This document shows, in pieces, positions 1 through 64,000 of a stretch of 64,000 nt of DNA (positions are counted from its first letter, which is position 1; each line of letters starts with the position of its first letter). The translations under genes and the position numbers were made by a program. This stretch comes from Stenotrophomonas maltophilia (GTDB taxonomy: Bacteria; Pseudomonadota; Gammaproteobacteria; Xanthomonadales; Xanthomonadaceae), in contig NZ_LT906480.1 of assembly GCF_900186865.1 (NCBI RefSeq), positions 1,940,001-2,004,000 of the forward strand. The letters run 5' to 3'. The notes beneath the pieces are model-generated. The model did not search any database. It was not told the origin of the DNA and was given only the letters and a program-made list of their open reading frames with translations.

Positions 1-2038
1 CCGGGGAGGGCAATGGCATCTTCGCCACCCGCCCGAGTACCTTTATCACATCATCGAGACTCCTTGCTCCCTTGGAAATTTCCACGCCCAGCCTACCGGC
101 CTGAGAAGTGAATCCCTGGGCGTTCAGGAGGCAGGCGATGGCTTCATTTGCGGAGTCTCCCAGCCATGTCAGCAGCAAGGCATCGCTGCCTTGGTCGAGG
201 AGAACCTTGCCGTCCAGGCGCAATTGACGGTAGGCGCTTTGCGCCTCCTGCAGGAAGCGAGAAGCAGTGGGGTCCAGGAAGTCTGGCTTTATCTCCTGCT
301 GATACAGTCCACGCATCTTTTGACGGACCTGGGTGTGGACCTGCCCGCCCGTTCCATTGAAAAGAGGCGGGGTGCCGCCTTTCGCCGCGGCCACGTAGAT
401 CGTTTTTTGGGCGTCATCGATCTGCTCGACGAGCCAAGTGCGACCGCCAAACAAGATACGCTGGCCGACGGTCACCAGTTGGGACACGGGGAGCGTGCCT
501 AGTGCCTTGCCGGCGGCCACGATCCGGAACTCTTCGTCGACGTTGAAAGCGGCGTAGAAGGTGTAATGGTTGACCAACTTGTCGCCGACCGGGCCGTGGA
601 GCAGCAAGCCGGAGCCGTCTTGAATCAGAACCTGTTCTTGGCCAAGGTGGCGAAGCAGCTCTGCGAACGCGTCTTGGGACAGCCCGTGGAACGGTCCCTG
701 GTTTGCGCAGAGCAGCTGATAGGCTTGGGCTGCCTTGAGTCCGCCGTACTGGGCAATGGAGGAGAGCAACTGCTGAATCAGCGTCGAGAGGTGTAGCCCG
801 TTGACCGAAGGCGGTTCAAACCACCTCTCCAGCAGCAGCATGACGCTCGCAGTGGACTGAACTGTGTCCAGTCGAAGCCTTGTCTTCAACGTCGACTCAG
901 CGTCGATTGCATCCTCGATAACGTAGCCGCGCAACACTGCTGGCTCTCCAGGACGGCGCCCGGAGCGACCAAGGCGTTGGCGAAGGCTGGCCACGGAAGG
1001 TGGTGGGCCAATTTGCGCGATGCTTTTCACCGCTCCGATATCGATGCCCAGTTCCAGGGTGTTCGTGCAAATTGCGCTTGCTGAACGACCCTTTTGCTTC
1101 AGAGCCGCTTCTGTGTCCGTGCGTATTTCCTTGGACAGGCTCCCATGGTGTGGCCAGAACTCTCTCGGCCGGCCGTCCTGTTCGCTCAGCAGATTGAGGA
1201 GGTGGGTGTAGCGTTCAACTTCCCTTCGGCTGTTGGGGAAGATCAGATTGTTCGTCCCTGAAAGCACTCGGTAGAGGTGCTCGGCCACCGCCGTGGGAGC
1301 CACCGGATTCTCGTCGGATCCGCCGTCAGGTGTGGGTTGTTCGTAGCCCTTGATGATCAGTTGGAGATCATTTCCGGCTGATGAGGCGTTGACCAGCGCG
1401 GGGGCAGCCCCAACACCCGGGCGTAGGAAGGTCCCGGCGCTCGAAAAGTCGCCCAAGGTCGCTGACAGGCCCAGGCGGGGAGTTCGCCGCCGTAATAGCA
1501 CGTCGATCCGGTGCATCAACGATTGAAGCTGCTTTCCGCGCTCGCTTCCAATGAACGCATGGAGTTCGTCCACGACAACGTAGAGGAGCTTGGAGAACGC
1601 GGCGGCTACGGAGGTTCCGCGGTTGCAGAGCATCGCCTCCAAGGACTCCGGCGTGATCAGGAGCACGCCACGGGGGTGCTTAAAGAATCGCTGCTTGGTG
1701 GAGCCCGATATGTCTCCGTGCCAAGGCCACACGGGGACTTCAAGGTCCTCGCAAAGCCGCTGCAGCCGTTCAAACTGGTCGTTGATGAGCGCCTTTAGGG
1801 GGCTGATGTAGACAATCAGGCCCTCCTCGTCGGTGTTCAGAAGGCGCGTGAGCGCAGGAAGAAAGGCGGCCTCGGTTTTTCCCGAGGCGGTGCTGGCGGC
1901 GATGATCACGTCCCGGTCGGCGCTCAGGACGAGGGGGATCGCCAATTCCTGGACCTCACGCAGCGCCTCCCATTGTTCGATCCATAGGTAGCGCTGGATT
2001 CGAGGATGCAGCGATTGGAAGGCGCTGGAGGCAGTCAT
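1..2038 (-). CDS. Lhr-like SF2 DEAD/DEAH helicase (BrxHI-like), 3' end beyond window
   Basis: I translated the complement from the ATG at 2038; the frame stays open for 679 codons to the window edge. Helicase motifs are clear: Walker A STASGKTE near residues 49-56, a DELH Walker B near 157-160, LSATLG near 191-196, and motif VI QRLGRSGRR near residue 370. The N-terminal layout and the SPLKAL and TPESLE motifs are typical of Lhr-type ATP-dependent helicases, the group that includes BrxHI of BREX systems. The start lies two bases after the stop of the upstream ATPase gene, so the two are translationally coupled. It probably unwinds or translocates on DNA as the third member of the TerB-N/ATPase/helicase operon. 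The C-terminal part is not visible. Confidence 0.88.
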   Translation of the reverse strand, partial: MTASSAFQSLHPRIQRYLWIEQWEALREVQELAIPLVLSADRDVIIAASTASGKTEAAFLPALTRLLNTDEEGLIVYISPLKALINDQFERLQRLCEDLEVPVWPWHGDISGSTKQRFFKHPRGVLLITPESLEAMLCNRGTSVAAAFSKLLYVVVDELHAFIGSERGKQLQSLMHRIDVLLRRRTPRLGLSATLGDFSSAGTFLRPGVGAAPALVNASSAGNDLQLIIKGYEQPTPDGGSDENPVAPTAVAEHLYRVLSGTNNLIFPNSRREVERYTHLLNLLSEQDGRPREFWPHHGSLSKEIRTDTEAALKQKGRSASAICTNTLELGIDIGAVKSIAQIGPPPSVASLRQRLGRSGRRPGEPAVLRGYVIEDAIDAESTLKTRLRLDTVQSTASVMLLLERWFEPPSVNGLHLSTLIQQLLSSIAQYGGLKAAQAYQLLCANQGPFHGLSQDAFAELLRHLGQEQVLIQDGSGLLLHGPVGDKLVNHYTFYAAFNVDEEFRIVAAGKALGTLPVSQLVTVGQRILFGGRTWLVEQIDDAQKTIYVAAAKGGTPPLFNGTGGQVHTQVRQKMRGLYQQEIKPDFLDPTASRFLQEAQSAYRQLRLDGKVLLDQGSDALLLTWLGDSANEAIACLLNAQGFTSQAGRLGVEISKGARSLDDVIKVLGRVAKMPLPSP

Positions 2039-2040
2039 CG

Positions 2041-3339
2041 TTAGAGCCTGAACGACGCCAGCTCGTCGTCCTCTTGCACGACCAGTTCGCCGTCGCCCCC
2101 GTGGTCAGCTGCCACCTCGACCGATCCAATCAGGTCCTGCCAGTCCACGCCCGGGTTCTGCTCCAAGACGGCCAAGAGGTTGATGAAGGCGGTGATCGTC
2201 GTGCGCGGGGTGCGGAAGAAGCTATCGCCGATTCGATTGGCGCAGTGGGTCATGAATTGGTGAATGGCATCGTCGGGCAAGAGATACTTGCCCGCGTCGC
2301 CGGCAGCGTAGACATGGCGAATCTTGGTGAGTAGGACGTAGAAATCTTCGGCTGTCAGGCTCGACAGTCGAACCACAGGGCCGCTGAAATCCACCAGTCC
2401 GTTGGTGGCAAAGGTATTCTGAGCCAAGCGGCTCTGAAGAGCTTCATAGCTGTAGACGCCGCGGCGGGTATCCATCAGGAAATCCGGGGTGCCGCCCAGA
2501 ACAAAACCAAGGCCAACCGCAGTGCCCTGCAGGGAGTCGTTGAGCATGCGCAGGAGCTGCTCGTAGTTTGCATTCCGGGCCTGGGCGTTGGCCAACTTGT
2601 AGAGGTTGACCAGTTCGTCCAGGCACACCAGCAGGCCGCTATAGCCCGCCAGCCGAACAAAGCGGCCCATGAGCTTGAGCTGGTCGTAGACCGATGCGTC
2701 GTCCACGATGGTTCGGACGCCCAGCGCTGCACGCGCGTCCATCCGGGTGGCAAATTCGCCACGCAACCAGCGAATGGCATCGGACTTGAGCTGATCGTTG
2801 CCTTGCTCGAACCCTCTCCAATAAGCGGCGATCACGTCGGCGAAGTCATAGCCGTTCACCAGTTCGCTCAGCTGCTCGAGCTTCGCGCGAATGACCTGCT
2901 CGGTGGATACGCCTTGCGACTTGGACTCGGCAACTGCGGTCGAAATGAACTTCTCGACCACCCCGGGCAGGGCGCCTCCGTCGGGCTTGGTCCGAGTGGC
3001 CAAGTTCCGCATGAGCTCCGCGTAGAGCGACCGGGCCTGGCCCCCTGAAGCATGCAACCGCCTGTCAGGATTCAGGTCCGCGCTGGCCACGACGAGCTTT
3101 CGCTCCATTGCAATGGCGCGAACGAGGTTTAAGAAAAAGGTCTTGCCTGCGCCGTACTCACCCACCACCAAGCGGAAGGACGAGCCGCCATCGGCGAGCC
3201 GATCGATGTCACTGACCAAAGTTTGCACTTCACGGGCGCGCCCGACCTGGATCAAATGCTGGCCTGCGCGTGGCACGACACCGGTGCGCAGCGACTGGAT
3301 CACCGCGTCGCGGTCCTTGGAGCGGATTGGGCTGCTCAT
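2041..3339 (-). CDS. DUF2791 P-loop ATPase (BrxD-like)
   Basis: This 432-residue protein has a Walker A motif GEYGAGKT near residues 60-67 and a Walker B motif LLVCLDEL near 236-243. The early Q-H-L-I-Q-V-G-R element and the overall length match the DUF2791 ATP-binding family, which includes BrxD of type 2 and type 6 BREX loci. BrxD is usually encoded beside an Lhr-like helicase, as here. The start codon overlaps the end of the TerB-N gene by four bases (ATGA), and the helicase begins two bases after its stop. It likely supplies ATP-driven remodelling for the complex. Family assignment is firm; function is inferred from context. Confidence 0.85.
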   Translation of the reverse strand: MSSPIRSKDRDAVIQSLRTGVVPRAGQHLIQVGRAREVQTLVSDIDRLADGGSSFRLVVGEYGAGKTFFLNLVRAIAMERKLVVASADLNPDRRLHASGGQARSLYAELMRNLATRTKPDGGALPGVVEKFISTAVAESKSQGVSTEQVIRAKLEQLSELVNGYDFADVIAAYWRGFEQGNDQLKSDAIRWLRGEFATRMDARAALGVRTIVDDASVYDQLKLMGRFVRLAGYSGLLVCLDELVNLYKLANAQARNANYEQLLRMLNDSLQGTAVGLGFVLGGTPDFLMDTRRGVYSYEALQSRLAQNTFATNGLVDFSGPVVRLSSLTAEDFYVLLTKIRHVYAAGDAGKYLLPDDAIHQFMTHCANRIGDSFFRTPRTTITAFINLLAVLEQNPGVDWQDLIGSVEVAADHGGDGELVVQEDDELASFRL

Positions 3340-6308
3340 TGTTCGATCTTCTCAATGAATTCAGGGTTGATTTCCAACGGATCGTCACCGTCGGCAAAAG
3401 GAATGTCGTAGGCGTCAAATGAGGCGTCGTTGATCTGCTCCAGAGCGCCATCCAGCATCAGTTCCAGGTCAGCGGCGCCATCTTCCAGTTCGGCACGGGT
3501 CCAAACCGGGCGCGACAGCATGAGGCGCAGCAGCGCGCTGTGCGCCTCGTCCAAACCCAGCAAAGTGGCAGGCCCACTCGTCTCTTCCTGACTGCCTTCC
3601 TGCGGAACATCGGGAATGGCTTCCACCACCTCATCAGTGAAGATGTTGGCGAGAAGCGCAGAAACTTGAGCCGTGTCGCGCTGCAGAGCAGCGATTTTAT
3701 CGGGGTCGAGCTGGAAAGCACCCGTCGTGGATCGGGCCAATGTCGAACGGGCTTTCGGTGGTGTTGGGGCATGGACGTCGCTGAACACACGAGCGGGATC
3801 CACGCCCAGCGCTTTGTAGACACGCTCCAAAAACCGGACTTCCTCCGGGGAGACCATCCCATCGACCTGGGCAAGGGTGGCCATGGACCCTGCGATGGCG
3901 TCCTTGATGCCTTCACTGAGCGGATCCAGCTTCTTGCGCAGCGCAGGCAGGGAAAGCGGCGCCAACGCAAGGAGCTCGAGGTGCGCGTGCAGTCGACGCC
4001 GATCCCCCTCGCTCAGATGCGTCCAGCTTTCGATTTCGCGTGAAAGGTGCTCAAGTTCGTGGGCGCTGAACGCGCCATCAGACTGGGCGACCGTCGAGCC
4101 GAGCTGAAGGGTCAACTGGGCCGTTTGATATGCCTGAGCGTCGGTCCGATGGGTTTGATCGGGAAGCAGGGCGAAGAGAACGATTGGGTCGTTCTCACCC
4201 GGCACCCGCGCGCCTTCGAGGACATTGGGTTCCATGCCGACCTTGGACTGTTCCAGTGCTCGTGCGAGTTCCCGAATTTTGTCCTTGCCCAAGGTGGTTC
4301 CGACTGCCCCAAGCCTTCCCAATAGGTCAGTCAGCTTGATCGACAAATTGGCGGTTTGAACATCCGAAGCGACTTCGGCCAAGGCTGTTCGCGTGGCCAG
4401 CGGCCAGATCTCTGGCGGAAGCAGCAAGGTACCCTCAATGGATTGGCGGGCCTCGGGGTTCTTGCCCACGAGCCGGCTGAAGGCTCCGAGGTCCTCGGTG
4501 CACTGAGAAACAAGTTCCTGCAGTGCCTTTAGGGGCACTCGCAACGCGGTGACATCGGGAATGTCACCGAAAGTCTTGGTGCCAGCGTCGGTTCGGTCCA
4601 GGGCCGGGTTAAAGGGGCGGCGTGTGAACTTCAGCTTGGTGCGGTTTTTTGGCAGCACCATTCCAGGGCCGAACGTCTCTTGATACCGCAGAGCGAAAAG
4701 GCGATCGAACTCTTCCGCGCAACGCGTTGCGGCGGTTCGCAGCGGAATCTCTGGATTGAGGCGCACCCAAGCCGTGGCCAGCGCGGCGGGCACGGGGACT
4801 CGATCCAAGGAGCATTGCCCCAGGGCCAAGCGGATGTAGAAGGGCAGTTCGTAACTTCGTTCGAATGCGGGAAGCGGCGCGTTGTAAAGCTGGTCGCCTG
4901 CTTCGGTCGAAGCCATCCAGTCGAGCAGGCTGTTGACATGACCGTGGACGTTCGGAAGCACGGCGGCATAAGCAGACGACAAACGGCGGAGCATCGCCTC
5001 GATAGCGGGCCAGTCTTGCTTGGATTCCGGATCGTTCACCGAATCCAGCAAGATGCGACGCTCCAATCCAAACAGGAACAATCGAACATACTGGATTGCG
5101 CAGCTGGGATCGGTGCGGTCCGAAGCGAGCCACTTCAGGTAGGCGTGGCGTTCAGCGGGTTCAAAATCTGCGTAGCCTCCCCAGTAGCGCGTCGTGGACC
5201 GGTAATCCCCGTACCGCCCAACGGCAAGAACGCCATTGACCAAGCTGGGCTCGTTCTCACGCGTGCCAGGGGTGGTCAGCCGCGGGCCTGTGTAGAACAG
5301 GCCGCCCCGGATAACGATGCCCGCGATCTCGATCTCGTCCTGAGCGCCGAGCCAGCGGGTCTTGTCCCAGCCCTCGGGCGGTCGGGGCACTGTGTATTGC
5401 TTTGCCGGCTTTTCGGAGTCCATGGCCACCTGCCGGAGCTCATCGGGCAGGAAGGGAGGCGAAGCCCGCGATGGAAGCGGGGGCGGCGGTGTCATTGCAC
5501 TTGCGTCGCTGGTTCCGTTGATCGTGTGGGGAGGGGGAGAGTGCTCTGCCGCTCTTGAGTCCGAATGCGCGTGCGCTCGCCCATCTCTGGCGCCCGTCAA
5601 GGGCTCGCCCGAGGTTGTGTCCGCGTTTGTGGCGGACTGGATCAGAGGCTCGACCAGCTCACCTTGCGAAGTCGCGGCCAAGCGCTGGGTCACGGCAAGT
5701 TTCGCCGCAGCGAGGTTGCCCGGGCGCGCGCGCTCAATGCGTTCCACGTCAGGTTGGTAGGGGGAGGGGGTAGAAGGGTTTCCGGAGCCCACGGCCGTCA
5801 GCACCCGTGCGGCGGACTCGATGGCCAGGCGCATGCTCACCGCAGCTTTGGCCTCTTCCAAATTGCCAGGCCGGGACGGCGAAAGAGTCTCTGGGAACGC
5901 TCTGCTCGAGGCCTGCGCCGGGGGCAGCGCCGAGGGACCTTCAGAGTCGACCGGGCGCGCATCTTCTAACAGGGCACCGTCGACCGATCCCGAGGAGGTG
6001 CCCGACTCAATACTCGCGGGTCTCGCCGGTTGGGCAGCTTCTGGGCGGGACTGCCTCTGTGGCGCCTGCCCAGATGGAAGAGCGGATGCCTTGATCAACT
6101 CGGCCAAGGTCGGCTCTGGAGTGGGGACAGGCTTGGCGGGAGAGGGTGTCCTTTTCGGGCGCATCGCCTGCCACTTGGCCCAGAGCCAAACGGCGGTGGC
6201 CACCGCAAGGACGATCCCCAATCCGATCCAGACTTCCTTTGGCACCAATGCTATGACGACCAGGATTGCGACAATCCAGCCGCCTGCAGTTTGCTTCCTT
6301 CTCGCCAT
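3336..6308 (-). CDS. TerB-N / TerB / TerB-C domain protein with N-terminal membrane anchor
   Basis: This 990-residue protein starts with a short basic stretch and hydrophobic segments at about residues 9-45, so it is probably anchored in the inner membrane. A long Pro/Ala/Ser-rich low-complexity linker follows to about residue 310. Next is a region with TerB-N features (EIAGIVIRGGLFY, then a YWGGYADF element and FGLERRIL). A TerB-like helical domain has two acidic motifs, QSDGAFSAHE and QVDGMVSPEE. The C-terminal 90 residues resemble TerB-C. Such proteins were described by Anantharaman and colleagues as parts of DNA-processing or stress operons with helicases and ATPases. It heads the three-gene operon and may sense or recruit the ATPase and helicase at the membrane. 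The exact role is unknown. Confidence 0.82.
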   Translation of the reverse strand: MARRKQTAGGWIVAILVVIALVPKEVWIGLGIVLAVATAVWLWAKWQAMRPKRTPSPAKPVPTPEPTLAELIKASALPSGQAPQRQSRPEAAQPARPASIESGTSSGSVDGALLEDARPVDSEGPSALPPAQASSRAFPETLSPSRPGNLEEAKAAVSMRLAIESAARVLTAVGSGNPSTPSPYQPDVERIERARPGNLAAAKLAVTQRLAATSQGELVEPLIQSATNADTTSGEPLTGARDGRAHAHSDSRAAEHSPPPHTINGTSDASAMTPPPPLPSRASPPFLPDELRQVAMDSEKPAKQYTVPRPPEGWDKTRWLGAQDEIEIAGIVIRGGLFYTGPRLTTPGTRENEPSLVNGVLAVGRYGDYRSTTRYWGGYADFEPAERHAYLKWLASDRTDPSCAIQYVRLFLFGLERRILLDSVNDPESKQDWPAIEAMLRRLSSAYAAVLPNVHGHVNSLLDWMASTEAGDQLYNAPLPAFERSYELPFYIRLALGQCSLDRVPVPAALATAWVRLNPEIPLRTAATRCAEEFDRLFALRYQETFGPGMVLPKNRTKLKFTRRPFNPALDRTDAGTKTFGDIPDVTALRVPLKALQELVSQCTEDLGAFSRLVGKNPEARQSIEGTLLLPPEIWPLATRTALAEVASDVQTANLSIKLTDLLGRLGAVGTTLGKDKIRELARALEQSKVGMEPNVLEGARVPGENDPIVLFALLPDQTHRTDAQAYQTAQLTLQLGSTVAQSDGAFSAHELEHLSREIESWTHLSEGDRRRLHAHLELLALAPLSLPALRKKLDPLSEGIKDAIAGSMATLAQVDGMVSPEEVRFLERVYKALGVDPARVFSDVHAPTPPKARSTLARSTTGAFQLDPDKIAALQRDTAQVSALLANIFTDEVVEAIPDVPQEGSQEETSGPATLLGLDEAHSALLRLMLSRPVWTRAELEDGAADLELMLDGALEQINDASFDAYDIPFADGDDPLEINPEFIEKIEQ

Positions 6309-6497
6309 GTGGCCCCCTGCCTTTGGCGCTTCCTTTGGGCCATTGTAGCTCGCCCGCCTTACGTGAGACGCGCATCGTGAGAGCGGGGCGGGGCACCGGA
6401 ATGGCCAAGGTTTCGCCCATTCAGCGTTGGCGTCCGGGGCGCTGGAGTGCCTGGTCCAGACCTTGACGTTGGTGGCCGTACGAGTGAGCTGGGGTGA

Positions 6498-6764
6498 TCA
6501 GTGGGGCGGTGAGAGGCGTGTTTCGTTCATCGCAAGCAGATGCCGCTGCAAGGCCGCGACGATCTCGTTGTCTGGCAGGTTCTGGGCCCCGGCGAGGAAA
6601 ACGAGTTCGGCCACTTGTCGTCTGCGCTTGGCGTCGTCGCGGCGCTTGATGGCCTTCTCCCTGGCATCCTGCCGCTGATGCGCCAGAAGCTCCCTGGCTT
6701 GAAGCTGGGCCAGCCGATGGGTCGCCCTTTGGATCTGATCGCGGTAGTGATTGGTGGATGACAT
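6498..6764 (-). CDS. TraD-like small conjugal mobilization protein
   Basis: This 88-residue, highly charged protein has an arginine-rich helix (KRRDDAKRRRQ) followed by the short motif VAELVFLAGAQNLPDNEIVAAL. That pattern is typical of the small TraD proteins encoded beside MobA/MobL or Ti-type relaxases; it is not the large coupling ATPase also called TraD. An AGGAG sequence sits seven bases before the ATG at 6764. It is divergent from the relaxase across the candidate oriT, the usual arrangement in MobQ loci. It probably helps the relaxosome assemble. The assignment rests on size, charge pattern and position. Confidence 0.65.
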   Translation of the reverse strand: MSSTNHYRDQIQRATHRLAQLQARELLAHQRQDAREKAIKRRDDAKRRRQVAELVFLAGAQNLPDNEIVAALQRHLLAMNETRLSPPH

Positions 6765-6898
6765 GATCTTCTCCTAGTGAAGTCTCCCTCAGTGAAGCAA
6801 TGATTTCTCATCCGTCAACTATTGATGGCGACATCGCTTTCGCACTTGAAGCAATTCAGAAAATCAGAAAAGGAAGATGCAAAAGCAAAGAGCGAAAA

Positions 6899-6945
6899 GC
6901 GCACTTAGGCATCACAAGTGATGCGTGCGCAAAGGGCTTCGCCCC
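6899..6945. other. Candidate origin of transfer (oriT)
   Basis: This lies in the 259-base gap between the divergent TraD-like and relaxase genes. It contains an inverted repeat GCATCAC-AA-GTGATGC (6909-6924) nested in outer arms GCGCAC (6899-6904) and GTGCGC (6925-6930). A GGGC-TTC-GCCC hairpin follows directly. MobQ relaxases recognise short inverted repeats just beside the nick, and oriT normally lies between or next to these two genes. The nick position is not assigned. The rest of the gap is A-rich with no further feature that I can see. Confidence 0.5.
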
Positions 6946-7023
6946 TTGAACCCCAAGCCGCTTTGCGACTTGCCAACGGCAAATTCAAAGGCATAAAGAG
7001 CTCAAAGAACTGGAGCTCTCTGC

Positions 7024-8547
7024 ATGGCGATCTACCACACCCGTGTCAAAACCTTCTCCCGTGCCAAAGGCCATTCGGCCGTTGCGGCAGCTGCCTACCG
7101 CGCGGGCTTGTCGCTCGTCGATGAGCGCACCGGAGCGCGGCACGACTATTCTCGCAGGGGCGGCGTGGTCGAGAGCCGCTGGGTGGTGCCCTTGAAAGCG
7201 CCCGACTGGTCGCTCGACGCTGCCAAACTCTGGCAGGCCGCCGAGGCAGCCGAGAGGCGAAAGGACGCGACCGTGGCCCGCGAGTTCGAGATTGCGCTTC
7301 CGCATGAGCTCGATGCGCCTCAGCGCTCGGCCCTGACGGCGGACATTGCTCGCGCACTGGTTGATCGCTATGGCTTCGCAGTTCAAGCGAGCATCCACTC
7401 GCCGGGGAGCAAAGACGGACTCAATTGGCACGTACATATCCTCGCCACGACGCGACGCTTGGATGCCGAAGGGCTTGCGGACAAGACACGCGAACTCGAC
7501 GGTGGGCCTTCAGGGCGCAGCGAAGTGGAGTGGCTCCGAGCGATGGTGGCTCAATTGACCAACCGGCACCTTGAAGCTGCCGAGATCGCAGTGTCGGTCG
7601 ACCATCGAAGCTTGGAAGCGCAAGCAGAAGAAGCGCTTGAGCGCGGTGATGTGGTCGCGGCAGCGATACTGGGCCGGCGCCCAACGATCCACTTGGGCCA
7701 GCAGGCCTCGGCGTTGGAACGGCGGGGCATGGAAACCGATGTGGGGAAGGTCCTGGCCAACATCGTTGCGGACAATCAAAGAACAATGCATCAAACAAGC
7801 ATACGGTTTGAGAAAGCGGTCACGGACGGGGACCCCGCTCGTGGGCGTCCATCGTTGCCGCCAAACCGTATCCGACTCGGGCCAGAATCAGGCGAAAGCT
7901 ACATCGAGGACGCTAAGGGATTCACTCGGCGAGGAATCATGGCCATTCGCGCTCTGCCGGATGCATCCGAACCACCGCTCCAAACCCTGATGGAGAAAGC
8001 ACTGGAGTTGTGGCGCGACGTGGTAGCGGCTGGCTTTGAGGGGGTGCTTCGAACCACCCGCATGCTTCTGCGCCGCCTGGATTCGGCCATTCGCAATGGG
8101 AATGTGGGTGCAAGGCTACGCAAGGACATCCAGCGAACGCTAAGGGGTTTGGCTGCGGTAAGGCGGCGAGCTTCAGAGTGGAAGCGTCGTGTGGAGGCTG
8201 AGCGGCGGGCAGCATCCCTGCTGACTCGTGCGGAGCGATCGTTGGAGGACTTTGTCGAACACCAGCCCCGTCCGGCAGGAGCTGCAGTAGTGGCTTGGAC
8301 TCGGCGTCGGGGACGGCGCTTGGCCGCGGTTGAGCAGCGCTTGGATACCTTGAGGGCTGCCCGCATGAAGATCGCGGGTGGTCAGGAGGAGGCTTGTGAG
8401 AATCAACTGACAGCCGCCGTGGCAGAGTTGGAAGCCGGCAGCAAAGTAGCCCTGGATCGGTTTGAGGATCCGCTCCACGAAACGAGAGACCCCGAGGTGC
8501 TGACTGCGTCCATGCAGCAGGCCACGCCTCGGCCTAGGCTTCATTGA
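7024..8547 (+). CDS. MobA/MobL family (MobQ) relaxase
   Basis: This 507-residue protein carries the relaxase signature at its N terminus. It begins MAIYHTRVKTFSR, has a Tyr near residue 25 in AAAYRAG (the catalytic position in MobA of R1162), a His near 125 in ASIHSPG, and the metal-binding motif NWHVHILATTR near 134-144. It should nick oriT, bind the 5' end covalently and pilot the strand during mobilization. The C-terminal half is charged and helical and lacks a recognisable primase or helicase domain. A GGAG lies eight bases before the ATG. The last few codons appear frameshifted relative to an open tail downstream, so the C terminus may be truncated. Confidence 0.88.
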   Translation: MAIYHTRVKTFSRAKGHSAVAAAAYRAGLSLVDERTGARHDYSRRGGVVESRWVVPLKAPDWSLDAAKLWQAAEAAERRKDATVAREFEIALPHELDAPQRSALTADIARALVDRYGFAVQASIHSPGSKDGLNWHVHILATTRRLDAEGLADKTRELDGGPSGRSEVEWLRAMVAQLTNRHLEAAEIAVSVDHRSLEAQAEEALERGDVVAAAILGRRPTIHLGQQASALERRGMETDVGKVLANIVADNQRTMHQTSIRFEKAVTDGDPARGRPSLPPNRIRLGPESGESYIEDAKGFTRRGIMAIRALPDASEPPLQTLMEKALELWRDVVAAGFEGVLRTTRMLLRRLDSAIRNGNVGARLRKDIQRTLRGLAAVRRRASEWKRRVEAERRAASLLTRAERSLEDFVEHQPRPAGAAVVAWTRRRGRRLAAVEQRLDTLRAARMKIAGGQEEACENQLTAAVAELEAGSKVALDRFEDPLHETRDPEVLTASMQQATPRPRLH

Positions 8548-8677
8548 TCCAGAAGCCAAGAGCCGAATGCAGGCCATGAGCAGGGTAGTGCTAGGTCAAG
8601 ATGCTGAACTGGCTGCCGCCACCCGAAAGCTCAGAGGCGTGGCAGCCTGTGTGGATGCTTCGTCTACCGTCAAATAA
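8504..8677 (+). pseudogene. Out-of-frame tail of the relaxase gene
   Basis: After the relaxase stop at 8547, another frame, open from 8504, runs to TAA at 8675-8677. From about 8528 it reads LGLGFIDPEAKSRMQAM and continues as a charged helical sequence like the preceding relaxase C terminus. The two frames could be joined by a single one- or two-base indel between about 8504 and 8540. This suggests an indel removed roughly 45 residues. It could also be coincidental open sequence. Confidence 0.35.
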
Positions 8678-8701
8678 AGTAATTGGTTTTCCTTGCAGTG
8701 A

Positions 8702-9550
8702 TCAATAGATTGTAAGTCCATCGTTCTCCAGAACATGACGCCTCGCGTCGGATCTTGCGAGCAGGGTGTCCATAAGAAGCTCAAAGTTATCGCTGTGGGG
8801 GGGCGGATCGAGACGGCCTTGACGCGTGTCGAGCTCGCCAATGTAGGCGATTAGATCATCCACACTTTCCCGGTTAATGCAGCAATCGTTGCGTGTGAGG
8901 AGTACGTCGAGTCGCCGCATGCGATAGGCGCGAATCCTGAGATCTTTCGCCACATCTTGGTCGAAGTCGTGTGCTCTGTGGAGGATGGCATTGATTCTGT
9001 TTGAGATGTCTGAATAAATTTCGGAAAATTCGATCGACTCCTCCAAGAATTTTGGTTCAAATGCAATATTCTCGATCTTATTCAGGTCGGCTGAGAGTAG
9101 GTTTGCTGGAGGGATGCGGATCACAATGGTGTCGCCGTCTTGATCGCGCCACATGGGGGTTTCGCGATCCATGACTTCTTTAATGTAACCTTGAATCCAT
9201 GTGAAAAATATTGTCTGGGGCTCTTTAGTGCTTACGCGAAACAGGAAAAATGGTGTGCTGAATTTTTCCATGTAAGCGAGCGATTTCTTTTGGAGTGAGT
9301 AGTTGATCGTGCCCGCGCCGACAGGCTTGAGTGGCTCTTCAGTGCCCTTAATCTGGATGTGGAAAACGGCACCGGTGGCGACGAAGGCATCTTTGCCCAT
9401 CGCATCTTTCAAGCCAGGCGCAAAAATCTCCACCAAAAGATCGATGCCATAGTCGCGTTCGGATAGTTCCCGAACGACCCAGTGATCTGGTAGCTGCGCC
9501 ATGACGGCCTTGACCGCTTTGGTGTCAATGATGTGTGACTGAGTTCTCAT
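8702..9550 (-). CDS. DUF4365 domain protein, predicted PD-(D/E)xK nuclease fold
   Basis: From the ATG at 9550 the product has 282 residues. It shows the DUF4365 pattern: a W-V-V-R-E element, then RDYGIDLLVEI, and about 30 residues later VFHIQIKGTEE, giving the D...E-x-K arrangement of PD-(D/E)xK nucleases. DUF4365 proteins occur alone or fused to other modules in defence and mobile loci; the biochemical activity is unproven. A longer version from TTG at 9736 is possible, but its 62 extra residues do not resemble the family. The gene is clearly poorer in GC than its neighbours, which points to separate acquisition. Confidence 0.7.
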   Translation of the reverse strand: MRTQSHIIDTKAVKAVMAQLPDHWVVRELSERDYGIDLLVEIFAPGLKDAMGKDAFVATGAVFHIQIKGTEEPLKPVGAGTINYSLQKKSLAYMEKFSTPFFLFRVSTKEPQTIFFTWIQGYIKEVMDRETPMWRDQDGDTIVIRIPPANLLSADLNKIENIAFEPKFLEESIEFSEIYSDISNRINAILHRAHDFDQDVAKDLRIRAYRMRRLDVLLTRNDCCINRESVDDLIAYIGELDTRQGRLDPPPHSDNFELLMDTLLARSDARRHVLENDGLTIY

Positions 9551-9938
9551 GTGGAAAGACGTGCCCGAATCTACCGCGCAGCGATAGGCGCGGTAGCTTG
9601 AGTGAGGGTTGGAAAAATCTGACTTGGATACATGCCGAAGGCCAGTGGTGCAGGAATTGGCAGCCTTGTACTTGCCAATGATGCCACAGGCATCAGGCTT
9701 GATCGCGGCATCTAGCATGTAGATCGGCCAGCTCAATGCACGCGTACTCTGACGTGCAGAAAACTCATCCCCTGGGCAGAGACGGTCCAGCCTCGAACGT
9801 GGTGAACAGTGAAGACCGTAGGGACTTGGCTGAAAGTTTGCCCAAATGAGGACGCTCAGGGGTCTTGGGTAGCTGCGCCTTGTTTGGTCGCGACTTGCTA
9901 CCCATTCAATAGTAGAGCCCCGCCGGGGCTCTACGTGG

Positions 9939-10262
9939 TCAATGAAGCGTTCGTTGCCTGGTCGTCGTCGGCTTGGGCGGGGGGCTGAGTCCCCGTCGAT
10001 CAGCGAGCAGTTGGTCCAAGGGAGCCAGATCCTCTTTTACCTCCACGCGTTCCTTGGTTGTAGGGGCGGGCCGTGGCTGAGGGCGAGGCCCGTCGTGAAT
10101 GAGGTCGCCTGGGTTTCCGCCTGCGCGCTGGCGCAGAACCTCGGCGGCGACCTCCAAGGCCACTCGAACATCTTCTGAGCGCTCTCGCTGAGAACGCTGA
10201 GCCGCTCGTTCGATGGTGCCGCTTAAAACGAGCGCGGCGATTCGGGTTTGTGGGTCAGTCAT
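9939..10262 (-). CDS. Hypothetical protein, island cargo
   Basis: The 107-residue product starts MTDPQTRIAAL. GGAGG lies a few bases before the ATG at 10262, which is why I prefer it to the longer frame from 10343. The N-terminal half is helical and charged (IERAAQRSQRERSEDV); the C-terminal half is rich in proline, arginine and threonine and probably disordered. I do not recognise a family. The position near the relaxase and its charge would fit an accessory mobilization or DNA-binding protein, but nothing in the sequence proves this. Confidence 0.6.
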   Translation of the reverse strand: MTDPQTRIAALVLSGTIERAAQRSQRERSEDVRVALEVAAEVLRQRAGGNPGDLIHDGPRPQPRPAPTTKERVEVKEDLAPLDQLLADRRGLSPPPKPTTTRQRTLH

Positions 10263-10548
10263 GGGGCCTCCATCGTTGGTGTGTGCCCGTAGCCAACCAG
10301 CTAAGTGAAAATTAGCAAGGGCACTCAGCAGGGAATTGCGCACAAAATTGCTGGTTAGTCGGAAAGGACTTGCTGGTTTGTGACCGGCCTTTGGAAAGCC
10401 GTCTGCAGCCGCACCGCCGGTCCTTCAACGCCTACAGGCTCGACCGACGCCCAATGACGATGGCCCTGACTTAGATACCTAAAGATTTCCGCAGCGGAGT
10501 CGATAGGGGCATAAGAGGGCCTTGCCCACCATTCGCGACGAGGACAGG

Positions 10549-11355
10549 ATGTCAATGAAGAAATTGGTTCTAAGCAGTGCGTTCTTGCTTCCAGTGCTCG
10601 CAGGATGCGGTAAGGCCGGAGCGCCGGAGTGCGGCGACGAGATGACCCTGGACCTGGTTCGCAGCATCATCCAGCGAGAATTAGGCGCGGGCAGTGCTGC
10701 CGCCAACTTGAGCGAAGAGCAGCTTCGCAGCGTCCTTCCCATCTCCTTGGCCCACCCGACGAGCTTTGACGAGAAGATCAGCCGCTACAGTTGCCAAGCC
10801 GATCTGACCGTGCCCTTCAACAACCCTGGGCAGGACGTTTACAAGCTGCGGCTTGAATACACCTCTCAGGCGGTCAATGGACAACACTTGGCCGAAGTCC
10901 AGGTACTTCCTGGAGACCTCATTGGCATCGGGGCGGCTATCAGCTCCAATGTCCGGAGCCAAGCACGCGTCGCGGCTCCCGCAGCTGCGGCTCCAATCGA
11001 AGAGTCACAGGTAGTGCAGGTTGATCCTGCTTATGATTCAGCGATGTCGACGAAGGCGGACGATTACCAAGAGCCCAACTCGGACGAGCCGCTGGTCGAT
11101 GCCGCGTCGACTGGGCCCAGCTTTGACTGTGGGAATGCGTCGTCGGCCGTAGAGCAAATGATCTGCGCCGATCCGGATCTGGCCCGGTTGGACAAGCAAA
11201 CCGCAGAGGCGTTTGGTGTCGTCCGGGCCCGTTCGATGGACCCGGGCCAAGTTACGGCGAGTCAAGGACGGTGGCGCAGGACGGTGCGGGACATCTGTGC
11301 TGACGCAGCCTGTATTGAGCAGGCTTACCAAGCGCGATTGGCCGAGTTGAACTAA
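10549..11355 (+). CDS. Lipoprotein with C-terminal LprI-like domain
   Basis: From ATG 10549 the product has 268 residues. It starts with a lipoprotein signal (MKKLVLSSAFLLPVLAGC), so it should be lipidated at that Cys and exported. The central part is unrecognised and includes an Ala/Pro-rich linker. The last 75 residues have the four-cysteine LprI-type pattern: FDCGN, then EQMICADPDLARLD, then WRRTVRDICADAACIEQAY. LprI-like domains include lysozyme inhibitors in mycobacteria and occur in many periplasmic proteins. AGGACAGG precedes the start. It may protect the envelope or serve as an entry or surface factor for the island; this is inference. Confidence 0.7.
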   Translation: MSMKKLVLSSAFLLPVLAGCGKAGAPECGDEMTLDLVRSIIQRELGAGSAAANLSEEQLRSVLPISLAHPTSFDEKISRYSCQADLTVPFNNPGQDVYKLRLEYTSQAVNGQHLAEVQVLPGDLIGIGAAISSNVRSQARVAAPAAAAPIEESQVVQVDPAYDSAMSTKADDYQEPNSDEPLVDAASTGPSFDCGNASSAVEQMICADPDLARLDKQTAEAFGVVRARSMDPGQVTASQGRWRRTVRDICADAACIEQAYQARLAELN

Positions 11356-11369
11356 CCTCCGAGGAAGCT

Positions 11370-11525
11370 ATGTCAGACCGTGACTGCTCAGGGTACCGGC
11401 CTGAGCAGCCCATGGACGACCAGATCAAGAACGCCTCTGGCGAATCGGTTGCGGCCGATAGGGCCCGCTGGAGGGAGTGCTCTCGTCAGAAGGCCTTCGT
11501 GAACTGGCTGCAGTATGCAGGCTAG
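11370..11525 (+). CDS. Small 51-residue hypothetical protein
   Basis: An ATG at 11370, preceded by GAGGAAGCT as a good ribosome binding site, opens 51 codons ending in TAG at 11523-11525. It begins 14 bases after the stop of the lipoprotein gene, so the two are probably co-transcribed. The sequence is hydrophilic with two Cys and a C-terminal RQKAFVNWLQYAG. It matches no family known to me. The good start signal and coupling support a real gene; function is unknown. Confidence 0.5.
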   Translation: MSDRDCSGYRPEQPMDDQIKNASGESVAADRARWRECSRQKAFVNWLQYAG

Positions 11526-11617
11526 GGTAGAGTTGGACACTCCCTTGGACACATTCTGCGAGTGTCCGGGTCTAAAAAACCTAACAACTTCAGGCGGTTG
11601 GATTGGACTGCATAGTG

Positions 11618-11634
11618 TCCCTCTCACTCCGCCA
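11618..11634 (+). other. Candidate attachment site: 3' end of a tRNA(Ser)-type gene
   Basis: The 17 bases read as T, then CCCTC (3' half of a T stem), TCACTCC (3' acceptor strand), G (discriminator) and CCA. This is the architecture of a tRNA 3' end, and a G discriminator fits tRNA-Ser. The upstream T loop and the rest of the tRNA are missing here. Several GGACAC/GTGTCC repeats lie just before it (11533-11620), which could be recombinase arm sites. A terminator follows, as it would for a tRNA. This is consistent with attR of a tRNA-integrated island whose intact tRNA is outside the window. Confidence 0.4.
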
Positions 11635-11646
11635 GATACAAAGAAG

Positions 11647-11678
11647 CGCCTGCAGATCCTCGATCTGCAGGCGTTTTT
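11647..11678 (+). terminator. Rho-independent terminator
   Basis: A perfect 12-bp stem (CGCCTGCAGATC / GATCTGCAGGCG) with a three-base loop is followed by TTTTT. If the preceding tRNA 3' remnant is real, this is the original terminator of that tRNA gene. It also separates the island from the leftward DUF4189 gene. Confidence 0.8.
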
Positions 11679-11708
11679 CTTTATCCGACACTCGCAGCGT
11701 GGAGCTGA

Positions 11709-12170
11709 CTATCCTGGCTGATCGGTGCGGGAGGCAGGCGTTGGCATGGGCGTGGGTGTCATCGCCGGTGCCGAAGCGGGTGTACCCGGCAGCTGTGGCG
11801 GTTCAATGTGGCGAGGTGGAATTTCCCGCCACAGCAACGCAAGCGTGCAGTCGTTGGCACGTTCCCTGCACATTCTTTCGGCCTTCCGCTGCGCGGCGTC
11901 CGCCGTCTTCTCACCCAGTGCAAAGCCCAACGCGATCGTGCCGGTCGCTATGGCCGAATAGCCTTCGCTGGTGGTGCTGGCGGACTGACCGCAATTGCGC
12001 GATCGCGCTGCGCAGTAGTGCAGCGACTGCTGCATCGCAGTGGTGAGGGAAGACTGGTTCATCGAATAGCCGTAGCGGCCATCCTTGTCGTAGGTGATCG
12101 CAGACGCAGCACTTGCGGCTGATGAAACGGACAACAACAGCGCCAGTGAAACTGCATGCTTCCAGTTCAT
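11709..12170 (-). CDS. Secreted DUF4189 family protein
   Basis: From the ATG at 12170, preceded by GAGGAGAGCGTG, the product has 153 residues. It has a clear signal peptide (MNWKHAVSLALLLSVSSAASA). The mature part has the DUF4189 layout of an exported small domain: YGYSMNQSS, a Cys in LHYCAARSRNC, a glycine-poor ATGTIALGFALGEKT strand, and ERMCRERANDC near the end. DUF4189 proteins are periplasmic or secreted and of unknown role. A Pro/Ala-rich tail ends the protein. This is the first gene I consider core chromosome to the right of the island. Confidence 0.7.
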   Translation of the reverse strand: MNWKHAVSLALLLSVSSAASAASAITYDKDGRYGYSMNQSSLTTAMQQSLHYCAARSRNCGQSASTTSEGYSAIATGTIALGFALGEKTADAAQRKAERMCRERANDCTLALLWREIPPRHIEPPQLPGTPASAPAMTPTPMPTPASRTDQPG

Positions 12171-12243
12171 CACGCTCTCCTCTTTTGCCGATGGTGAATC
12201 AACCGGTGAATGTGGCGCAACCCCGCAGGGGGGCGGGGGAGAA

Positions 12244-12270
12244 CGCCTGCAGGCCATTTGCCCGCAGGCG
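12244..12270 (-). terminator. Possible terminator of the zinc TonB receptor gene
   Basis: CGCCTGC (12244-12250) and GCAGGCG (12264-12270) form a stem just after the receptor stop on the minus strand. Only a weak T-rich stretch follows. Confidence 0.4.
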
Positions 12271-12290
12271 CGTACCGACGCGTTCGATCC

Positions 12291-14621
12291 TCAGAGCTTC
12301 ACCGTCACGCCCACCTGGAAACCGCGCCCGGGCAGCGGCGCGATGTACTTCAGCGGCGAGTTGTGCGGCCGTGCTTCTTGATTGAGCAGGTTGCTGCCGT
12401 TGACGAACACCTCCATGCCGGCGATGTAGCTGTTGCGTACCGGCAGCTCACGGCTGACCTGCAGGTCGACCAGGTTGAATGCATCCAGCGGCACTTCCTC
12501 GCTCACGTTGCGGCCGAGGTACTTCTGCGTGTCGTAGTAGGTGCTGGACAGCTGCGCCTTCCAGCCTTCGCGCTGCCACTGCAGGTTGGCACCGTAGCGG
12601 TTGGTCGGCATGTTCGGCAGGTACTCGCCGTCATTGTGGGCACGCAACGAATCGGGGTGATCGGCCTTGTTCTTCACCAGGTCGGCGAAGGCGGACACAT
12701 TCAACGTGCCGTAGCGGCCCAGGTCCAATGCCTGCGAGGCATCGATCTCGAAGCCCTTCACCGTGGTGTCGGTCTGCTTCCAGTACTTCAGCGGCAGGCG
12801 GTTGGCGGTCTGCACCCCCGAGTAACCCAGGTACAGATAGTTCCCGTACTTCATCCGGTACGCGGTGGCCGACAGTTCGAAACCACCGAGGTGGAACAGG
12901 CCGGTCAGTTCCAGATTCTTCGCGCGTTCCGGCTCGAGGTTCTGGTTGCCTTCTTCCTGGGTCATCACCGAATAGTGAGCATTGCTCGCATACAGCTCGT
13001 TGATCTCCGGTGCGCGCTGCGAGGACGAGTAGCGCACCTTGGCGGCGAACAATGGACCGAGCTCGACATACGATCCCAGGCTGTAGCTGTTGAGCCGGTA
13101 GTCGCGGTCCTGCAGTTTCGCGTTGGCGGCATTGCGCGCGGTCTTGAAGCGGCTTGGTTGCAGGTCATGGTCAACGCGCTCGTGGCGCACGCCAGCGTCG
13201 AAACTGGCCCAGCCGAAGTCCAGCGTCTCCTTCAGGAACACCGCGTTGCTGCGGGTGTCGACGTCAGGCAGGTAGCGCAGCGAGCCACTGCCGGTGACAT
13301 CACGCGACTGGTGGCTGAAACCCAGCATGCCGCTGAGCGGACCGACGCGCTGATGGCTGAGCAGCAGCTCGGCCTGGGTGCTCTCGAAATCGTAGTCGTT
13401 GGCGCGGGTGGCACCCAGCCGCTCGCCCGAGGTGTTGTCCAGCTTGGAAACGCGCAGTTCGGCGCGCTCGAACCACGGCAGCGGATCGCGCAGCAGGGCT
13501 TCCAGTGCATAGCGTTCCTGCTTGATCACCACCCCCACCGGCAGCCCGTTGGCATAGTTTGAACCGAACGACAGGTTCTGCATCGAGAACCCCGGCACGC
13601 CGTACTCGCTGTCCTTGGCATCGATGCTGATACCCACGTAACCACGGTCGAAAAACAGGGTCGACCCGAGCGCCACCTGCGAATTTCTCGCGTAGCTGTT
13701 GCCCAACCGGTGATGGTAATCGGGCGTCACGTCGTTGTTGATCTGCTTCTGCACGTACGAAGGCGTGCCGGGTACGTAGGCCGGGTTGACCGGATTGATG
13801 TAGGTGCGGCGCTGCCAGACCGAAGTCGGATTGTTGGTGTAGAAGGAGAAATCGCCGTCGGCCCAGTCCGGGTTTTCGGTCATGAACTGGTCGATGTAGG
13901 GCTGCGACGCCTTGTTGTAGATCTGCTGGACGCGCGCTTCTTTCTGGCAGCTGTCGGCGAGGGCCGAGTTGACACCACCGGAGGCCGGGAACAGCCCGCT
14001 GTTGCAGACGCCGGCCTTGCTGTTGCCGGGAATATCGTAGTGCGAGATGTGCTGGCGCGAGACCTGCAGGTTGGTTGAGATGTTGCGCTGGTTGTTGAAG
14101 TTCATGCGGAAGCCCTGCGCATCGGCGGCGTTGAAGCCCTTGCGCAGGACCAGCTCCATCGACTGGTCCTTGTCTTCCATGCGGCGCGAGATCAGGCCCG
14201 AATCGATCTCCACGCTGCCGCCGATCGCATTGCCGCCGTAGCGCACGGTGTCGGAAGACTTGTTGACGGTGACGCTGCGTACGAACAGCGGATCGAACGG
14301 GATGTTGATGTCGCCGCTGATCGCGTTCATCCCGAGGATGGACTGGCCGTCCTGCAGGATCTGCACGCGGTTGCCGCTGAGGCTGCGGATGACCGGGGCA
14401 CCCGCGTTCGGCCCGAAAGCACTGTTCTGCACGCCGGAGACGTGTTCGAGCAGGCCGCCCAGGGTGCGGTTCTGCGCCTGTGGGTTGTCGACGGTGACCC
14501 GGCTGTCAATACGGGAGGGCTGGCTGGCCTGGACCTGGAGGGTGGGGAGGGTGGGTTCGTCCGCGGCCTGGGCGCTGTGGACGGCGAACAGAAGGGCGGT
14601 AGCAAGGAGATGGCGACGCAT
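12291..14621 (-). CDS. TonB-dependent outer-membrane receptor, probably for zinc (ZnuD-like)
   Basis: This 776-residue protein has a signal peptide (ends SAQA near residue 19), a plug domain (LGGLLEHVSGVQNS, PVIRSLSGNRVQIL, YGGNAIGGSVEID) and a beta-barrel ending in FQVGVTVKL with a terminal Leu rather than the usual aromatic residue. A loop region near residues 200-225 contains Cys pairs, as in some metal receptors. A near-consensus Zur box sits 24-46 bases upstream, so the gene should be derepressed under zinc shortage, like znuD. It stands alone with no inner-membrane partner nearby. The receptor family is firm; the zinc substrate is inferred from the operator and from ZnuD-like features. 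Confidence 0.85.
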   Translation of the reverse strand: MRRHLLATALLFAVHSAQAADEPTLPTLQVQASQPSRIDSRVTVDNPQAQNRTLGGLLEHVSGVQNSAFGPNAGAPVIRSLSGNRVQILQDGQSILGMNAISGDINIPFDPLFVRSVTVNKSSDTVRYGGNAIGGSVEIDSGLISRRMEDKDQSMELVLRKGFNAADAQGFRMNFNNQRNISTNLQVSRQHISHYDIPGNSKAGVCNSGLFPASGGVNSALADSCQKEARVQQIYNKASQPYIDQFMTENPDWADGDFSFYTNNPTSVWQRRTYINPVNPAYVPGTPSYVQKQINNDVTPDYHHRLGNSYARNSQVALGSTLFFDRGYVGISIDAKDSEYGVPGFSMQNLSFGSNYANGLPVGVVIKQERYALEALLRDPLPWFERAELRVSKLDNTSGERLGATRANDYDFESTQAELLLSHQRVGPLSGMLGFSHQSRDVTGSGSLRYLPDVDTRSNAVFLKETLDFGWASFDAGVRHERVDHDLQPSRFKTARNAANAKLQDRDYRLNSYSLGSYVELGPLFAAKVRYSSSQRAPEINELYASNAHYSVMTQEEGNQNLEPERAKNLELTGLFHLGGFELSATAYRMKYGNYLYLGYSGVQTANRLPLKYWKQTDTTVKGFEIDASQALDLGRYGTLNVSAFADLVKNKADHPDSLRAHNDGEYLPNMPTNRYGANLQWQREGWKAQLSSTYYDTQKYLGRNVSEEVPLDAFNLVDLQVSRELPVRNSYIAGMEVFVNGSNLLNQEARPHNSPLKYIAPLPGRGFQVGVTVKL

Positions 14622-14644
14622 GGCGAGGTCCGTGAAATTGACGT

Positions 14645-14667
14645 GAAATGTTATAACGTAACTATTC
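14645..14667 (-). promoter_or_regulatory. Zur box (zinc uptake repressor site)
   Basis: The 23-bp palindrome begins GAAATGTTATA and ends GTAACTATTC. It matches 18 of 22 defined positions of the gammaproteobacterial Zur consensus (GAAATGTTATA-N-TATAACATTTC). It lies 24 bases upstream of the ATG of the divergent-facing TonB receptor gene, where a repressor would block RNA polymerase. Confidence 0.75.
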
Positions 14668-14847
14668 AGGTCAACAAGAGCGGAAACCGCCTCGATTCAA
14701 TGGGGCAGGGTGCTTTGGCCTCTCGGGATGGGACGGAGTCTCCCTCGTTCAGCGCACCGCCTTGCGCGTGCTGCTGGCGACCGGCACGATCTGGGCACTG
14801 CCCCGCAACGCCCCACGCAGAGCTTCCTCATTCAAACGGAGCCCCGT

Positions 14848-15330
14848 ATGAAGCTGTTGTCCGCTGTGTTGTTGTCTGCGCTTTCGCTCTCCGCCGTTCC
14901 GGCGCTGGCGGTGGAAGCTTCGCCCTCACCGCTGCTGGGGCGCTGGTCGCTGGATATCGCCACGTCTGCGTTACCCGAAGCACAGCGCCCGAAGCAGGTG
15001 GTGCTGGAGTTCAAGGACGCCGGTGCGGGGCGGTGGAGTTCACACGTTGACATCGTCCTGCACGACGGCAAGACCATGAAATCCGACGGCACGTTGGCGC
15101 TCGACGGTACGCCGGGGCCCTTGTCCGGCACCTACGGCGCGGACAAGGCCAACCTGAAACTGCCGGCGCCGAATACCCTGGTGATGCAGCTGGTGGACCA
15201 CGGTACGCCGGCCTCCACCCGCATCTATACCGTGGCGGCCGACCGTACGACGATGACCGAGACCAAGGCGTTCTACGGCCACGACGGCACGCCGATCCTG
15301 CAGACCAACCTGTTCAAGCGGATACCGTAG
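14848..15330 (+). CDS. Exported hypothetical protein, small beta-rich
   Basis: From ATG 14848, with GGAG upstream, the product has 160 residues. It starts with a signal peptide (MKLLSAVLLSALSLSAVPALA). The mature part begins SPLLGRWSLDIATSALPEAQRPK and has alternating strands with short polar loops, resembling small lipocalin-like stress proteins of unknown role in xanthomonads. I do not recognise a named family. It stands between the TonB receptor and the convergent aceE. Confidence 0.65.
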   Translation: MKLLSAVLLSALSLSAVPALAVEASPSPLLGRWSLDIATSALPEAQRPKQVVLEFKDAGAGRWSSHVDIVLHDGKTMKSDGTLALDGTPGPLSGTYGADKANLKLPAPNTLVMQLVDHGTPASTRIYTVAADRTTMTETKAFYGHDGTPILQTNLFKRIP

Positions 15331-15388
15331 CGGCGCCGCCTGCGCCATGCCCACGGGGAGGGAATCCGCGGGCATGGCACCGGCAGCC

Positions 15389-18061
15389 TTACACCGAGGC
15401 CGGGTCGCGCTTGCCGGTGTCGATGCCGTACTTGTCGATGGCCTCCTGCATCCGCGAGCGCTCGATGCGGCCTTCGTCGGCCAGCGACTTCAGGGCGGCC
15501 AGCACGATGAAGTGGCGATCCACTTCGAAGAACGTGCGCAGCGACTCACGCGTGTCGGAACGGCCGAAGCCATCGGTACCGAGTGCGATGAAGCGGCGGT
15601 CGTTGATGAAGGGACGGATCTGGTCGCCGACGATCTTCATGTAGTCGGTGGCCACCACCACCGGGCCATCATGGCCCTGCAGGCACTCCTGCACGTAGGG
15701 TACGCGCGGTTCCTCAGCCGGGTGCAGCAGGTTCCAGCGTTCGGCAGCCAGGCCATCGCGGCGCAGTTCGGTCAGGCTGGTCGCGCTCCACACATCGCTG
15801 GCGATGCCGAAGTCCTGCAACAGCAGTTCTGCCGCAGCTTCCACTTCGCGCAGTATCGAACCGCTGCCCATCAGCTGCACGCGTGGCTGCGAGGCGGTAT
15901 CGGCGGCTGCCGGACGCAGCAGGTAGAGGCCCTTCAGGATGCCGGCCTCGGCGCCTTCGCGCAGTGCCGGCTGCGGGTAGTTCTCGTTGAGTACGGTGAT
16001 GTAGTAGTAGATGTCTTCCTGGTCGACATACATGCGGCGCAGGCCGTCATGGGTGATCACCGCCAGCTCGTAGTTGTAGGTCGGGTCGTAGGACACGCAG
16101 CTGGGAATCACCGACGACAGCACGTGGCTGTGGCCGTCATCGTGCTGCAGGCCTTCGCCCATCAGCGTGGTGCGGCCCGACGTGGCACCGAGCAGGAAGC
16201 CGCGGGTACGCGCATCGGCAGCGGCCCAGGCCAGGTCACCGACGCGCTGCAGGCCGAACATCGAATAGAAGATGTAGAAGGGGATCGTGGCCAGGCCGTG
16301 GTTGCTGTAGGCGGTACCGGCCGCGATCCACGAACAGATCGCACCGGATTCATTGATGCCTTCCTGCAGGATCTGGCCGTCCTTGGCTTCCTTGTAATAG
16401 CTCAGCTGGCCGGCGTCCTGCGGGGTGTACAGCTGGCCCAGGTAGGAGTGGATGCCGATCTGGCGGAACAGGCCTTCCATGCCGAAGGTGCGCGATTCAT
16501 CGGGCACGATCGGAATCACCAGCTTGCCCAGCTCCGGGTCCTTCAGCAGGCTGGTGAGGATGCGCACGAAGCCCATGGTGGTGGACTGGCCGCGATCACC
16601 ACTGCCCTGCAGCTGGGTGTTGAAGATCGACAGCGGCGGCAGCGGCAGCGGATCGACCTTGGCCAGGCGCGCCGGCAGCTGCCCACCCTGGATGCGGCGG
16701 CGCTCGGCGAAGTAGGCTGCTTCGGCGCTGTCCGGTTCCGGGCGCAGATAGGGCATCTCCTCCAGCTGGTCGTCGCTGACCGGCAGGTTGAAGCGGTCGC
16801 GGAAAGCGCGCACCGCATCGGCGCTCATCTTCTTCAGCTGGTGGTTGATGTTCTGGCCTTCGCCGGCTTCGCCCATGCCGAAACCCTTGACCGTCTTGGC
16901 CAGGATCACCGTCGGCCGGCCGCTGGTGTTCACCGCCTGCTGGTAGGCGGCGTACACCTTCTGCGGATCGTGGCCACCACGTGCCAGCGCCCAGATGTCG
17001 TCGTCGCTCATGTGCGCGACCAGCTCCAGCAGCTCGGGGTAGCGGCCGAAGAAATGCTCGCGCACGTAGGCGCCGCTCTGCGACTTGAAGGTCTGGTAGT
17101 CGCCGTCCACGCATTCCATCATGCGCTGGCGCAGCAGGCCGCTGTGGTCGCGGGCCAGCAGGTCGTCCCAGCCACTGCCCCAGATCAGCTTGATCACGTT
17201 CCAGCCGGCCGCGCGGAAGGTGCCTTCCAGTTCCTGGATGACCTTGGCGTTGCCGCGTACCGGACCGTCCAGGCGCTGCAGGTTGCAGTTGACCACGAAC
17301 ACGATGTTGTCCAGCCGCTCGCGGCCGGCCAGGGAAATTGCCGCCAGCGATTCGGGCTGGTCCATCTCGCCGTCGCCGAGGAAGGCCCAGACCTTGCGGC
17401 CCTGGTGTTCTTTCAGGCCGCGGTATTCCAGGTAGCGCATGTAGCGCGCCTGGTAGGCGGCGGTCAGCGGGCCCAGCCCCATCGACACGGTGGGGAACTG
17501 CCAGAACTCCGGCATCAGGCGCGGGTGCGGATACGAGGACAGGCCTTCGCGACCGGCTTCGCGGCGGAAGTTGTCCATGCGCGCTGGATCGATGCGGCCT
17601 TCCACGTACGCGCGGCCGTAGATCCCCGGCGCGGAGTGGCCCTGGATGTAGATCATGTCGCCGTCGAAGGTGTCAGTACGGCCACGGAAGAAATGATCGA
17701 AGCCCACGTCGTACAGCACAGCCGCCGACTGGTAGGTGGCGATGTGGCCGCCGACGTTGGAGTGCTTGCCGGCACGTAGCACCATCACCATCGCGTTCCA
17801 GCGGATCATCGCGTTCAGGCGGCGCTCGATGGCCAGGTCACCCGGGTAGGCCGGCTGGCGCTCGGGCGGGATGGTGTTGACGTAGGCAGTCCAGGCACGG
17901 GTATGCAGGTCGCCGTGCTGCCGGGCGTCCAGATCGCTGAGCTGGTCGATCAGGTAGTGAGCGCGCGGCCGGCCGCCGGCCTGCATCACCGCCTCCAGCG
18001 ATTCACGCCACTCCTGGGTTTCCAGTGGATCGGTATCGAAGGGAATGAGGGCTTGGTTCAT
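15389..18061 (-). CDS. aceE: Pyruvate dehydrogenase E1 component, homodimeric type
   Basis: From the ATG at 18061, with TGGAG upstream, the product has 890 residues, close to the 887 of E. coli AceE. It uses thiamine diphosphate to decarboxylate pyruvate and acetylate the lipoyl groups of E2. The ThDP motif GDGEMDQPES...NCN is intact, as are the substrate-region elements HSAPGIYGRAY, LAKTVKGFGMG and LMGEGLQHDDGHSH. The aceF and lpd genes are not adjacent, as is usual in Xanthomonadaceae. The possible reading upstream of 18061 is low-complexity and is not part of the gene. Confidence 0.97.
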   Translation of the reverse strand: MNQALIPFDTDPLETQEWRESLEAVMQAGGRPRAHYLIDQLSDLDARQHGDLHTRAWTAYVNTIPPERQPAYPGDLAIERRLNAMIRWNAMVMVLRAGKHSNVGGHIATYQSAAVLYDVGFDHFFRGRTDTFDGDMIYIQGHSAPGIYGRAYVEGRIDPARMDNFRREAGREGLSSYPHPRLMPEFWQFPTVSMGLGPLTAAYQARYMRYLEYRGLKEHQGRKVWAFLGDGEMDQPESLAAISLAGRERLDNIVFVVNCNLQRLDGPVRGNAKVIQELEGTFRAAGWNVIKLIWGSGWDDLLARDHSGLLRQRMMECVDGDYQTFKSQSGAYVREHFFGRYPELLELVAHMSDDDIWALARGGHDPQKVYAAYQQAVNTSGRPTVILAKTVKGFGMGEAGEGQNINHQLKKMSADAVRAFRDRFNLPVSDDQLEEMPYLRPEPDSAEAAYFAERRRIQGGQLPARLAKVDPLPLPPLSIFNTQLQGSGDRGQSTTMGFVRILTSLLKDPELGKLVIPIVPDESRTFGMEGLFRQIGIHSYLGQLYTPQDAGQLSYYKEAKDGQILQEGINESGAICSWIAAGTAYSNHGLATIPFYIFYSMFGLQRVGDLAWAAADARTRGFLLGATSGRTTLMGEGLQHDDGHSHVLSSVIPSCVSYDPTYNYELAVITHDGLRRMYVDQEDIYYYITVLNENYPQPALREGAEAGILKGLYLLRPAAADTASQPRVQLMGSGSILREVEAAAELLLQDFGIASDVWSATSLTELRRDGLAAERWNLLHPAEEPRVPYVQECLQGHDGPVVVATDYMKIVGDQIRPFINDRRFIALGTDGFGRSDTRESLRTFFEVDRHFIVLAALKSLADEGRIERSRMQEAIDKYGIDTGKRDPASV

Positions 18062-18306
18062 GGCTGTCTCCAGAGGGCGCCGGTCGGACGTCTGCCTGGG
18101 CGACAACACCGGCAGGGCGCACGGCACTGGAGCGGGGTCGCAACGGCGGGCGCCGTGACGCGAAGGGCGACCGTGGCGGCCACCGAGAAGACAAGCGTAG
18201 GCCTGCCCCCCACGCTTCGGTAGGCGGGCGGGGCTTGGGTCTCTGGCAAGCAAGGGTTGGTGCCGCGCGCCGTATCATGGGCCGATACGCTGGGCGCGGC
18301 CGCTGA

Positions 18307-18606
18307 TCAGGCCGGGGACAACCCCGGCAGGAACACCGGGATGATCGCCACGCCGATGCCCAGCAGGCACCAGGCGACGATGGGCAACCAGCGCGCCAGG
18401 CGCTGGGCGGGTTCCGGCGCACGACGACCGCCGATCCACAACAGCAGCGTGAGCGCACCCAGCGCATAGGCGAGGACGACGATCACCGGATGCACATGGA
18501 TGACCCGGCTGGGCGGCCACATCTGCTGCTGGTAGGCGGTGGTGTGGGCGACCAGCAGCAGGAACAACAGGCTGCTGAGGGTGTTGATGGCGGTGCGTGC
18601 GTTGAT
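18307..18606 (-). CDS. Small membrane protein with apparent ATC start
   Basis: The 99-residue product contains two to three hydrophobic segments (LSSLLFLLLVAHTTAY, VIVVLAYALGALTLLLWIGG, LPIVAWCLLGIGVAIIPVFL) and a short basic loop between them, so it is an integral membrane protein of unknown role. No ATG, GTG or TTG fits well. A perfect AAGGAG lies seven bases before an in-frame ATC at 18606, which could be a rare start codon. The alternative is GTG at 18705, giving 132 residues with an unconvincing N terminus. It is divergent from the ECF sigma gene. Confidence 0.5.
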   Translation of the reverse strand: MNARTAINTLSSLLFLLLVAHTTAYQQQMWPPSRVIHVHPVIVVLAYALGALTLLLWIGGRRAPEPAQRLARWLPIVAWCLLGIGVAIIPVFLPGLSPA

Positions 18607-18743
18607 GGGAGCACTCCTTGTGCGGGCTGCCGGGACATTGCAGGGGCCGCATTCTAGCGGCTGCCTGCCGGTCGTTGAAACGCCACTGTCATCGATGGCG
18701 GTCACCCTGCGTGGCTTTCCAGCCTCGGGGTGGTTGGCCGGCC

Positions 18744-19259
18744 GTGAACAGCGTGAGGATCTGGGAGAAGAGCTACGCGCTGCGGCGCCGGCTGCTGCGT
18801 GGCTTCTTCCTGCGTCGCGGTTCGGCCAGCGAGGATGCCGAAGACCTGGCGCAGGAGGTCTACCTGCGCCTGCTGCGGAGCACCGGCGAGGATGCCGATG
18901 CGGTCGAGAACCCGGAAGCCTACCTGTTCACCGTGGCGGCCAACCTGGCGCGCGAGCATGCGCGCGCGCGGTCGTCGCTGCCGCCGCTGGAAGACGTCGA
19001 CCTGCTGGCCGAAGTGCTGAAAAGCGAAGAAGACATCGAAGGTGAATTCGAGCGTGCGCAGCGCTGGAACGATATCCGCAGCACCATCGCACGACTGCCG
19101 GCGACCACGCGGCGGGTGATGGAACTGCACTACCGCGACGGGCTGGACTGCCCGCGAATCAGCCAGCAGCTGCAGGTGTCGGTGCACATGGTGCGCAAGC
19201 ACATCGGCAAGGGGCTGGAGGCCTGCAGGAAGGCGCTGGGCGCCAGGGAGCTCACATGA
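18744..19259 (+). CDS. ECF sigma factor, FecI-like
   Basis: From GTG 18744 the product has 171 residues. Region 2 is visible in RRGSASEDAEDLAQEVYLRLLR and NPEAYLFTVAANLAREHAR; region 4 in LPATTRRVMELHYRDGLDCPRISQQLQVSVHMVRKHI. These are typical of FecI-type sigma factors controlling TonB transducers. Its stop overlaps the start of the FecR gene (ATGA). It should activate the TonB receptor gene downstream. GTG at 18753 is an alternative start. Confidence 0.85.
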   Translation: MNSVRIWEKSYALRRRLLRGFFLRRGSASEDAEDLAQEVYLRLLRSTGEDADAVENPEAYLFTVAANLAREHARARSSLPPLEDVDLLAEVLKSEEDIEGEFERAQRWNDIRSTIARLPATTRRVMELHYRDGLDCPRISQQLQVSVHMVRKHIGKGLEACRKALGARELT

Positions 19260-20278
19260 ACCGGACCTCATCGCCCGTGGCCGACGACACGATCGCCTGC
19301 GAGGCCATGGACTGGTTCCTGCGCAATCGCGAGGGGGCGCTGGATGAGGCCGGGCGCCTCGCGTTCCTGGACTGGATGAAGCGCTCGCCGGAGCACGTGC
19401 GCGCCTACATGCACGCCCTTGCCTTGCACCGGCAGGTGGGCGAGGCGCTGCAATCGCCGTTGCCTGACGACGCGGCGGTTCCACCGCGGCAGGTCGCCGC
19501 CAAGGTGGTGCCGCTGTTCGGTAGCGTGCACGCGCCGCCGCGCGCTGTGCCGCGTCGCGGTCGTGCGCGCTGGTGGGTGGCGGCGGCCGCAGCCTGTATC
19601 ACCCTGCTCGGCGTGGGCCTGGTTCCGCAGGTGATGCCCACCGAGCAGCTTTACAGTGCCGGACAGGGTGAACTTCGCGACCTGGTGCTGCCCGACCAGA
19701 CCCAGGTGCGGCTCAACGCGGACAGCCGCCTGCGGGTACGCATGGGCTGGTTCAGCCGCAAGGTGGAGCTGCTGCAGGGTGAGGCAACGTTCGACATCGC
19801 CCGCGACCGCCGTCCGTTCGAGGTGGCGGTGAACGGTCTGGAGATCCGCGACATCGGCACGGTGTTCGATGTATCGCGACGGCTGCAGAGCACGCGCATC
19901 GGCGTGGTCTCCGGCGAGGTGGAGGTATGGAGCCAGGGTGTGGACCCCCGGCGTCTTGCGCAACTGCGCGAAGGCCGGGTGGTGCAGGTCGACGCGCGCA
20001 GCCATGCGGTCGAGTCATTGGACCTGCCATTGTCGATGCTGCTGGACTGGCAGCAGCGCAAAGTGTCCTTCCTCGACGAGCGGCTTGACGAGGTGGCCGC
20101 TGCCTTCAACCGGCACAACCAGGTGCAGGTACGCGTGCTGGACGAAGGTGCGGCATCGGCACGGTTGTCCGGCAGCCTCGATGCGCATCGCATCGGTGCG
20201 CTGCAGGCCTTCCTCGAACGCGACCCGCGCTTCGTGGTGAGGCGCGAAGGCGACACCGTGCGGGTTGGCAGCCGCTGA
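19256..20278 (+). CDS. FecR-family anti-sigma regulator
   Basis: This 340-residue protein has an N-terminal DUF4880-like cytoplasmic domain (EAMDWFLRNREGALD...FLDWMKRSPEHVRAY), one membrane helix near residues 104-124 (WWVAAAAACITLLGVGLV), and a periplasmic FecR domain (LPDQTQVRLNADSRL, VELLQGEATFDIA, DIGTVFDV, VVSGEVEVW). It should hold the sigma factor at the membrane and release it on a signal from the STN domain of the TonB receptor encoded next. It overlaps the sigma gene by four bases. Confidence 0.92.
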   Translation: MNRTSSPVADDTIACEAMDWFLRNREGALDEAGRLAFLDWMKRSPEHVRAYMHALALHRQVGEALQSPLPDDAAVPPRQVAAKVVPLFGSVHAPPRAVPRRGRARWWVAAAAACITLLGVGLVPQVMPTEQLYSAGQGELRDLVLPDQTQVRLNADSRLRVRMGWFSRKVELLQGEATFDIARDRRPFEVAVNGLEIRDIGTVFDVSRRLQSTRIGVVSGEVEVWSQGVDPRRLAQLREGRVVQVDARSHAVESLDLPLSMLLDWQQRKVSFLDERLDEVAAAFNRHNQVQVRVLDEGAASARLSGSLDAHRIGALQAFLERDPRFVVRREGDTVRVGSR

Positions 20279-20296
20279 GGCCCGTGCGGTCGTGGA

Positions 20297-20314
20297 CTGT
20301 CAGAAAAAATTCAT
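20297..20314 (+). promoter_or_regulatory. Possible Pho box or ECF -35 region upstream of the STN TonB receptor
   Basis: CTGTCAG, four A residues, then AATTCAT match the PhoB direct-repeat layout (two 7-mers, 4-bp spacer) at 10 of 14 positions. The GTCAGAAAAAATT stretch could instead be the -35 region for the adjacent ECF sigma factor. In the PUMA3/VreI system of Pseudomonas aeruginosa, PhoB and the ECF sigma factor act at the same promoter region, so both readings may be compatible. Confidence 0.35.
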
Positions 20315-20419
20315 CGAATCCGCGTTCTCCACTTCGGTGGATGCCGGCTCTTACTTGGGAGAAGCCGCTGCCGATCCGCGCAGCGGCGCCTGCTGCCTTC
20401 TCTCTTCCAAGGACCCGTG

Positions 20420-23353
20420 ATGCGCAACACGCTCTACCTGTCGATCATCCTCGCCCTGTCCCCCTGCAGCGTGCCGCTGGCCTTCGCCGCCGGTGCCGAT
20501 GGCCTGGAGGCGCGTGTATCCACGCCGATCGCGGCGCAGCCGTTGGCGCGTGCGCTGGAGCAGCTGTCGCGCGGTTCCGGGGTGCAGTTCCTGTACTCGG
20601 CCGGCGGTGATGCCCGCATGGCCGGTGCGGTGCCGCGCGGTGCCACCGTCAGGCAGGCGCTGGACGCGCTGCTGGCCGGTACCGGCCTGGGGTACACCGT
20701 GGTGGATGGCAATGTCATCGCCATCGATCCGGCGCCAGCTCGCAACCAACCGAAGCCGGCCGCGCCGAAGCCGCGCGAGGCCGAGGCAATGGTGGCGCCG
20801 ACCCTGGACACGGTGAAGGTGATTGCCGCACATGAGGTCATCGACCAGAAGAAGTCGTCGCCGGTGATCAAGGATTCGGTGGTGTATGACGAGATGGACA
20901 GCTACGGCGACGAGACCCTGGCCGAGAGCCTGATGGCCGCTCCAGGGCTGAGTGCGGTGGAGGATGCCGGCGAGCCACGTTACGTGACCGTGCGCGGCGT
21001 GCAGGCCAACCTCAACTACACCACCATCGATGGCATCGCGATTGCCAGCGTGGGGGGCAGTGGCTCCGGCGAGCGCATGAACAACCTGCAGCTGATTCCC
21101 AGCGACATCGGCACCCGTACCGACATCTACAAGAGCTTCAGTGCCGAGCAGGCACCGGATGCGATCGGCGGCGTGATCGACATCATCAGCCGCAGCGCCT
21201 TCGACCGGTCAGGCAAGTACGTGTTTGCCGATGTGGCAGGCATCTACTCCACCGCCGAGACCAACGTCGAGCGCAGCGCAGGCGGCAACCACGAGACCCT
21301 GGGTCACTTCGGCAAGAGCGCCAAGATGGTGTTCTCCAACCAGTTTGGTGTCGACCAGGAGTTTGGCATCGTTGCGGTGGCACGCTACGAGCAGCGTTCG
21401 CGCAACAGCGTCAAGCGCTGGGTGGAGTCGAACTACTACTACAACGACGCTGGCAAATACCTCACCGACGGTACCACGGGTCCGGACGAGGCCAAGGGCT
21501 GGAACGGGCTGCGTGCGCCTGGCAACTTCAGCACTGGCACCTATACCAACTTCATCACCAACTTCGGTGGCTCCGCCAAGCTTGAGTGGAAGCCGTCGGA
21601 TGATCCGTTCTACGCATCGCTGCTGCTGTATTCGTACCGGTTCTACGAGAACTCGACGATGAACAAGACGGATCTGTACGGCAACGCCAAGTTTCCGGTC
21701 CGCAACCAGACCGAAGACAGCGGCACCACCCAGATCAACAGCATCTACATCAAGAACCGCCACGACCGCTGGGACCGCAGCAACCGTGGCGCCATCGCCA
21801 GCTTCAACTGGGACATGGGTGACCGTTCGCGGCTGACCCTGCGCGGTGGCCATACCGAAGAGACCTTCCACAACAGCCAGGTCTACTGGGGGGTACGCGC
21901 CTACCCGAGCAACCTGTTCGTCGACTACGAGAACGACAGCCACGGATTCCCCAACGCGGTGGCCGTTTCCGATTCCAGCCTGCTGACCAGTTCCGCATTC
22001 AAGCTCAATCCGGCGCAGGCCTACGTCTCCCCGCGCGATGCCAAGGAGAGCATCGACAACCTGCGCGCCGACTTCAGCTACAACATCGACGCCGATGCGA
22101 GAGGTTTCGGCCTGGCCGCCGGCGCCGAGTACCGCCACCTGAAGATCTGGCAGGACATCGACTTCGACTATTTCAAGAGCAGTGCCACGCTCAACGACTA
22201 CCTGTATCCGGGTTCGACGCTGCTGGGCAGCGTGCCGGGCTTCCCGCTGATCGACAACCGCAAGTGGAACGAGCAACTGCTGCCGAAACTGGGCAACAAC
22301 AATGCGGCGTATCCGAATGCCAACTTCACCAGTGACTACAAGTACGTGGAGGACATCACCAATGCCTATGTGTCCGCGCACTACGCCTGGGGCCGGCTGC
22401 TGCTGATCGGCGGCCTGCGCTACGACCACACCCGCTTCGATGCCTACAGTCCGTTCAGCGATGATGGCGGCACTACCTATACCTCTGCGTTCCGCAACAC
22501 GAGCGGTGGCTACAACAATCTGCTGCCCTCGTTGAACGCAACCTTCAAGCTCACCGAGGACCAGCGCCTGCGCTTCTCCGCCAGCCGCACGCTGGGCCGG
22601 CCGACGCCGAGCAACATCGCCCAGGCCACCAGCACCAGCTGCGGCGATGACGAGGAGGGCAGGGGCTTCTGCAGCATCAAGCAGGGCAATGCCGACCTGC
22701 AGCCGCGCCGTTCCACCAACATCGACCTGGCGTGGGACCTGTATTTCAACGGCAACAACGGCCTGGTCTCGGTGGCGCTGTTCGACAAGGTGATCAAGGA
22801 CGACATCTACACCCTGACCACCTTCGAGGACGTGGGTGATACCCGCTACCGGGTGACCCAGCCGATGAACACCGATGAGTCCAAGCTGCGCGGTGTCGAG
22901 TTCGCGGTGGCCAACCGCAACCTGCAGTGGGGCCGCCAGCGCTTCGACATGTACTTCAACGCCACGCGGCTGGAAGGCCAGACCAACTACCGCATCAGTG
23001 ATGGCACCGAGCGCCGCCTGGACCGGCTGCTGTACCAGCCGGACTGGTCGCTCAACGGTTCGGTGATCTGGCGCATGCCGTGGAAGAGCGCGCAACTGCG
23101 CCTGTCCGGCACCTACCGCAGCCGGATGCTGGTCGACTTCGGCGACACCCAGTGGCTGGATTCGTACTACGACCCGTACATGACCTTCAACATGGGCTTC
23201 AGCCACAAGGTCAGCAAGCACGTGACGCTGAAGTACGAGGCCAAGAACCTGTTCAACACCCAGCCGACCTACAGCACCGGCCCGAACGGGCGCTTCCGTA
23301 CCGAGATCGACGACTACGGCCGCTTCTTCTACTTCCACATCATCTACAACTGA
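20420..23353 (+). CDS. TonB-dependent transducer with STN domain
   Basis: From the ATG at 20420 (AAGGA upstream) the product has 977 residues. After a signal peptide, residues about 30-100 form the STN signalling domain (PIAAQPLARALEQLSRGSGVQ, ...LDALLAGTGL), which contacts FecR. A plug (ETLAESLMAAPGLSAVE, VRGVQANLNYTTIDG, ADAIGGVIDI-like) and a large barrel ending FYFHIIYN follow. It is followed after 10 bases by phoD. A phosphorylated organic substrate is a reasonable guess from its neighbours; the true ligand is unknown. Confidence 0.9.
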   Translation: MRNTLYLSIILALSPCSVPLAFAAGADGLEARVSTPIAAQPLARALEQLSRGSGVQFLYSAGGDARMAGAVPRGATVRQALDALLAGTGLGYTVVDGNVIAIDPAPARNQPKPAAPKPREAEAMVAPTLDTVKVIAAHEVIDQKKSSPVIKDSVVYDEMDSYGDETLAESLMAAPGLSAVEDAGEPRYVTVRGVQANLNYTTIDGIAIASVGGSGSGERMNNLQLIPSDIGTRTDIYKSFSAEQAPDAIGGVIDIISRSAFDRSGKYVFADVAGIYSTAETNVERSAGGNHETLGHFGKSAKMVFSNQFGVDQEFGIVAVARYEQRSRNSVKRWVESNYYYNDAGKYLTDGTTGPDEAKGWNGLRAPGNFSTGTYTNFITNFGGSAKLEWKPSDDPFYASLLLYSYRFYENSTMNKTDLYGNAKFPVRNQTEDSGTTQINSIYIKNRHDRWDRSNRGAIASFNWDMGDRSRLTLRGGHTEETFHNSQVYWGVRAYPSNLFVDYENDSHGFPNAVAVSDSSLLTSSAFKLNPAQAYVSPRDAKESIDNLRADFSYNIDADARGFGLAAGAEYRHLKIWQDIDFDYFKSSATLNDYLYPGSTLLGSVPGFPLIDNRKWNEQLLPKLGNNNAAYPNANFTSDYKYVEDITNAYVSAHYAWGRLLLIGGLRYDHTRFDAYSPFSDDGGTTYTSAFRNTSGGYNNLLPSLNATFKLTEDQRLRFSASRTLGRPTPSNIAQATSTSCGDDEEGRGFCSIKQGNADLQPRRSTNIDLAWDLYFNGNNGLVSVALFDKVIKDDIYTLTTFEDVGDTRYRVTQPMNTDESKLRGVEFAVANRNLQWGRQRFDMYFNATRLEGQTNYRISDGTERRLDRLLYQPDWSLNGSVIWRMPWKSAQLRLSGTYRSRMLVDFGDTQWLDSYYDPYMTFNMGFSHKVSKHVTLKYEAKNLFNTQPTYSTGPNGRFRTEIDDYGRFFYFHIIYN

Positions 23354-23363
23354 GGGCACAGCC

Positions 23364-24959
23364 GTGGAGACGATCAATCGCAGGCGATTCCTGGCCCTGG
23401 CCGGCCTGTCCGCTGCCGGTGCCTGGATGGGCACGGCACACGCGCTGGCCGCGCAGGGCGATGCCACCGCGCTGAACCCGCGCAACCTGCTGGCCAAGCC
23501 GCGCTTTGCCAGCACACCCTTCACCCTGGGCGTGGCCTCGGGTGATCCCTCGGCCGATGGCATGGTGCTGTGGACGCGCCTGGCGACCGAACCGCTGGTG
23601 TTCGGCGGCGGCATGCCGACCCGGCCGATGCTGGTCGAGTGGCAACTGGCCGCAGACGAAGGCATGCGCAGGGTGGTACGCCAGGGGACGGCGATGGCGC
23701 ATCCCGAACTCGGCCACGCCGTGCACGTGGAGCTGGACGGGTTGGCGCCCGGAAGGCCCTACTGGTACCGCTTCAGCGTCGGTGGCCACGCCAGTGCGGT
23801 CGGTTGCACCCGCACGCTGCCCGCAGCCACGGCCGCGGTGGATCGCGTGCGCTTTGCGGTGGCCGGTTGCCAGCACTACGAAGAAGGCCACTACACCGCG
23901 TGGCGGCGCATTGCCGAGGAACCGCTCGATTTCGTCTTCCACTATGGTGATTACATCTACGAAGGCGAAAGCCAGCCGGGCCTGCGGAAGATGAACGGCC
24001 AGCCGTTCACCAACCTGCGCAACCACGTCGGCCCGCAGATCTACACGCTGGATGATTACCGCCGCCGCTACGCCCAGTACAAGAGCGATACGGACCTGCA
24101 GGCCGCGCATGCGGCGGCACCGTGGTTCGTCACCTTTGACGACCACGAAGTGGACAACAACTGGGCCGGCGCCGAAGACCAGGATGACACGCCCAGCGAA
24201 GTATTCCTGCTGCGCCGCGCACAGGCGTTCCAGGCCTACTACGAGAACATGCCGTTGCGCCGTTCGGCATTCCCGCGCGATGGCCACATGCAGATGTACC
24301 GACGTGCACGCTACGGCACGCTGATGGACCTGCACCTGCTCGACACCCGCCAGTACCGCAGCAAGCAGGTGAACATGGCGCTGCGTGAGGAGGTGGAATC
24401 GCCGGAGCGCAGCATCGTGGGGGCGAAGCAGGAGCGCTGGCTGTTCGACGGCCTGGCCGATGCCGCACCGCGCTGGCACACCATCGCCCACCAGGTGGCG
24501 CTGGGCAACTACATGCGCGAGAAGGATGGGGTGGTGCAGTCGTCCGACGACCAGTGGTCGGGCTATCTGGACAGCCGCCGGCGCCTGCTCGACCACATCC
24601 AGAAGGTGGGCTTCGGCAACGTGGTGACCGCCTGCGGCGACGCGCATCGCCACTATGCCAGCGATCTGGTGCAGGACCACCGTGACTCGGGCGTGATCTC
24701 CAGCGAGTTCCTCGCCACGTCGATCACCTCCGGCGCCGATGGCCAGGGTGTGGACGCGTATGCCAGGAACCAGCTTGCGCACAGCCCCTATCTGAAGGCG
24801 ACCACCGACAAGCGTGGCTATGTGCTGTGCGATGTCACCCGCGATGCGTGGATCGGCGACATGAAGACGCTGGATACCGTGATGCAGCCGAATGGCGCGG
24901 TGCAGAGCTGGAAGCGCTATGCGGTGGAGCACGGCCGGCCGGGGCTGCAGGAGGCCTGA
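23364..24959 (+). CDS. phoD: PhoD-family alkaline phosphatase/phosphodiesterase, Tat-exported
   Basis: The 531-residue product starts at GTG 23364. A twin-arginine signal (NRRRFLALAGLS) leads into the PhoD N-domain (FTLGVASGDPSADGMVLWTRL). The metallophosphatase core shows HYGDYIYEGE, TFDDHEVDNNW and HQVALGNY, and GDAHRHYAS near the C terminus. PhoD enzymes bind Fe3+/Ca2+ and hydrolyse phosphomono- and diesters in the periplasm. It lies 10 bases after the TonB transducer and is convergent with phospholipase C. Together they suggest release of phosphate from phospholipids or similar esters. Confidence 0.92.
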   Translation: METINRRRFLALAGLSAAGAWMGTAHALAAQGDATALNPRNLLAKPRFASTPFTLGVASGDPSADGMVLWTRLATEPLVFGGGMPTRPMLVEWQLAADEGMRRVVRQGTAMAHPELGHAVHVELDGLAPGRPYWYRFSVGGHASAVGCTRTLPAATAAVDRVRFAVAGCQHYEEGHYTAWRRIAEEPLDFVFHYGDYIYEGESQPGLRKMNGQPFTNLRNHVGPQIYTLDDYRRRYAQYKSDTDLQAAHAAAPWFVTFDDHEVDNNWAGAEDQDDTPSEVFLLRRAQAFQAYYENMPLRRSAFPRDGHMQMYRRARYGTLMDLHLLDTRQYRSKQVNMALREEVESPERSIVGAKQERWLFDGLADAAPRWHTIAHQVALGNYMREKDGVVQSSDDQWSGYLDSRRRLLDHIQKVGFGNVVTACGDAHRHYASDLVQDHRDSGVISSEFLATSITSGADGQGVDAYARNQLAHSPYLKATTDKRGYVLCDVTRDAWIGDMKTLDTVMQPNGAVQSWKRYAVEHGRPGLQEA

Positions 24960-24982
24960 ATCTACCGCTCTACAGAGATCCT

Positions 24983-27103
24983 TCAATCCTGCTCGAACCG
25001 CAGTGGTTCGCTGCCCATCGCCGGGTCACTCGTGCCGGGGCGCCCATCCTCGGCGCGACCGGCCAGGCGCAGCATGCTCTCGCCCGCGCCGATCTGCAGG
25101 TCATACCAGCCCGCCGTGGGCGTTGCGTCCCACGCCAACGCGGTTTCTGCGTGTGCGGGTAGTACCAGCGCCTGATCGGGCATGTGCCCGGCATAGGCAC
25201 CAGGCTGCACACGCACCTGCTGCGCGCCGTCACCCAGGTTGCGCAGCCGCAGCCGCAGTTGGCCATCCGTGCGATCAATTGAAGCCTGCAGCGCAGGATC
25301 CTTGGCCGCCCCCTGGAAGTGGCGGTGGAAGCCGTTCGGGCCCAGCAGCCACAGGTCATAGCGGCCCTGGGCATCAAGCGGCCAGCGCTCGCGCAGCGCC
25401 ATGCCCGGGAGCAGCGTGTAGCGGCGCGGCACCGCATCCAGCCGCAGCCGGTCGTAGACATGCAGCACTGCCGCCGCGCCTTCGCAGGATAGCGCCAGAT
25501 CCACGCCCGAGGCGTCCACCGCAACCATCGATGCCTGCGGCCGATAGGGCAGGGCGCGCGCCGGGCGTATGCCGACTTCCTGCTTCGCTGGTTTCAGCCC
25601 CTCCGGCAGCGCCGGCACGGTTCGCCCTGGCAACGCAGCGGCGCGTGCGGCCACCGCGCTCACGTCGGGCAGGCCGCGTACGAACGGGCGGGTATCGCGC
25701 TGGGCGAAGTCGAAGGCGTTGCTGAGGTCGCCGCAGACCGCGCGGCGCCACGGCGAGATATCCGGTGCGGGCACGCCAAAGCGGCGTTCGATCAGTCGAA
25801 TGACCGAGGTGTGGTCGTAGACCTGCGAGTCGACCCAGCCACCCCGACTCCACGGCGAGATCACATACAGCGGCACGCGCGGGCCCAGTCCATACGGGCG
25901 GCCGCGCAGTTCGGCGGCATCGTACTTCTCGTCGCCCGGCGCGGGATGGCGGTGGTACTCGCCCTCGGTACTGACCGAGGACGCACCCGCCCAGCCGCCA
26001 TCCACCGGCGAAGGCGGTGCCGGTGGCGGCATGTGGTCGAAGAAGCCGTCGTTCTCATCGAACATCAGCAGCAGGGCGGTGCGGCTCCAGACTTCCGGAT
26101 CGGCAGTCAGCGCATCCAGCACGCGCGCGGTATAGGCCGCGCCCTGGGCCGGGCTGGACGGGCCGGGATGCTCGCTGCCGGCTGCATCGGCGATGATGAA
26201 GCTGACCTGCGGCAGGCGCCCGTCGAGTACGTCCTGGCGTAGCTGTGGCAGGCCACGGGTGCTGACCCCGCGTGCGCGCAGTTGCGGGTCATGCCCGGGT
26301 GCAGCACTGTACGCCCGACGGAACGCCTCGAAGCCGGCCAGCGGGTTGTCGGTGAAGTTGTCCGCCATGTCCTGGTAGATCTGCCAGGACACGCCGGCCT
26401 TCTGCAGGCGCTCGACATAGCTGGTCCAGCGGTAGGACGCCGGATGCCCGCCGTGTTCGGGGAAGTTGTCATGCGAGTTGGCGATCACCGGGCCGCCGGC
26501 GCGGGCCTGTGCATCGTTGTGGCCGGTCCACAGGAACACCCGGTTCGGGTTGGTGCCGGCCTGCATGGCGCAGTGGTAGGCGTCGCAGATCGTGAACGCA
26601 TCGGCCAGCGCGAACTGGAACGGCATGTCGCTGCGCTGGAAGTAGCCCATGGAGTGGTTCTGCTTGGCCTTCGGCCAGTGCCCCATGCGGCCGTGGTCCC
26701 AGGCGCGCTGCGCATCGGGCCAAGTGTGCGGCGTGCCTTCCACCCGCATGTAGCCGAAGTGCGCGGCGGTATCCAGCGGGAACGGTGCGATCGCCCGCGT
26801 GCCACTGGCATCGGGCTGCAGCCACAGGTTGCGCGCGCGGCCACCGGCCTGCAGCGCGGGGGCCGGGGCCACGAAGCGGTCACCGAAACCACGTACGCCC
26901 GGCAGCGTGCCGAAGTAGTGGTCGAACGAACGGTTCTCCTGCATGAACACCACGATGTGCTGCAGGTCTTCGAGGCTGCGCGTCTGCGCGGCGGGGGCGA
27001 TCGCTGCGGCCCGGGCGATGCTGGGCAGCAGCGGGGCAAGGCCGGCGGCAACGCCGGCCTGCAACAACCGGCGTCGGCCGATATCGGTCACGGGCTCACT
27101 CAC
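24983..27103 (-). CDS. Phosphocholine-specific phospholipase C, Tat-exported
   Basis: This 706-residue protein begins with a Tat signal (GRRRLLQAGVAAGLAPLLPS). The phosphoesterase domain starts HIVVFMQENRSFDHYFGTL and includes LWTGHNDAQ, ANSHDNFPEHGG, MFDENDGFFDH and YVISPWSRGGWVDS. Two copies of the C-terminal DUF756-type domain follow (FHRHFQG...). Length and order match bacterial non-haemolytic/haemolytic PLC (PlcN/PlcH type). It cleaves phosphatidylcholine to diacylglycerol and phosphocholine outside the cytoplasm. Its start overlaps the stop of the upstream TonB receptor gene by four bases, so one PhoB-regulated transcript is likely. Confidence 0.92.
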   Translation of the reverse strand: MSEPVTDIGRRRLLQAGVAAGLAPLLPSIARAAAIAPAAQTRSLEDLQHIVVFMQENRSFDHYFGTLPGVRGFGDRFVAPAPALQAGGRARNLWLQPDASGTRAIAPFPLDTAAHFGYMRVEGTPHTWPDAQRAWDHGRMGHWPKAKQNHSMGYFQRSDMPFQFALADAFTICDAYHCAMQAGTNPNRVFLWTGHNDAQARAGGPVIANSHDNFPEHGGHPASYRWTSYVERLQKAGVSWQIYQDMADNFTDNPLAGFEAFRRAYSAAPGHDPQLRARGVSTRGLPQLRQDVLDGRLPQVSFIIADAAGSEHPGPSSPAQGAAYTARVLDALTADPEVWSRTALLLMFDENDGFFDHMPPPAPPSPVDGGWAGASSVSTEGEYHRHPAPGDEKYDAAELRGRPYGLGPRVPLYVISPWSRGGWVDSQVYDHTSVIRLIERRFGVPAPDISPWRRAVCGDLSNAFDFAQRDTRPFVRGLPDVSAVAARAAALPGRTVPALPEGLKPAKQEVGIRPARALPYRPQASMVAVDASGVDLALSCEGAAAVLHVYDRLRLDAVPRRYTLLPGMALRERWPLDAQGRYDLWLLGPNGFHRHFQGAAKDPALQASIDRTDGQLRLRLRNLGDGAQQVRVQPGAYAGHMPDQALVLPAHAETALAWDATPTAGWYDLQIGAGESMLRLAGRAEDGRPGTSDPAMGSEPLRFEQD

Positions 27104-29478
27104 AGGTCCACGCGGAAGGAGATGCCGACGGTGCGCGGGGCGCCGATGAAGGCGTTGTCGCGGCCGTCCACCCCCGCAAGATACCGCTTATCGGTGAGGT
27201 TGCTCACCACCAGGTTGGCACCCATGCCCTTCAGGCGCGGCGACAGGCCCTGCAGGTCGAAACCGATGTTGGCATTGAACACGGTGGCCGAAGGCAGCTT
27301 GTTGACGTTGGCGGCATCAAGGTAGCGCGTGCCCAGGTACCGTCCGGAGAGGCCGAAGTTCCAGTTGGCGCCCTGCCAGTCGGCCGACAGCACCAGGGTG
27401 TTCTCCGGCTGGCCGATCACCTTGGCACCGTCGACGATGCCGAGCTGCGTATCGCGGGCGGCATTGCCACTGCCCAGGTATTTGGAGCGGTTGTAGGTGT
27501 AGGCCGCGTTGATCCGCCAGCCATTGTCCCACCCGTAGCCGAACGCCGCTTCCAGGCCGTTGCTTTCCACGCCACCGAAGTTCTCGTAGACGCCGTCGGT
27601 CTCGCCCAGGTAGTCGATGCCGCTGACGAAGCCCGCCGGCAGGTAGACGATGCGGTTGTCGAACTTGATGTTGTACAGGGTCACCGAGGCGGTCAGCGGC
27701 CAGCGGCTGATGCGCATGCCCACTTCGATGTTGTCGGCGGTCTCCGGTTCGACATTGCGGAAGCGCTGCGGGTCGGTCTCGCCAAGTACGCCTGAAGGAA
27801 TGGCGGCGAAATTCTGCGAGAAGCCGGCGAACAGCTCCATGCCTTCCACGCCCGGTGCCCAGGTGAAGCCGGTCGACAGCAGCGGATCGGACCTGGAATC
27901 GGATTTCACGTGCTCGCTGGCACCGATCACGCGGCGGCGCGACTGGTCGACGAAGAACTGCTTCACGCCCAGGCGGGCACTGAACGGCCCGAAGCGGGCC
28001 ACGTCCTCGACGTAGTACATCTGCTCGTCAACCTTGTACTTGTCCTCGAACTGCACCCAGTACGGCTGCTGGTCGAAGGCGATGTCCTGGCCGACGTTGA
28101 GCAGGCGGTGCCAGTCACGGCGTGCCGAACGGTCCAGCTTTTCCACCCACAGGCCGCCACGGATGGTGTTGTCGATCGCACCGAAGGTCTGCCGCCATTC
28201 GACGTCGGCGGTCACGCCCATGCGGTCGTTGTCGTAGTGGGTGTGGCGGTAGGACTGCGCGCCCAGCACGTTGCCCGCGTAGCAGTTCGGATCGTACTCG
28301 GCGGTGAAGCCCAGGCGCGGGGTGCAGCTGGCCAGGCGCTGCGCGGCGCTGCCATCGGGATTGACGAAGAAGATCTGGCCACGGTTGCTGCCGCCGTACA
28401 CGGTCTTGCCACCGAGATATTCCGATTCGGGGCGGCCCGCACCCTCATCGCTGACCTGCGCCAGGTAGGGTGGCAGCCAGTCGCCACGACCTTCCATGCG
28501 GTGCCCGTAGGCGGCCACCGAGGCCTTGAACCCGTTGCCGCCGTCGAAGGCCGCACGCAGGTAACCAAAGGTGTTCTCGCGCAGTGCACGCGAGCCGGAA
28601 CGGTAGTTCTGGTCCAGATACGGAATGCCGGTGAGGGTGCCGACCAGGTTGTCGCGATCCGGATTGGTGGCAAAGCCCTTCGGTGAGACGCTGGTGTATT
28701 CCGGCTCGTCGGCATCGTTGTAGGACAGGTAGCCGGTCAGGGTCCAGCGATCCAGTTCGGTGATGAACTTGCCGGCGATGTGGTCGTTGCTGGCGTGGCC
28801 GGTGCCGTCGATCCAGTCGTGCACCTTCGACGAGGAGGCGCTGATCCACGCGCGGGTGTGGCCGCCGAGCAGGCCGGTGTCGTAGCGCACGTAGTACTTG
28901 CGCGCATCGTTGTCACCGGCGCCGACCACGAAGCGCAGGCGGCTGTCCTGCAGCGGATCGCTGGTGAGGAAGTTGAGCGTGCCGCCCAGTGCTTCGTTCG
29001 ATCGCGAGGAGATGTCAGCGGTGCCTTGGCTGACTTCCACCGTCTCCAGGTCGAGGGTGTCGATGTAGCGGTTGGCCAGCGAGCCGCCGCCGTAGCCGGA
29101 GCCGCCGTTGGGCAGGCCGTCGATGGTGGTGCCGATCTGCTGGGTATCACGATTGGTGACGAACCCGCGCATGCTGATCTGCGTGCCCCACACCGACGAG
29201 CCGGTGGCGTCGGCCTCGCTGACCACCACGCCGGGTACTTCGTTGAGCGCATCGTTGACGCTGCTCATCACGGTCTGCCTGTTCAGTGTTTCTGCGCGCA
29301 CCGACGTCTTGGCGTAGCTGGTGGCCTGGCCGATCACCTGCACCTGGTCGAGGGTACGCGCATCGCTGCTGCGCGCTTCGCCCGTATCGCCCTGCGGTGC
29401 TTCTGCGAGGGCGTCCAGGGCGGGGGCGATCAGCAGGGCAAGCAGCGAAACACGGGGAAAGCGCGCAATCGTTCGCAT
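27100..29478 (-). CDS. TonB-dependent receptor in the phosphate-scavenging operon
   Basis: This 792-residue receptor has a signal peptide, a plug domain (SSVNDALNEVPGVVVSE, QISMRGFVTNRDTQQIGTTIDG, SSRSNEALGGTLNFLTSDP) and a barrel ending GISFRVDL. It lacks an STN domain. It is co-transcribed with phospholipase C and has a Pho-box-like repeat about 50 bases upstream. It is therefore likely to import a phosphorus-containing compound or a PLC product when phosphate is scarce. The ligand is not deducible from sequence alone. Confidence 0.88.
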   Translation of the reverse strand: MRTIARFPRVSLLALLIAPALDALAEAPQGDTGEARSSDARTLDQVQVIGQATSYAKTSVRAETLNRQTVMSSVNDALNEVPGVVVSEADATGSSVWGTQISMRGFVTNRDTQQIGTTIDGLPNGGSGYGGGSLANRYIDTLDLETVEVSQGTADISSRSNEALGGTLNFLTSDPLQDSRLRFVVGAGDNDARKYYVRYDTGLLGGHTRAWISASSSKVHDWIDGTGHASNDHIAGKFITELDRWTLTGYLSYNDADEPEYTSVSPKGFATNPDRDNLVGTLTGIPYLDQNYRSGSRALRENTFGYLRAAFDGGNGFKASVAAYGHRMEGRGDWLPPYLAQVSDEGAGRPESEYLGGKTVYGGSNRGQIFFVNPDGSAAQRLASCTPRLGFTAEYDPNCYAGNVLGAQSYRHTHYDNDRMGVTADVEWRQTFGAIDNTIRGGLWVEKLDRSARRDWHRLLNVGQDIAFDQQPYWVQFEDKYKVDEQMYYVEDVARFGPFSARLGVKQFFVDQSRRRVIGASEHVKSDSRSDPLLSTGFTWAPGVEGMELFAGFSQNFAAIPSGVLGETDPQRFRNVEPETADNIEVGMRISRWPLTASVTLYNIKFDNRIVYLPAGFVSGIDYLGETDGVYENFGGVESNGLEAAFGYGWDNGWRINAAYTYNRSKYLGSGNAARDTQLGIVDGAKVIGQPENTLVLSADWQGANWNFGLSGRYLGTRYLDAANVNKLPSATVFNANIGFDLQGLSPRLKGMGANLVVSNLTDKRYLAGVDGRDNAFIGAPRTVGISFRVDL

Positions 29479-29527
29479 CGATACCGGACCTTGGGGGGAG
29501 AGAAGCCCCCGAGTGTCGACAGCACCA

Positions 29528-29545
29528 ATGACATCGACATGACGT
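29528..29545 (-). promoter_or_regulatory. Pho-box-like direct repeat (PhoB site)
   Basis: On the minus strand the site reads ACGTCAT-GTCG-ATGTCAT: two 7-mers 11 bases apart, matching the PhoB consensus CTGTCAT-N4-CTGTCAT at 11 of 14 positions. It is about 50 bases upstream of the TonB receptor and phospholipase C operon, the normal position for PhoB activation. Confidence 0.6.
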
Positions 29546-29598
29546 AGAGATGCAGGAACCGTGTTGTGTGACGGCCGACGCCCCCGGCCGCCTGCCTG

Positions 29599-30525
29599 TC
29601 AGTACCGCGCGTCCTTGGGTTTCGGGTCGCGCGGCCAGTCCTTGGCCTTGTTGGCGAAGTCCGGGCGTGGCTGGTTGATGAAGTAGCTAGCGATGTCCAC
29701 CGCATCCTGGTCGGGCATCACCTGCTGCCCAAGCGGCGGCTCGCGGGTCACCGCCGGTGGCATGTTGTGCTTGATGAAGCCGGCGGCCTTGTACAGGCGC
29801 GCCATGCCTGCGCCGATGTTGAAGCTGTGGTCGCCCCATAGTGGCGGGAAGGCGATGTCACCGCTGGCGTCGCGCCGACCTTCGCCGTTGTCGCCATGGC
29901 AGGCGGCGCACTGTACGGCGTACAGCGCCTGACCGCGGATCGGGTCCGGGGTGAGTGTGCTGTCGATGGGCCCCTCACTGGGGGCGGCCACCTTTGCACC
30001 CTCTGGCACAGGACTGCTCAACCACGCCATGTAATCGAGCATCGCGCGCATCTGCGGCGAGTCCTTCGGCAGCGGCTTGCCGTTCATCGAACGCTGCAGG
30101 CAGCCGTTGATGCGCTCGGTCAGCCCGATCACCTTGCCCGGACGCGGCATGTAGCGCGGATAGGCGCCGCCGCCGGTATTGAAGTAGTGATTGCCGAAAG
30201 GCCGCTTGCCCTCGGCCATGTGGCACGAGTTGCAGTTCAGATCGTTGCCGACATTGTCCGGCAGCAGCCGTGCGGTCTCGTTGAGGATACGGCGGCCGAG
30301 CATCACCGATTCGGCATTGCCGAGCCCAGCGATTTCTTCGGCGCTGGGTGCGTGGTAGTGGCCGACCACCTTGCCCTGCGCATCGAGGATATCGATCGTG
30401 CTGGCCACGGCGGCATCCAGGTCCGGGAACAGATGACGGTAAGCGAGGGTGCCGGCGCCGGCCAGCATCACGAGGGTGATCGCACTGCCGATCAGCAGGC
30501 GGAAGCGTTTGCGCGAACGTTTCAT
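29599..30525 (-). CDS. tsdA: Dihaem cytochrome c, TsdA-like thiosulfate dehydrogenase
   Basis: This 308-residue protein has an N-terminal hydrophobic export/anchor segment (residues 10-28) and two haem-binding motifs, CNSCH at 98-102 and CAACH at 206-210. Between them is TERINGCLQRSMNGKPLP. The Cys at about 142 corresponds to the conserved haem-ligand cysteine of TsdA from Allochromatium and Campylobacter, so tetrathionate formation or reduction is likely. It overlaps the upstream trihaem cytochrome gene by four bases. Substrate is inferred from the motif. Confidence 0.75.
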   Translation of the reverse strand: MKRSRKRFRLLIGSAITLVMLAGAGTLAYRHLFPDLDAAVASTIDILDAQGKVVGHYHAPSAEEIAGLGNAESVMLGRRILNETARLLPDNVGNDLNCNSCHMAEGKRPFGNHYFNTGGGAYPRYMPRPGKVIGLTERINGCLQRSMNGKPLPKDSPQMRAMLDYMAWLSSPVPEGAKVAAPSEGPIDSTLTPDPIRGQALYAVQCAACHGDNGEGRRDASGDIAFPPLWGDHSFNIGAGMARLYKAAGFIKHNMPPAVTREPPLGQQVMPDQDAVDIASYFINQPRPDFANKAKDWPRDPKPKDARY

Positions 30526-31868
30526 CGTGCGGCCTCCTGCGGAACGTAGTGCACCGGCTTGTCGCGCACCACCCGGCGCATGCGCGCCACGTCGACCTCG
30601 CTCACTGCGCTGGCCTGGTTGCCCCAGCTGCTGCGGATGAAGGTCAGGATCTGTGCCAGCTGCGCATTCGGCAGCTGCTCGAAGCCGGGCATGGTGAAGG
30701 CCATGCGGTCATGCGCGGTATGCGGCGTGCGGCCTCCGATCAGGGTCACCTGCACCAGCGAGCTGGGGTCATCGGCGAACACGATCGAGTTGCCGGCCAG
30801 GGCAGGATAGACGCGCGGCATGCCGCGCCCGTCGCCGCGGTGGCAGGCCTGGCAGTGCTCGGCATAGGCCAGCGAACCTGCCACGCGGTAGTCGCCGCTG
30901 CGCAGTGCGGCGGTGGTGGTGTCGGTACCGGGCGACCACTGTGCGCTGCGTCCTTCGCGGGCGGGCAGCTGCTTCAGGTAGCGGGCCATCGCCAGCAGGT
31001 CGGCGTCGGACAGGTACTGCGTACTGTGCTCGACCACGTCGGCCATGCCGCCGAAGGCCGCCGATCGATCGGTGCGGCCGGTACGCAGGAAGTCGACGAT
31101 CTCGCCCTCGCTCCAGCTGGCCAGGCCGGTCGATTCATTGCGCAGGTTCTTCGCATACCAGCCTTCCAGCACCGAGCCGGACAGGAACTGGCGGCTGCCA
31201 TCATCGGCCATCGCCTTTTCCTGGAACGCCAGGCCACGTGGTGTGTGGCAGGCGCCGCAGTGGGCCAGGCCTTCCACCAGTTCGGCGCCGCGCTGCTGGC
31301 TGGCATCCAGCGACGGATCCGGGTTGAACGTGCGCGGGCGTGCGAACAGCAGCTGCCACCAGGCCAGTGGCCAGCGCATGTTGGCCGGCCACGGGATCGT
31401 GCTGTCGGCGTTGTCCTGCTTCACCGGTTGCACCGAGCCCATGAAGTAGGCGTACAGCGCCTTGATCTCGGCGTCGCTGGCGATCACGTACGAGGCGTAC
31501 GGCATGGCCGGATACAACGGCTGCCCATCGTGGCGGATGCCGCGACGTACCGCGCGCTCGAAGTCGGCGTAGTCGTAGGCGCCAATGCCGGTGTCCGGAT
31601 CGGGCGTGATGTTGGTCGAGTAGATCGTGCCCATCGGCGTCTGCATGCCGAGGCCACCGGCGAACGGCTTGCCGCCGGGCGCGGTGTGGCAGGCCGAGCA
31701 GTCGGCCGCGCGCGACAGGTATTGTCCCTGCGCGATCAATGCCGGATCGTGGACGTCGACCTGCGCGGCCTGTCGCGGTGCGAACCAGTAGGGCGTGGTG
31801 CGGGCGACGCCGTAGGCGGCGGCCAGCGTGGCGGCCAGGGCAATGGCGAGCTTGAACGAGGTGCGCAT
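30522..31868 (-). CDS. Trihaem membrane-bound cytochrome c
   Basis: From ATG 31868 the 448-residue product has a signal segment (FKLAIALAATLAAAYGVA) and three CxxCH motifs: CSACH, CGACH and CQACH. The domain spacing and STNITPDPDTGIG and FLRTGRTDRSAAFGGM motifs match the cytochrome subunits of alcohol or gluconate dehydrogenases. It is co-transcribed with TsdA and probably passes electrons between it and the respiratory chain. No Shine-Dalgarno sequence is visible; the FNR box placement allows a leaderless transcript. Confidence 0.8.
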   Translation of the reverse strand: MRTSFKLAIALAATLAAAYGVARTTPYWFAPRQAAQVDVHDPALIAQGQYLSRAADCSACHTAPGGKPFAGGLGMQTPMGTIYSTNITPDPDTGIGAYDYADFERAVRRGIRHDGQPLYPAMPYASYVIASDAEIKALYAYFMGSVQPVKQDNADSTIPWPANMRWPLAWWQLLFARPRTFNPDPSLDASQQRGAELVEGLAHCGACHTPRGLAFQEKAMADDGSRQFLSGSVLEGWYAKNLRNESTGLASWSEGEIVDFLRTGRTDRSAAFGGMADVVEHSTQYLSDADLLAMARYLKQLPAREGRSAQWSPGTDTTTAALRSGDYRVAGSLAYAEHCQACHRGDGRGMPRVYPALAGNSIVFADDPSSLVQVTLIGGRTPHTAHDRMAFTMPGFEQLPNAQLAQILTFIRSSWGNQASAVSEVDVARMRRVVRDKPVHYVPQEAAR

Positions 31869-31902
31869 GGCGGCACTGTGGACAATCCCGCGCGCGCGTT
31901 CA

Positions 31903-31916
31903 TTGATCCGGATCAA
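31903..31916 (-). promoter_or_regulatory. FNR/Anr-type box
   Basis: TTGATCCGGATCAA is a perfect match to the FNR consensus TTGAT-N4-ATCAA. Its centre lies 41.5 bases from the A of the cytochrome gene start at 31868. It sits in the divergent gap and could in principle also affect the hydrolase gene at 32052. Confidence 0.7.
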
Positions 31917-32051
31917 TGACTGAACAGATACAGCTTGTACACCAAGCTGAATCGTTCCTGCGTTGTCATCAAGCCGTCATCCATGCGCGATAGATGGCCC
32001 ACGCGCGCGTCGCTAACCTGCCACGCTGTCGCACCTTTTCCCCGATTGCCC

Positions 32052-33170
32052 ATGAAGCGCCTGCTGCTGTTGTTGCTGGCGTGCGCCGGCCTGTGGCTGG
32101 CTGCATGCTCGTCCTCGATCAATGCCTCGTCCACCTCGCTTGCCGATCGGCTGATCGCGCCGGGTGGCGTATCGACTCTGCTCGATCGTCCGCGCATTGC
32201 CGCGGCCATTGCCGAACTGCCCAATCGCCACGGCTTCGCGCCGGGCCGCGATGGCGTGCCGATCTTCTGGCGTGTGTTCGATCCTGGCGATTACGGCGCG
32301 CGTTACCACTACCTGCCGCAGCGCCACGAGAACGGCCTGCCGCTGGATACCGGCCTGAGCCTGGCAGTACCGCAGCCGTTCCGCGCGCAGGCACCGCGCG
32401 GCACCGTGGTGCTGCTGCACGGCTGGATGATGAACGGTGATTCGATGCTGCCGTGGTCGTTGCAGTTGGCCGAATCCGGCTACCGCGTGGTCACGCTCGA
32501 CCTGCGTAATCATGGACAGTCCGGTACCGGGCCGTCGGGTTATGGCACCTATGAATCCGATGACGTGGTGGATGTGATCGGCGAGCTGCGCGCGCGTGGT
32601 GAAGTAACCGGCCCGCTGTACCTGTTCGGCGTGTCCTATGGCGCCGCCACAGCGGTATTCACCGCCGACAAGCTCGGCGACCAGGTGGAAGGGGTGGTGG
32701 CGATGGAATCGTTCGCCAATGCCGGTGTGGCGATCCGCACGATGATTCCGCACCTGATGGGACTGCAGCCGGAAGGCCTGAAGGCGCAGGCGATGGCGTC
32801 GTACGCGCGCTGGCGCTACGGCGGCCAGGACATCAACCAGGTGATCGCCGCCGCCAGCCGCCGTATCGACGTCGATCTGGACCGCGTGGATGTAGCGCGC
32901 GCGCTGGCCGATACCCGCGCCTGCGTGCTGCTGCTGCACGGCCAGGGCGACCAGCACATTCCGGTCAGCCAGGGCCGCGAACTGGCCCAGGCCAACCCGC
33001 GCGCGCACTACATCGAGATGCGCGGCGAGGACCACATCACCCTGCCGCTGCGGCTGGACCTGCTGGCCGGCGTGGTCGACGACTGGATGGCGCGCGATGA
33101 GCACCACCCGAAGAGCGCCTGCCCGGCCCCACAGCTGCCGGCCCAGGCCGAGTGGCTGGCCCACCGCTGA
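32052..33170 (+). CDS. Lipoprotein alpha/beta hydrolase
   Basis: From ATG 32052 the product has 372 residues. A lipoprotein signal ends in LWLAACSS. The hydrolase fold shows VVLLHGWMMNGDSM (oxyanion region), the nucleophile elbow GVSYGA, an Asp-containing HGQGDQHIP loop and a late His in GEDHITLP. It is probably a serine esterase or peptidase anchored in the envelope; the substrate is unknown. It is divergent from the cytochrome operon. Confidence 0.8.
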   Translation: MKRLLLLLLACAGLWLAACSSSINASSTSLADRLIAPGGVSTLLDRPRIAAAIAELPNRHGFAPGRDGVPIFWRVFDPGDYGARYHYLPQRHENGLPLDTGLSLAVPQPFRAQAPRGTVVLLHGWMMNGDSMLPWSLQLAESGYRVVTLDLRNHGQSGTGPSGYGTYESDDVVDVIGELRARGEVTGPLYLFGVSYGAATAVFTADKLGDQVEGVVAMESFANAGVAIRTMIPHLMGLQPEGLKAQAMASYARWRYGGQDINQVIAAASRRIDVDLDRVDVARALADTRACVLLLHGQGDQHIPVSQGRELAQANPRAHYIEMRGEDHITLPLRLDLLAGVVDDWMARDEHHPKSACPAPQLPAQAEWLAHR

Positions 33171-33248
33171 AAAAAGGGGACGGAGGGGATTAAGTCGTTT
33201 CCCGCACAGCTGGGCCAGAAACGACTTAATCCCCTCCGTCCCCTTTTT
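33171..33248. repeat. 31-bp perfect inverted repeat between convergent genes
   Basis: The left arm (33171-33201, beginning AAAAAGGGGACGGAGGGG) and the right arm (33218-33248) are exact reverse complements with a 16-base loop. Poly-A before and poly-T after make it a bidirectional terminator. The same arm motif (GGGGACGGAGGGGATTAAG) is familiar to me as a dispersed repeat in xanthomonad genomes. Confidence 0.85.
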
Positions 33249-33251
33249 CTG

Positions 33252-34391
33252 TCAGGCCACGCGTCGTGCCAGCGAGCGCGCAGACGCCGCGACGCCCAGC
33301 AGCAGCGCGGCCACGCACAGGAAGGCGAAGCCGAGGCTGGTGCCGTGTGCCAGTGCACCGATCGCTGCCGGACCGGCAAGGATGCCGGCGTAACCCAGCG
33401 TGGTGACTGCGGTGATGGCGATGCTCTCCGGCATCACCCGCTGCTGGCCGGCCATCGAGAACAATGCCGGCACGATGTTGGCGCAGCCCAGCCCGACCAG
33501 CACATAGCCCGCCAGCGCCACCGGGAACGAGGGCACCAGCGTGGCCAGGGTGAAACCTGCTGCGGCGGTGATGCCGCCGAAGACCAGGGTGCGGGTGCGG
33601 CCGAGGCGCTCGACGATGCCGTCGCCGAACAGGCGCATCGCGGTCATCGCCAGGGTGAACAGCGCGAAGCCGGCGCCGGCCTGGTCACGCGGCACTTGCC
33701 GCACTTCGGCCAGGAACACCGCGCTCCAGTCCAGCATCGAGCCTTCGGCGAGGAACACCACGAAGGCCAGCACGCCGATGAACAGCACCACGCCGTGCGG
33801 CAGCGCCAGCAGTGGGCCGTCGTGCAGGATCCGTTGCGGGCGCCAGTGCGGCGCCGACAGCACCGCGACCAGCAGCAGTGCCGCCACCGAAACCAGCGCG
33901 GCCAGCCACAGCGGTGTACCCAGGATCAGCAGGCCGGTCATGCAGCCTGCGCCGACGAAGCCACCGATGCTGTAGAAGGCGTGGAAGCCGGACATCATCG
34001 CGCGCCCGGCGTCGCGCTCGACCGCGACCGCCTGCATGTTCATCGCACAATCCAGCGCACCGACGCCGGCGCCGAACACGAACAGCGCCGCACCCAGCGC
34101 CACCGGCGAGGGCGCCAGCACCAGCAAGGGCAGGGCGCACAGCATCATCGCGCAGGTGATCACCATCACCCGGCGGCAGCCCAGCCGCCCGGTCAGCGCG
34201 CCCGCCAACGGCATCACCAGCAGCGAGCCGAGCCCAAGGCACAGCAGCACGGCGCCGAGGCTGGCGTCGGACAGCCCGGCCTTGGCCTTGGCGTAGGGCA
34301 CCATCGGCGCCCATGCGGCGGTGGCGAATCCGGGAATGAAGAAGGCGGCGCGGGTGGCGTGCTGCTGGGCACGGGGGGATGAAGGCGTCAT
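33252..34391 (-). CDS. MFS transporter
   Basis: From the ATG at 34391 the product has 379 residues and about twelve hydrophobic helices. It starts FFIPGFATAAWAPMVPYAKAKAGLSDASLGAVLL, which resembles the YbjJ-type major facilitator group, and it has the inter-helix motif GALTGRLGCRR. The substrate is unknown; an efflux role is typical of this group. The end of the gene abuts the long inverted repeat that would terminate it. It is divergent from a hydrolase gene across 184 bases with no clear operator. Confidence 0.8.
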   Translation of the reverse strand: MTPSSPRAQQHATRAAFFIPGFATAAWAPMVPYAKAKAGLSDASLGAVLLCLGLGSLLVMPLAGALTGRLGCRRVMVITCAMMLCALPLLVLAPSPVALGAALFVFGAGVGALDCAMNMQAVAVERDAGRAMMSGFHAFYSIGGFVGAGCMTGLLILGTPLWLAALVSVAALLLVAVLSAPHWRPQRILHDGPLLALPHGVVLFIGVLAFVVFLAEGSMLDWSAVFLAEVRQVPRDQAGAGFALFTLAMTAMRLFGDGIVERLGRTRTLVFGGITAAAGFTLATLVPSFPVALAGYVLVGLGCANIVPALFSMAGQQRVMPESIAITAVTTLGYAGILAGPAAIGALAHGTSLGFAFLCVAALLLGVAASARSLARRVA

Positions 34392-34575
34392 GCGCGATGC
34401 GAAGCTCCAGGGAACAGTCATGAAAACGATTTCAGACTGACTCGGCAAGTGCCATGCGCGACATCGGGCGACGCATACGATTGCAGTGACCCGATTGCGT
34501 CACCAGCGATTAACGCCACGCGCGGACAGTGGCTGCACGGTCTGCATTCCGCCGGCCGCTGCCGGAGACCTGTAC

Positions 34576-35271
34576 ATGAGCACGACACCGACCATCCTCC
34601 TCGTCCACGGCTTCTGGGGCGGGGCCGCACACTGGGCCAAGGTGATCCTGGAACTGCATCGCAACGGCCACGACCGTGTGCAGGCGGTGGAACTGCCACT
34701 GACCTCGCTGGCCGACGACGCAGGGCGCACCCGGAAAATGATCCGGCAGATTGACGGGCCGGTGCTGCTGGTCGGCCACTCCTATGGCGGCGCGGTGATC
34801 AGCCAGGCCGGTAACGAGCCCAACGTGAAGGGCCTGGTCTACATCGCCGCGTTCGCGCCTGATGCCGGCGAGAGTCCCGGTGGCATCACTCAGCAGCACC
34901 TGCCGGAGGCGGCGCCGAACCTGGCACCTGACAGTGATGGCTACCTGTGGCTGCGTGCGGACAAGTTCCATGAGAGCTTCTGCCAGGATCTGAGCGAGGA
35001 CGAAGGCCGGGTGATGGCCGTTACCCAGAAGGCACCGCTGGCCAGCACCTTCGGTGATGCGGTCAGCGACCCGGCGTGGAAGCACATGCCGAGCTGGTAC
35101 CAGCTGTCCCGCCACGACCACATGATCGCGCCGGAAAACCAGAAGGCCATGGCCGCAAGGATGCAGCCCAGGCGCCTGCTGGAGCTGGATGCGAGCCATG
35201 CCTCGCTGGCTTCGCAGCCGAAGGAAGTGACCGCGCTGATCCTGGAGGCCTGCGCCGCCATCGGCGGCTGA
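34576..35271 (+). CDS. Alpha/beta hydrolase
   Basis: From the ATG at 34576 the product has 231 residues and no signal peptide, so it is cytoplasmic. It shows the oxyanion region LLVHGFWGGAAHW, the nucleophile motif GHSYGGAVISQ, and a likely catalytic His in DASHASLASQP. It resembles the EstC-like/non-haem hydrolase group that includes hydroxynitrile lyase-like esterases. Substrate unknown. It is followed by a strong hairpin and the siderophore receptor gene. Confidence 0.78.
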   Translation: MSTTPTILLVHGFWGGAAHWAKVILELHRNGHDRVQAVELPLTSLADDAGRTRKMIRQIDGPVLLVGHSYGGAVISQAGNEPNVKGLVYIAAFAPDAGESPGGITQQHLPEAAPNLAPDSDGYLWLRADKFHESFCQDLSEDEGRVMAVTQKAPLASTFGDAVSDPAWKHMPSWYQLSRHDHMIAPENQKAMAARMQPRRLLELDASHASLASQPKEVTALILEACAAIGG

Positions 35272-35292
35272 TTCCGCGCCAGCGCTCCGCAC

Positions 35293-35336
35293 GACAGCCG
35301 CGGCGCAGGGGAGTACACTCCTGCGCCGCGGCTGTC
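35293..35336. terminator. GC-rich hairpin between hydrolase and siderophore receptor
   Basis: A 17-bp exact inverted repeat (GACAGCCGCGGCGCAGG and its complement) with a 10-base loop begins 21 bases after the hydrolase stop. There is no T tract, so it may be a terminator, an mRNA stabiliser or part of the receptor leader. Confidence 0.5.
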
Positions 35337-35402
35337 CGGCCGCGTCCCTCTCTTCCCTCCAGCCGCCGCCAGAGGATCCCACCCTATTGTGGAGGTCCCG
35401 CC

Positions 35403-37607
35403 GTGCTGTCTGTGCCTGTTGTCCATACGCCGTCCTCCTTGTCGCGTCGCCGCGCGTTGCCGCAGGCGCTGGCCCGGGGGTTGCTGATCGCTGCTCTGGG
35501 CAGCAGCGGTATTGCTGTTGCGCAGTCCAGTACGGATCCAGCCAAGGATTCGCAGGCGCCTGCATCACAGACCCTGCAGACCGTGCAGGTCACGGCCAAC
35601 CTGCTCGGTACCATCACCGAGGGCAGCGGCGCCTATACGCCCGGCACTATTGCCACCGCGACCCGCCTGGTGCTGACGCCACGGCAGACCCCGCAGACCA
35701 TCAGCGTGATCACCCGCGCACAGATGGATGACTTCGGCCTGCACGGCATCGACGACGTGATGCGGGTGACCCCCGGCATCAGCATCGTCACCTACGACAG
35801 CGAACGCACCGAGTACTACGCGCGTGGTTTCGCGATCCAGAACTTCCAGTACGACGGCATTCCGATGTCGCGCAATTCGGCGTACTCCGCCGGCAACACG
35901 CTCAGCGATACCGCCATCTACGACCGCATCGAAGTGCTCAAGGGCGCGACCGGCCTGTTGACCGGCATGGGCGATCCGGGTGCGACCATCAACCTGGTGC
36001 GCAAGAAGCCGGGCAAGGACTTCGCCGGCAGTGCTTCACTGGGTGTCGGCCGCTGGGACGACTACCGCGCCGAGCTCGATGTGGGGGGCCCGCTGACTGC
36101 CGATGGCCGCGTGCGTGGCCGTGCCGTGGGGGCCTGGGAAGACAAGCGCTCCAACCTGGACAACTACCAGCGAACCAGCAAGGTCGGCTATGCCGTGGTG
36201 GAAGCCGATCTGGGCGATCGCACGCTGCTGTCGGTCGGTGGCGACGTGATGGACAGCGACCCGAAGGGGTCGACGTGGGGCGGCATTCCGCTGCTGGACA
36301 GCGCCGGCAACTTCAACCGCATGCCGCGCTCGTTCAACAATGGTGCGCAATGGGCCGGCTGGCGCCAGTACGTGCGTACCGGTTTCACCACGTTGGAGCA
36401 CACGTTCGCCAACGATTGGATTGCCAAGCTGCAGCTCAACCACCAGGTCAACGGCTATGACGCCGCACTGGCCGGTGCCGCCGCCGGCAATCCTGATCCG
36501 TTGACCGGCGAGGGCGTCAGCCTGTGGCTCGGCAAGTACGTTGGCAAGACCGTCAGCAATGCCGCCGACTTCTATGTGAGCGGGCGTTTCGGCCTGTTCG
36601 GGCGAGAGCATGAGCTGGTGGTCGGTGGCAGTGCCTCGCGCAAGCGCTGGACCAATACCGGCTACGGCCCGCAGGCGGGGTTCCCGGATACCGTGCCGGA
36701 CTACAGGACCTGGAATGGCGACATTGCCGAACCGCAGTGGCAGCGCACCTATGACAACAATGAAGTGACCCGCGAGAATGGGCTGTACGTGGTTGGCCGC
36801 TTCGATCTGGCCGATCCGTTGAAGCTGATCGTCGGCAGCCGCCTGGCCAGTTACCGCTCGCCGGACACGCGAGAGACCGGCGTCCATGTGCCCTATGCCG
36901 GCGTGGTCTACGACCTCGGCGAGCATTACTCGGTGTATGCCAGCTACAGCACCATCTTCAAGCCGCAGGGCGAGCGTGACGAGCAGGGCAAGGCACTGGA
37001 TCCACTGGAGGGCCGCAGCTACGAGGTTGGCCTGAAGGCTGAGTTCTTCGATGGACGCCTCAATGCCAGTGCGGCGCTGTTCCAGCTTGATCAGGACAAC
37101 TTCGCCCAGCCCACCGGCGGCAAGACACCGGATGGCCAGGATGCCTACCGTGCCTTGATGGGCGTGCGGACCAAGGGTTACGAGCTTGAAATGTCGGGTC
37201 AGCTGGCCGACGGCTGGCAGGTGCAGGGTGGGTTCTCCCACAAGATTGCCCGCCAGGCGGGCACCAAGGTGACCACGCTGGAACCGGAGAACCAGTTCAG
37301 CCTGCACACCCGCTACCGTCTGCGTGGCGCCTGGCAGGGGCTGACGCTGGGTGGTGGCGCACGCTGGCAGGATTCGACTTTCGGCGAGATCACCAACCCG
37401 GCCACGCGGGGCAAGGTGGTGCATCGCACGCAGCCGTACTGGTTGCTCGATGCGATGGCGCGCTACCAGTTCAACGATCGCCTGTCGGCCACGGTCAACG
37501 TCAACAACCTGCTCGACAAGCGTTACTACACGATCTTCAACTGGTACAGCACCTACACCTGGGGCGAGCCGCGCAACGTGCGGTTGAGCTTGAATTACAG
37601 GTTCTGA
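35403..37607 (+). CDS. TonB-dependent ferric-siderophore receptor
   Basis: From GTG 35403, with GGAGG seven bases upstream, the product has 734 residues. The N terminus carries an export signal (RRRALPQALARGLLIAALGSSGIAVAQ). The plug begins RQTPQTISVITRAQMDDFGL and includes VEVLKGATGLLTGMGDPGATINLVRKKP, which is diagnostic of the FpvA/FhuE-like siderophore receptor family. The barrel ends PRNVRLSLNYRF with the typical terminal Phe. I see no clear Fur box in the short upstream region. Substrate probably a ferric hydroxamate or catecholate. Confidence 0.92.
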   Translation: MLSVPVVHTPSSLSRRRALPQALARGLLIAALGSSGIAVAQSSTDPAKDSQAPASQTLQTVQVTANLLGTITEGSGAYTPGTIATATRLVLTPRQTPQTISVITRAQMDDFGLHGIDDVMRVTPGISIVTYDSERTEYYARGFAIQNFQYDGIPMSRNSAYSAGNTLSDTAIYDRIEVLKGATGLLTGMGDPGATINLVRKKPGKDFAGSASLGVGRWDDYRAELDVGGPLTADGRVRGRAVGAWEDKRSNLDNYQRTSKVGYAVVEADLGDRTLLSVGGDVMDSDPKGSTWGGIPLLDSAGNFNRMPRSFNNGAQWAGWRQYVRTGFTTLEHTFANDWIAKLQLNHQVNGYDAALAGAAAGNPDPLTGEGVSLWLGKYVGKTVSNAADFYVSGRFGLFGREHELVVGGSASRKRWTNTGYGPQAGFPDTVPDYRTWNGDIAEPQWQRTYDNNEVTRENGLYVVGRFDLADPLKLIVGSRLASYRSPDTRETGVHVPYAGVVYDLGEHYSVYASYSTIFKPQGERDEQGKALDPLEGRSYEVGLKAEFFDGRLNASAALFQLDQDNFAQPTGGKTPDGQDAYRALMGVRTKGYELEMSGQLADGWQVQGGFSHKIARQAGTKVTTLEPENQFSLHTRYRLRGAWQGLTLGGGARWQDSTFGEITNPATRGKVVHRTQPYWLLDAMARYQFNDRLSATVNVNNLLDKRYYTIFNWYSTYTWGEPRNVRLSLNYRF

Positions 37608-37615
37608 CGCAGATG

Positions 37616-37645
37616 CGCCCGCGATGCTCTGCAGCATCGCGGGCG
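37616..37645. terminator. Hairpin between convergent siderophore receptor and pirin genes
   Basis: A perfect 13-bp stem, CGCCCGCGATGCT (37616-37628) with its complement (37633-37645) and a four-base loop, lies in the 44-base gap between two convergent genes. It probably serves both as a factor-independent or pause-type terminator, though no T tract follows. Confidence 0.5.
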
Positions 37646-37651
37646 ATGTGG

Positions 37652-38353
37652 TTACAGCGGCAGGTCGAACACCAGCACTTCGGCATCGTTGCCGTTTTCC
37701 AGCGTCAGCTGGGCTTCGTCGCTGACCTGCAGCGCATCACCGGCTTCCAGGGTGATGCCGTTGACCTGCAGCTGCCCACGGGCCACCTGCACATAGGCGC
37801 CACGACCGTTGCCAAGCGCATGGTGCAGCTTCTGGCCGCCGTCGAGGATGGTGGCGAAGATGCGGGCATCCTGGTGGATGCGCAGCGAACCGTCGGCACC
37901 GTCCGGCGAAGCGATCAGGCGCAGCTGGCCGCGCTTGGTCTCCGGCGCGAAGTGGGTCTCCTCGTACGACGGCGTGATGTTCTCGGTGTCCGGGAAGATC
38001 CAGATCTGCAGGAAGTGCACGGTCTCGTCGGCGGAGTGATTGAACTCGCTGTGGGTGACGCCGCTGCCGGCGCTCATGCGCTGCACGTCGCCGTAGCGCA
38101 GCACCGAGCCGGTGCCCATCGAGTCCTTGTGTTCCAGCGCACCGCCCAGCACGTAGGAGATGATTTCCATGTTGCTGTGGCCGTGGGTGCCGAAGCCCTG
38201 GCCGCCGATCACCTTGTCTTCGTTGATCACCCGCAGCGGGCCGAAGCTGACGTAGCGCGGGTCGTAGTAGTTGGCGAAGGAGAAGGTATGGCGCGAGGAC
38301 AGCCAGCCATGCTCGGCCAGGCCACGGGTAGCGCTCTTGCGGATCTGCAGCAT
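37652..38353 (-). CDS. Pirin family protein (quercetinase-like)
   Basis: The 233-residue bicupin has the pirin N-terminal motif HTFSFANYYDP followed by GFGTHGHSNMEIISYVL and SGVTHSEFNHS, which supply the His/His/His/Glu metal ligands. The length matches YhhW of E. coli, a quercetin 2,3-dioxygenase. It is divergent from a LysR-type regulator whose protein probably controls it. The physiological substrate in this organism is unknown. Confidence 0.9.
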   Translation of the reverse strand: MLQIRKSATRGLAEHGWLSSRHTFSFANYYDPRYVSFGPLRVINEDKVIGGQGFGTHGHSNMEIISYVLGGALEHKDSMGTGSVLRYGDVQRMSAGSGVTHSEFNHSADETVHFLQIWIFPDTENITPSYEETHFAPETKRGQLRLIASPDGADGSLRIHQDARIFATILDGGQKLHHALGNGRGAYVQVARGQLQVNGITLEAGDALQVSDEAQLTLENGNDAEVLVFDLPL

Positions 38354-38493
38354 GATGGAATCTCCTTGTTCGATGGTTTCGATGGGGCGGGGTGGGCTGG
38401 TAGCCGCTGTGTTTCCCCGTTGGAGAGAAGTATCCGCTTGCGCCTTGGGTTTGAAAAACGGATAGTTTTGACAGCCATCATCGAAAAATTCGA

Positions 38494-39414
38494 ATGCTCA
38501 AGCTCAGTCTCGATGCCCTGCAGATCCTGGATGCCATCGACCGCCGCGGCTCCTTTGCTGGCGCCGGCAAGGCCCTGCACAAGGTGCCTTCGACCATCTC
38601 CTACACCGTGGCCAAGCTGGAGGAGGACCTGGGCGTTCAGCTGTTCGACAGGGTCGGTCCGCGCGCCGAGTCGACCGAGGCTGGCCGCGCGCTGCTGGAC
38701 GAAGGCCGGCACCTGCTGCGCGCCGCCCGCGAGCTGGAACTGCGGGTGCGCCGGGTGGCGTCGGGCTGGGAGACCGAACTGACGCTGGCGGTGGATTCGG
38801 TGTTCCCGACCTGGCTGCTCGGCCCGGACATCGCCGCGTTTCGTGAGGCCGAGGCACCGACCCGGCTGCGATTGATCGGCGAGGCCCTGTCCGGCACCTG
38901 GGAGGCCCTGCTGGACCGCCGTGCCGACCTGCTGGTCGGCGCGCCGGGTGAGGGCCCCAGTGGCGGTGGTTACGTGGTCGAGCCGCTGGGCACGGTGGAG
39001 TTCGTGTTCGCGGTCGCGCCCGGTCATCCGTTGGCCGCAGTGCCGGGTGTGCTGGGTCGCGAGCAGCTGGTCGAGCACTGCGCGATCGCGGTCTCTGATT
39101 CCGCGCGCAGGCTGCTGCCGCGCACGGTCGGCTTGTTGATGGGGCAGGAGATGCTGACGGTGCCGGACATGGCCAGCAAACTGAAGCTGCAGTGCGAAGG
39201 CGTGGGCTTCGGCTTCCTGCCCGAGCCGTGCGCACGCGCTGCGGTGGCGCGCGGCCAACTGGTGATCCGCGAGGTGGAGGAACACAAGCCGGAAGAGACC
39301 TTCTGGCTGGCCTGGCGGACCGGCGAGGATGGTGCAGCACTGCGCTGGTGGCGCGAGCGCCTGCGCAGGCCGGAGCTGTTGTCGCAGTGGTGGCAGGCAA
39401 TGGCCAGGGGGTAG
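38494..39414 (+). CDS. LysR-type transcriptional regulator
   Basis: The 306-residue protein has an N-terminal winged helix (LQILDAIDRRGSFAGAGKALHKVPSTISYTV, then LGVQLFDR) and a C-terminal effector domain starting near residue 90. It belongs to the AllS-like group with a large binding pocket. It is transcribed away from pirin over a 140-base gap, a layout in which LysR proteins usually control the neighbour. Inducer unknown. Confidence 0.9.
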   Translation: MLKLSLDALQILDAIDRRGSFAGAGKALHKVPSTISYTVAKLEEDLGVQLFDRVGPRAESTEAGRALLDEGRHLLRAARELELRVRRVASGWETELTLAVDSVFPTWLLGPDIAAFREAEAPTRLRLIGEALSGTWEALLDRRADLLVGAPGEGPSGGGYVVEPLGTVEFVFAVAPGHPLAAVPGVLGREQLVEHCAIAVSDSARRLLPRTVGLLMGQEMLTVPDMASKLKLQCEGVGFGFLPEPCARAAVARGQLVIREVEEHKPEETFWLAWRTGEDGAALRWWRERLRRPELLSQWWQAMARG

Positions 39415-39455
39415 GGGTTTGGCAGGGCTGCGCCCTGCACCCGCTACGATCCAGA

Positions 39456-39521
39456 GCAACAGCAACAGCAACAGCAACAGCAACTGCAACAGCAACAGCA
39501 ACTGCAACAGCAACAGCAACA
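39456..39521 (+). repeat. Hexanucleotide tandem repeat (GCAACA)n
   Basis: Eleven consecutive 6-base units, GCAACA with GCAACT at units 5 and 8, follow the LysR gene. The two variants create a partial period of 18. There is no coding sequence here on either strand that I trust. It may vary in copy number by slippage. Confidence 0.85.
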
Positions 39522-39545
39522 GCAGAAGCTGGTTTCCTGAGGGAT

Positions 39546-39647
39546 GGCGGGGTGGGTCCGGTTGCGGGAGACGCCGTAAACCCGTCCTTGGGGGCTTGGC
39601 CGCGGCATCCATGCCGCGGACACTCCCGCAACCGGACCCACCCCGCC
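39546..39647. repeat. Core-and-arms repeat, copy 1
   Basis: A 25-bp left arm (39546-39570, beginning GGCGGGGTGGGTCC) and an exact complementary right arm (39623-39647) enclose a 52-base core at 39571-39622. The core starts ACGCCGTAAACCC and contains GGCATCCATGCC. The core recurs in other gaps; the arm sequence does not. Confidence 0.85.
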
Positions 39648-39689
39648 TTCGACAGTTTCCGCGATCTGTCGGAACGGCGTACTGCTCTG

Positions 39690-39802
39690 GTAGGTGTCGA
39701 CCTTGGTCGACACGGTAGATCCACGCCATGCGTGGATGCTCTTCGATCAATTATCGAAATACTCGAACTCGATGGAGATTCATCCACGCATGGCGTGGAT
39801 CC
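39690..39802. repeat. GTAG-headed palindromes in facing pair
   Basis: GTAGGTGTCGACC-type (39690-39713) and GTAGATCCACGCC-type (39715-39738) short palindromes lie together. The second recurs in inverted orientation at 39781-39802, about 42 bases on. These resemble SMAG-type REP elements, each headed by the tetranucleotide GTAG and able to fold into a small hairpin. The spacer holds nothing I recognise. Confidence 0.7.
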
Positions 39803-39829
39803 ATCAGATTGCGGAAATCTGTCAGAGGT

Positions 39830-40007
39830 GGGGCGGCATGGGCAGGCAGGACCGTTGGCGGCATGGATGCCGCCATCGAGCCCCCATGGGTGAGGGCGCT
39901 TTGCTTGCGAAGCATTGCTTCGCAAGCGCCCGAACGCACAGCCGCCAGCGGCTGGGCCGGACCGCGGAGCGGGGTTTACGGCGTGTCCTGCGTGTCCATG
40001 CCGCCCC
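39830..40007. repeat. Core-and-arms repeat, copy 2 (enlarged core)
   Basis: Arms at 39830-39852 and 39985-40007 (GGGGCGGCATGG and GCAGGAC segments) match as inverted repeats at 19 of 23 positions. The core between them begins and ends like the 52-base core, but an 80-base insertion with its own inverted repeat (CTTGCGAAG...CTTCGCAAG) interrupts it. Confidence 0.7.
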
Positions 40008-40061
40008 GCCAGCCCACGGAATGCCAGCTTTTGCCGTTGCCGTTGCCGTGGCCGTTGAGGT

Positions 40062-40084
40062 TGCCGGCCAGCGGCCGGCACTAC
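40062..40084 (-). repeat. SMAG/REP palindrome
   Basis: On the minus strand this reads GTAGTGCCGGCCGCTGGCC and onward, the same element found four times after pgi. It is preceded by imperfect TTGCCG repeats. Confidence 0.75.
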
Positions 40085-40120
40085 CAGGATGCAGGGCGCA
40101 GCCCTGCCGAAAAACACGCA

Positions 40121-40150
40121 TAAAAAAACAGCAGGCCGAGGCCTGCTGTT
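40121..40150 (-). terminator. Terminator of the tRNA-Arg array
   Basis: AACAGCAGGC pairs with GCCTGCTGTT over a four-base loop. On the minus strand the stem is followed by seven T residues, 10 bases downstream of the last tRNA-Arg. Confidence 0.8.
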
Positions 40151-40159
40151 TCGGTGTAA

Positions 40160-40236
40160 TGGTGCGCCCGGAGAGATTCGAACTCCCGACCGCCTGGTTC
40201 GTAGCCAGGTACTCTATCCAACTGAGCTACGGGCGC
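40160..40236 (-). tRNA. tRNA-Arg (ACG), copy 3 in transcript order
   Basis: On the minus strand a 77-base tRNA folds with acceptor GCGCCCG/CGGGCGC, a D arm, anticodon loop CTACGAA (anticodon ACG), a T arm with GTTCGAA and an encoded CCA end. It is identical to the two copies upstream. Confidence 0.97.
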
Positions 40237-40268
40237 CAATTACATGAACTTGTTGTGCTGACTGTGTA

Positions 40269-40345
40269 TGGTGCGCCCGGAGAGATTCGAACTCCCGACC
40301 GCCTGGTTCGTAGCCAGGTACTCTATCCAACTGAGCTACGGGCGC
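40269..40345 (-). tRNA. tRNA-Arg (ACG), copy 2
   Basis: The sequence is identical to the neighbouring copies, 77 bases with encoded CCA and anticodon ACG. A spacer of 32 bases separates it from copy 3. Confidence 0.97.
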
Positions 40346-40403
40346 GCGGTACACAATCAAATTTTACTGCATTTCCAGCGGCGGATGCTGGAAACCTGTC
40401 GAG

Positions 40404-40480
40404 TGGTGCGCCCGGAGAGATTCGAACTCCCGACCGCCTGGTTCGTAGCCAGGTACTCTATCCAACTGAGCTACGGGCGC
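40404..40480 (-). tRNA. tRNA-Arg (ACG), copy 1
   Basis: The first copy of the array, identical in sequence, with anticodon ACG and encoded CCA. Its first ten bases overlap the last codons and stop codon of the upstream hydrolase gene, so transcription of the two may be linked. Confidence 0.97.
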
Positions 40481-41397
40481 CCTGCGACAGGAGCGGAATT
40501 ATGCGGATGTCGGCGCGTACCGTCAACAGTTTTGTGAAAATTTTCATCCAACTGAATGAAAAAGCTGTCAGCCACGGCATCAGGGGCCTTCAGCCACGCG
40601 AAATGATCGGCGCGCGTGCCCAGTTCCTGCGCGGACAGCACGCGCAGCTGCGCGTCCACATTCGGCAGCTTCGCCAGCAGCGTCTGCATCGATCCGGTGG
40701 GGGCCAACCAGTCGTGTTCCATCAGCACCGCCTGTGCGCTGCCATGCACACGCGCCATCTGCGCATCGAGGTCTTCGTCCATGCCGACGGCGGCGTAATG
40801 GTTGTTCAGGCCGACGCGCGCCCAGTCGGCAATCAGCCCGCGCGCTTCGGTGCCACCGAAGCCGAGGCGACGGCCATGCAGCACGCCCTGGCGCTGTGCG
40901 ATCCACGGCAGGAAGCGGTAGACCAGCGGCAGCAGCCAGCCACGCGGTGGTGGGAATCCGCGCCAGAACGGTGAGCCGCTGGCGGCCAGCCACAGCCGGT
41001 TGAAGTGCTGCGGGTTGCGGCCGGCATGCACGCAGGCCAGCTGCCCGCCCAGGCTATGGCCGCCGATGATCCAGGGCAGGGCGTCGCCTTCGTCATCCGC
41101 TGCGGCCAGGACGGCCTGGCTGGTCGACAGATCCTGTTCGAGTACCTCGCGATAGCCCCAATCCTGCGTGCGTGACGGACGCAGCGAACTGCTGCCATTG
41201 CCTCGCCACTCATGCAGGTACACCGCCACGCCCTTCGCCGCCAGCGCCAACGCCAGTGGCAGGTAGTGACGTGCGGCCACGCCCAGCGCAGGCAACCACA
41301 GCAGGCGCGCGATGGGCTGTGCAGGCACGCAGGCGATCACTTCGTAGCGATGGCCATCAGCGCACTGCACGGCAAGGATGTCGGGTGTGAGGCTCAT
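40471..41397 (-). CDS. Alpha/beta hydrolase
   Basis: From the ATG at 41397 the product has 308 residues. Motifs include LLWLPALGVAARHY (oxyanion region), the nucleophile elbow GGHSLGGQLA, and a late His in TRADHFAWLKAP. It belongs to the family of uncharacterised predicted hydrolases near YheT. The start overlaps the thiD stop by four bases. The TAG stop lies inside the 5' end of the first tRNA-Arg. Substrate unknown. Confidence 0.8.
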   Translation of the reverse strand: MSLTPDILAVQCADGHRYEVIACVPAQPIARLLWLPALGVAARHYLPLALALAAKGVAVYLHEWRGNGSSSLRPSRTQDWGYREVLEQDLSTSQAVLAAADDEGDALPWIIGGHSLGGQLACVHAGRNPQHFNRLWLAASGSPFWRGFPPPRGWLLPLVYRFLPWIAQRQGVLHGRRLGFGGTEARGLIADWARVGLNNHYAAVGMDEDLDAQMARVHGSAQAVLMEHDWLAPTGSMQTLLAKLPNVDAQLRVLSAQELGTRADHFAWLKAPDAVADSFFIQLDENFHKTVDGTRRHPHNSAPVAGRP

Positions 41398-42203
41398 GCG
41401 TGTGGTGCCGCGCCGAAGTGATCCAGCACCAGCACCTCGCTGCGGCCGGGGGCATAGCCCTGCTGCAGGCCGCGTGCAACGTAGTCGATACCGGCTTCGC
41501 AGGCATTGGCCAGGCTCAAGCCGTTGCACAACTGCGCGGCGATGGCCGAGGCCAGCGTGCAGCCGGTGCCATGTGCGTCCAGGGGCAGGCGGGCGTGGAT
41601 GAATTCTTCGCTGCTGACGCCGTCGAAGTAGCGATCGATCACGCGATTGCCCTCATGCAGGTGGCCACCCTTGAGCAGCACTGCGCCGGCACCGAGGTGG
41701 AGCAGGGCCGAGGCGGCCTGTTCTGCGTCTTCGCCGTTGCTGATCTTCCGGCCGACCAGCAGTTCTGCTTCCGGCGTATTGGGGGTGATCAGCGTGGCCA
41801 GCGGGATCAGGCGCTCACGCATGGCCTGCAATGCACTGTCTTCCAGCAGGCGTGCCCCACTGGTGGCGACCATCACCGGATCCAGCACCACGTGTGGCGG
41901 GCGGTGCTTTTCGAGTGCATCAGCGACGGCATGGATCACTTCGGCGTTGGCCAGCATCCCCAGCTTCACCGCGTGGATGTCGAAGTCGTCGAAGCAGGCA
42001 TCCAGCTGCGCGCGCAGGAATTCGATGGGTGGCACGTGCACGGCGATGACGCCGCGGGTGTTCTGCGCGGTCAGTGCAGCAATCGCGGAAAGGCCATGCA
42101 CGCGGTGTGCGGCGAAGGCCTTGAGGTCAGCCTGGATGCCGGCGCCACCGCCGGAGTCGGAGCCGGCGATGGTGAGGGCGGAAACGGGAGTGGTCGGGCT
42201 CAT
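41394..42203 (-). CDS. thiD: Hydroxymethylpyrimidine/phosphomethylpyrimidine kinase
   Basis: The 269-residue product, starting at ATG 42203, phosphorylates HMP and HMP-P in thiamine biosynthesis. It has the ribokinase-fold signatures [22 protein letters not shown] near the N terminus and [18 protein letters not shown] near the C terminus with the catalytic Asp-x-x-Gly-x-Gly motif, and [12 protein letters not shown] in between. The length matches E. coli ThiD. It overlaps the hydrolase gene by four bases. No TPP riboswitch is visible upstream. Confidence 0.96.
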
Positions 42204-42234
42204 CGGTTGATTGTGCCGTGGTCCCGCAGGGGAA

Positions 42235-42258
42235 GGTAGATCCACGCCATGCGTGGAT
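42235..42258 (+). repeat. GTAG-headed palindrome
   Basis: GTAGATCCACGCCATGCGTGG is the same element as at 39715. It sits between thiD and the DUF1275 gene. Confidence 0.75.
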
Positions 42259-42267
42259 GTCCTTGAT

Positions 42268-42936
42268 TCAACACCGCCAACGCGCCCATTGCTGGTACAG
42301 CACATAACCCAGCCCGGTCAGGCCAGTCAGCAGGGCGGGGGCGAGCAGGGCGTCGTACTGCCAGCGCATGAACAGCCAGGCGCCGAGGACGCCGCCGGCG
42401 AGGAAGCCGCTGATGATCAGGCCGCTGAGGGTCAGCCGCCGTACCTGCAGCGGCAGCCCACGCAGCAGGTGGCCGAGGCCGATGCCGAGGTCGGTGAACA
42501 TGCCGCTGAGGTGGGTGGTGCGCACCACTGCGCCACTGAAGGTGGTGGCCATCGCGTTCTGCAGGCCGCAGGCCATGGCGGCGGCCAGCGCGCCCCAGAT
42601 CTGGTGTTGTTCAAAGAGCGGAATGGCCACCAGCAGCAGCGCCGATTCCAGCGCCAGTGCCACGCCATAGCGCCGGCCCAGCTGCAGGGCGCTGTCCTGG
42701 ATCAGCAGGCCGCTGAGCATCGCGCCCAGCGAGAACGCGATCAGCAGCCCCCACAGGTGCCCGACGGCGCGCCAGTCCCCCTGCGCCAGCGCCATGCCCA
42801 ACTGGCTGGTACTGCCGGTCATGTGGCTGACCGCCTGGTGCTCGAAACCGAGGAAGCCGACCACGTTGACCATGCCGGCCACGCACGAGAGCGCGACCGC
42901 GCCGATCCAGACCCAGGTGGGCAGGCGTATTCCCAT
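42268..42936 (-). CDS. DUF1275 (YoaK-type) membrane protein
   Basis: This 222-residue protein has about six membrane segments. Hallmarks are SCVAGMVNVVGFLGFEHQAVSHMTGSTSQLG, then GLQNAMATTFSGAVVRTTHLSG(M)FTDLGIGLG, which define the DUF1275/YoaK family of putative transporters. Its function is unknown. It begins 12 bases after the lipoprotein gene and is probably in its operon. Confidence 0.85.
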   Translation of the reverse strand: MGIRLPTWVWIGAVALSCVAGMVNVVGFLGFEHQAVSHMTGSTSQLGMALAQGDWRAVGHLWGLLIAFSLGAMLSGLLIQDSALQLGRRYGVALALESALLLVAIPLFEQHQIWGALAAAMACGLQNAMATTFSGAVVRTTHLSGMFTDLGIGLGHLLRGLPLQVRRLTLSGLIISGFLAGGVLGAWLFMRWQYDALLAPALLTGLTGLGYVLYQQWARWRC

Positions 42937-42948
42937 CGGCGGGGCCCC

Positions 42949-43455
42949 TCAGAGCTCGCCGAAGCCGCCGTTGAACTGCAGCTCGCTGAAGGTGTTGCTG
43001 GCCGGGTCGAACACCGCGCCCCAGAACTGCGTGCCGCCGTCACAGACGCGGATCGCTTCGCGCGCCGGATTGATGCCGCTGTCGTCGGGCAGGTGGAAGG
43101 CGTTGACGTAGATCAGCCGCTTGCCGGCGCTTTCGATGCCGACGTACTGGCGGTCGAAGTCCAGCACTTTTGGTACCTGTGCCTCCAACGACGACAGCTG
43201 TGCTTCCAGCTGATCGATCTGCTGCCGGCTGGGCGCCCAGTAGCCGCTGACCCGCCCGGCCTCGCGGCCGGGGCTGGCGCGCGAGCAGGTGTCGAGCACC
43301 TGCGCGGCGATGATCGGGCGGGTGACCACCCAGGACTGGCCGGTGCGCTCGGCGGTCGGCACACTGGCCGGGCCGCGCGTGGTGGTGCAGGCACCGAGCA
43401 CGGCTGCGAGGGTGATCGCAGCCGTGGGCAGCAGCAGGCGGGTGCAGCGGTTCAC
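42949..43455 (-). CDS. Hypothetical lipoprotein
   Basis: The 168-residue product has a lipoprotein signal (LLLPTAAITLAAVLGACTTT). The mature protein includes a short coiled stretch (QQIDQLEAQLSSLEAQV) and YVNAFHLPDD, RVCDGGTQFWGAVFDP near the end. I do not recognise a family. It overlaps the end of the phoH gene by four bases (ATGA), so they are co-transcribed. Confidence 0.7.
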   Translation of the reverse strand: MNRCTRLLLPTAAITLAAVLGACTTTRGPASVPTAERTGQSWVVTRPIIAAQVLDTCSRASPGREAGRVSGYWAPSRQQIDQLEAQLSSLEAQVPKVLDFDRQYVGIESAGKRLIYVNAFHLPDDSGINPAREAIRVCDGGTQFWGAVFDPASNTFSELQFNGGFGEL

Positions 43456-44852
43456 AACACCTCCGAAGCGTAATCGGCCAGGCGCGAGCGTTCGCCTCGG
43501 CGCAGGGTGATGTGCGCACTATGCGGCCAGTTCTTGAAACGATCCACCGCGTAGGTCAGGCCCGAGGTGGTCTCGGTCAGGTACGGGGTGTCGATCTGCT
43601 CGACGTTGCCCAGGCAGACGATCTTGGTGCCGGGGCCGGCACGGGTGATCAGCGTCTTCATCTGCTTCGGGGTGAGGTTCTGCGCCTCGTCCAGGATCAG
43701 GTAGCGCGACAGGAAGGTACGGCCGCGCATGAAGTTCATCGAGCGGATCTTGATGCGGCTGGCCAGCAGGTCGTTGGTGGCCTGGCGGCCCCAGGTGCCG
43801 CCTTCCTGGTTGTGCGTGAGCACTTCCAGGTTGTCGGTCAGCGCGCCCATCCACGGCGTCATCTTCTCTTCCTCGGTACCCGGCAGGAAACCGATGTCCT
43901 CGCCGACGCTGACCGTGGCGCGGGTCATGATGATCTCGCGGTAGCGCTGCTGGTCCATCGTCTGCGCCAGCCCGGCGGCCAGTGCCAGCAGGGTCTTGCC
44001 GGTACCGGCGGTACCCAGCAGGGTGACGAAGTCGATCTCCGGATCCATCAGTGCGTTGAGCGCGAAGTTCTGCTCGCGGTTGCGCGCACTGATACCCCAC
44101 ACGGCGTGGCTGCCGTGGCGGAAATCATCGACCAGCGACAGCACTACCTTGCCGTCGCCGACCACGCGGCTGACGCGCAGTTCGACTTCGTCTTCGCCGG
44201 GCAGGTAGACGTACTGGTTCGGGTACCACTCCTCGCCGTCCTGCGCCTGGATTTCGTAATGGCTGCGGCCCTTGTCGCTCCAGCTGCGCAGGTCGTCGCC
44301 GTGGCGCTTCCAGAAGTCTTCCGGCAGCTCGGTGGCGCCGGTGTAGAGCAGGCTGAAATCGTCCAGCGCGCGGTCGTTTTCGTAGTCCTCGGACACGATG
44401 CCGGCGATGGCGGCCTTGATCCGCAGGTTGATGTCCTTGGAAACGAACACCACCGGCAGGTCCGGCGTTTCTTCCTTCAGCGCCAGGATCGCGCCAAGGA
44501 TGGCATTGTCGGGAATGACCTTGCCAAAGCTCTTGCCCGCGTCGAAGTGGCTGGTCTGGAAGCGCAGCTTGCCGGCGCTCTGCTTGCCGCGCAGCTGCAG
44601 GCCGTTGGGGCGCTGCAGCGGAATGCCGTCGGCCAGGTTGTCCAGGCCGGATTCCTGCACCAGCTCGTTGAGGAAGCGGCTCACCTGGCGGGCGTTGCGG
44701 CTCGCTTCGGAGGTGCCCTTCTTGCCGTTGTCCAGCTCCTCGATCACCTGCATGGGCAGGTAGATGTCGTGCTCCTCGAATTTGAACAGCGCGGTCGGAT
44801 CGTGCATCAGCACGTTGGTATCCAGCACGTAGATGCGCTTGCCTCGGGTCAT
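43452..44852 (-). CDS. PhoH-family ATPase with N-terminal PIN domain
   Basis: From the ATG at 44852 the product has 466 residues. An N-terminal PIN RNase domain starts YVLDTNVLMHDPT with further acidic residues in VIEELDNGKKG. A PhoH ATPase domain follows with Walker A LLGTAGTGKTLLALA, Walker B RYLILDEAQNLTPKQMKTL and the RAGPGTKIV motif. This PIN-PhoH (PhoH2-like) layout is associated with RNA unwinding and cleavage. It is encoded upstream of and overlapping the lipoprotein gene. Confidence 0.93.
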   Translation of the reverse strand: MTRGKRIYVLDTNVLMHDPTALFKFEEHDIYLPMQVIEELDNGKKGTSEASRNARQVSRFLNELVQESGLDNLADGIPLQRPNGLQLRGKQSAGKLRFQTSHFDAGKSFGKVIPDNAILGAILALKEETPDLPVVFVSKDINLRIKAAIAGIVSEDYENDRALDDFSLLYTGATELPEDFWKRHGDDLRSWSDKGRSHYEIQAQDGEEWYPNQYVYLPGEDEVELRVSRVVGDGKVVLSLVDDFRHGSHAVWGISARNREQNFALNALMDPEIDFVTLLGTAGTGKTLLALAAGLAQTMDQQRYREIIMTRATVSVGEDIGFLPGTEEEKMTPWMGALTDNLEVLTHNQEGGTWGRQATNDLLASRIKIRSMNFMRGRTFLSRYLILDEAQNLTPKQMKTLITRAGPGTKIVCLGNVEQIDTPYLTETTSGLTYAVDRFKNWPHSAHITLRRGERSRLADYASEVL

Positions 44853-44936
44853 CGTCGATTCCTGGTTACGGACAGGGAAAAACCACCACGGCCTGCTGCG
44901 GGGCAGGGTGATGGCAGACACAGTAGGCAGTGGGAC

Positions 44937-45416
44937 TCACTTGGACTGGGAGGCCTTCAGTTCGGCGAGAACGGCATCGGCATGGCCGGCAACCTTGACC
45001 TTGCGCCAGGACTGCACGATGCGGCTGTCGGGGGAAATCAGGAAGGTGCTGCGTTCGATGCCACGTACCTGCTTGCCGTACATGTTCTTCATCTTGATCA
45101 CGTCGAAGGCGCTGCACAGCGCTTCGTCGCCATCGCTGACCAGCGGGAAGTTGAAGCCCTGCCTGGCACAGAAGTTGTCGTGCGACTTCACCGAGTCGCG
45201 AGAGACGCCGAGCACGACCGCGCCGGCCTTCTTGAACTTCGGCAGCAGGGCGTTGAAGTCGATGCCTTCGGTGGTGCAGCCGGGAGTGCTGTCCTTGGGG
45301 TAGAAGTACAGCACCAGCCACTGGCCGGCATAGTCGCCGAGAGTGGCCTGGTTGCCACCGGACAGCGCCAGCGGCAGGGAGAGGGTGGTGCTGTCCAGGG
45401 TATCGCCGTTGTTCAT
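44937..45416 (-). CDS. bcp: Thiol peroxidase, Bcp/PrxQ family peroxiredoxin
   Basis: From ATG 45416 the product has 159 residues. The peroxidatic Cys lies in YFYPKDSTPGCTTEGIDF and an Arg in GVSRDSVKSH supports catalysis. The usual resolving Cys five residues later is replaced (CTTEGI), so this is a one-Cys variant or one that resolves through another Cys (NFCARQG, ALCSAF). It reduces hydroperoxides using thioredoxin. The bcp-gcvR-dapA-bamC order is conserved with E. coli. Confidence 0.92.
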   Translation of the reverse strand: MNNGDTLDSTTLSLPLALSGGNQATLGDYAGQWLVLYFYPKDSTPGCTTEGIDFNALLPKFKKAGAVVLGVSRDSVKSHDNFCARQGFNFPLVSDGDEALCSAFDVIKMKNMYGKQVRGIERSTFLISPDSRIVQSWRKVKVAGHADAVLAELKASQSK

Positions 45417-45508
45417 GAGGTCCTTCTGTCGAGCCTGGGTTGTTTCTACGACAATTGCATGAAACGCCACGCGCCCGTGAGAGGCGCGCGAAAAATCCGC
45501 ACTCCCAA

Positions 45509-46069
45509 TCAGAATTTCATCGGGTCCATGATCGCGTCCAGGTTCAGGTGGTCGCAGAACTCAAGGAAATCGTCGCGCAGCGCGGCGATGTGCATGTTGG
45601 CCGGCACGCCGATGGTGACCTGTGCACTGAACATTTCCGCACCGGTCTGCATGGCGCGGTAGCGCGTGCTCTGCAGGTTCTCGATGGTGATGCCCTGGCG
45701 GTCGAAGAAATCGGCCAGCTGGAACAGGATGCCCGGCTTGTCGGCGGCGATCACTTCGACGATGTACGGCAGCAGGTTGGACTGCGCCTGCTTGGCCGCG
45801 GTGCGGTACCAGACCAGCTTCAGGCCTTCCTCGCGCTCCAGCCGGGTCAGCATCGCCTCGAGCTTGGCCACCGAGTCCCAGGAGCCGGTGGCCAGGGCGG
45901 TGACCGACACATCGCGGCCGACCGTGGCCAGGCGTGCGTCCACCAGATTGCAGCCGCTGTCGGCGATGCGGCGGGTGACGGACAGCAGGGGGGACTCCGG
46001 ATGCGTCGTATAGGCGTTGATCAGGAGGTGGTTTTCGCTCGGCGCGGGGCGCGGGGTGGTGTCGGTCAA
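45509..46069 (-). CDS. gcvR: GcvR-like ACT-domain regulator
   Basis: The 186-residue product has two ACT domains (NHLLINAYTTHPESPLLSVTRRI; LLPYIVEVIAADKPGILFQLADFFDRQ). This matches GcvR, the glycine cleavage repressor partner. I place the start at TTG 46069, because the reading upstream is unlike the family and there is no in-frame ATG in range. A weak GGAA precedes it. It is divergent from dapA over 164 bases, as in E. coli. The regulatory targets here are inferred. Confidence 0.8.
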   Translation of the reverse strand: MTDTTPRPAPSENHLLINAYTTHPESPLLSVTRRIADSGCNLVDARLATVGRDVSVTALATGSWDSVAKLEAMLTRLEREEGLKLVWYRTAAKQAQSNLLPYIVEVIAADKPGILFQLADFFDRQGITIENLQSTRYRAMQTGAEMFSAQVTIGVPANMHIAALRDDFLEFCDHLNLDAIMDPMKF

Positions 46070-46233
46070 GGCGATTCCGGGTAATGCATGCGTTAGTCTG
46101 AATGCCCGCCAGAGGCGGGGATCCACCGGTGTCCAGCATACTTGCCCGTGCTTTCGCGCCGCAAGTAACATTCAGGTCGCCCCCGGCCTTTCGTGGCGGG
46201 CGTTTTCCCTTTCCAGCCAAGAGCAGCACGTCC

Positions 46234-47127
46234 TTGTCCCTTTCCGGCCTCATCACCGCGCTGGCGACCCCGTTCCGGGCCGACGGCGCCCTCGATCCCG
46301 ACGGTTGGCAGCGCCTGCTGCACCTGCAACTGGAAGGTGGCGTCCATGGCGTTGTCGTTGCCGGCTCGACCGGCGAAGCGGCAACCCTCACCGATGCCGA
46401 GTACGACCTGCTGCTGGCCAGCGCGGTCGAACGCATTGGCGGCCGCATCCCGGTCATGGCCGGCACCGGCCTGTCCGGTACCGCCAAAACCATCGAACAG
46501 ACCCGTCGTGCGGCCGCGCTTGGCGCCAGCCATGCACTGGTGGTCACCCCGCCTTACGTGAGGCCGACCCAGGCCGGCCTGATTGCCCATTATCGTGCGG
46601 TCGCCGACCAGGGCGGGTTGCCGGTCGTGCTGTACAACGTGCCCGGCCGTACCGGTTGCGACATGCAGCCGGAGACCGTGGCCGAACTGGCCAGCCACCC
46701 CAACATCGTCGGCATCAAGGAGGCGGTGGGCGACACCGGCCGGGTGCAGGCGCTGCTCGCACTGCGCAGCCCGCAGTTCGCCGTGCTCAGCGGCGACGAC
46801 GGTACGGCCGCGCGTTCGATCCGGGCCGGTATCGACGGCCTGATCTCGGTCGGCTCCAATGTGCTGCCCGGCGCCTACCGCCGCATGTGCGAGCTGGCCG
46901 CCGCCCATGACCACGAAGCCACCGAGTCCTGGGATGCGCGCCTGCAGCCGTTCCATGATTTCTGCGGTGTTGAACCGAACCCGATTCCGGTCAAGGCGCT
47001 GCTGCGCCGTATCGGCATCGGCCATGACCTGCGCCTGCCGCTGCTGCCGCTGTCGGCGCCGCACCACGCGGCCGCCGACCATCTTGCCGGCGACATCGCC
47101 GCCCTTGAAGCCCTTTCCAGCCACTGA
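46234..47127 (+). CDS. dapA: 4-hydroxy-tetrahydrodipicolinate synthase
   Basis: The 297-residue product condenses pyruvate and aspartate semialdehyde in lysine and peptidoglycan biosynthesis. Catalytic features are visible: [20 protein letters not shown] with the active Tyr, and the Schiff-base Lys in [12 protein letters not shown]. The start is TTG at 46234, giving [14 protein letters not shown], which matches the family N terminus. There is no in-frame ATG nearby. It is followed by bamC after 32 bases. Confidence 0.94.
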
Positions 47128-47159
47128 CCTTTCGTCTTGGTCTGACCCAGGAGATTCAC

Positions 47160-47675
47160 ATGCGTCAATCCGTTTCCACTGTCCGCGTGCTGTCCTACGC
47201 CCTGCTTGCGGTGGCCGTTGCCGCCGGCACCACCGGCTGCTTCAAGCGTGGCGTCAAGGGCGACTATGCCCTGGCCCCGGAAATGCGTCCGCTGGAAGTG
47301 CCGCCGGACCTCAACCTGCCGGCCACCACCGGTGACAACAAGGTGCCGGCGCTGGTGTCGGCCACCAAGCCGGCAGCACCGGCGGCCGCGGCTCCGGCCG
47401 TTGGCAATACCGGTTTCACCATTGCTGGTGGCAAGGATGAAGCCTTCGCCAAGGTCGGTACCGCGCTGGAAGGCGTGGAGGGCGTGACCATCGCCAGCCG
47501 CGCCCAGCTGCTCGGCTCGTATGACGTGGCCTACGAAGGCAGCAACTTCCTGGTCCGCGTGGTCGCCGTCGATGCCGGCGCCTACATCTCCGCGGTCGAC
47601 CCGCGTGGCCTGCCGGCCACCGCCGAAGCGCCGGTGAAGCTGATCGCCGCGCTGAAGGCGAAGCTGGCCCAGTAA
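47160..47675 (+). CDS. bamC: Outer-membrane lipoprotein of the BamC/NlpB type, short form
   Basis: The 171-residue product has a lipoprotein signal ending AGTTGCF and then the BamC-like linker YALAPEMRPLEVPPDLNLP, which in E. coli binds BamD. One helix-grip-like domain follows (EAFAKVGTALEGVEGVTIASRAQLLGSYDVAYEGSNFLVRVV). E. coli BamC has about 344 residues and two such domains, so this is a one-domain form. AGGAG precedes the ATG. Located directly after dapA, as in gammaproteobacteria. Confidence 0.8.
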   Translation: MRQSVSTVRVLSYALLAVAVAAGTTGCFKRGVKGDYALAPEMRPLEVPPDLNLPATTGDNKVPALVSATKPAAPAAAAPAVGNTGFTIAGGKDEAFAKVGTALEGVEGVTIASRAQLLGSYDVAYEGSNFLVRVVAVDAGAYISAVDPRGLPATAEAPVKLIAALKAKLAQ

Positions 47676-47687
47676 GGGCTGCCTCTG

Positions 47688-47739
47688 GTAGAGGCTGGCC
47701 TTGGTCGGCGCTTCTGTGCCAACCAAGGTTGGCACCTAC
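47688..47739. repeat. GTAG-headed palindrome pair
   Basis: GTAG begins at 47688, and the complement of GTAGGTGCCAACCTTGGTTG occupies about 47716-47739. They form facing REP-like palindromes after bamC. Confidence 0.65.
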
Positions 47740-47822
47740 CGGATCGCAAGGTTGGCATGCCGTATCGCGAGGTTGGCATACCGGATCGCAAGGTTGGCAT
47801 GCCGGATCTTGCGGTTGGCGTT
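47739..47822 (+). repeat. 21-bp tandem repeat, four units
   Basis: Units at 47739, 47760, 47781 and 47802 follow CCGGATCGCAAGGTTGGCAT with G or A at the end. Units 1 and 3 are identical; the second differs at three positions and the last is diverged. They begin inside the preceding GTAG palindrome, sharing its GGTTGGCA motif, so they likely grew out of it. Confidence 0.85.
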
Positions 47823-47834
47823 CACCGGAAAACA

Positions 47835-47862
47835 GAAAAGGGCGCCCGTGGGCGCCCTTTTC
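47835..47862. terminator. Bidirectional terminator between bamC and fdxA
   Basis: A 13-bp stem (GAAAAGGGCGCCC and its complement) with a two-base loop has A and T runs on each side, suiting both convergent genes. Confidence 0.85.
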
Positions 47863-47880
47863 GTTGCCGCCGTGGGCGCT

Positions 47881-48204
47881 TCAGCGCTCCAGCAGCTTCA
47901 GCTTGTCCGGCTTGCCATCCCATTCGCCGGCGTCGGCGGGCGGGTCCTTGCGCACGGTCAGCACCGGCCACTCCTTCGCCAGCTCGGCGTTGAGGGCGAC
48001 GAAGCCTTCCTGGCCGGCGGGGACATCGTCCTCCGGGAAGATCGCATTGACCGGGCACTCCGGCTCGCAGAGGGTGCAGTCAATGCACTCATCCGGGTCG
48101 ATCACCAGGAAGTTCGGGCCTTCGTGGAAGCAATCCACGGGGCACACTTCCACGCAATCGGTGTGTTTGCACTTGATGCAGTTTTCGGTGACGACAAAGG
48201 GCAT
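47881..48204 (-). CDS. fdxA: 7Fe ferredoxin
   Basis: The 107-residue protein has the cluster motifs [18 protein letters not shown] and [17 protein letters not shown], giving a 3Fe-4S and a 4Fe-4S cluster. The N terminus [12 protein letters not shown] and the C-terminal tail (ending KLKLLER) match FdxA of gammaproteobacteria. It is a low-potential electron carrier in the cytoplasm. It stands alone in this window. Confidence 0.95.
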
Positions 48205-48396
48205 GGGCTGGGGGTGGATCGATTCCTGAACCCGCCAATTCTAGAACAGGTTGGCCCCCGCTGTCGGCGCGGGGCGGAAATCGGGCGTCTGGCAGGCGCG
48301 GCCGTGGCAGTCATTGGCGGCAGGGCGGGGCCTGTGCGACGCTGCGGGTCAGCCGGCTGCGTCGGGTGGCCGGCCCCCTTCCCAGCAGGATCGTCA

Positions 48397-49821
48397 ATGT
48401 CACCAGCCCAGCCCAGCATCGCACTCCATGGCGGTGAGAACACTGCATTCATCGTCCTGATCAGCTGCGTGGCCACGCTCGGTGGATTCCTGTTCGGCTT
48501 CGACAGTGGTGTCATCAATGGCACCGTCGATGGCCTGCGTCAGGCCTTCAACTCCAGCGAGGCGGCGCTCGGTTTCGAAGTCGCCTCGATGCTGCTGGGC
48601 TGCGCGATCGGTGCGTTCCTGGCCGGCTGGCTGGGCGACCGCCTGGGACGCCGCGGCGTCCTGATCGTGTCGGCGCTGATGTTCCTGGTTTCGGCGCTGG
48701 GCGCCGGCGCAGCCCACGCCTCGTGGCTGTTCATCGCGGCCCGCGTGCTGGGCGGCTTTGCAGTAGGGGCGGCCAGCGTGATGTCGCCGGCCTACATCGC
48801 CGAGGTGGCCTCGGCGCGCTATCGCGGGCGCCTGGCCACAGTGCAGCAGATGGCGATCATCTGCGGCCTGTTCGCGGCGTTCCTCAGCAACTACCTGCTG
48901 GCCCGCGCCGCCGGGGCGTCGACCGAGCCGTTGTGGCTGGGTCATGAGGCCTGGCGCTGGATGTTCTGGATGCAGGCGCTGCCGTCGGGGCTGTTCCTGC
49001 TGTTGTTGCTGGTGATTCCGGAAAGCCCGCGCTTCCTGGTCCTGAAGGGGCGCCAGCAGCAGGCGAGGGCGGTGCTCGCGCGGCTGTACGGCGAGGCCGC
49101 AGCGGCGGCCAAGCAGGCCGAGATCGAAACCAGCCTGGCCCAGGACCAGCACAAGCCGCGCTTCAGCGACCTGCGCGACACGGTCAGCCGCAAGCTGCGG
49201 CCGATCCTGTGGGTGGGTATTGGCCTGGCCATGTTCCAGCAGCTGGTCGGCATCAACGTGGTGTTCTACTACGGCGCAGTGCTGTGGCAGGCGGTCGGCT
49301 TTTCGGAAAGCGACGCGCTGTTGATCAACGTGCTGTCCGGTGGGCTGAGCATCGGTGCCTGCCTGCTGACGGTGCTGTTGATCGACCGCATCGGGCGCAA
49401 GCCGCTGCTGTGGATCGGCTCGGTCGGCATGTCGGTGGCGCTGGTGCTGATGGTGGTCGCGTTCGCCAGTGGAAGCCTGCCCGACGGTCGACTGCAGTTG
49501 TCCGACGGCATGGGCCGGCTGGCGCTGGTCGCGGCCAATGTCTACGTGGTGTTCTTCAACATGTCCTGGGGCCCGGTGATGTGGGTGATGCTGGGCGAGA
49601 TGTTCCCCAACCAGATCCGCGGCCCGGCGTTGGCTGTTGCCGGTGCGGCGCAGTGGACGTCGAATTTCGCGATCACCGTGACCTTCCCGATGCTGCTGGC
49701 CGGCATCGGCCTGGCCGGCGCCTATGGCATCTACACGGTGGCGGCCATCCTCTCGATCGTCTTCGTGGTCCGCTACGTGCGCGAGACCAAGGGCAAGGAG
49801 CTGGAGCAGATGGAAGGCTGA
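48397..49821 (+). CDS. MFS sugar porter (SP family)
   Basis: The 474-residue product has twelve membrane helices and the SP-family signatures FGFDSGVINGTVDG, GDRLGRRGVL, VIPESPRFLV, IGLAMFQQLVGINVVFYYG, and DRIGRKPLL. It is a proton-coupled sugar symporter like XylE or GalP. ATG 48397 follows GCAGGA. Hexose uptake fits the glycolytic and Entner-Doudoroff genes pgi, edd and eda in the window, though they are not linked directly. Confidence 0.93.
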   Translation: MSPAQPSIALHGGENTAFIVLISCVATLGGFLFGFDSGVINGTVDGLRQAFNSSEAALGFEVASMLLGCAIGAFLAGWLGDRLGRRGVLIVSALMFLVSALGAGAAHASWLFIAARVLGGFAVGAASVMSPAYIAEVASARYRGRLATVQQMAIICGLFAAFLSNYLLARAAGASTEPLWLGHEAWRWMFWMQALPSGLFLLLLLVIPESPRFLVLKGRQQQARAVLARLYGEAAAAAKQAEIETSLAQDQHKPRFSDLRDTVSRKLRPILWVGIGLAMFQQLVGINVVFYYGAVLWQAVGFSESDALLINVLSGGLSIGACLLTVLLIDRIGRKPLLWIGSVGMSVALVLMVVAFASGSLPDGRLQLSDGMGRLALVAANVYVVFFNMSWGPVMWVMLGEMFPNQIRGPALAVAGAAQWTSNFAITVTFPMLLAGIGLAGAYGIYTVAAILSIVFVVRYVRETKGKELEQMEG

Positions 49822-49892
49822 CGGCGACTGGCTTCGGTTGCGTTCCGTTGGCGCCTGCTTGTCCAGAGTGTGAGGGGGCAGGCCGCCCTCTC

Positions 49893-49937
49893 CAGGACAC
49901 GCAAGAGCCCCCATGGATGGGTTTACGGCGTGTCCTG
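49893..49937. repeat. Core-and-arms repeat, copy 3 (truncated)
   Basis: Short arms CAGGAC (49893-49898) and GTCCTG (49932-49937) enclose 33 bases. They match one half of the 52-base core (AGCCCCCATGGATGGGTTTA, then CGGCGT). Confidence 0.6.
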
Positions 49938-50025
49938 CCCTGGGTGACCCCACCGGCTCAAGCCGATTGCAGGGGGGCGCCAAAGCGACCAACCCGACCG
50001 CAACCACTGCAATCCCGGAAAACAG

Positions 50026-50051
50026 AAAAGCCCGCACAAGGCGGGCTTTTT
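50026..50051 (-). terminator. Terminator of tRNA-Glu
   Basis: AAAAGCCCGC and GCGGGCTTTT flank a five-base loop and are A- and T-flanked on both sides. It lies 20 bases after the tRNA-Glu 3' end on the minus strand. Confidence 0.8.
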
Positions 50052-50070
50052 CGGTTCCTGCTGCGGCGAC

Positions 50071-50145
50071 TGGCGCTCCCTAGGGGACTCGAACCCCTGT
50101 TTTAGCCTTGAGAGGGCCACGTCCTAACCACTAGACGAAGGGAGC
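50071..50145 (-). tRNA. tRNA-Glu (CTC)
   Basis: On the minus strand the 75-base tRNA has acceptor GCTCCCT/AGGGAGC, a G discriminator, encoded CCA, and anticodon loop CTCTCAA (anticodon CTC). The T arm is GGGG-TTCGAGT-CCCC. Confidence 0.96.
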
Positions 50146-50191
50146 GTAACTGTGTCGCTGCCGAGGCAGGAGCGCTAGTATATGCACCTCG

Positions 50192-51577
50192 ATGCCATTG
50201 GGCAATCCCGAAACTTCAACCGGAAGCGCCAACATCATTTCCTCTGCTACATCACCGTTCAGCCTGCGCGTCATCCCGCGCGACCAGCACACGATCTCCC
50301 GCAAGGACATCAGCCCGAACGCCCTGCGCGTGCTTTATCGCCTGCGCGATGCCGGCTTCGGCGCCTACCTTGTCGGCGGCGCGGTGCGCGACCTGCTGGT
50401 CAATGGCCAACCCAAGGATTTCGACGTGGCCACCGACGCCACGCCCGAACAGGTCAAGCAGCTGTTCCGCAACTGCCGCCTGATCGGCCGCCGTTTCCGC
50501 CTCGCCCACGTTGTGTTCGGCCGCGAGATCATCGAAGTCGCCACCTTCCGCGCCAACAGCGATGACGGCAGTGGCGACCGCGAGATGGAAAACGGCATGC
50601 TTGTGCGCGACAACGTGTACGGCACCATCGAAGACGACGCCGTCCGCCGCGACTTCACCTGCAACGCCCTGTACTACGCCATCGAGGACTTCTCGGTGCG
50701 TGATTACACCGGTGGCTTCGAAGACGTGCAGGCGCGCCTGATGAAGCTCATCGGCGACCCGGTACAGCGCTACCAGGAAGACCCGGTGCGCATGCTGCGC
50801 GCCGTGCGCCTGGCGGCCAAGCTCGGCTTCCAGATCGAAGAGGGCACCGCCGCGCCGATCCCGCAGCTGGCTGGCCTGCTCAACGAAGCCGCGCCGGCAC
50901 GCCTGTTCGAGGAAGTGCTGAAGCTGTTCCTGTCCGGGCACGGCGTGGCCAGCTTCGAAGGCCTGGAGCGCTACGGTCTGCTCGACGTGCTGTTCCCGGA
51001 AAGCGCCAGGGCGTTGAAGTCCAACCGCACCGGCGCGCTGCGCCGCATGCTGGTAGAGGGCCTGGCCAATACCGATGCCCGCGTGGCCAACGACGAGCCG
51101 GTCTCGCCGGCGTTCCTGTTCGCGCTGTTGCTGTGGCCGGCGTTCTGCCGCGCCCAGGCGACCCTGCTCAAGCAGGGCGTGGCGCCGGAAGAGGCGCAGC
51201 GTCGTGCCGCCGACCGCGTCACCGTGCAGCAGCTGAGCACCATCGCGCTGCCGCGCCGCTTCTCGCTGCCGATGCAGGAAATCTGGCTGCTGCAGTCGCG
51301 TTTCAGCTCGCGCCAGCGCAAGCGCGTGTTCCGCACGCTCACCCATCCGCGCTTCCGCGCCGCGTTCGACTTCCTCAGCCTGCGCCAGGTGGCCTCGGCC
51401 GAGCACGCTGCCGATGTTGAATTCTGGCGCGAGGCACAGGCCCAGTCCGGCCGCGAGCTGGAATCGTCGCTGGACGCGATGCACAGCGAAGAGGGCGATG
51501 ACGAGAACGGAGCACCGCTCAAGCGTCGCCGTCGTCGCCGCCGCCCGGGGGCCTCGGCCGGTGCAGCTGGCGAATAA
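50192..51577 (+). CDS. pcnB: Poly(A) polymerase I
   Basis: The 461-residue protein adds poly(A) tails to RNA and promotes decay. Starting about residue 27 it matches E. coli PcnB: VIPRDQHTISRKDISPNALRVLYRL, LVGGAVRDLL, then DFDVATDATPEQVK with the catalytic Asp pair, and RNCRLIGRRFRLAHV. A basic tail (KRRRRRRRPG) ends it. The exact start is uncertain; the first 25 residues are not conserved. It is followed by folK four bases later, as in many proteobacteria. Confidence 0.95.
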   Translation: MPLGNPETSTGSANIISSATSPFSLRVIPRDQHTISRKDISPNALRVLYRLRDAGFGAYLVGGAVRDLLVNGQPKDFDVATDATPEQVKQLFRNCRLIGRRFRLAHVVFGREIIEVATFRANSDDGSGDREMENGMLVRDNVYGTIEDDAVRRDFTCNALYYAIEDFSVRDYTGGFEDVQARLMKLIGDPVQRYQEDPVRMLRAVRLAAKLGFQIEEGTAAPIPQLAGLLNEAAPARLFEEVLKLFLSGHGVASFEGLERYGLLDVLFPESARALKSNRTGALRRMLVEGLANTDARVANDEPVSPAFLFALLLWPAFCRAQATLLKQGVAPEEAQRRAADRVTVQQLSTIALPRRFSLPMQEIWLLQSRFSSRQRKRVFRTLTHPRFRAAFDFLSLRQVASAEHAADVEFWREAQAQSGRELESSLDAMHSEEGDDENGAPLKRRRRRRRPGASAGAAGE

Positions 51578-51580
51578 GCA

Positions 51581-52066
51581 ATGATGCCAGCGTGGATCGG
51601 CCTCGGCGCCAACCTCGGCGATGCGGCCACGACTGTCGGCGCGGCGATCACTGCGCTGGACGGCCTGCCTGGGACCCGCGTGCTGCAGGCCTCGCGCCTG
51701 TACGCAACGCCGGCCTGGGGCAATGAAGACCAGCCACCGTTCGTCAACGCGGTGGCCGCGGTCGAAACGTCACTGGCAGCCGATGAACTGCTGCAGGCGA
51801 TGCTGGCGCTGGAGCAGCGCTTTGGTCGCGTGCGCGATCCGGCGGTGCACTGGGGGCCGCGCGCGCTGGACCTGGACCTGCTGCTGTATGGCGCGCAGGT
51901 GCTCGACCAGCCCGGCCTGCAGGTGCCGCACCCCTACATGCACGAGCGTGCCTTCGTGCTGGTGCCGCTGGCCGAAATCGCGCCGGATCTGGCCATCCCC
52001 GGCCATGGCCGCGTGCGGGATGCAGTGATGCGGGTGGATGCCTGCGGGATCGCGCCGATAGGGTGA
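51581..52066 (+). CDS. folK: 2-amino-4-hydroxy-6-hydroxymethyldihydropteridine pyrophosphokinase
   Basis: The 161-residue product transfers pyrophosphate to hydroxymethyl-dihydropterin in folate biosynthesis. HPPK motifs are visible: [30 protein letters not shown], and the signature [14 protein letters not shown] with two Mg-binding Asp. It begins four bases after pcnB and is followed by panB. A second ATG three bases later is possible. Confidence 0.96.
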
Positions 52067-52100
52067 TAATGCCCGGGTTATCTCCCCCGGTTATCAGCAC

Positions 52101-52912
<812 letters not shown>

Positions 52913-52916
<4 letters not shown>

Positions 52917-53752
52917 TCCAGACCTTCAACGAGCTCGGCGCATTGCGCGGGCAGATCGCCCAGTGGAAGCGCGAGGGCCTGCGCGTGGCGCTGGTGCCCA
53001 CCATGGGCAACCTTCACGGTGGCCATCATTCGCTGGTGACCCTGGCCCGCCAGTACGCCGACAAGGTGGTGGCAAGCATCTTCGTCAACCCGACCCAGTT
53101 CGGGCCGAACGAGGATTTCAGTCGCTATCCGCGTACGCCCGAGGCCGATGTGGCCGGGCTTGAGCAGGTCGGCTGCGATGCGGTGTGGCTGCCCAGCGTC
53201 GAGGCCATGTACCCGCTGGGCGTGGACAAGACCACGCAGATGCACGCGCCCGGCGTGAGCGAGGTGCTGGAAGGTGCCAGCCGCCCGGGCCACTTCGATG
53301 GCGTCTGCACCGTGGTGGCGCGCCTGTTCCTGCAGGTGCAGCCGGACGTGGCCGTGTTCGGCCGCAAGGACTACCAGCAGCTGGCGGTGATCCGGCAGAT
53401 GGTGGCTGAGCTGTCGTTCCCGATCCAGATCGTCGGCGCGGACATCGTGCGCGACGAGGATGGTCTGGCCAAGAGTTCGCGCAACCAGTACCTGAGCGCC
53501 GAACAGCGCCCGGTCGCGACCACCATCCACCGCACCCTGCTGGGCATGCGCGAAGGCTACGTGGCCGGGCAGGCGCGTGATCGCATCGAGGCCGATGCCA
53601 CGGCGGCATTGCAGGCGGCCGGTTTCCAGGTCGACTATGCGGTGCTGCGCACCCCGGAGCTGGCCGAGCCGACGTTCGATGGCGGTGGCCGCGTAGCGCT
53701 GATCGCCGCGCGCCTGGGCTCCACCCGCCTGATCGACAACCTGGAGTTCTGA
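52913..53752 (+). CDS. panC: Pantothenate synthetase
   Basis: The 279-residue protein joins pantoate and beta-alanine using ATP. Class-I-synthetase-type motifs are [31 protein letters not shown] and KSSRNQYLS. PanB and PanC overlap (ATGA). It is followed by a small unrelated membrane gene before panD. Confidence 0.96.
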
Positions 53753-53818
53753 GCCGCATGCGGCCCGGGGGCGCCCACAATGGGCGCCTCGCACCTTCCC
53801 ATGGACGGGAGAACGGCA

Positions 53819-54316
53819 ATGAAGACACCCTCCACTGACGCTGGTCGGCTTGCGCAGGCGTTGATCCTGGCCGTGCTGGCTGCCGGCATGCTGCCGGCGC
53901 AGCTGTTTGGCGGCCTGTTGTTCGCGCTCGAATTCAGGCGCACGCCGATGCCCGCGCTCACCGGCGGTGGACTGATGTTCGGGCTGGGTGTCTGCGTCGC
54001 CATCGCGATGTTCCTGCCGATGGCGCTGCTCCCGCGATCTCGGCGGCTCCTGCGCCGGACCCGCTTCGTGCTTGCAGGGGCTGCTCTGGGCGCGCTGGCC
54101 GTGGCCATCCATGAATGGCCGGGCGCGATCCATGGGCCGCTGCTGCAGCGCCTGCGCTATGTGGATACCTTCGATGTGATCAGCTATGGGCTGACGGTGT
54201 TGGCTGCAGGGGGCCTGGGCCTGGCCTCCGGGCTGGCCTTCCATACGGTGTTCAGGCTGTCACTGCAGGGCGGTGCCCTCCATGCCACGGCGCCGCCGCC
54301 GGGCGAGGGCGCCTGA
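53819..54316 (+). CDS. Hypothetical membrane protein within the pantothenate cluster
   Basis: From ATG 53819 (GGGAG upstream) the product has 165 residues and four hydrophobic segments (ALILAVLAAGMLPAQLFGGLLF, GGGLMFGLGVCVAIAMFLPMAL, FVLAGAALGALAVAIH, VISYGLTVLAAGGLGLASGLAF). No family is recognised. It sits 66 bases after panC and 87 bases before panD, splitting what is normally a panBCD run. It may be co-transcribed by chance. Confidence 0.6.
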   Translation: MKTPSTDAGRLAQALILAVLAAGMLPAQLFGGLLFALEFRRTPMPALTGGGLMFGLGVCVAIAMFLPMALLPRSRRLLRRTRFVLAGAALGALAVAIHEWPGAIHGPLLQRLRYVDTFDVISYGLTVLAAGGLGLASGLAFHTVFRLSLQGGALHATAPPPGEGA

Positions 54317-54403
54317 ACGGCCTTCAGCGTCCTGCCGCAGGCCCCTGACGACGGCCAAGCGGGTGCTAGAATCCGCTCTTTCCTTTGCCGTTGCAGCGCC
54401 CCC

Positions 54404-54784
54404 ATGCACCTGTCCCTGCTCAAGACCAAGATCCACCGCGCCACCGTCACCCATTCCGAGCTGAACTACGAAGGCTCGATCGCCATCGATGACAACCTGC
54501 TGGCTGCCACCGGCATCCGCGAGTTCGAGCAGGTGCACATCTGGGACGTGACCAACGGTGCGCGCTTCTCGACCTATGCCATCCGTGCCGAAGCCGGCAG
54601 CGGCGTTGTATCGCTCAACGGTGGCGCCGCGCGCCACGTGCAGGTCGGTGACATCATCATCATTGCCGCGTTCGCCAGCATGACCGAGCAGGAAGCCGAC
54701 AGCTTCAAGCCGAAGCTGGTGTACGTTGATGGCAAGAACCAGATCACCCACACCAACGACACGATCCCGACCCAGGCCGCATGA
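54404..54784 (+). CDS. panD: Aspartate 1-decarboxylase proenzyme
   Basis: The 126-residue proenzyme makes beta-alanine for PanC. The self-cleavage site Gly-Ser is at residues 24-25 in YEGSIAID, giving the pyruvoyl group. Other motifs are [17 protein letters not shown], and [12 protein letters not shown]. Its stop overlaps the pgi start by four bases. Confidence 0.97.
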
Positions 54785-56295
54785 CAACGAACAACGGATT
54801 CGACTCGCTGCATTCCCACGCCCAGCGCCTGAAGGGCGCAAGCATCCCCGGCCTGCTCGCCGCCGAACCCGGCCGCGTGCAGGACCTGGCGCTGCGGGTC
54901 GGTCCGTTGTACGTCAACTTCGCCCGGCAGAAATACGATGCCGCGGCGTTGCAGGCATTGCTGGCGCTGGCTGCCGACCGTGATGTCGGTGGTGCCATCA
55001 CCCGCCTGTTCCGTGGCGAGCAGGTCAACCTGACCGAAGGTCGCGCCGCGCTGCACACCGCACTGCGCGGCGACGTGGTCGATGCGCCGGTGGCGGCCGA
55101 GGCCTATGCCACCGCGCGCGAGATCCGCCAGCGCATGGGCGTGCTGGTGCGCGCGCTGGAAGACAGTGGCGTCACCGACGTGGTCAGCGTCGGCATCGGT
55201 GGTTCCGACCTTGGCCCGCGCCTGGTCGCCGACGCGCTGCGTCCGGTCAGCGGTGCGCGCCTGCGCGTGCATTTCGTATCGAACGTGGACGGCGCGGCCA
55301 TGCAGCGTACGCTGGCCACGCTGGATCCGGCCAAGACCGCCGGCATCCTGATCTCCAAGACCTTCGGCACCCAGGAAACCCTGCTCAACGGCCAGATCCT
55401 GCACGACTGGCTGGGGGGCAGCGACCGCCTGTACGCGGTCAGTGCCAATCCGGAACGTGCCGCCAAGGCCTTTGCCATCGCCGCCGATCGTGTGCTGCCG
55501 ATGTGGGATTGGGTCGGCGGCCGCTATTCGCTGTGGTCTGCGGTCGGTTTCCCGATCGCGCTGGCGATCGGCTTCGAGCGCTTTGAACAGCTGCTGGAAG
55601 GTGCTGCGCAGATGGATGCGCATGCGCTGGATGCACCGCTGGAGCGCAACCTGCCGGTGCTGCACGGCCTGACCGACATCTGGAACCGCAACCTGCTGGG
55701 CCATGCCACGCATGCGGTGATGACCTACGACCAGCGCCTGGCGCTGTTGCCGGCCTACCTGCAGCAGCTGGTGATGGAAAGCCTGGGCAAGCGTGTGCAG
55801 CGTGATGGCCAGCCGGTCACCACCGATACCGTGCCGGTGTGGTGGGGCGGGGCGGGCACCGATGTGCAGCACAGCTTCTTCCAGGCACTGCACCAGGGCA
55901 CCAGCATCGTTCCGGCCGACTTCATCGGCTGCGTGCACAACGACGATCCCTACACGATCAATCATCAGGCCCTGCTGGCCAATCTGCTGGCGCAGACCGA
56001 AGCACTGGCCAATGGCCAGGGCAGCGACGACCCGCACCGTGATTACCCGGGCGGCCGCCCGAGCACGCTGATCCTGCTCGACGCGCTGACCCCGCAGGCG
56101 CTGGGTGCGCTGATCGCCATGTACGAACACGCCGTGTACGTGCAGTCGGTGATCTGGAACATCAACGCCTTCGACCAGTTCGGTGTCGAACTGGGCAAGC
56201 AGCTGGCCAGCGGCCTGCTGCCGGCACTGCAGGGCGAGGATGTGGCCGTTGCCGACCCGATGACCCGCGAGATCCTTGCGCAGCTGAAGCGCTGA
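54781..56295 (+). CDS. pgi: Glucose-6-phosphate isomerase
   Basis: The 504-residue product interconverts G6P and F6P. PGI signatures are present: [45 protein letters not shown], and the C-terminal [11 protein letters not shown]. It overlaps panD by four bases; that link is a xanthomonad arrangement and joins central metabolism to CoA supply. A string of REP elements follows the stop. Confidence 0.96.
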
Positions 56296-56302
56296 GGCTC
56301 TG

Positions 56303-56452
56303 GTAGTGCCGGCCGCTGGCCGGCAACCTCATGAACGATTGAAGCATCACCTGGATGCCGGCCAGCGGCCGGCACTACCGGAGCGGATGGGTTGCCGGCC
56401 AGCGGCCGGCACTACCAGAGCGGACGGGTTGGCGGCCAGCGGCCGGCACTAC
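56303..56452. repeat. Cluster of four SMAG-type REP palindromes
   Basis: The GTAG-headed element GTAGTGCCGGCCGCTGGCC occurs at 56303-56325, and in inverted orientation at 56356-56378, 56393-56415 and (variant) 56432-56452. The first two can pair into a long hairpin. SMAG elements of this form are abundant in S. maltophilia. They separate the convergent pgi and response-regulator genes and may act as terminators or mRNA end stabilisers. Confidence 0.85.
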
Positions 56453-56470
56453 CATGAAGGGCGTGGTGCC

Positions 56471-57034
56471 TCAGCGGCTCGGGTCGCGTTCCGGGCTGGG
56501 CCGCTTGGCCAGCTTGCGCTGCAGCGAGCGCCGGTGCATGCCGAGCAGGCGCGCGGCTGCCGACACGTTGCCGCCGGTCTCGTGCATCGCCTGCTGGATG
56601 TGTTCCCACTGCAGGCGGCTGATCGGTGTCATCGCGTCGGGCACTTCCATTTCGCCATCGTCGGCCGGGCCGTCATCCTCCTCGCCCAAAGCGCGAAGGA
56701 TCATCGGTACCGTGGCTGGCTTGGGCAGGTAATCGTCCGCACCGAGCTTGATCGCTTCCACCGCGGTGGCGATGCTGGCGTAGCCGGTCACCAGCAGGAT
56801 GCGCATGTCCGCGCGCAGCGCACGCAGCGGCTGGATCAGCGCCAGGCCGGAATCGCTGCCCAGCTTCAGGTCGATCAGGGCGAACGCGGGTGGGTGCTGG
56901 CGCGCCAGTGCCAGCGCGCTGGCGGCATCCTGCGCGGTCTGCGTTTCAAGCCCCTTGCGGGCCAGGCTGCGCTGCAGGGTGCGCAGGTACAGTTCGTCGT
57001 CGTCGACCAGCAGGCCGAGGGTTGAGGCGCTCAT
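56471..57034 (-). CDS. regA: RegA/PrrA-type response regulator
   Basis: From the ATG at 57034 the product has 187 residues. The receiver domain has LLVDDDELYL, the phosphorylated Asp in FALIDLKLGSDSG, and LLVTGYASIATAVEAIKLGADDYLPKP. A Fis-like helix-turn-helix follows (MHETGGNVSAAARLLGMHRRSLQRKL), typical of RegA/PrrA/ActR. It overlaps the sensor kinase by four bases. It likely tunes respiration in response to redox state. Confidence 0.9.
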   Translation of the reverse strand: MSASTLGLLVDDDELYLRTLQRSLARKGLETQTAQDAASALALARQHPPAFALIDLKLGSDSGLALIQPLRALRADMRILLVTGYASIATAVEAIKLGADDYLPKPATVPMILRALGEEDDGPADDGEMEVPDAMTPISRLQWEHIQQAMHETGGNVSAAARLLGMHRRSLQRKLAKRPSPERDPSR

Positions 57035-58257
57035 GGGGTTTCCTCGCGTGGGGCCAGCGGCAGGCGGAAGCCGACGCGGCTGCCGGCCCCCTGGGCCGGG
57101 CGCATCCACATCTCGCCGTCGAGGCGTTCGATCGTGGCATGGGACAGGGCCAGGCCGACCCCCATGCCTTCACTCTTGCTGCTACCGAACAGCTTGCCCG
57201 GCAGCACCGCGGCGCGCGCGTTGAAGCCGTGGCCGTAGTCGCGTACTTCGCCGATCAGATCGTCGCCTTCGATGCGCAGGTCCAGGTCCACGCGCGGCCG
57301 GCCGGCCTGTTCGCCGGCATCGGCGGCATTGTTGAGCAGGACCATCAGCAGGTGGCCCACGCCCGGGTCGAGCGGCAGCCGCAGCGGCGCATCATCGTTG
57401 CGGTGCAGGTCGATGGTCGGTCGCACCAGGCGCCATTGCTCCAGCACCTGCTGCGCGCTGGAATGGCTGCGTCCGGGCGCATCGGCCGAGGCCGGTGCGG
57501 CCAGCGCCAGCACGCGCTCACGGCACTGCACCAGCAGCTCGCGCAGGGTTTCCATGTCCTCGCGCACTTCCGGCTCTTCACTGCGTTCGGCCACGTCGTC
57601 GGCGAGCAGGGTCATGGTTGCCAGCGGCGTGTTCAGTTCATGCGCCACCGAGGCGGCATGGGTGGCCAGGGCGACGATGCCCTCGTTGCGGGCGAAGCGT
57701 TCGCGCAGGGCCGAGAGTTCCAGTTCGCGCTGGCGCAGCGCCAGCGCCAAGCGGGTGGAGAAGGCCAGTACGACCGCCGCGGAAATCAGGAAATTGGCGA
57801 CCACGCCCCAGCGGTTGAGGTCCTGCGCGCGGAAATAGCCGTCCGGCAGGGGCTGGCCGAAGATGCCGCTGGCGGCGTAGCCGAGCAGGCAGGCCAGCGC
57901 GACCGCCAGCGCCCAGCGCAGGGGCAGGGCGAACGCGGCCAGTGCGATCAGGATCAGGAACAGCGAGCTGAACGGATTGGCCATGCCACCGCTCCAGCCG
58001 ACCATCCAGGTCAGGATGATCACGTCCACCAGGATGTGGCCGAATGCAGTCAGCGGTGCGGTGTCGGCCGCTTCCGGGCGCAGCTGGGTATAGATGTTGA
58101 ACAGGGCCAGCACCGCCACGCCGGCCCACAGCGGCAGCTGCGGCAACGGCAGCCCCAGCACCCAGGTGGCGACCAGGATGGTGGCGGCCTGGCCGCCTAC
58201 TGCAAGCCAGCGCAGGCTGCACAGGGTTCGGAGAAACGGGGCGTCGGGACCGGTCAT
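57031..58257 (-). CDS. regB: RegB/PrrB-type redox sensor histidine kinase
   Basis: The 408-residue kinase has about six membrane helices. The loop motif [11 protein letters not shown] is the GGXXNPF quinone-binding motif of RegB. The H box is [15 protein letters not shown] Cys 39 residues beyond the phospho-His ([10 protein letters not shown]) matches redox-active Cys265 of Rhodobacter RegB. The ATP-binding domain has LLNNAADAG and the [16 protein letters not shown] motif. It should sense quinone redox state and phosphorylate the adjacent regulator. Confidence 0.93.
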
Positions 58258-58371
58258 TCACGCTCATCGTATGCGTTCGCGCGTGACCGTGCCTGCGACA
58301 ATCGGCCGCAGCCGTGCCGCCGGCTGAATGCGAGTCACCCCGAATGCAGGGCCGGGCGGTAGAATGCGCCC

Positions 58372-59637
58372 ATGCACGACGCCGTCACCCGCCCGACTCC
58401 GCCCTCCGATGCCACTGCCTGGCCGCGCCGCCAGACCCATGCCGTCCAGATCGGCGGAGTCACCGTGGGCGGAGGCAAGCCGGTGGTGGTGCAGTCGATG
58501 ACCAACACCGACACCTCCGACGTCGCCTCCAGCGTGAAGCAGGTGGCCGAGTTGTGGCGTGCCGGTTCGGAGATGGTGCGGCTGACCGTCAATACCGTGG
58601 AAGCCGCTGCGGCGATCCCGCGCATTGTCGACAAGCTGGCGATGATGGGCATCGACGTGCCGCTGATCGGCGATTTCCACTACAACGGCCACCAGCTGCT
58701 GACCGCCGAACCGGCATGTGCCGAAGCACTGGCCAAGTACCGCATCAACCCGGGCAACGTCGGCTTCGGCAAGAAGAAGGATCTGCAGTTCGCCCAGCTG
58801 ATCGAATTCGCCATCCGTTACAACAAGCCGGTGCGCATCGGCGCCAACTGGGGCTCGCTGGACCAGGCCCTGGCGGCGAAGCTGATGGACGAGAACAACC
58901 TGCGCGAACAGCCCTGGGACGCCGGCCGCGTGCTGCGCGAGGCGCTGATCCGCTCGGCGCTGGATTCGGCCGAGCAGGCGGTGGAGCTGGGCCTGCCGCG
59001 CGATCGCATCGTGCTGTCGGCCAAGGTCAGTGGCGTGCAGGAGCTGATCGCGGTGTACCGCGACCTGGCGCAGCGCTCCGACTTCGCCCTGCACCTGGGC
59101 CTGACCGAGGCCGGTATCGGCAGCAAGGGCATCGTGGCATCGTCCGCGGCGCTGGGCGTGCTGCTGCAGGAAGGCATCGGTGACACCATCCGGATCTCGC
59201 TGACCCCGGAACCGGGCCAGTCGCGTACGCAGGAAGTGATCGTCGCCCAGGAACTGCTGCAGACCACCGGGCAGCGTGCCTTCACGCCGCTGGTCACGGC
59301 CTGCCCGGGCTGCGGCCGCACCACCTCCGAGTTCTTCCAGGAGCTGGCCAAGGTGGTGCAGAACCACGTGCGCGAGAAGATGCCGCTGTGGAAGATCCAT
59401 CACCCGGGTGCGGAGAACATGACCCTGGCGGTGATGGGCTGCATCGTCAACGGACCGGGTGAGTCGCGCCATGCCAACATCGGCATCTCGCTGCCGGGCA
59501 CGGGTGAGACGCCTGCGGCACCGGTGTTCGTCGATGGCGAGAAGAAGGTGACCCTGCGTGGCGACAACATCGCCCAGGAGTTCGTCGCCCTGATCGACGA
59601 TTACGTCGAACACACGTATGTCCGAAGCGCCGGATAA
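58372..59637 (+). CDS. ispG: 4-hydroxy-3-methylbut-2-enyl diphosphate synthase (flavodoxin)
   Basis: The 421-residue enzyme acts in the MEP pathway for isoprenoids. Starting motifs are [17 protein letters not shown], then DFHYNGHQ and [10 protein letters not shown]. The three cluster-binding Cys lie in [14 protein letters not shown] and [17 protein letters not shown]. The length is that of the long proteobacterial IspG form with an insertion. The PAP2 gene overlaps its 3' end by 20 bases. Confidence 0.96.
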
Positions 59638-60367
59638 GCCTGCGATCCTCGCCGCACCGGAGTCCGCCTCCGGCTTCCGCCACTGGATGGCGCGCAACGC
59701 CTGGCGCCTGGTCCTGTTGTTCGGTGGCGTGCTGCTGCCGTTGGCAGGCTTTGTTGCCCTGGCGGACGAAGTGCACGAGTTTGAATCGTTCCATTTCGAC
59801 GCGCCCCTGCTGTGGCAGATGCATGGCCTGCATTCGCCGTGGCTGGACCGCTTCTTCGTGCTCATCTCGAAACTGGGCTACGAGTGGTTCCTGATCCCGG
59901 CCGACGTGCTGATCATCGGCGTGCTGCTGGGCTACCGGCGCTGGCGCGAGGCGACCTTCGTCGCGGTCAGCTTCGTAGGGTCGGCGCTGCTGAACATGGG
60001 CAGCAAGCAGTTCTTCCAGCGGCAGCGCCCCAGCCTGTGGGAATCGATCGCGCCGGAATCGACGTTCAGCTTCCCCAGCGGGCATGCGATGGGTTCGATG
60101 ACCCTTGCCGTGACCTTGGTACTGCTCGCCTGGAACACCCGTTGGCGCTGGCCGGTACTGATGCTGGCACCCGCGTTCAGCCTGCTGGTAAGCGTGTCGC
60201 GGGTCTATCTGGGGGTGCATTACCCCTCCGACATCCTGGCCGGATGGTGTGCCGCGCTGGTTTGGGTGGTAGGGTGCTATCTGGTCATGTTCAGTCGCCG
60301 GCACCCTTGGCGACGTCACGGCCCGCCGCCAGCGAAGGCCAGCGAAGCACCAACACAGGGGGTTTGA
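59618..60367 (+). CDS. PAP2-family membrane phosphatase
   Basis: The 249-residue protein has about six membrane helices and the three-part PAP2 signature: [19 protein letters not shown], and [16 protein letters not shown]. It probably dephosphorylates lipid phosphates such as undecaprenyl or phosphatidyl glycerophosphate. It overlaps ispG by 20 bases, so the two are coupled; because ispG makes isoprenoid precursors, undecaprenyl pyrophosphate recycling is a natural guess. Confidence 0.9.
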
Positions 60368-60567
60368 CGTGGATGGCCCTTGAGGGACGTCTACGTGATA
60401 GATCAGTTGTTTCGTTGCAGCAGGTTCTGCAAGACAGGGGGCAAGCACAACGCGCGGTACTGTGATGCGCAAGGCAGATCGCCGATGCCGCATTCCGGAC
60501 GCGCTTGCAGGGTATCGGCACCCTGCCTAGCTTGACCTGCAATGGCCGCATTCGAAGAGGTACATGA

Positions 60568-61215
60568 ATGACGATTCGAGTCTACCTGGTGGATGACCAC
60601 GCGCTGGTCCGCACCGGTATGAAGATGATTCTGTCGGGGGAAACCGACATCGAGGTGGTGGGCGAAGCCGAGACCGGCGAAGACGCGCTGCGTGAAGTCC
60701 GCCAGCTGCTGCCGGATGTGGTGCTGTGCGACCTGCACCTGCCGGGCGTGAGCGGCATGGAAGTGACCGAGCGCATCGTCCGCAGCCACCGCAATACCCG
60801 CGTGGTGATCGTGTCGGTACTGGAAGACGGCCCGCTGCCCAAGCGCCTGCTCGAAGCCGGTGCGGCCGGTTACATCGGCAAGGGCTGCGATGCGCAGGAA
60901 CTGCTGCGTGCGGTGCGTGATGTGGCGGCCGGTCGTCGCTACCTGGGCACCAGCATCGCGCAGAATCTGGCGCTGTCGACAGTGGAAGGCAATGGTTCGC
61001 CGTTCGACAACCTGTCGCCGCGCGAGCTTGAGGTGGCGCTGTTGCTGACCCAGGGCCTGCGCCAGGAAGACATCGCGCGGCGCCTGAGCCTGAGTGCGAA
61101 GACGGTGAACACGCACAAGGCGCGGCTGTTCGAGAAGATGGGGATCCACGACAACATCGCGCTGGCGCGGATGGCCAGCCAGTACGGGTTGGTGGATCCG
61201 GCACGGCCGCTGTAA
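60568..61215 (+). CDS. gacA: GacA/UvrY-type response regulator
   Basis: The 215-residue protein has a receiver domain (YLVDDHALVRTGM, phosphorylated Asp in VVLCDLHLPGVSGME, GAAGYIGKG) and a LuxR-type helix-turn-helix (LSPRELEVALLLTQGLRQEDIARRLSLSAKTVNTHKARLFEKMG). The sequence IAQNLALS between them is typical of GacA/UvrY. It probably regulates small-RNA-controlled traits. The 200 bases before it hold an inverted repeat at about 60512-60531 and no other gene. Confidence 0.88.
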   Translation: MTIRVYLVDDHALVRTGMKMILSGETDIEVVGEAETGEDALREVRQLLPDVVLCDLHLPGVSGMEVTERIVRSHRNTRVVIVSVLEDGPLPKRLLEAGAAGYIGKGCDAQELLRAVRDVAAGRRYLGTSIAQNLALSTVEGNGSPFDNLSPRELEVALLLTQGLRQEDIARRLSLSAKTVNTHKARLFEKMGIHDNIALARMASQYGLVDPARPL

Positions 61216-61242
61216 GGGGTCCGGCCAACGGCTGAGCCCCTC

Positions 61243-61314
61243 TGCGCAGGGGACGCCGTGAATCCATCCCTGGAGGCTCGGGCGCGCCATCCATGGCGCT
61301 TACGCCCCTGCGCA
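61243..61314. repeat. Core-and-arms repeat, copy 4
   Basis: Arms TGCGCAGGGG (61243-61252) and CCCCTGCGCA (61305-61314) enclose a 52-base core (61253-61304) that starts ACGCCGTGAATCC. The core length equals that of copies 1 and 5; the arms are unrelated in sequence. Confidence 0.8.
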
Positions 61315-61412
61315 ATCCCTCCGCAGGGCCACGGACGGTTTCCGTGCGCCGCCACTGCGGAATGAAGAAGGAAGAGCAGGAGCGGGTCGCGCGCTTTGCG
61401 CACTCGTCGCCC

Positions 61413-61485
61413 GGGGTCGGATCCCTTTCCCGGTGGGAAAGGGCTCTGACCCCTGATGATGCCGGAGCCGAGCGTGGGCTCGGCT
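61413..61485. repeat. GATCCC/GACCCC inverted repeat and small hairpin
   Basis: GGGGTCGGATCCCTTTCCC faces GGGAAAGGGCTCTGACCCC around GGT (61413-61452). A second hairpin AGCCGAGC/GCTCGGCT lies at 61466-61485, just before the eda stop. The first motif is a familiar dispersed repeat in Stenotrophomonas. Confidence 0.7.
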
Positions 61486-61502
61486 CTGCACCTTTGTCGG
61501 GC

Positions 61503-62162
61503 TCAGTGGCCGCGTACGCGCTGGATGATCTTGGCGGCGTCTGCGGCGCTGGCGCGCACCTTGTCCCATTCGCCGTTGGCGATCCAGTTGCCCGGCACCA
61601 TCCACGAACCACCGATGCAGACCACGTTCTTCTGCTCGAGGTATTCGGCGGCGGTGTTCTCGGTGATGCCGCCGGTCGGGCACAGCTTCAGGTCCGCCAC
61701 CGGGCCGGCCAGTCCCTTGATCATTGCCAGGCCACCCACAGCCGTGGCCGGGAACAGCTTGCACACGCGGAAGCCGCGGGCGTAGAGCGACAGCAGCTCG
61801 GTCGGGGTGGCCGCACCCGGCACCACCGGCAGCGGTGCGGCGGCCAGTGCATCAGCCAGTGCCGGCGGCGTACCCGGGGTCACCAGGAAGTCCGCACCCG
61901 CATCGATCGACTGCTGCATCTGCTCCACGGTCAGCACCGTACCGGCACCCACCACCACGTCCGGCAGCTCGCGCTTGAGCATCGCCAATGCTTCCATCGC
62001 CACTGGCGTACGCAGGGTCAGCTCGATCGCCGGCAAGCCACCTTCCAGCAGCGCCGCACTGACCGCCCGCGCCTGGTCCAGCGTATGAATCGTCACCACC
62101 GGCAGGATGCCCGCCGCACGCAACAGCTCCGCCGCCTTCACCTGATGTTGTTCGATACCCAT
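61503..62162 (-). CDS. eda: KDPG aldolase (2-dehydro-3-deoxyphosphogluconate aldolase)
   Basis: From ATG 62162 the product has 219 residues. It cleaves KDPG to pyruvate and G3P in the Entner-Doudoroff route. Visible motifs are AIELTLRTP with catalytic Glu, FLVTPGTPP, GAATPTELLSLYARGF with FRVCKLFPA holding the Schiff-base Lys, and CPTGGITENTAAEYL. It is downstream of edd, separated by 206 bases containing a core-and-arms repeat. Confidence 0.95.
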   Translation of the reverse strand: MGIEQHQVKAAELLRAAGILPVVTIHTLDQARAVSAALLEGGLPAIELTLRTPVAMEALAMLKRELPDVVVGAGTVLTVEQMQQSIDAGADFLVTPGTPPALADALAAAPLPVVPGAATPTELLSLYARGFRVCKLFPATAVGGLAMIKGLAGPVADLKLCPTGGITENTAAEYLEQKNVVCIGGSWMVPGNWIANGEWDKVRASAADAAKIIQRVRGH

Positions 62163-62234
62163 GCTTTTGCCCTTGCCTTTTGCTCTTCTTGATTCAGTGG
62201 CCGCAGCGCAAATGACGCGCCGGGAATTGTCCAA

Positions 62235-62338
62235 GGGCAGTAGAGCGCCCTGGCCGGGACCGTGAGCGGCATGGATGCCGCGACCGAGCCCCCATGGATG
62301 GGTTTACGGCGTGTCCCGGCCAGGGCGCTCTACTGCCC
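62235..62338. repeat. Core-and-arms repeat, copy 5
   Basis: Arms at 62235-62260 (starting GGGCAGTAGAGCGCCC) and 62313-62338 are exact 26-bp complements. The 52-base core at 62261-62312 is the reverse-complement orientation of copy 1 and matches it at about 45 of 52 positions. It lies between edd and eda. Confidence 0.85.
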
Positions 62339-62368
62339 AGGCCGGGAAGCCTGCCGCGGCTTTTCGCT

Positions 62369-64000
62369 TCAGGCGTCTTTTGCCTCATGCGGCGCCGCCG
62401 CCGCCGCGGCATCGTGCCCCAGCTCATATTCCGCGTCATACTCCCACGGCCCGCCATCAGCCGCCGCCGGCCCGCACGAAATCGAAATCGCACCCTGATC
62501 AGCCGGACCCACCACGCGACGGTTGATCGCGAACAGGTTGCGGCCCAGATCATGCGCAGCCGGTGCTGTGTTCGGCGCCAGCGGACGTGCCGCCCATTCG
62601 GCCGCGTCCACCAGCACTTCCAGCGTGCCAGCCTCGCCATCCAGGCGGATCATGTCGCCCTCGCGGACCTTGGCCAGCGGACCGCCGCGTGCCGCTTCCG
62701 GCGTCACGTGGATCGCCGCCGGAATCTTGCCCGAGGCGCCGGACAGGCGACCGTCGGTGACCAGCGCCACGCGCCGGCCCTGGTTCTGCAGCAGGCCCAG
62801 CAGCGGCGCCAGCGAATGCAGTTCCGGCATGCCGTTCGCACGCGGGCCCTGGTAACGCACCACCGCCACGAAGTCCTGCGGCAGCAGGCCACCGGCGTGC
62901 AGCTTGTTCAGCACCTGCGGTGCATCGACCACCACGGCCGGCGCTTCGATCGTGCGGTACTGCGGCTTTACCGCCGACAGCTTGATCAGCGACTTGCCGA
63001 GGTTGCCGCGCAGCAGGCGCAGGCCGCCCTGGTGCTCGAACGGATTGTCGACGCCACGCACCACTTCGTCATCGGCGCTGCGTTCCAGGCCCGGCAGGTA
63101 GACCAGCTGGCCATCGCGCAGCTGCGGTTCGCGTGCGTAGTCGGCCATGCCGCCGCGCGCCACGCTGACCAGATCGCCGTGCATCAGGCCCGCCTTGATC
63201 AGCTCGCCGAACACGAACGCCGGGCCGCCAGCGGCCGCGAAGCGGTTCACGTCGGCCTCGCCGTTCGGATAGACGCGGGCCAGCAGCGGAATCAGCTGCG
63301 ACAGTTCGTCGAAGTCGTCCCAGGTCAGCACGATTCCGGCGGCACGCGCCACCGCGATCCAGTGGATGGTGTGGTTGGTCGAACCGCCGGTGGCCATCAG
63401 CGCGATGACCGCGTTGATGATCGCGCGCTCGTCGATGATCCGGCCCAGCGGACGGAAGTCGTCGCCCAGTGCGGTGATGTCCAGTGCACGTTCGGTCGCT
63501 TCGCGGGTCAGCGCGTCGCGCAGCGGCGTGCCCGGATTGACGAACGACGCGCCCGGCAGCTGCACGCCCATCGCCTCCAGCAGCACCTGGTTGGAATTGG
63601 CGGTGCCGTAGAAGGTGCAGGTGCCGGCGCCGTGGTATGAGGCGGACTCGGCTTCCAGCAGCTCTTCGCGGGTGGCTTCGCCGGCGGCGTAGCGCTCGCG
63701 CACTTCCGCCTTCTGCTTGTTGGGGATGCCCGGGGTCATCGGGCCGGCCGGCACGAACACCGCCGGCAAGTGGCCGAAGGCCAGCGCACCGATCAGCAGG
63801 CCGGGTACGATCTTGTCGCACACGCCGAGGTAGACGGTGCTGTCGAACATATCGTGGCTGAGCCCGATCGCGGTCGCCTGCGCGATCACATCGCGCGAGA
63901 ACAGCGACAGTTCCATGCCGCCGCGGCCCTGGGTGACGCCGTCGCACATCGCCGGCACGCCGCCGGCCACCTGTGCGGTAGCACCGAGCTCGCGGGCGAT
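62369..64000 (-). CDS. edd: Phosphogluconate dehydratase, 5' end beyond window
   Basis: The visible 543 residues are the C-terminal part, reading from the right edge. Edd removes water from 6-phosphogluconate to give KDPG. The iron-sulfur Cys are in [11 protein letters not shown] and [13 protein letters not shown]; other motifs are [24 protein letters not shown] and [21 protein letters not shown]. It lies upstream of eda on the same strand. The N terminus is not in the window. Confidence 0.95.

Follow-up and report, generated by a model that had tools for sequence, protein, structure and literature searches.

The closest described counterpart of the repeat family that we analyse here is YPAL/RU-2 of Yersinia, for which an RU-2 sequence is printed in an excerpt of PMC2759123. 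In excerpts of the papers on it, YPAL is intergenic, dispersed and not A+T-rich, with target duplications of 3–26 bp and both filled and empty sites (PMC2229807, PMC2759123), and its targets reportedly extend across or lie beside dyad symmetry (PMC2229807). Two Rfam families also come close. In TwoAYGGAY (RF01731), according to part of PMC4333381, a junction bears two AYGGAY-type loops and the outer stem is poorly conserved; the portion of its description available to us does not mention a dispersed repeat. Ysr224 (RF02770) is a named sRNA, not a repeat, and excerpts report multiple copies in Y. ruckeri (PMC12112432) and count it among the annotated sRNAs of highest prevalence (PMC9029176). 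A more distant parallel is found in nematomorph mitochondria, whose coding palindromes, in an excerpt of PMC6649704, are likewise long perfect inverted repeats kept in evolution. Those palindromes, unlike the present repeat, belong to another genome and lie inside genes. We know of no constant core in them.

Five copies of the repeat occur in the window, the 64,000-nucleotide stretch of Stenotrophomonas maltophilia DNA that was analysed, and each lies within a few bases of where the earlier note had placed it. The core probe ACGCCGTRAAHMC matches exactly at these five sites and nowhere else in the window; at one mismatch, shuffled sequences give a mean of 0.63 matches, and 0 of 100 shuffles reach five. 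Copy 1, on the plus strand, has a 25-bp left arm (39546–39570), a 52-base core of two hairpins (39571–39622) and a right arm (39623–39647) that is the perfect complement of the left. Copy 2 (39827–40010, minus strand) has 26-bp arms with three mismatches (left, 39985–40010; right, 39827–39852), and its core, starting at 39984, contains an extra 80 bases, giving a span of 132. Inserts related to this one occur in further copies of the same genome. Copy 3 (49893–49937, minus; probe site 49931) is a remnant with 10-bp arms and a span of 25 that has kept hairpin 1 and lost hairpin 2. Copy 4 (61243–61314, plus) pairs a core at 61253–61304 with perfect 10-bp arms and looks truncated, because its orthologues at L069, L072 and L080 have arms of 27–28 bp. 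Copy 5 (62235–62338, minus) has a core at 62261–62312 and 26-bp arms (62313–62338 and 62235–62260) with zero mismatches. It sits between eda, the gene of KDPG aldolase (61503–62162, minus; PF01081), which itself lies between copies 4 and 5, and an edd-like dehydratase gene upstream of eda (62369–63970, minus, from the longest-ORF start; PF00920 and PF24877). Three core spans of exactly 52, the number that had been claimed, are confirmed, in copies 1, 4 and 5, each next to mismatch-free arms (39571, 25 bp; 61253, 10 bp; 62300, 26 bp). Complete copies fold into a long stem with two hairpins; among the four copies folded as RNA, z-scores are −8.9 (39546) and −9.8 (62235), and weaker at 61243 (−2.2) and 49893 (−1.4).

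This anatomy extends well beyond the window. The probe has 88 exact matches in the Stenotrophomonas genome and none when reversed; the core spans 52 bases in 66 of the 88, and in 78 the arms reach 20 bp or more with no more than five mismatches. Most arms in this genome are 24–28 bp long, the longest being 38 bp with five mismatches (up to 41 with six in other genomes). None of the 88 copies overlaps a gene called by our crude home-made caller, and the one copy measured has a G+C content of 0.72. In other genera of the family, 77 of 80 copies also span exactly 52 bases, among spans of 48–140 retained by the script, so that the core length proposed earlier held up on a wider sample. Two inner-arm dinucleotides, GG at −4/−3 and CC at 54/55, are as constant as the core. 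The element has a near-constant 52-base centre, folded into two hairpins whose hexaloops read ANGGAY on the strand opposite the core as written; below this centre runs a long stem that is nearly free in sequence. A covariance model finds it in 30 of 119 genomes of the family and in 45 of 274 genomes of the class, or 40 of 221 sampled genera; one 71-base query had no plasmid or phage match. Where copies are paired, the spacers between them contain further palindromes, some of them terminator-like by eye.

Sequence comparison shows that the core is that of YPAL/RU-2, so the suggestion that the arrangement had no prior description is not supported. The first 28 core bases of RU-2 recur identically in two copies from other genera, L288 (genome G132) and L322 (G159); identity over these bases is 20–27 in the 66 own-genome copies whose core spans 52 bases, 20–28 in 77 copies from other genera, and 21, 24 and 24 in the three complete copies of the window. 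Over the whole 52-base core, seven examples share 27–35 bases with RU-2 in ungapped alignment, RU-2 being one base longer (printed span, 53). Both elements have a double-hairpin centre, and the Stenotrophomonas element is likewise intergenic, dispersed and not A+T-rich. They differ in that RU-2 is given as 168 bp and the Stenotrophomonas repeat is about 104 bp, and in that the RU-2 stems are imperfect (6 bp next to the core), whereas the Stenotrophomonas arms are near-perfect and differ among copies.

The core is also related to TwoAYGGAY and Ysr224. A search of the own genome with RF01731 gave five matches, one of them above the cut-off (45.6 versus 43 bits), and three of the five fall on listed copies of the repeat, on the strand opposite to the core; the window has no match above the cut-off. 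The Stenotrophomonas element has the two AYGGAY-type loops and the junction, although most copies score under the cut-off and the Rfam model has a longer stem under the second loop. The Ysr224 consensus includes the core, and RF02770 aligns to the core strand, but all matches found are below 70 bits, the cut-off, with a best score of 34.0. No Rfam match above cut-off occurs in 40 loci picked by model or scripts for the element. The scores of RF01731 and RF02770 alone prove little, because unrelated microRNA models do similarly well on the long stem. A literature search by core strings found no paper, judged by titles, on the repeat in Stenotrophomonas or Xanthomonas; the link to RU-2 came from this search.

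The arms had been described as wholly different among copies. Within the window this is so, but not genome-wide: 15 of the 66 own copies with a 52-base span, copy 1 included, share the 25-base arm of copy 1 within three mismatches, and single-linkage clustering of the 66 gives groups of 38, 16 and 3 with nine singletons. For copy 4 (61253), whose 25-base left flank includes only 10 bases of arm, the closest such flank elsewhere differs at 11 positions; for copy 5 (62300) the closest differs at five. At orthologous sites, one and the same flank holds different arm types; arm types swap at a locus. When whole elements are exchanged, their arms stay matched with no need for repair, and such exchange accounts for part of the variation.

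The arms change jointly and stay complementary, in keeping with the earlier interpretation. In the consensus fold, 33 of 42 pairs have changed on both sides. An alignment of 40 diverse sequences has 398 cells changed on both sides where shuffles yield 122; its covariation score of 0.705 compares with 0.175 in shuffles (reached by 0 of 500), and slid controls stay at or below 0.118. Further pair types show no excess (75 versus 70.9 in shuffles, reached by 80 of 500), and covariation is not apparent between core positions 7 and 26. Close own copies, with one to four arm differences, show 279 double Watson–Crick versus 230 one-sided changes over 192 non-independent pairs. The rare mismatches that remain are strand-asymmetric. 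Counted over the inner 22–24 arm pairs and read on the core strand, A·C accounts for 55 and G·T for 11 of 116 mismatches in 152 elements (3333 pairs), and for 53 and 3 of 62 in 80 elements (1910 pairs); in distinct contexts from both sets joined, the ratio is 95 to 14. Core hairpin 1 has G·T alternatives on the core strand, which count against a simple one-strand rule.

We favour, with somewhat better than even confidence, a model in which the copies belong to a palindromic repeat of the YPAL/RU-2 kind that is non-autonomous and probably mobile, and whose arms are kept matched by the way its strands are handled. Arms would travel with a copy when it spreads or is exchanged, and would then drift. 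The cell would treat the ANGGAY strand as a folded single strand, most probably of single-stranded DNA, and pairing may be restored because of this treatment. One-sided mutations would be tolerated mainly as G·T wobbles on the ANGGAY strand, and would afterwards disappear, be compensated or be transferred to the other arm by template switching. Some process keeps the arms matched, and hairpin-templated repair is one possible form of it. The direction of replication offers no consistent signal: in the own genome, 25 of 38 single copies agree with the replication strand (p = 0.07) with the terminus at its skew-supported position of 2.5–2.8 Mb, and p falls to 0.005–0.014 only if the terminus is placed at 2.2–2.4 Mb. 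Concordance in three other genomes, with termini assumed near the middle, is 21 of 35, 14 of 27 (among the matches listed) and 13 of 34, none of them significant; for G044, 49 of 94 sites are listed. A replication-strand bias, which single-strand transposition would predict, was rejected as inconsistent, and this counts against the favoured model.

Two other accounts of arm matching each carry, in our judgement, about one chance in five. The first is selection at the RNA level, in which the ANGGAY strand would be transcribed, its hexaloops would bind CsrA/RsmA and the stem would drift through G·U pairs. The ANGGAY strand is indeed the G·U-tolerant one, RF01731 matches fall on it, and CsrA binding has been proposed for TwoAYGGAY in the excerpted description (PMC4333381). 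Of the 52-base cores, 65 of 66 from the own genome and 75 of 77 from other genera contain two or more RTCCNT motifs, which read ANGGAY on the opposite strand; the spacing of the first two is 23 bases in 56 own and 44 other-genus cores and otherwise 4 or 27. In hairpin 1 the N position varies, and in hairpin 2 it is A in all 66 own cores. Against this, orientation relative to co-directional genes is even (contexts 23 and 23; singles 9 and 10), and the asymmetry persists at edd–eda, where the core strand is the sense strand as judged by gene order: 27 elements there have A·C 10 times versus G·T once, with 11 other mismatches. A function in mRNA sense was rejected on the absence of an orientation preference, with gene calls from the crude caller.

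The second account, equally doubtful, is pure hairpin-templated correction, in which template switching copies a mutation from arm to arm with no selection. Template switching is a described way of keeping stems matched (part of PMC8794818), close copies have slightly more double than one-sided changes, and in L075 an A-T pair has become G-C, through changes on both arms, at a position that is still A-T in its close relatives. However, correction without a strand-specific step should leave A·C and G·T in equal numbers, in contrast to the 95 and 14 found, and conservation of the core would require a separate cause.

Comparison of edd–eda alleles bears on how the element arrived. Five alleles lack the core (L077, L085, L086, L098 and L105); all retain left-arm sequence and lack the right arm. 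Our first impression was of left-arm-only sites that preceded insertion, but this was overturned by a FastTree phylogeny of edd and eda fragments (support values not printed), in which the core-less alleles nest within the occupied group; L077 and L105 have occupied sisters, and L085/L086 and L098 have none. Because of this nesting, and because their junctions lie at or near short direct repeats, we read these alleles as deletions. No clean empty site of transposition was seen among the alleles examined. Nor did the edd–eda set, or the listed alleles of other sites, include an allele with both full arms joined and the core absent. Such an allele would be expected if the core had entered pre-existing terminators or other dyads, a scenario that we consider improbable. 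The reported dyad symmetry at YPAL targets (PMC2229807, in excerpt) and the other, partly terminator-like palindromes in the spacers of paired copies speak for it; but the GG and CC of the inner arm are as constant as the core, and no T run is visible by eye behind the arms of the window copies. Two scanned regions likewise contained no terminator-like site with the 3–8-base loops to which the tool is limited, and the terminator alternative raised in the earlier note is not supported.

Still less probable is one proposal of that note, that the core inserts along with an inverted copy of flanking DNA. The five left-arm-only alleles at edd–eda would fit it, but they lie inside the occupied group, two of them beside occupied sisters in the tree whose support values are unprinted, and are joined at or near direct repeats; moreover, arms are common to many copies, and arm types differ within one flank. 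Least probable of all is a reading of the element as a GTAG REP or as a RAYT/TIRYT terminal repeat: the element has inverted pairs and a REP-like setting in a species where REPs, RAYTs and TIRs are abundant (excerpts of PMC3733652 and PMC2817692), but no GTAG tag is present, GTAG-type repeats flank the three Y1 transposases found in the own genome, a syntenic Y1 gene of relatives bears GGGGTCAGATCC repeats, and none of 52 Y1 loci (3 own, 29 and 20 from relatives; a minority of the Y1 matches in 61 genomes) has a convincing copy, with one weak match at L218 (span 115, score 12.5) and a core-like motif at L229 unconfirmed by the arm test. No transposase linked to the element was identified.

More tentatively, and with distinctly less confidence than in the model of a YPAL/RU-2-like repeat, we suggest that a single element spread across the Gammaproteobacteria may have been split among YPAL, Ysr224 and TwoAYGGAY: only its 52-base centre would be specified, the stem would be free in sequence, matching would be strand-specific and independent of transcription, and one strand would act as folded single-stranded DNA. 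One core unites a Yersinia repeat, a prevalent 'sRNA' family and an orphan RNA motif, and since the covariance model finds it in 40 of 221 genera, many annotated sRNA copies may be repeats. A fixed centre with jointly changing arms lends itself naturally to testing how cells maintain the match between the arms of an inverted repeat. With dozens of copies per genome, the stems, near-perfect and free to vary, form a ready record of how compensated changes arise, and the strand-specific mismatches left in them offer a direct means of deciding whether RNA selection, single-stranded DNA or template switching keeps the arms matched.

The window holds five copies of the repeat (39546-39647, 39827-40010, 49893-49937, 61243-61314 and 62235-62338), all confirmed to within a few bases of where the earlier note had placed them, and exact matches to a 13-base core probe fell at those five sites only. 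Across the S. maltophilia assembly that contains the window (5,004,261 bases), the probe gave 88 matches, 46 forward and 42 reverse, whereas the reversed-probe control gave 0. Sequences of all 88 sites were extracted and inspected. The core length of 52 bases noticed in the window holds more widely, the distance between arms being exactly 52 bases in 66 of the 88 copies. Arms of at least 20 bp with no more than five mismatches were found in 78 copies, 17 of them mismatch-free; among the remainder, four carry one common insertion sequence in the core and the others are interrupted, truncated or badly matched.

Some element copies contain other inserted sequences. At 671346, 697775, 3263550 and 4111703 (coordinates on contig C1), the end of the common insertion sequence (TGAAGTGACCCCC...) lies behind an identical core position, and 246154 retains a short footprint of it; the hairpin loop seems to be an insertion sequence target. 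An insert of ~80 bases with a common CCGGCCCAGCCGCTGGCGGC sits within the hairpin 1 loop at window 39827-40010 and in the genomic copies at 1158841, 1743270, 2183548, 2311663, 3550035, 4202201 and 4799797, and a different insert (GCTTGCTCGTGTGCGC...) occupies hairpin 2 of other copies, giving repeats nested within repeats. At one locus in another genome (L250, G148:C1), partial units of left arm and core start stand in tandem, ~68 bases apiece, as if the element had expanded by slippage.

The complete copies analysed are predicted to fold into a long stem leading to a junction with two short hairpins, hairpin 1 being nearly constant and hairpin 2 a constant loop on a free stem. In a family-wide alignment of 40 sequences, 94.0% of cells were pairing versus 64.8% in shuffles, and 398 cells were changed on both sides versus 122, a signal that was lost when the partners were slid; the count of further pair types was no higher than in shuffles. 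Variation in the outer helix consists of whole Watson-Crick replacement, with one-sided wobble changes nearly absent. The claim that arms are unshared among copies does not stand as a simple rule. Single-linkage clustering of 66 arms from this genome (at most 5 of 25 positions differing) gave clusters of 38, 16 and 3 plus nine singletons; window copy 1 has a common type, and copies 4 and 5 have rare ones. In other genera, mean within-genome arm identity ranged from 0.45 with no close pair (G159, 7 fetched copies) to 0.77 (G143, 20 fetched copies). A script applied to 24 loci from families elsewhere in the class extracted 21 elements, whose arms are quite different in sequence and pair over 18-33 bp with 0-4 mismatches. 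The span, which varies with where pairing is cut, was 52 in 12 of the 21 and 47-56 in the remainder.

Against Rfam, nothing in the window exceeded the cut-off except tRNAs, of which three equal-scoring genes in a row (40163-40480) adjoin copies 1 and 2 and one (50074-50145) adjoins copy 3. None of 40 further loci scored above the cut-off. At laxer settings, the sRNA model Ysr224 (RF02770) gave nine core-strand matches in six loci, and the RNA motif TwoAYGGAY (RF01731) matched the opposite strand once 251 bases were supplied. RF01731 had five hits in this genome, one above the cut-off, and three of the five are listed element copies on the opposite strand. At the laxer settings, microRNA models likewise score on the long stem with 251 bases supplied, and therefore letter alignment outweighs score. 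Delihas (PMC2759123) gives a 168-base Yersinia repeat, RU-2, which is the YPAL of De Gregorio et al. Over the first 28 core bases, the complement of this RU-2 sequence is identical in two loci (L288 and L322) and shares 20-27 bases with copies in this genome; for the complete copies of the window, three in number, the figures are 21, 24 and 24. According to PMC2229807, YPAL/RU-2 is mobile, lies between genes and makes target duplications of 3-26 bp. The element can thus be classed as a YPAL relative that is shorter, near-perfectly paired and variable in its arms. A covariance model (E <= 1e-4, at most 35 or 15 candidates scored per genome, under stricter filtering at the cost of weak matches) placed it in 30 of 119 genomes and 15 of 54 genera of the family, and in 45 of 274 genomes and 40 of 221 genera of the class, this genome included in both.

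Orthologous sites show how the arms change. The site upstream of eda, the edd-eda gap (both protein families were confirmed in the window), holds the element in 28 of 80 fetched loci, L082 counted. Arms differ strongly between groups of orthologues, yet are matched within every copy. In a tree built from fragments of edd and eda, core-less alleles (L077, L085, L086, L098 and L105) are nested in the occupied group; all five keep left-arm sequence and have lost the right arm, and three or more deletions are the best interpretation. Two arm types appear to be joined as a chimera in L070. Two more sites were compared, with 30 fetched loci each (this genome included); among the loci listed, different arm types occupy a shared outer flank and the core has been lost in several; whole-element exchange therefore likely accounts for part of the arm diversity. 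One record with a Stenotrophomonas-type element, L137 (JAHREJ010000009.1), bears the title Bacillus subtilis SK7B5, although the eda it contains shares 88% protein identity with that of the window; the assembly is probably mislabelled or contaminated.

Neighbouring copies, defined as at most 2.5 kb apart, are inverted with cores facing one another in 25 of 25 pairs in this genome, as in two others of the genus (16/16 in G066; 11/11 in G044 among the matches listed). A genome from another genus, G132, has 34 copies and no pairs; fetched loci elsewhere include 7 core-facing inverted, 2 head-to-tail and 2 outward pairs, and other-family loci add 1 inverted pair. Intergenic gaps (this genome's pairs, for example 3700187-3700492, and sites A and B, loci L149-L208) are often mirror-like mosaics in which GGCAGGGCTGCGCCCTGC, AGCAAC tracts, the element, GTAG REPs and GGGGTCAGATCC palindromes follow in inverted order from each gene. 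Some element pairs also have GGGGTCAGATCC-like repeats in the spacer between their copies. At L212, L214, L218, L221 and other loci, a syntenic Y1 transposase lies between self-complementary GGGGTCAGATCC repeats; map position and a GGGGWSAS motif indicate that it probably belongs to the TIRYT 1152 family of PMC3733652. Gene predictions from a crude caller place 34 of the 88 copies between convergent and 8 between divergent genes, with co-directional contexts split 23 to 23 by orientation; the 38 unpaired copies divide into 14 convergent, 5 divergent and 9 + 10 co-directional. Element orientation thus does not track transcription.

The arm mismatches are strongly asymmetric between strands. On the core strand, non-Watson-Crick arm pairs were A·C rather than G·T by 55 to 11 in 152 distinct Stenotrophomonas elements (a set taking in a few other loci fetched alongside), 53 to 3 in 80 elements from other genera and 9 to 3 in 21 from other families; in distinct contexts, the first two sets gave 95 to 14. 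Viewed from the opposite strand, these A·C pairs correspond to wobbles (G·T or G·U). Where direction could be resolved in the first set, the inferred changes comprised 25 G>A and 15 T>C, versus 5 C>T and 4 A>G. Gene order makes the core strand sense at edd-eda, and the lean persisted there at 10 to 1 (27 elements). Within this genome, on small numbers, gene context had no evident effect on the lean. Although relatedness makes the counts non-independent, the separate sets agree, and chance is therefore an unlikely source. Core hairpin 1, where G·T occurs as an alternative on the core strand, speaks against a simple strand rule.

RNA-level selection through CsrA/RsmA sites is an attractive explanation for matched arms. 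CsrA has the consensus ANGGA. Both hexaloops on the wobble-tolerant strand are ANGGAY, at least two ANGGAY motifs occur in 65 of 66 copies here and in 75 of 77 from other genera, and PMC4333381 proposes such binding for TwoAYGGAY; against this, the element has no transcriptional orientation. Compensation and the strand lean would both follow from a single-stranded DNA stage that is specific to one strand, but no transposase could be linked to the element among 52 Y1 loci examined, and a replication-strand bias did not hold up. Template switching (PMC8794818) would account for compensation but leaves the strand lean unexplained. The frame we favour is that the whole palindrome spreads and then undergoes drift, exchange and deletion.
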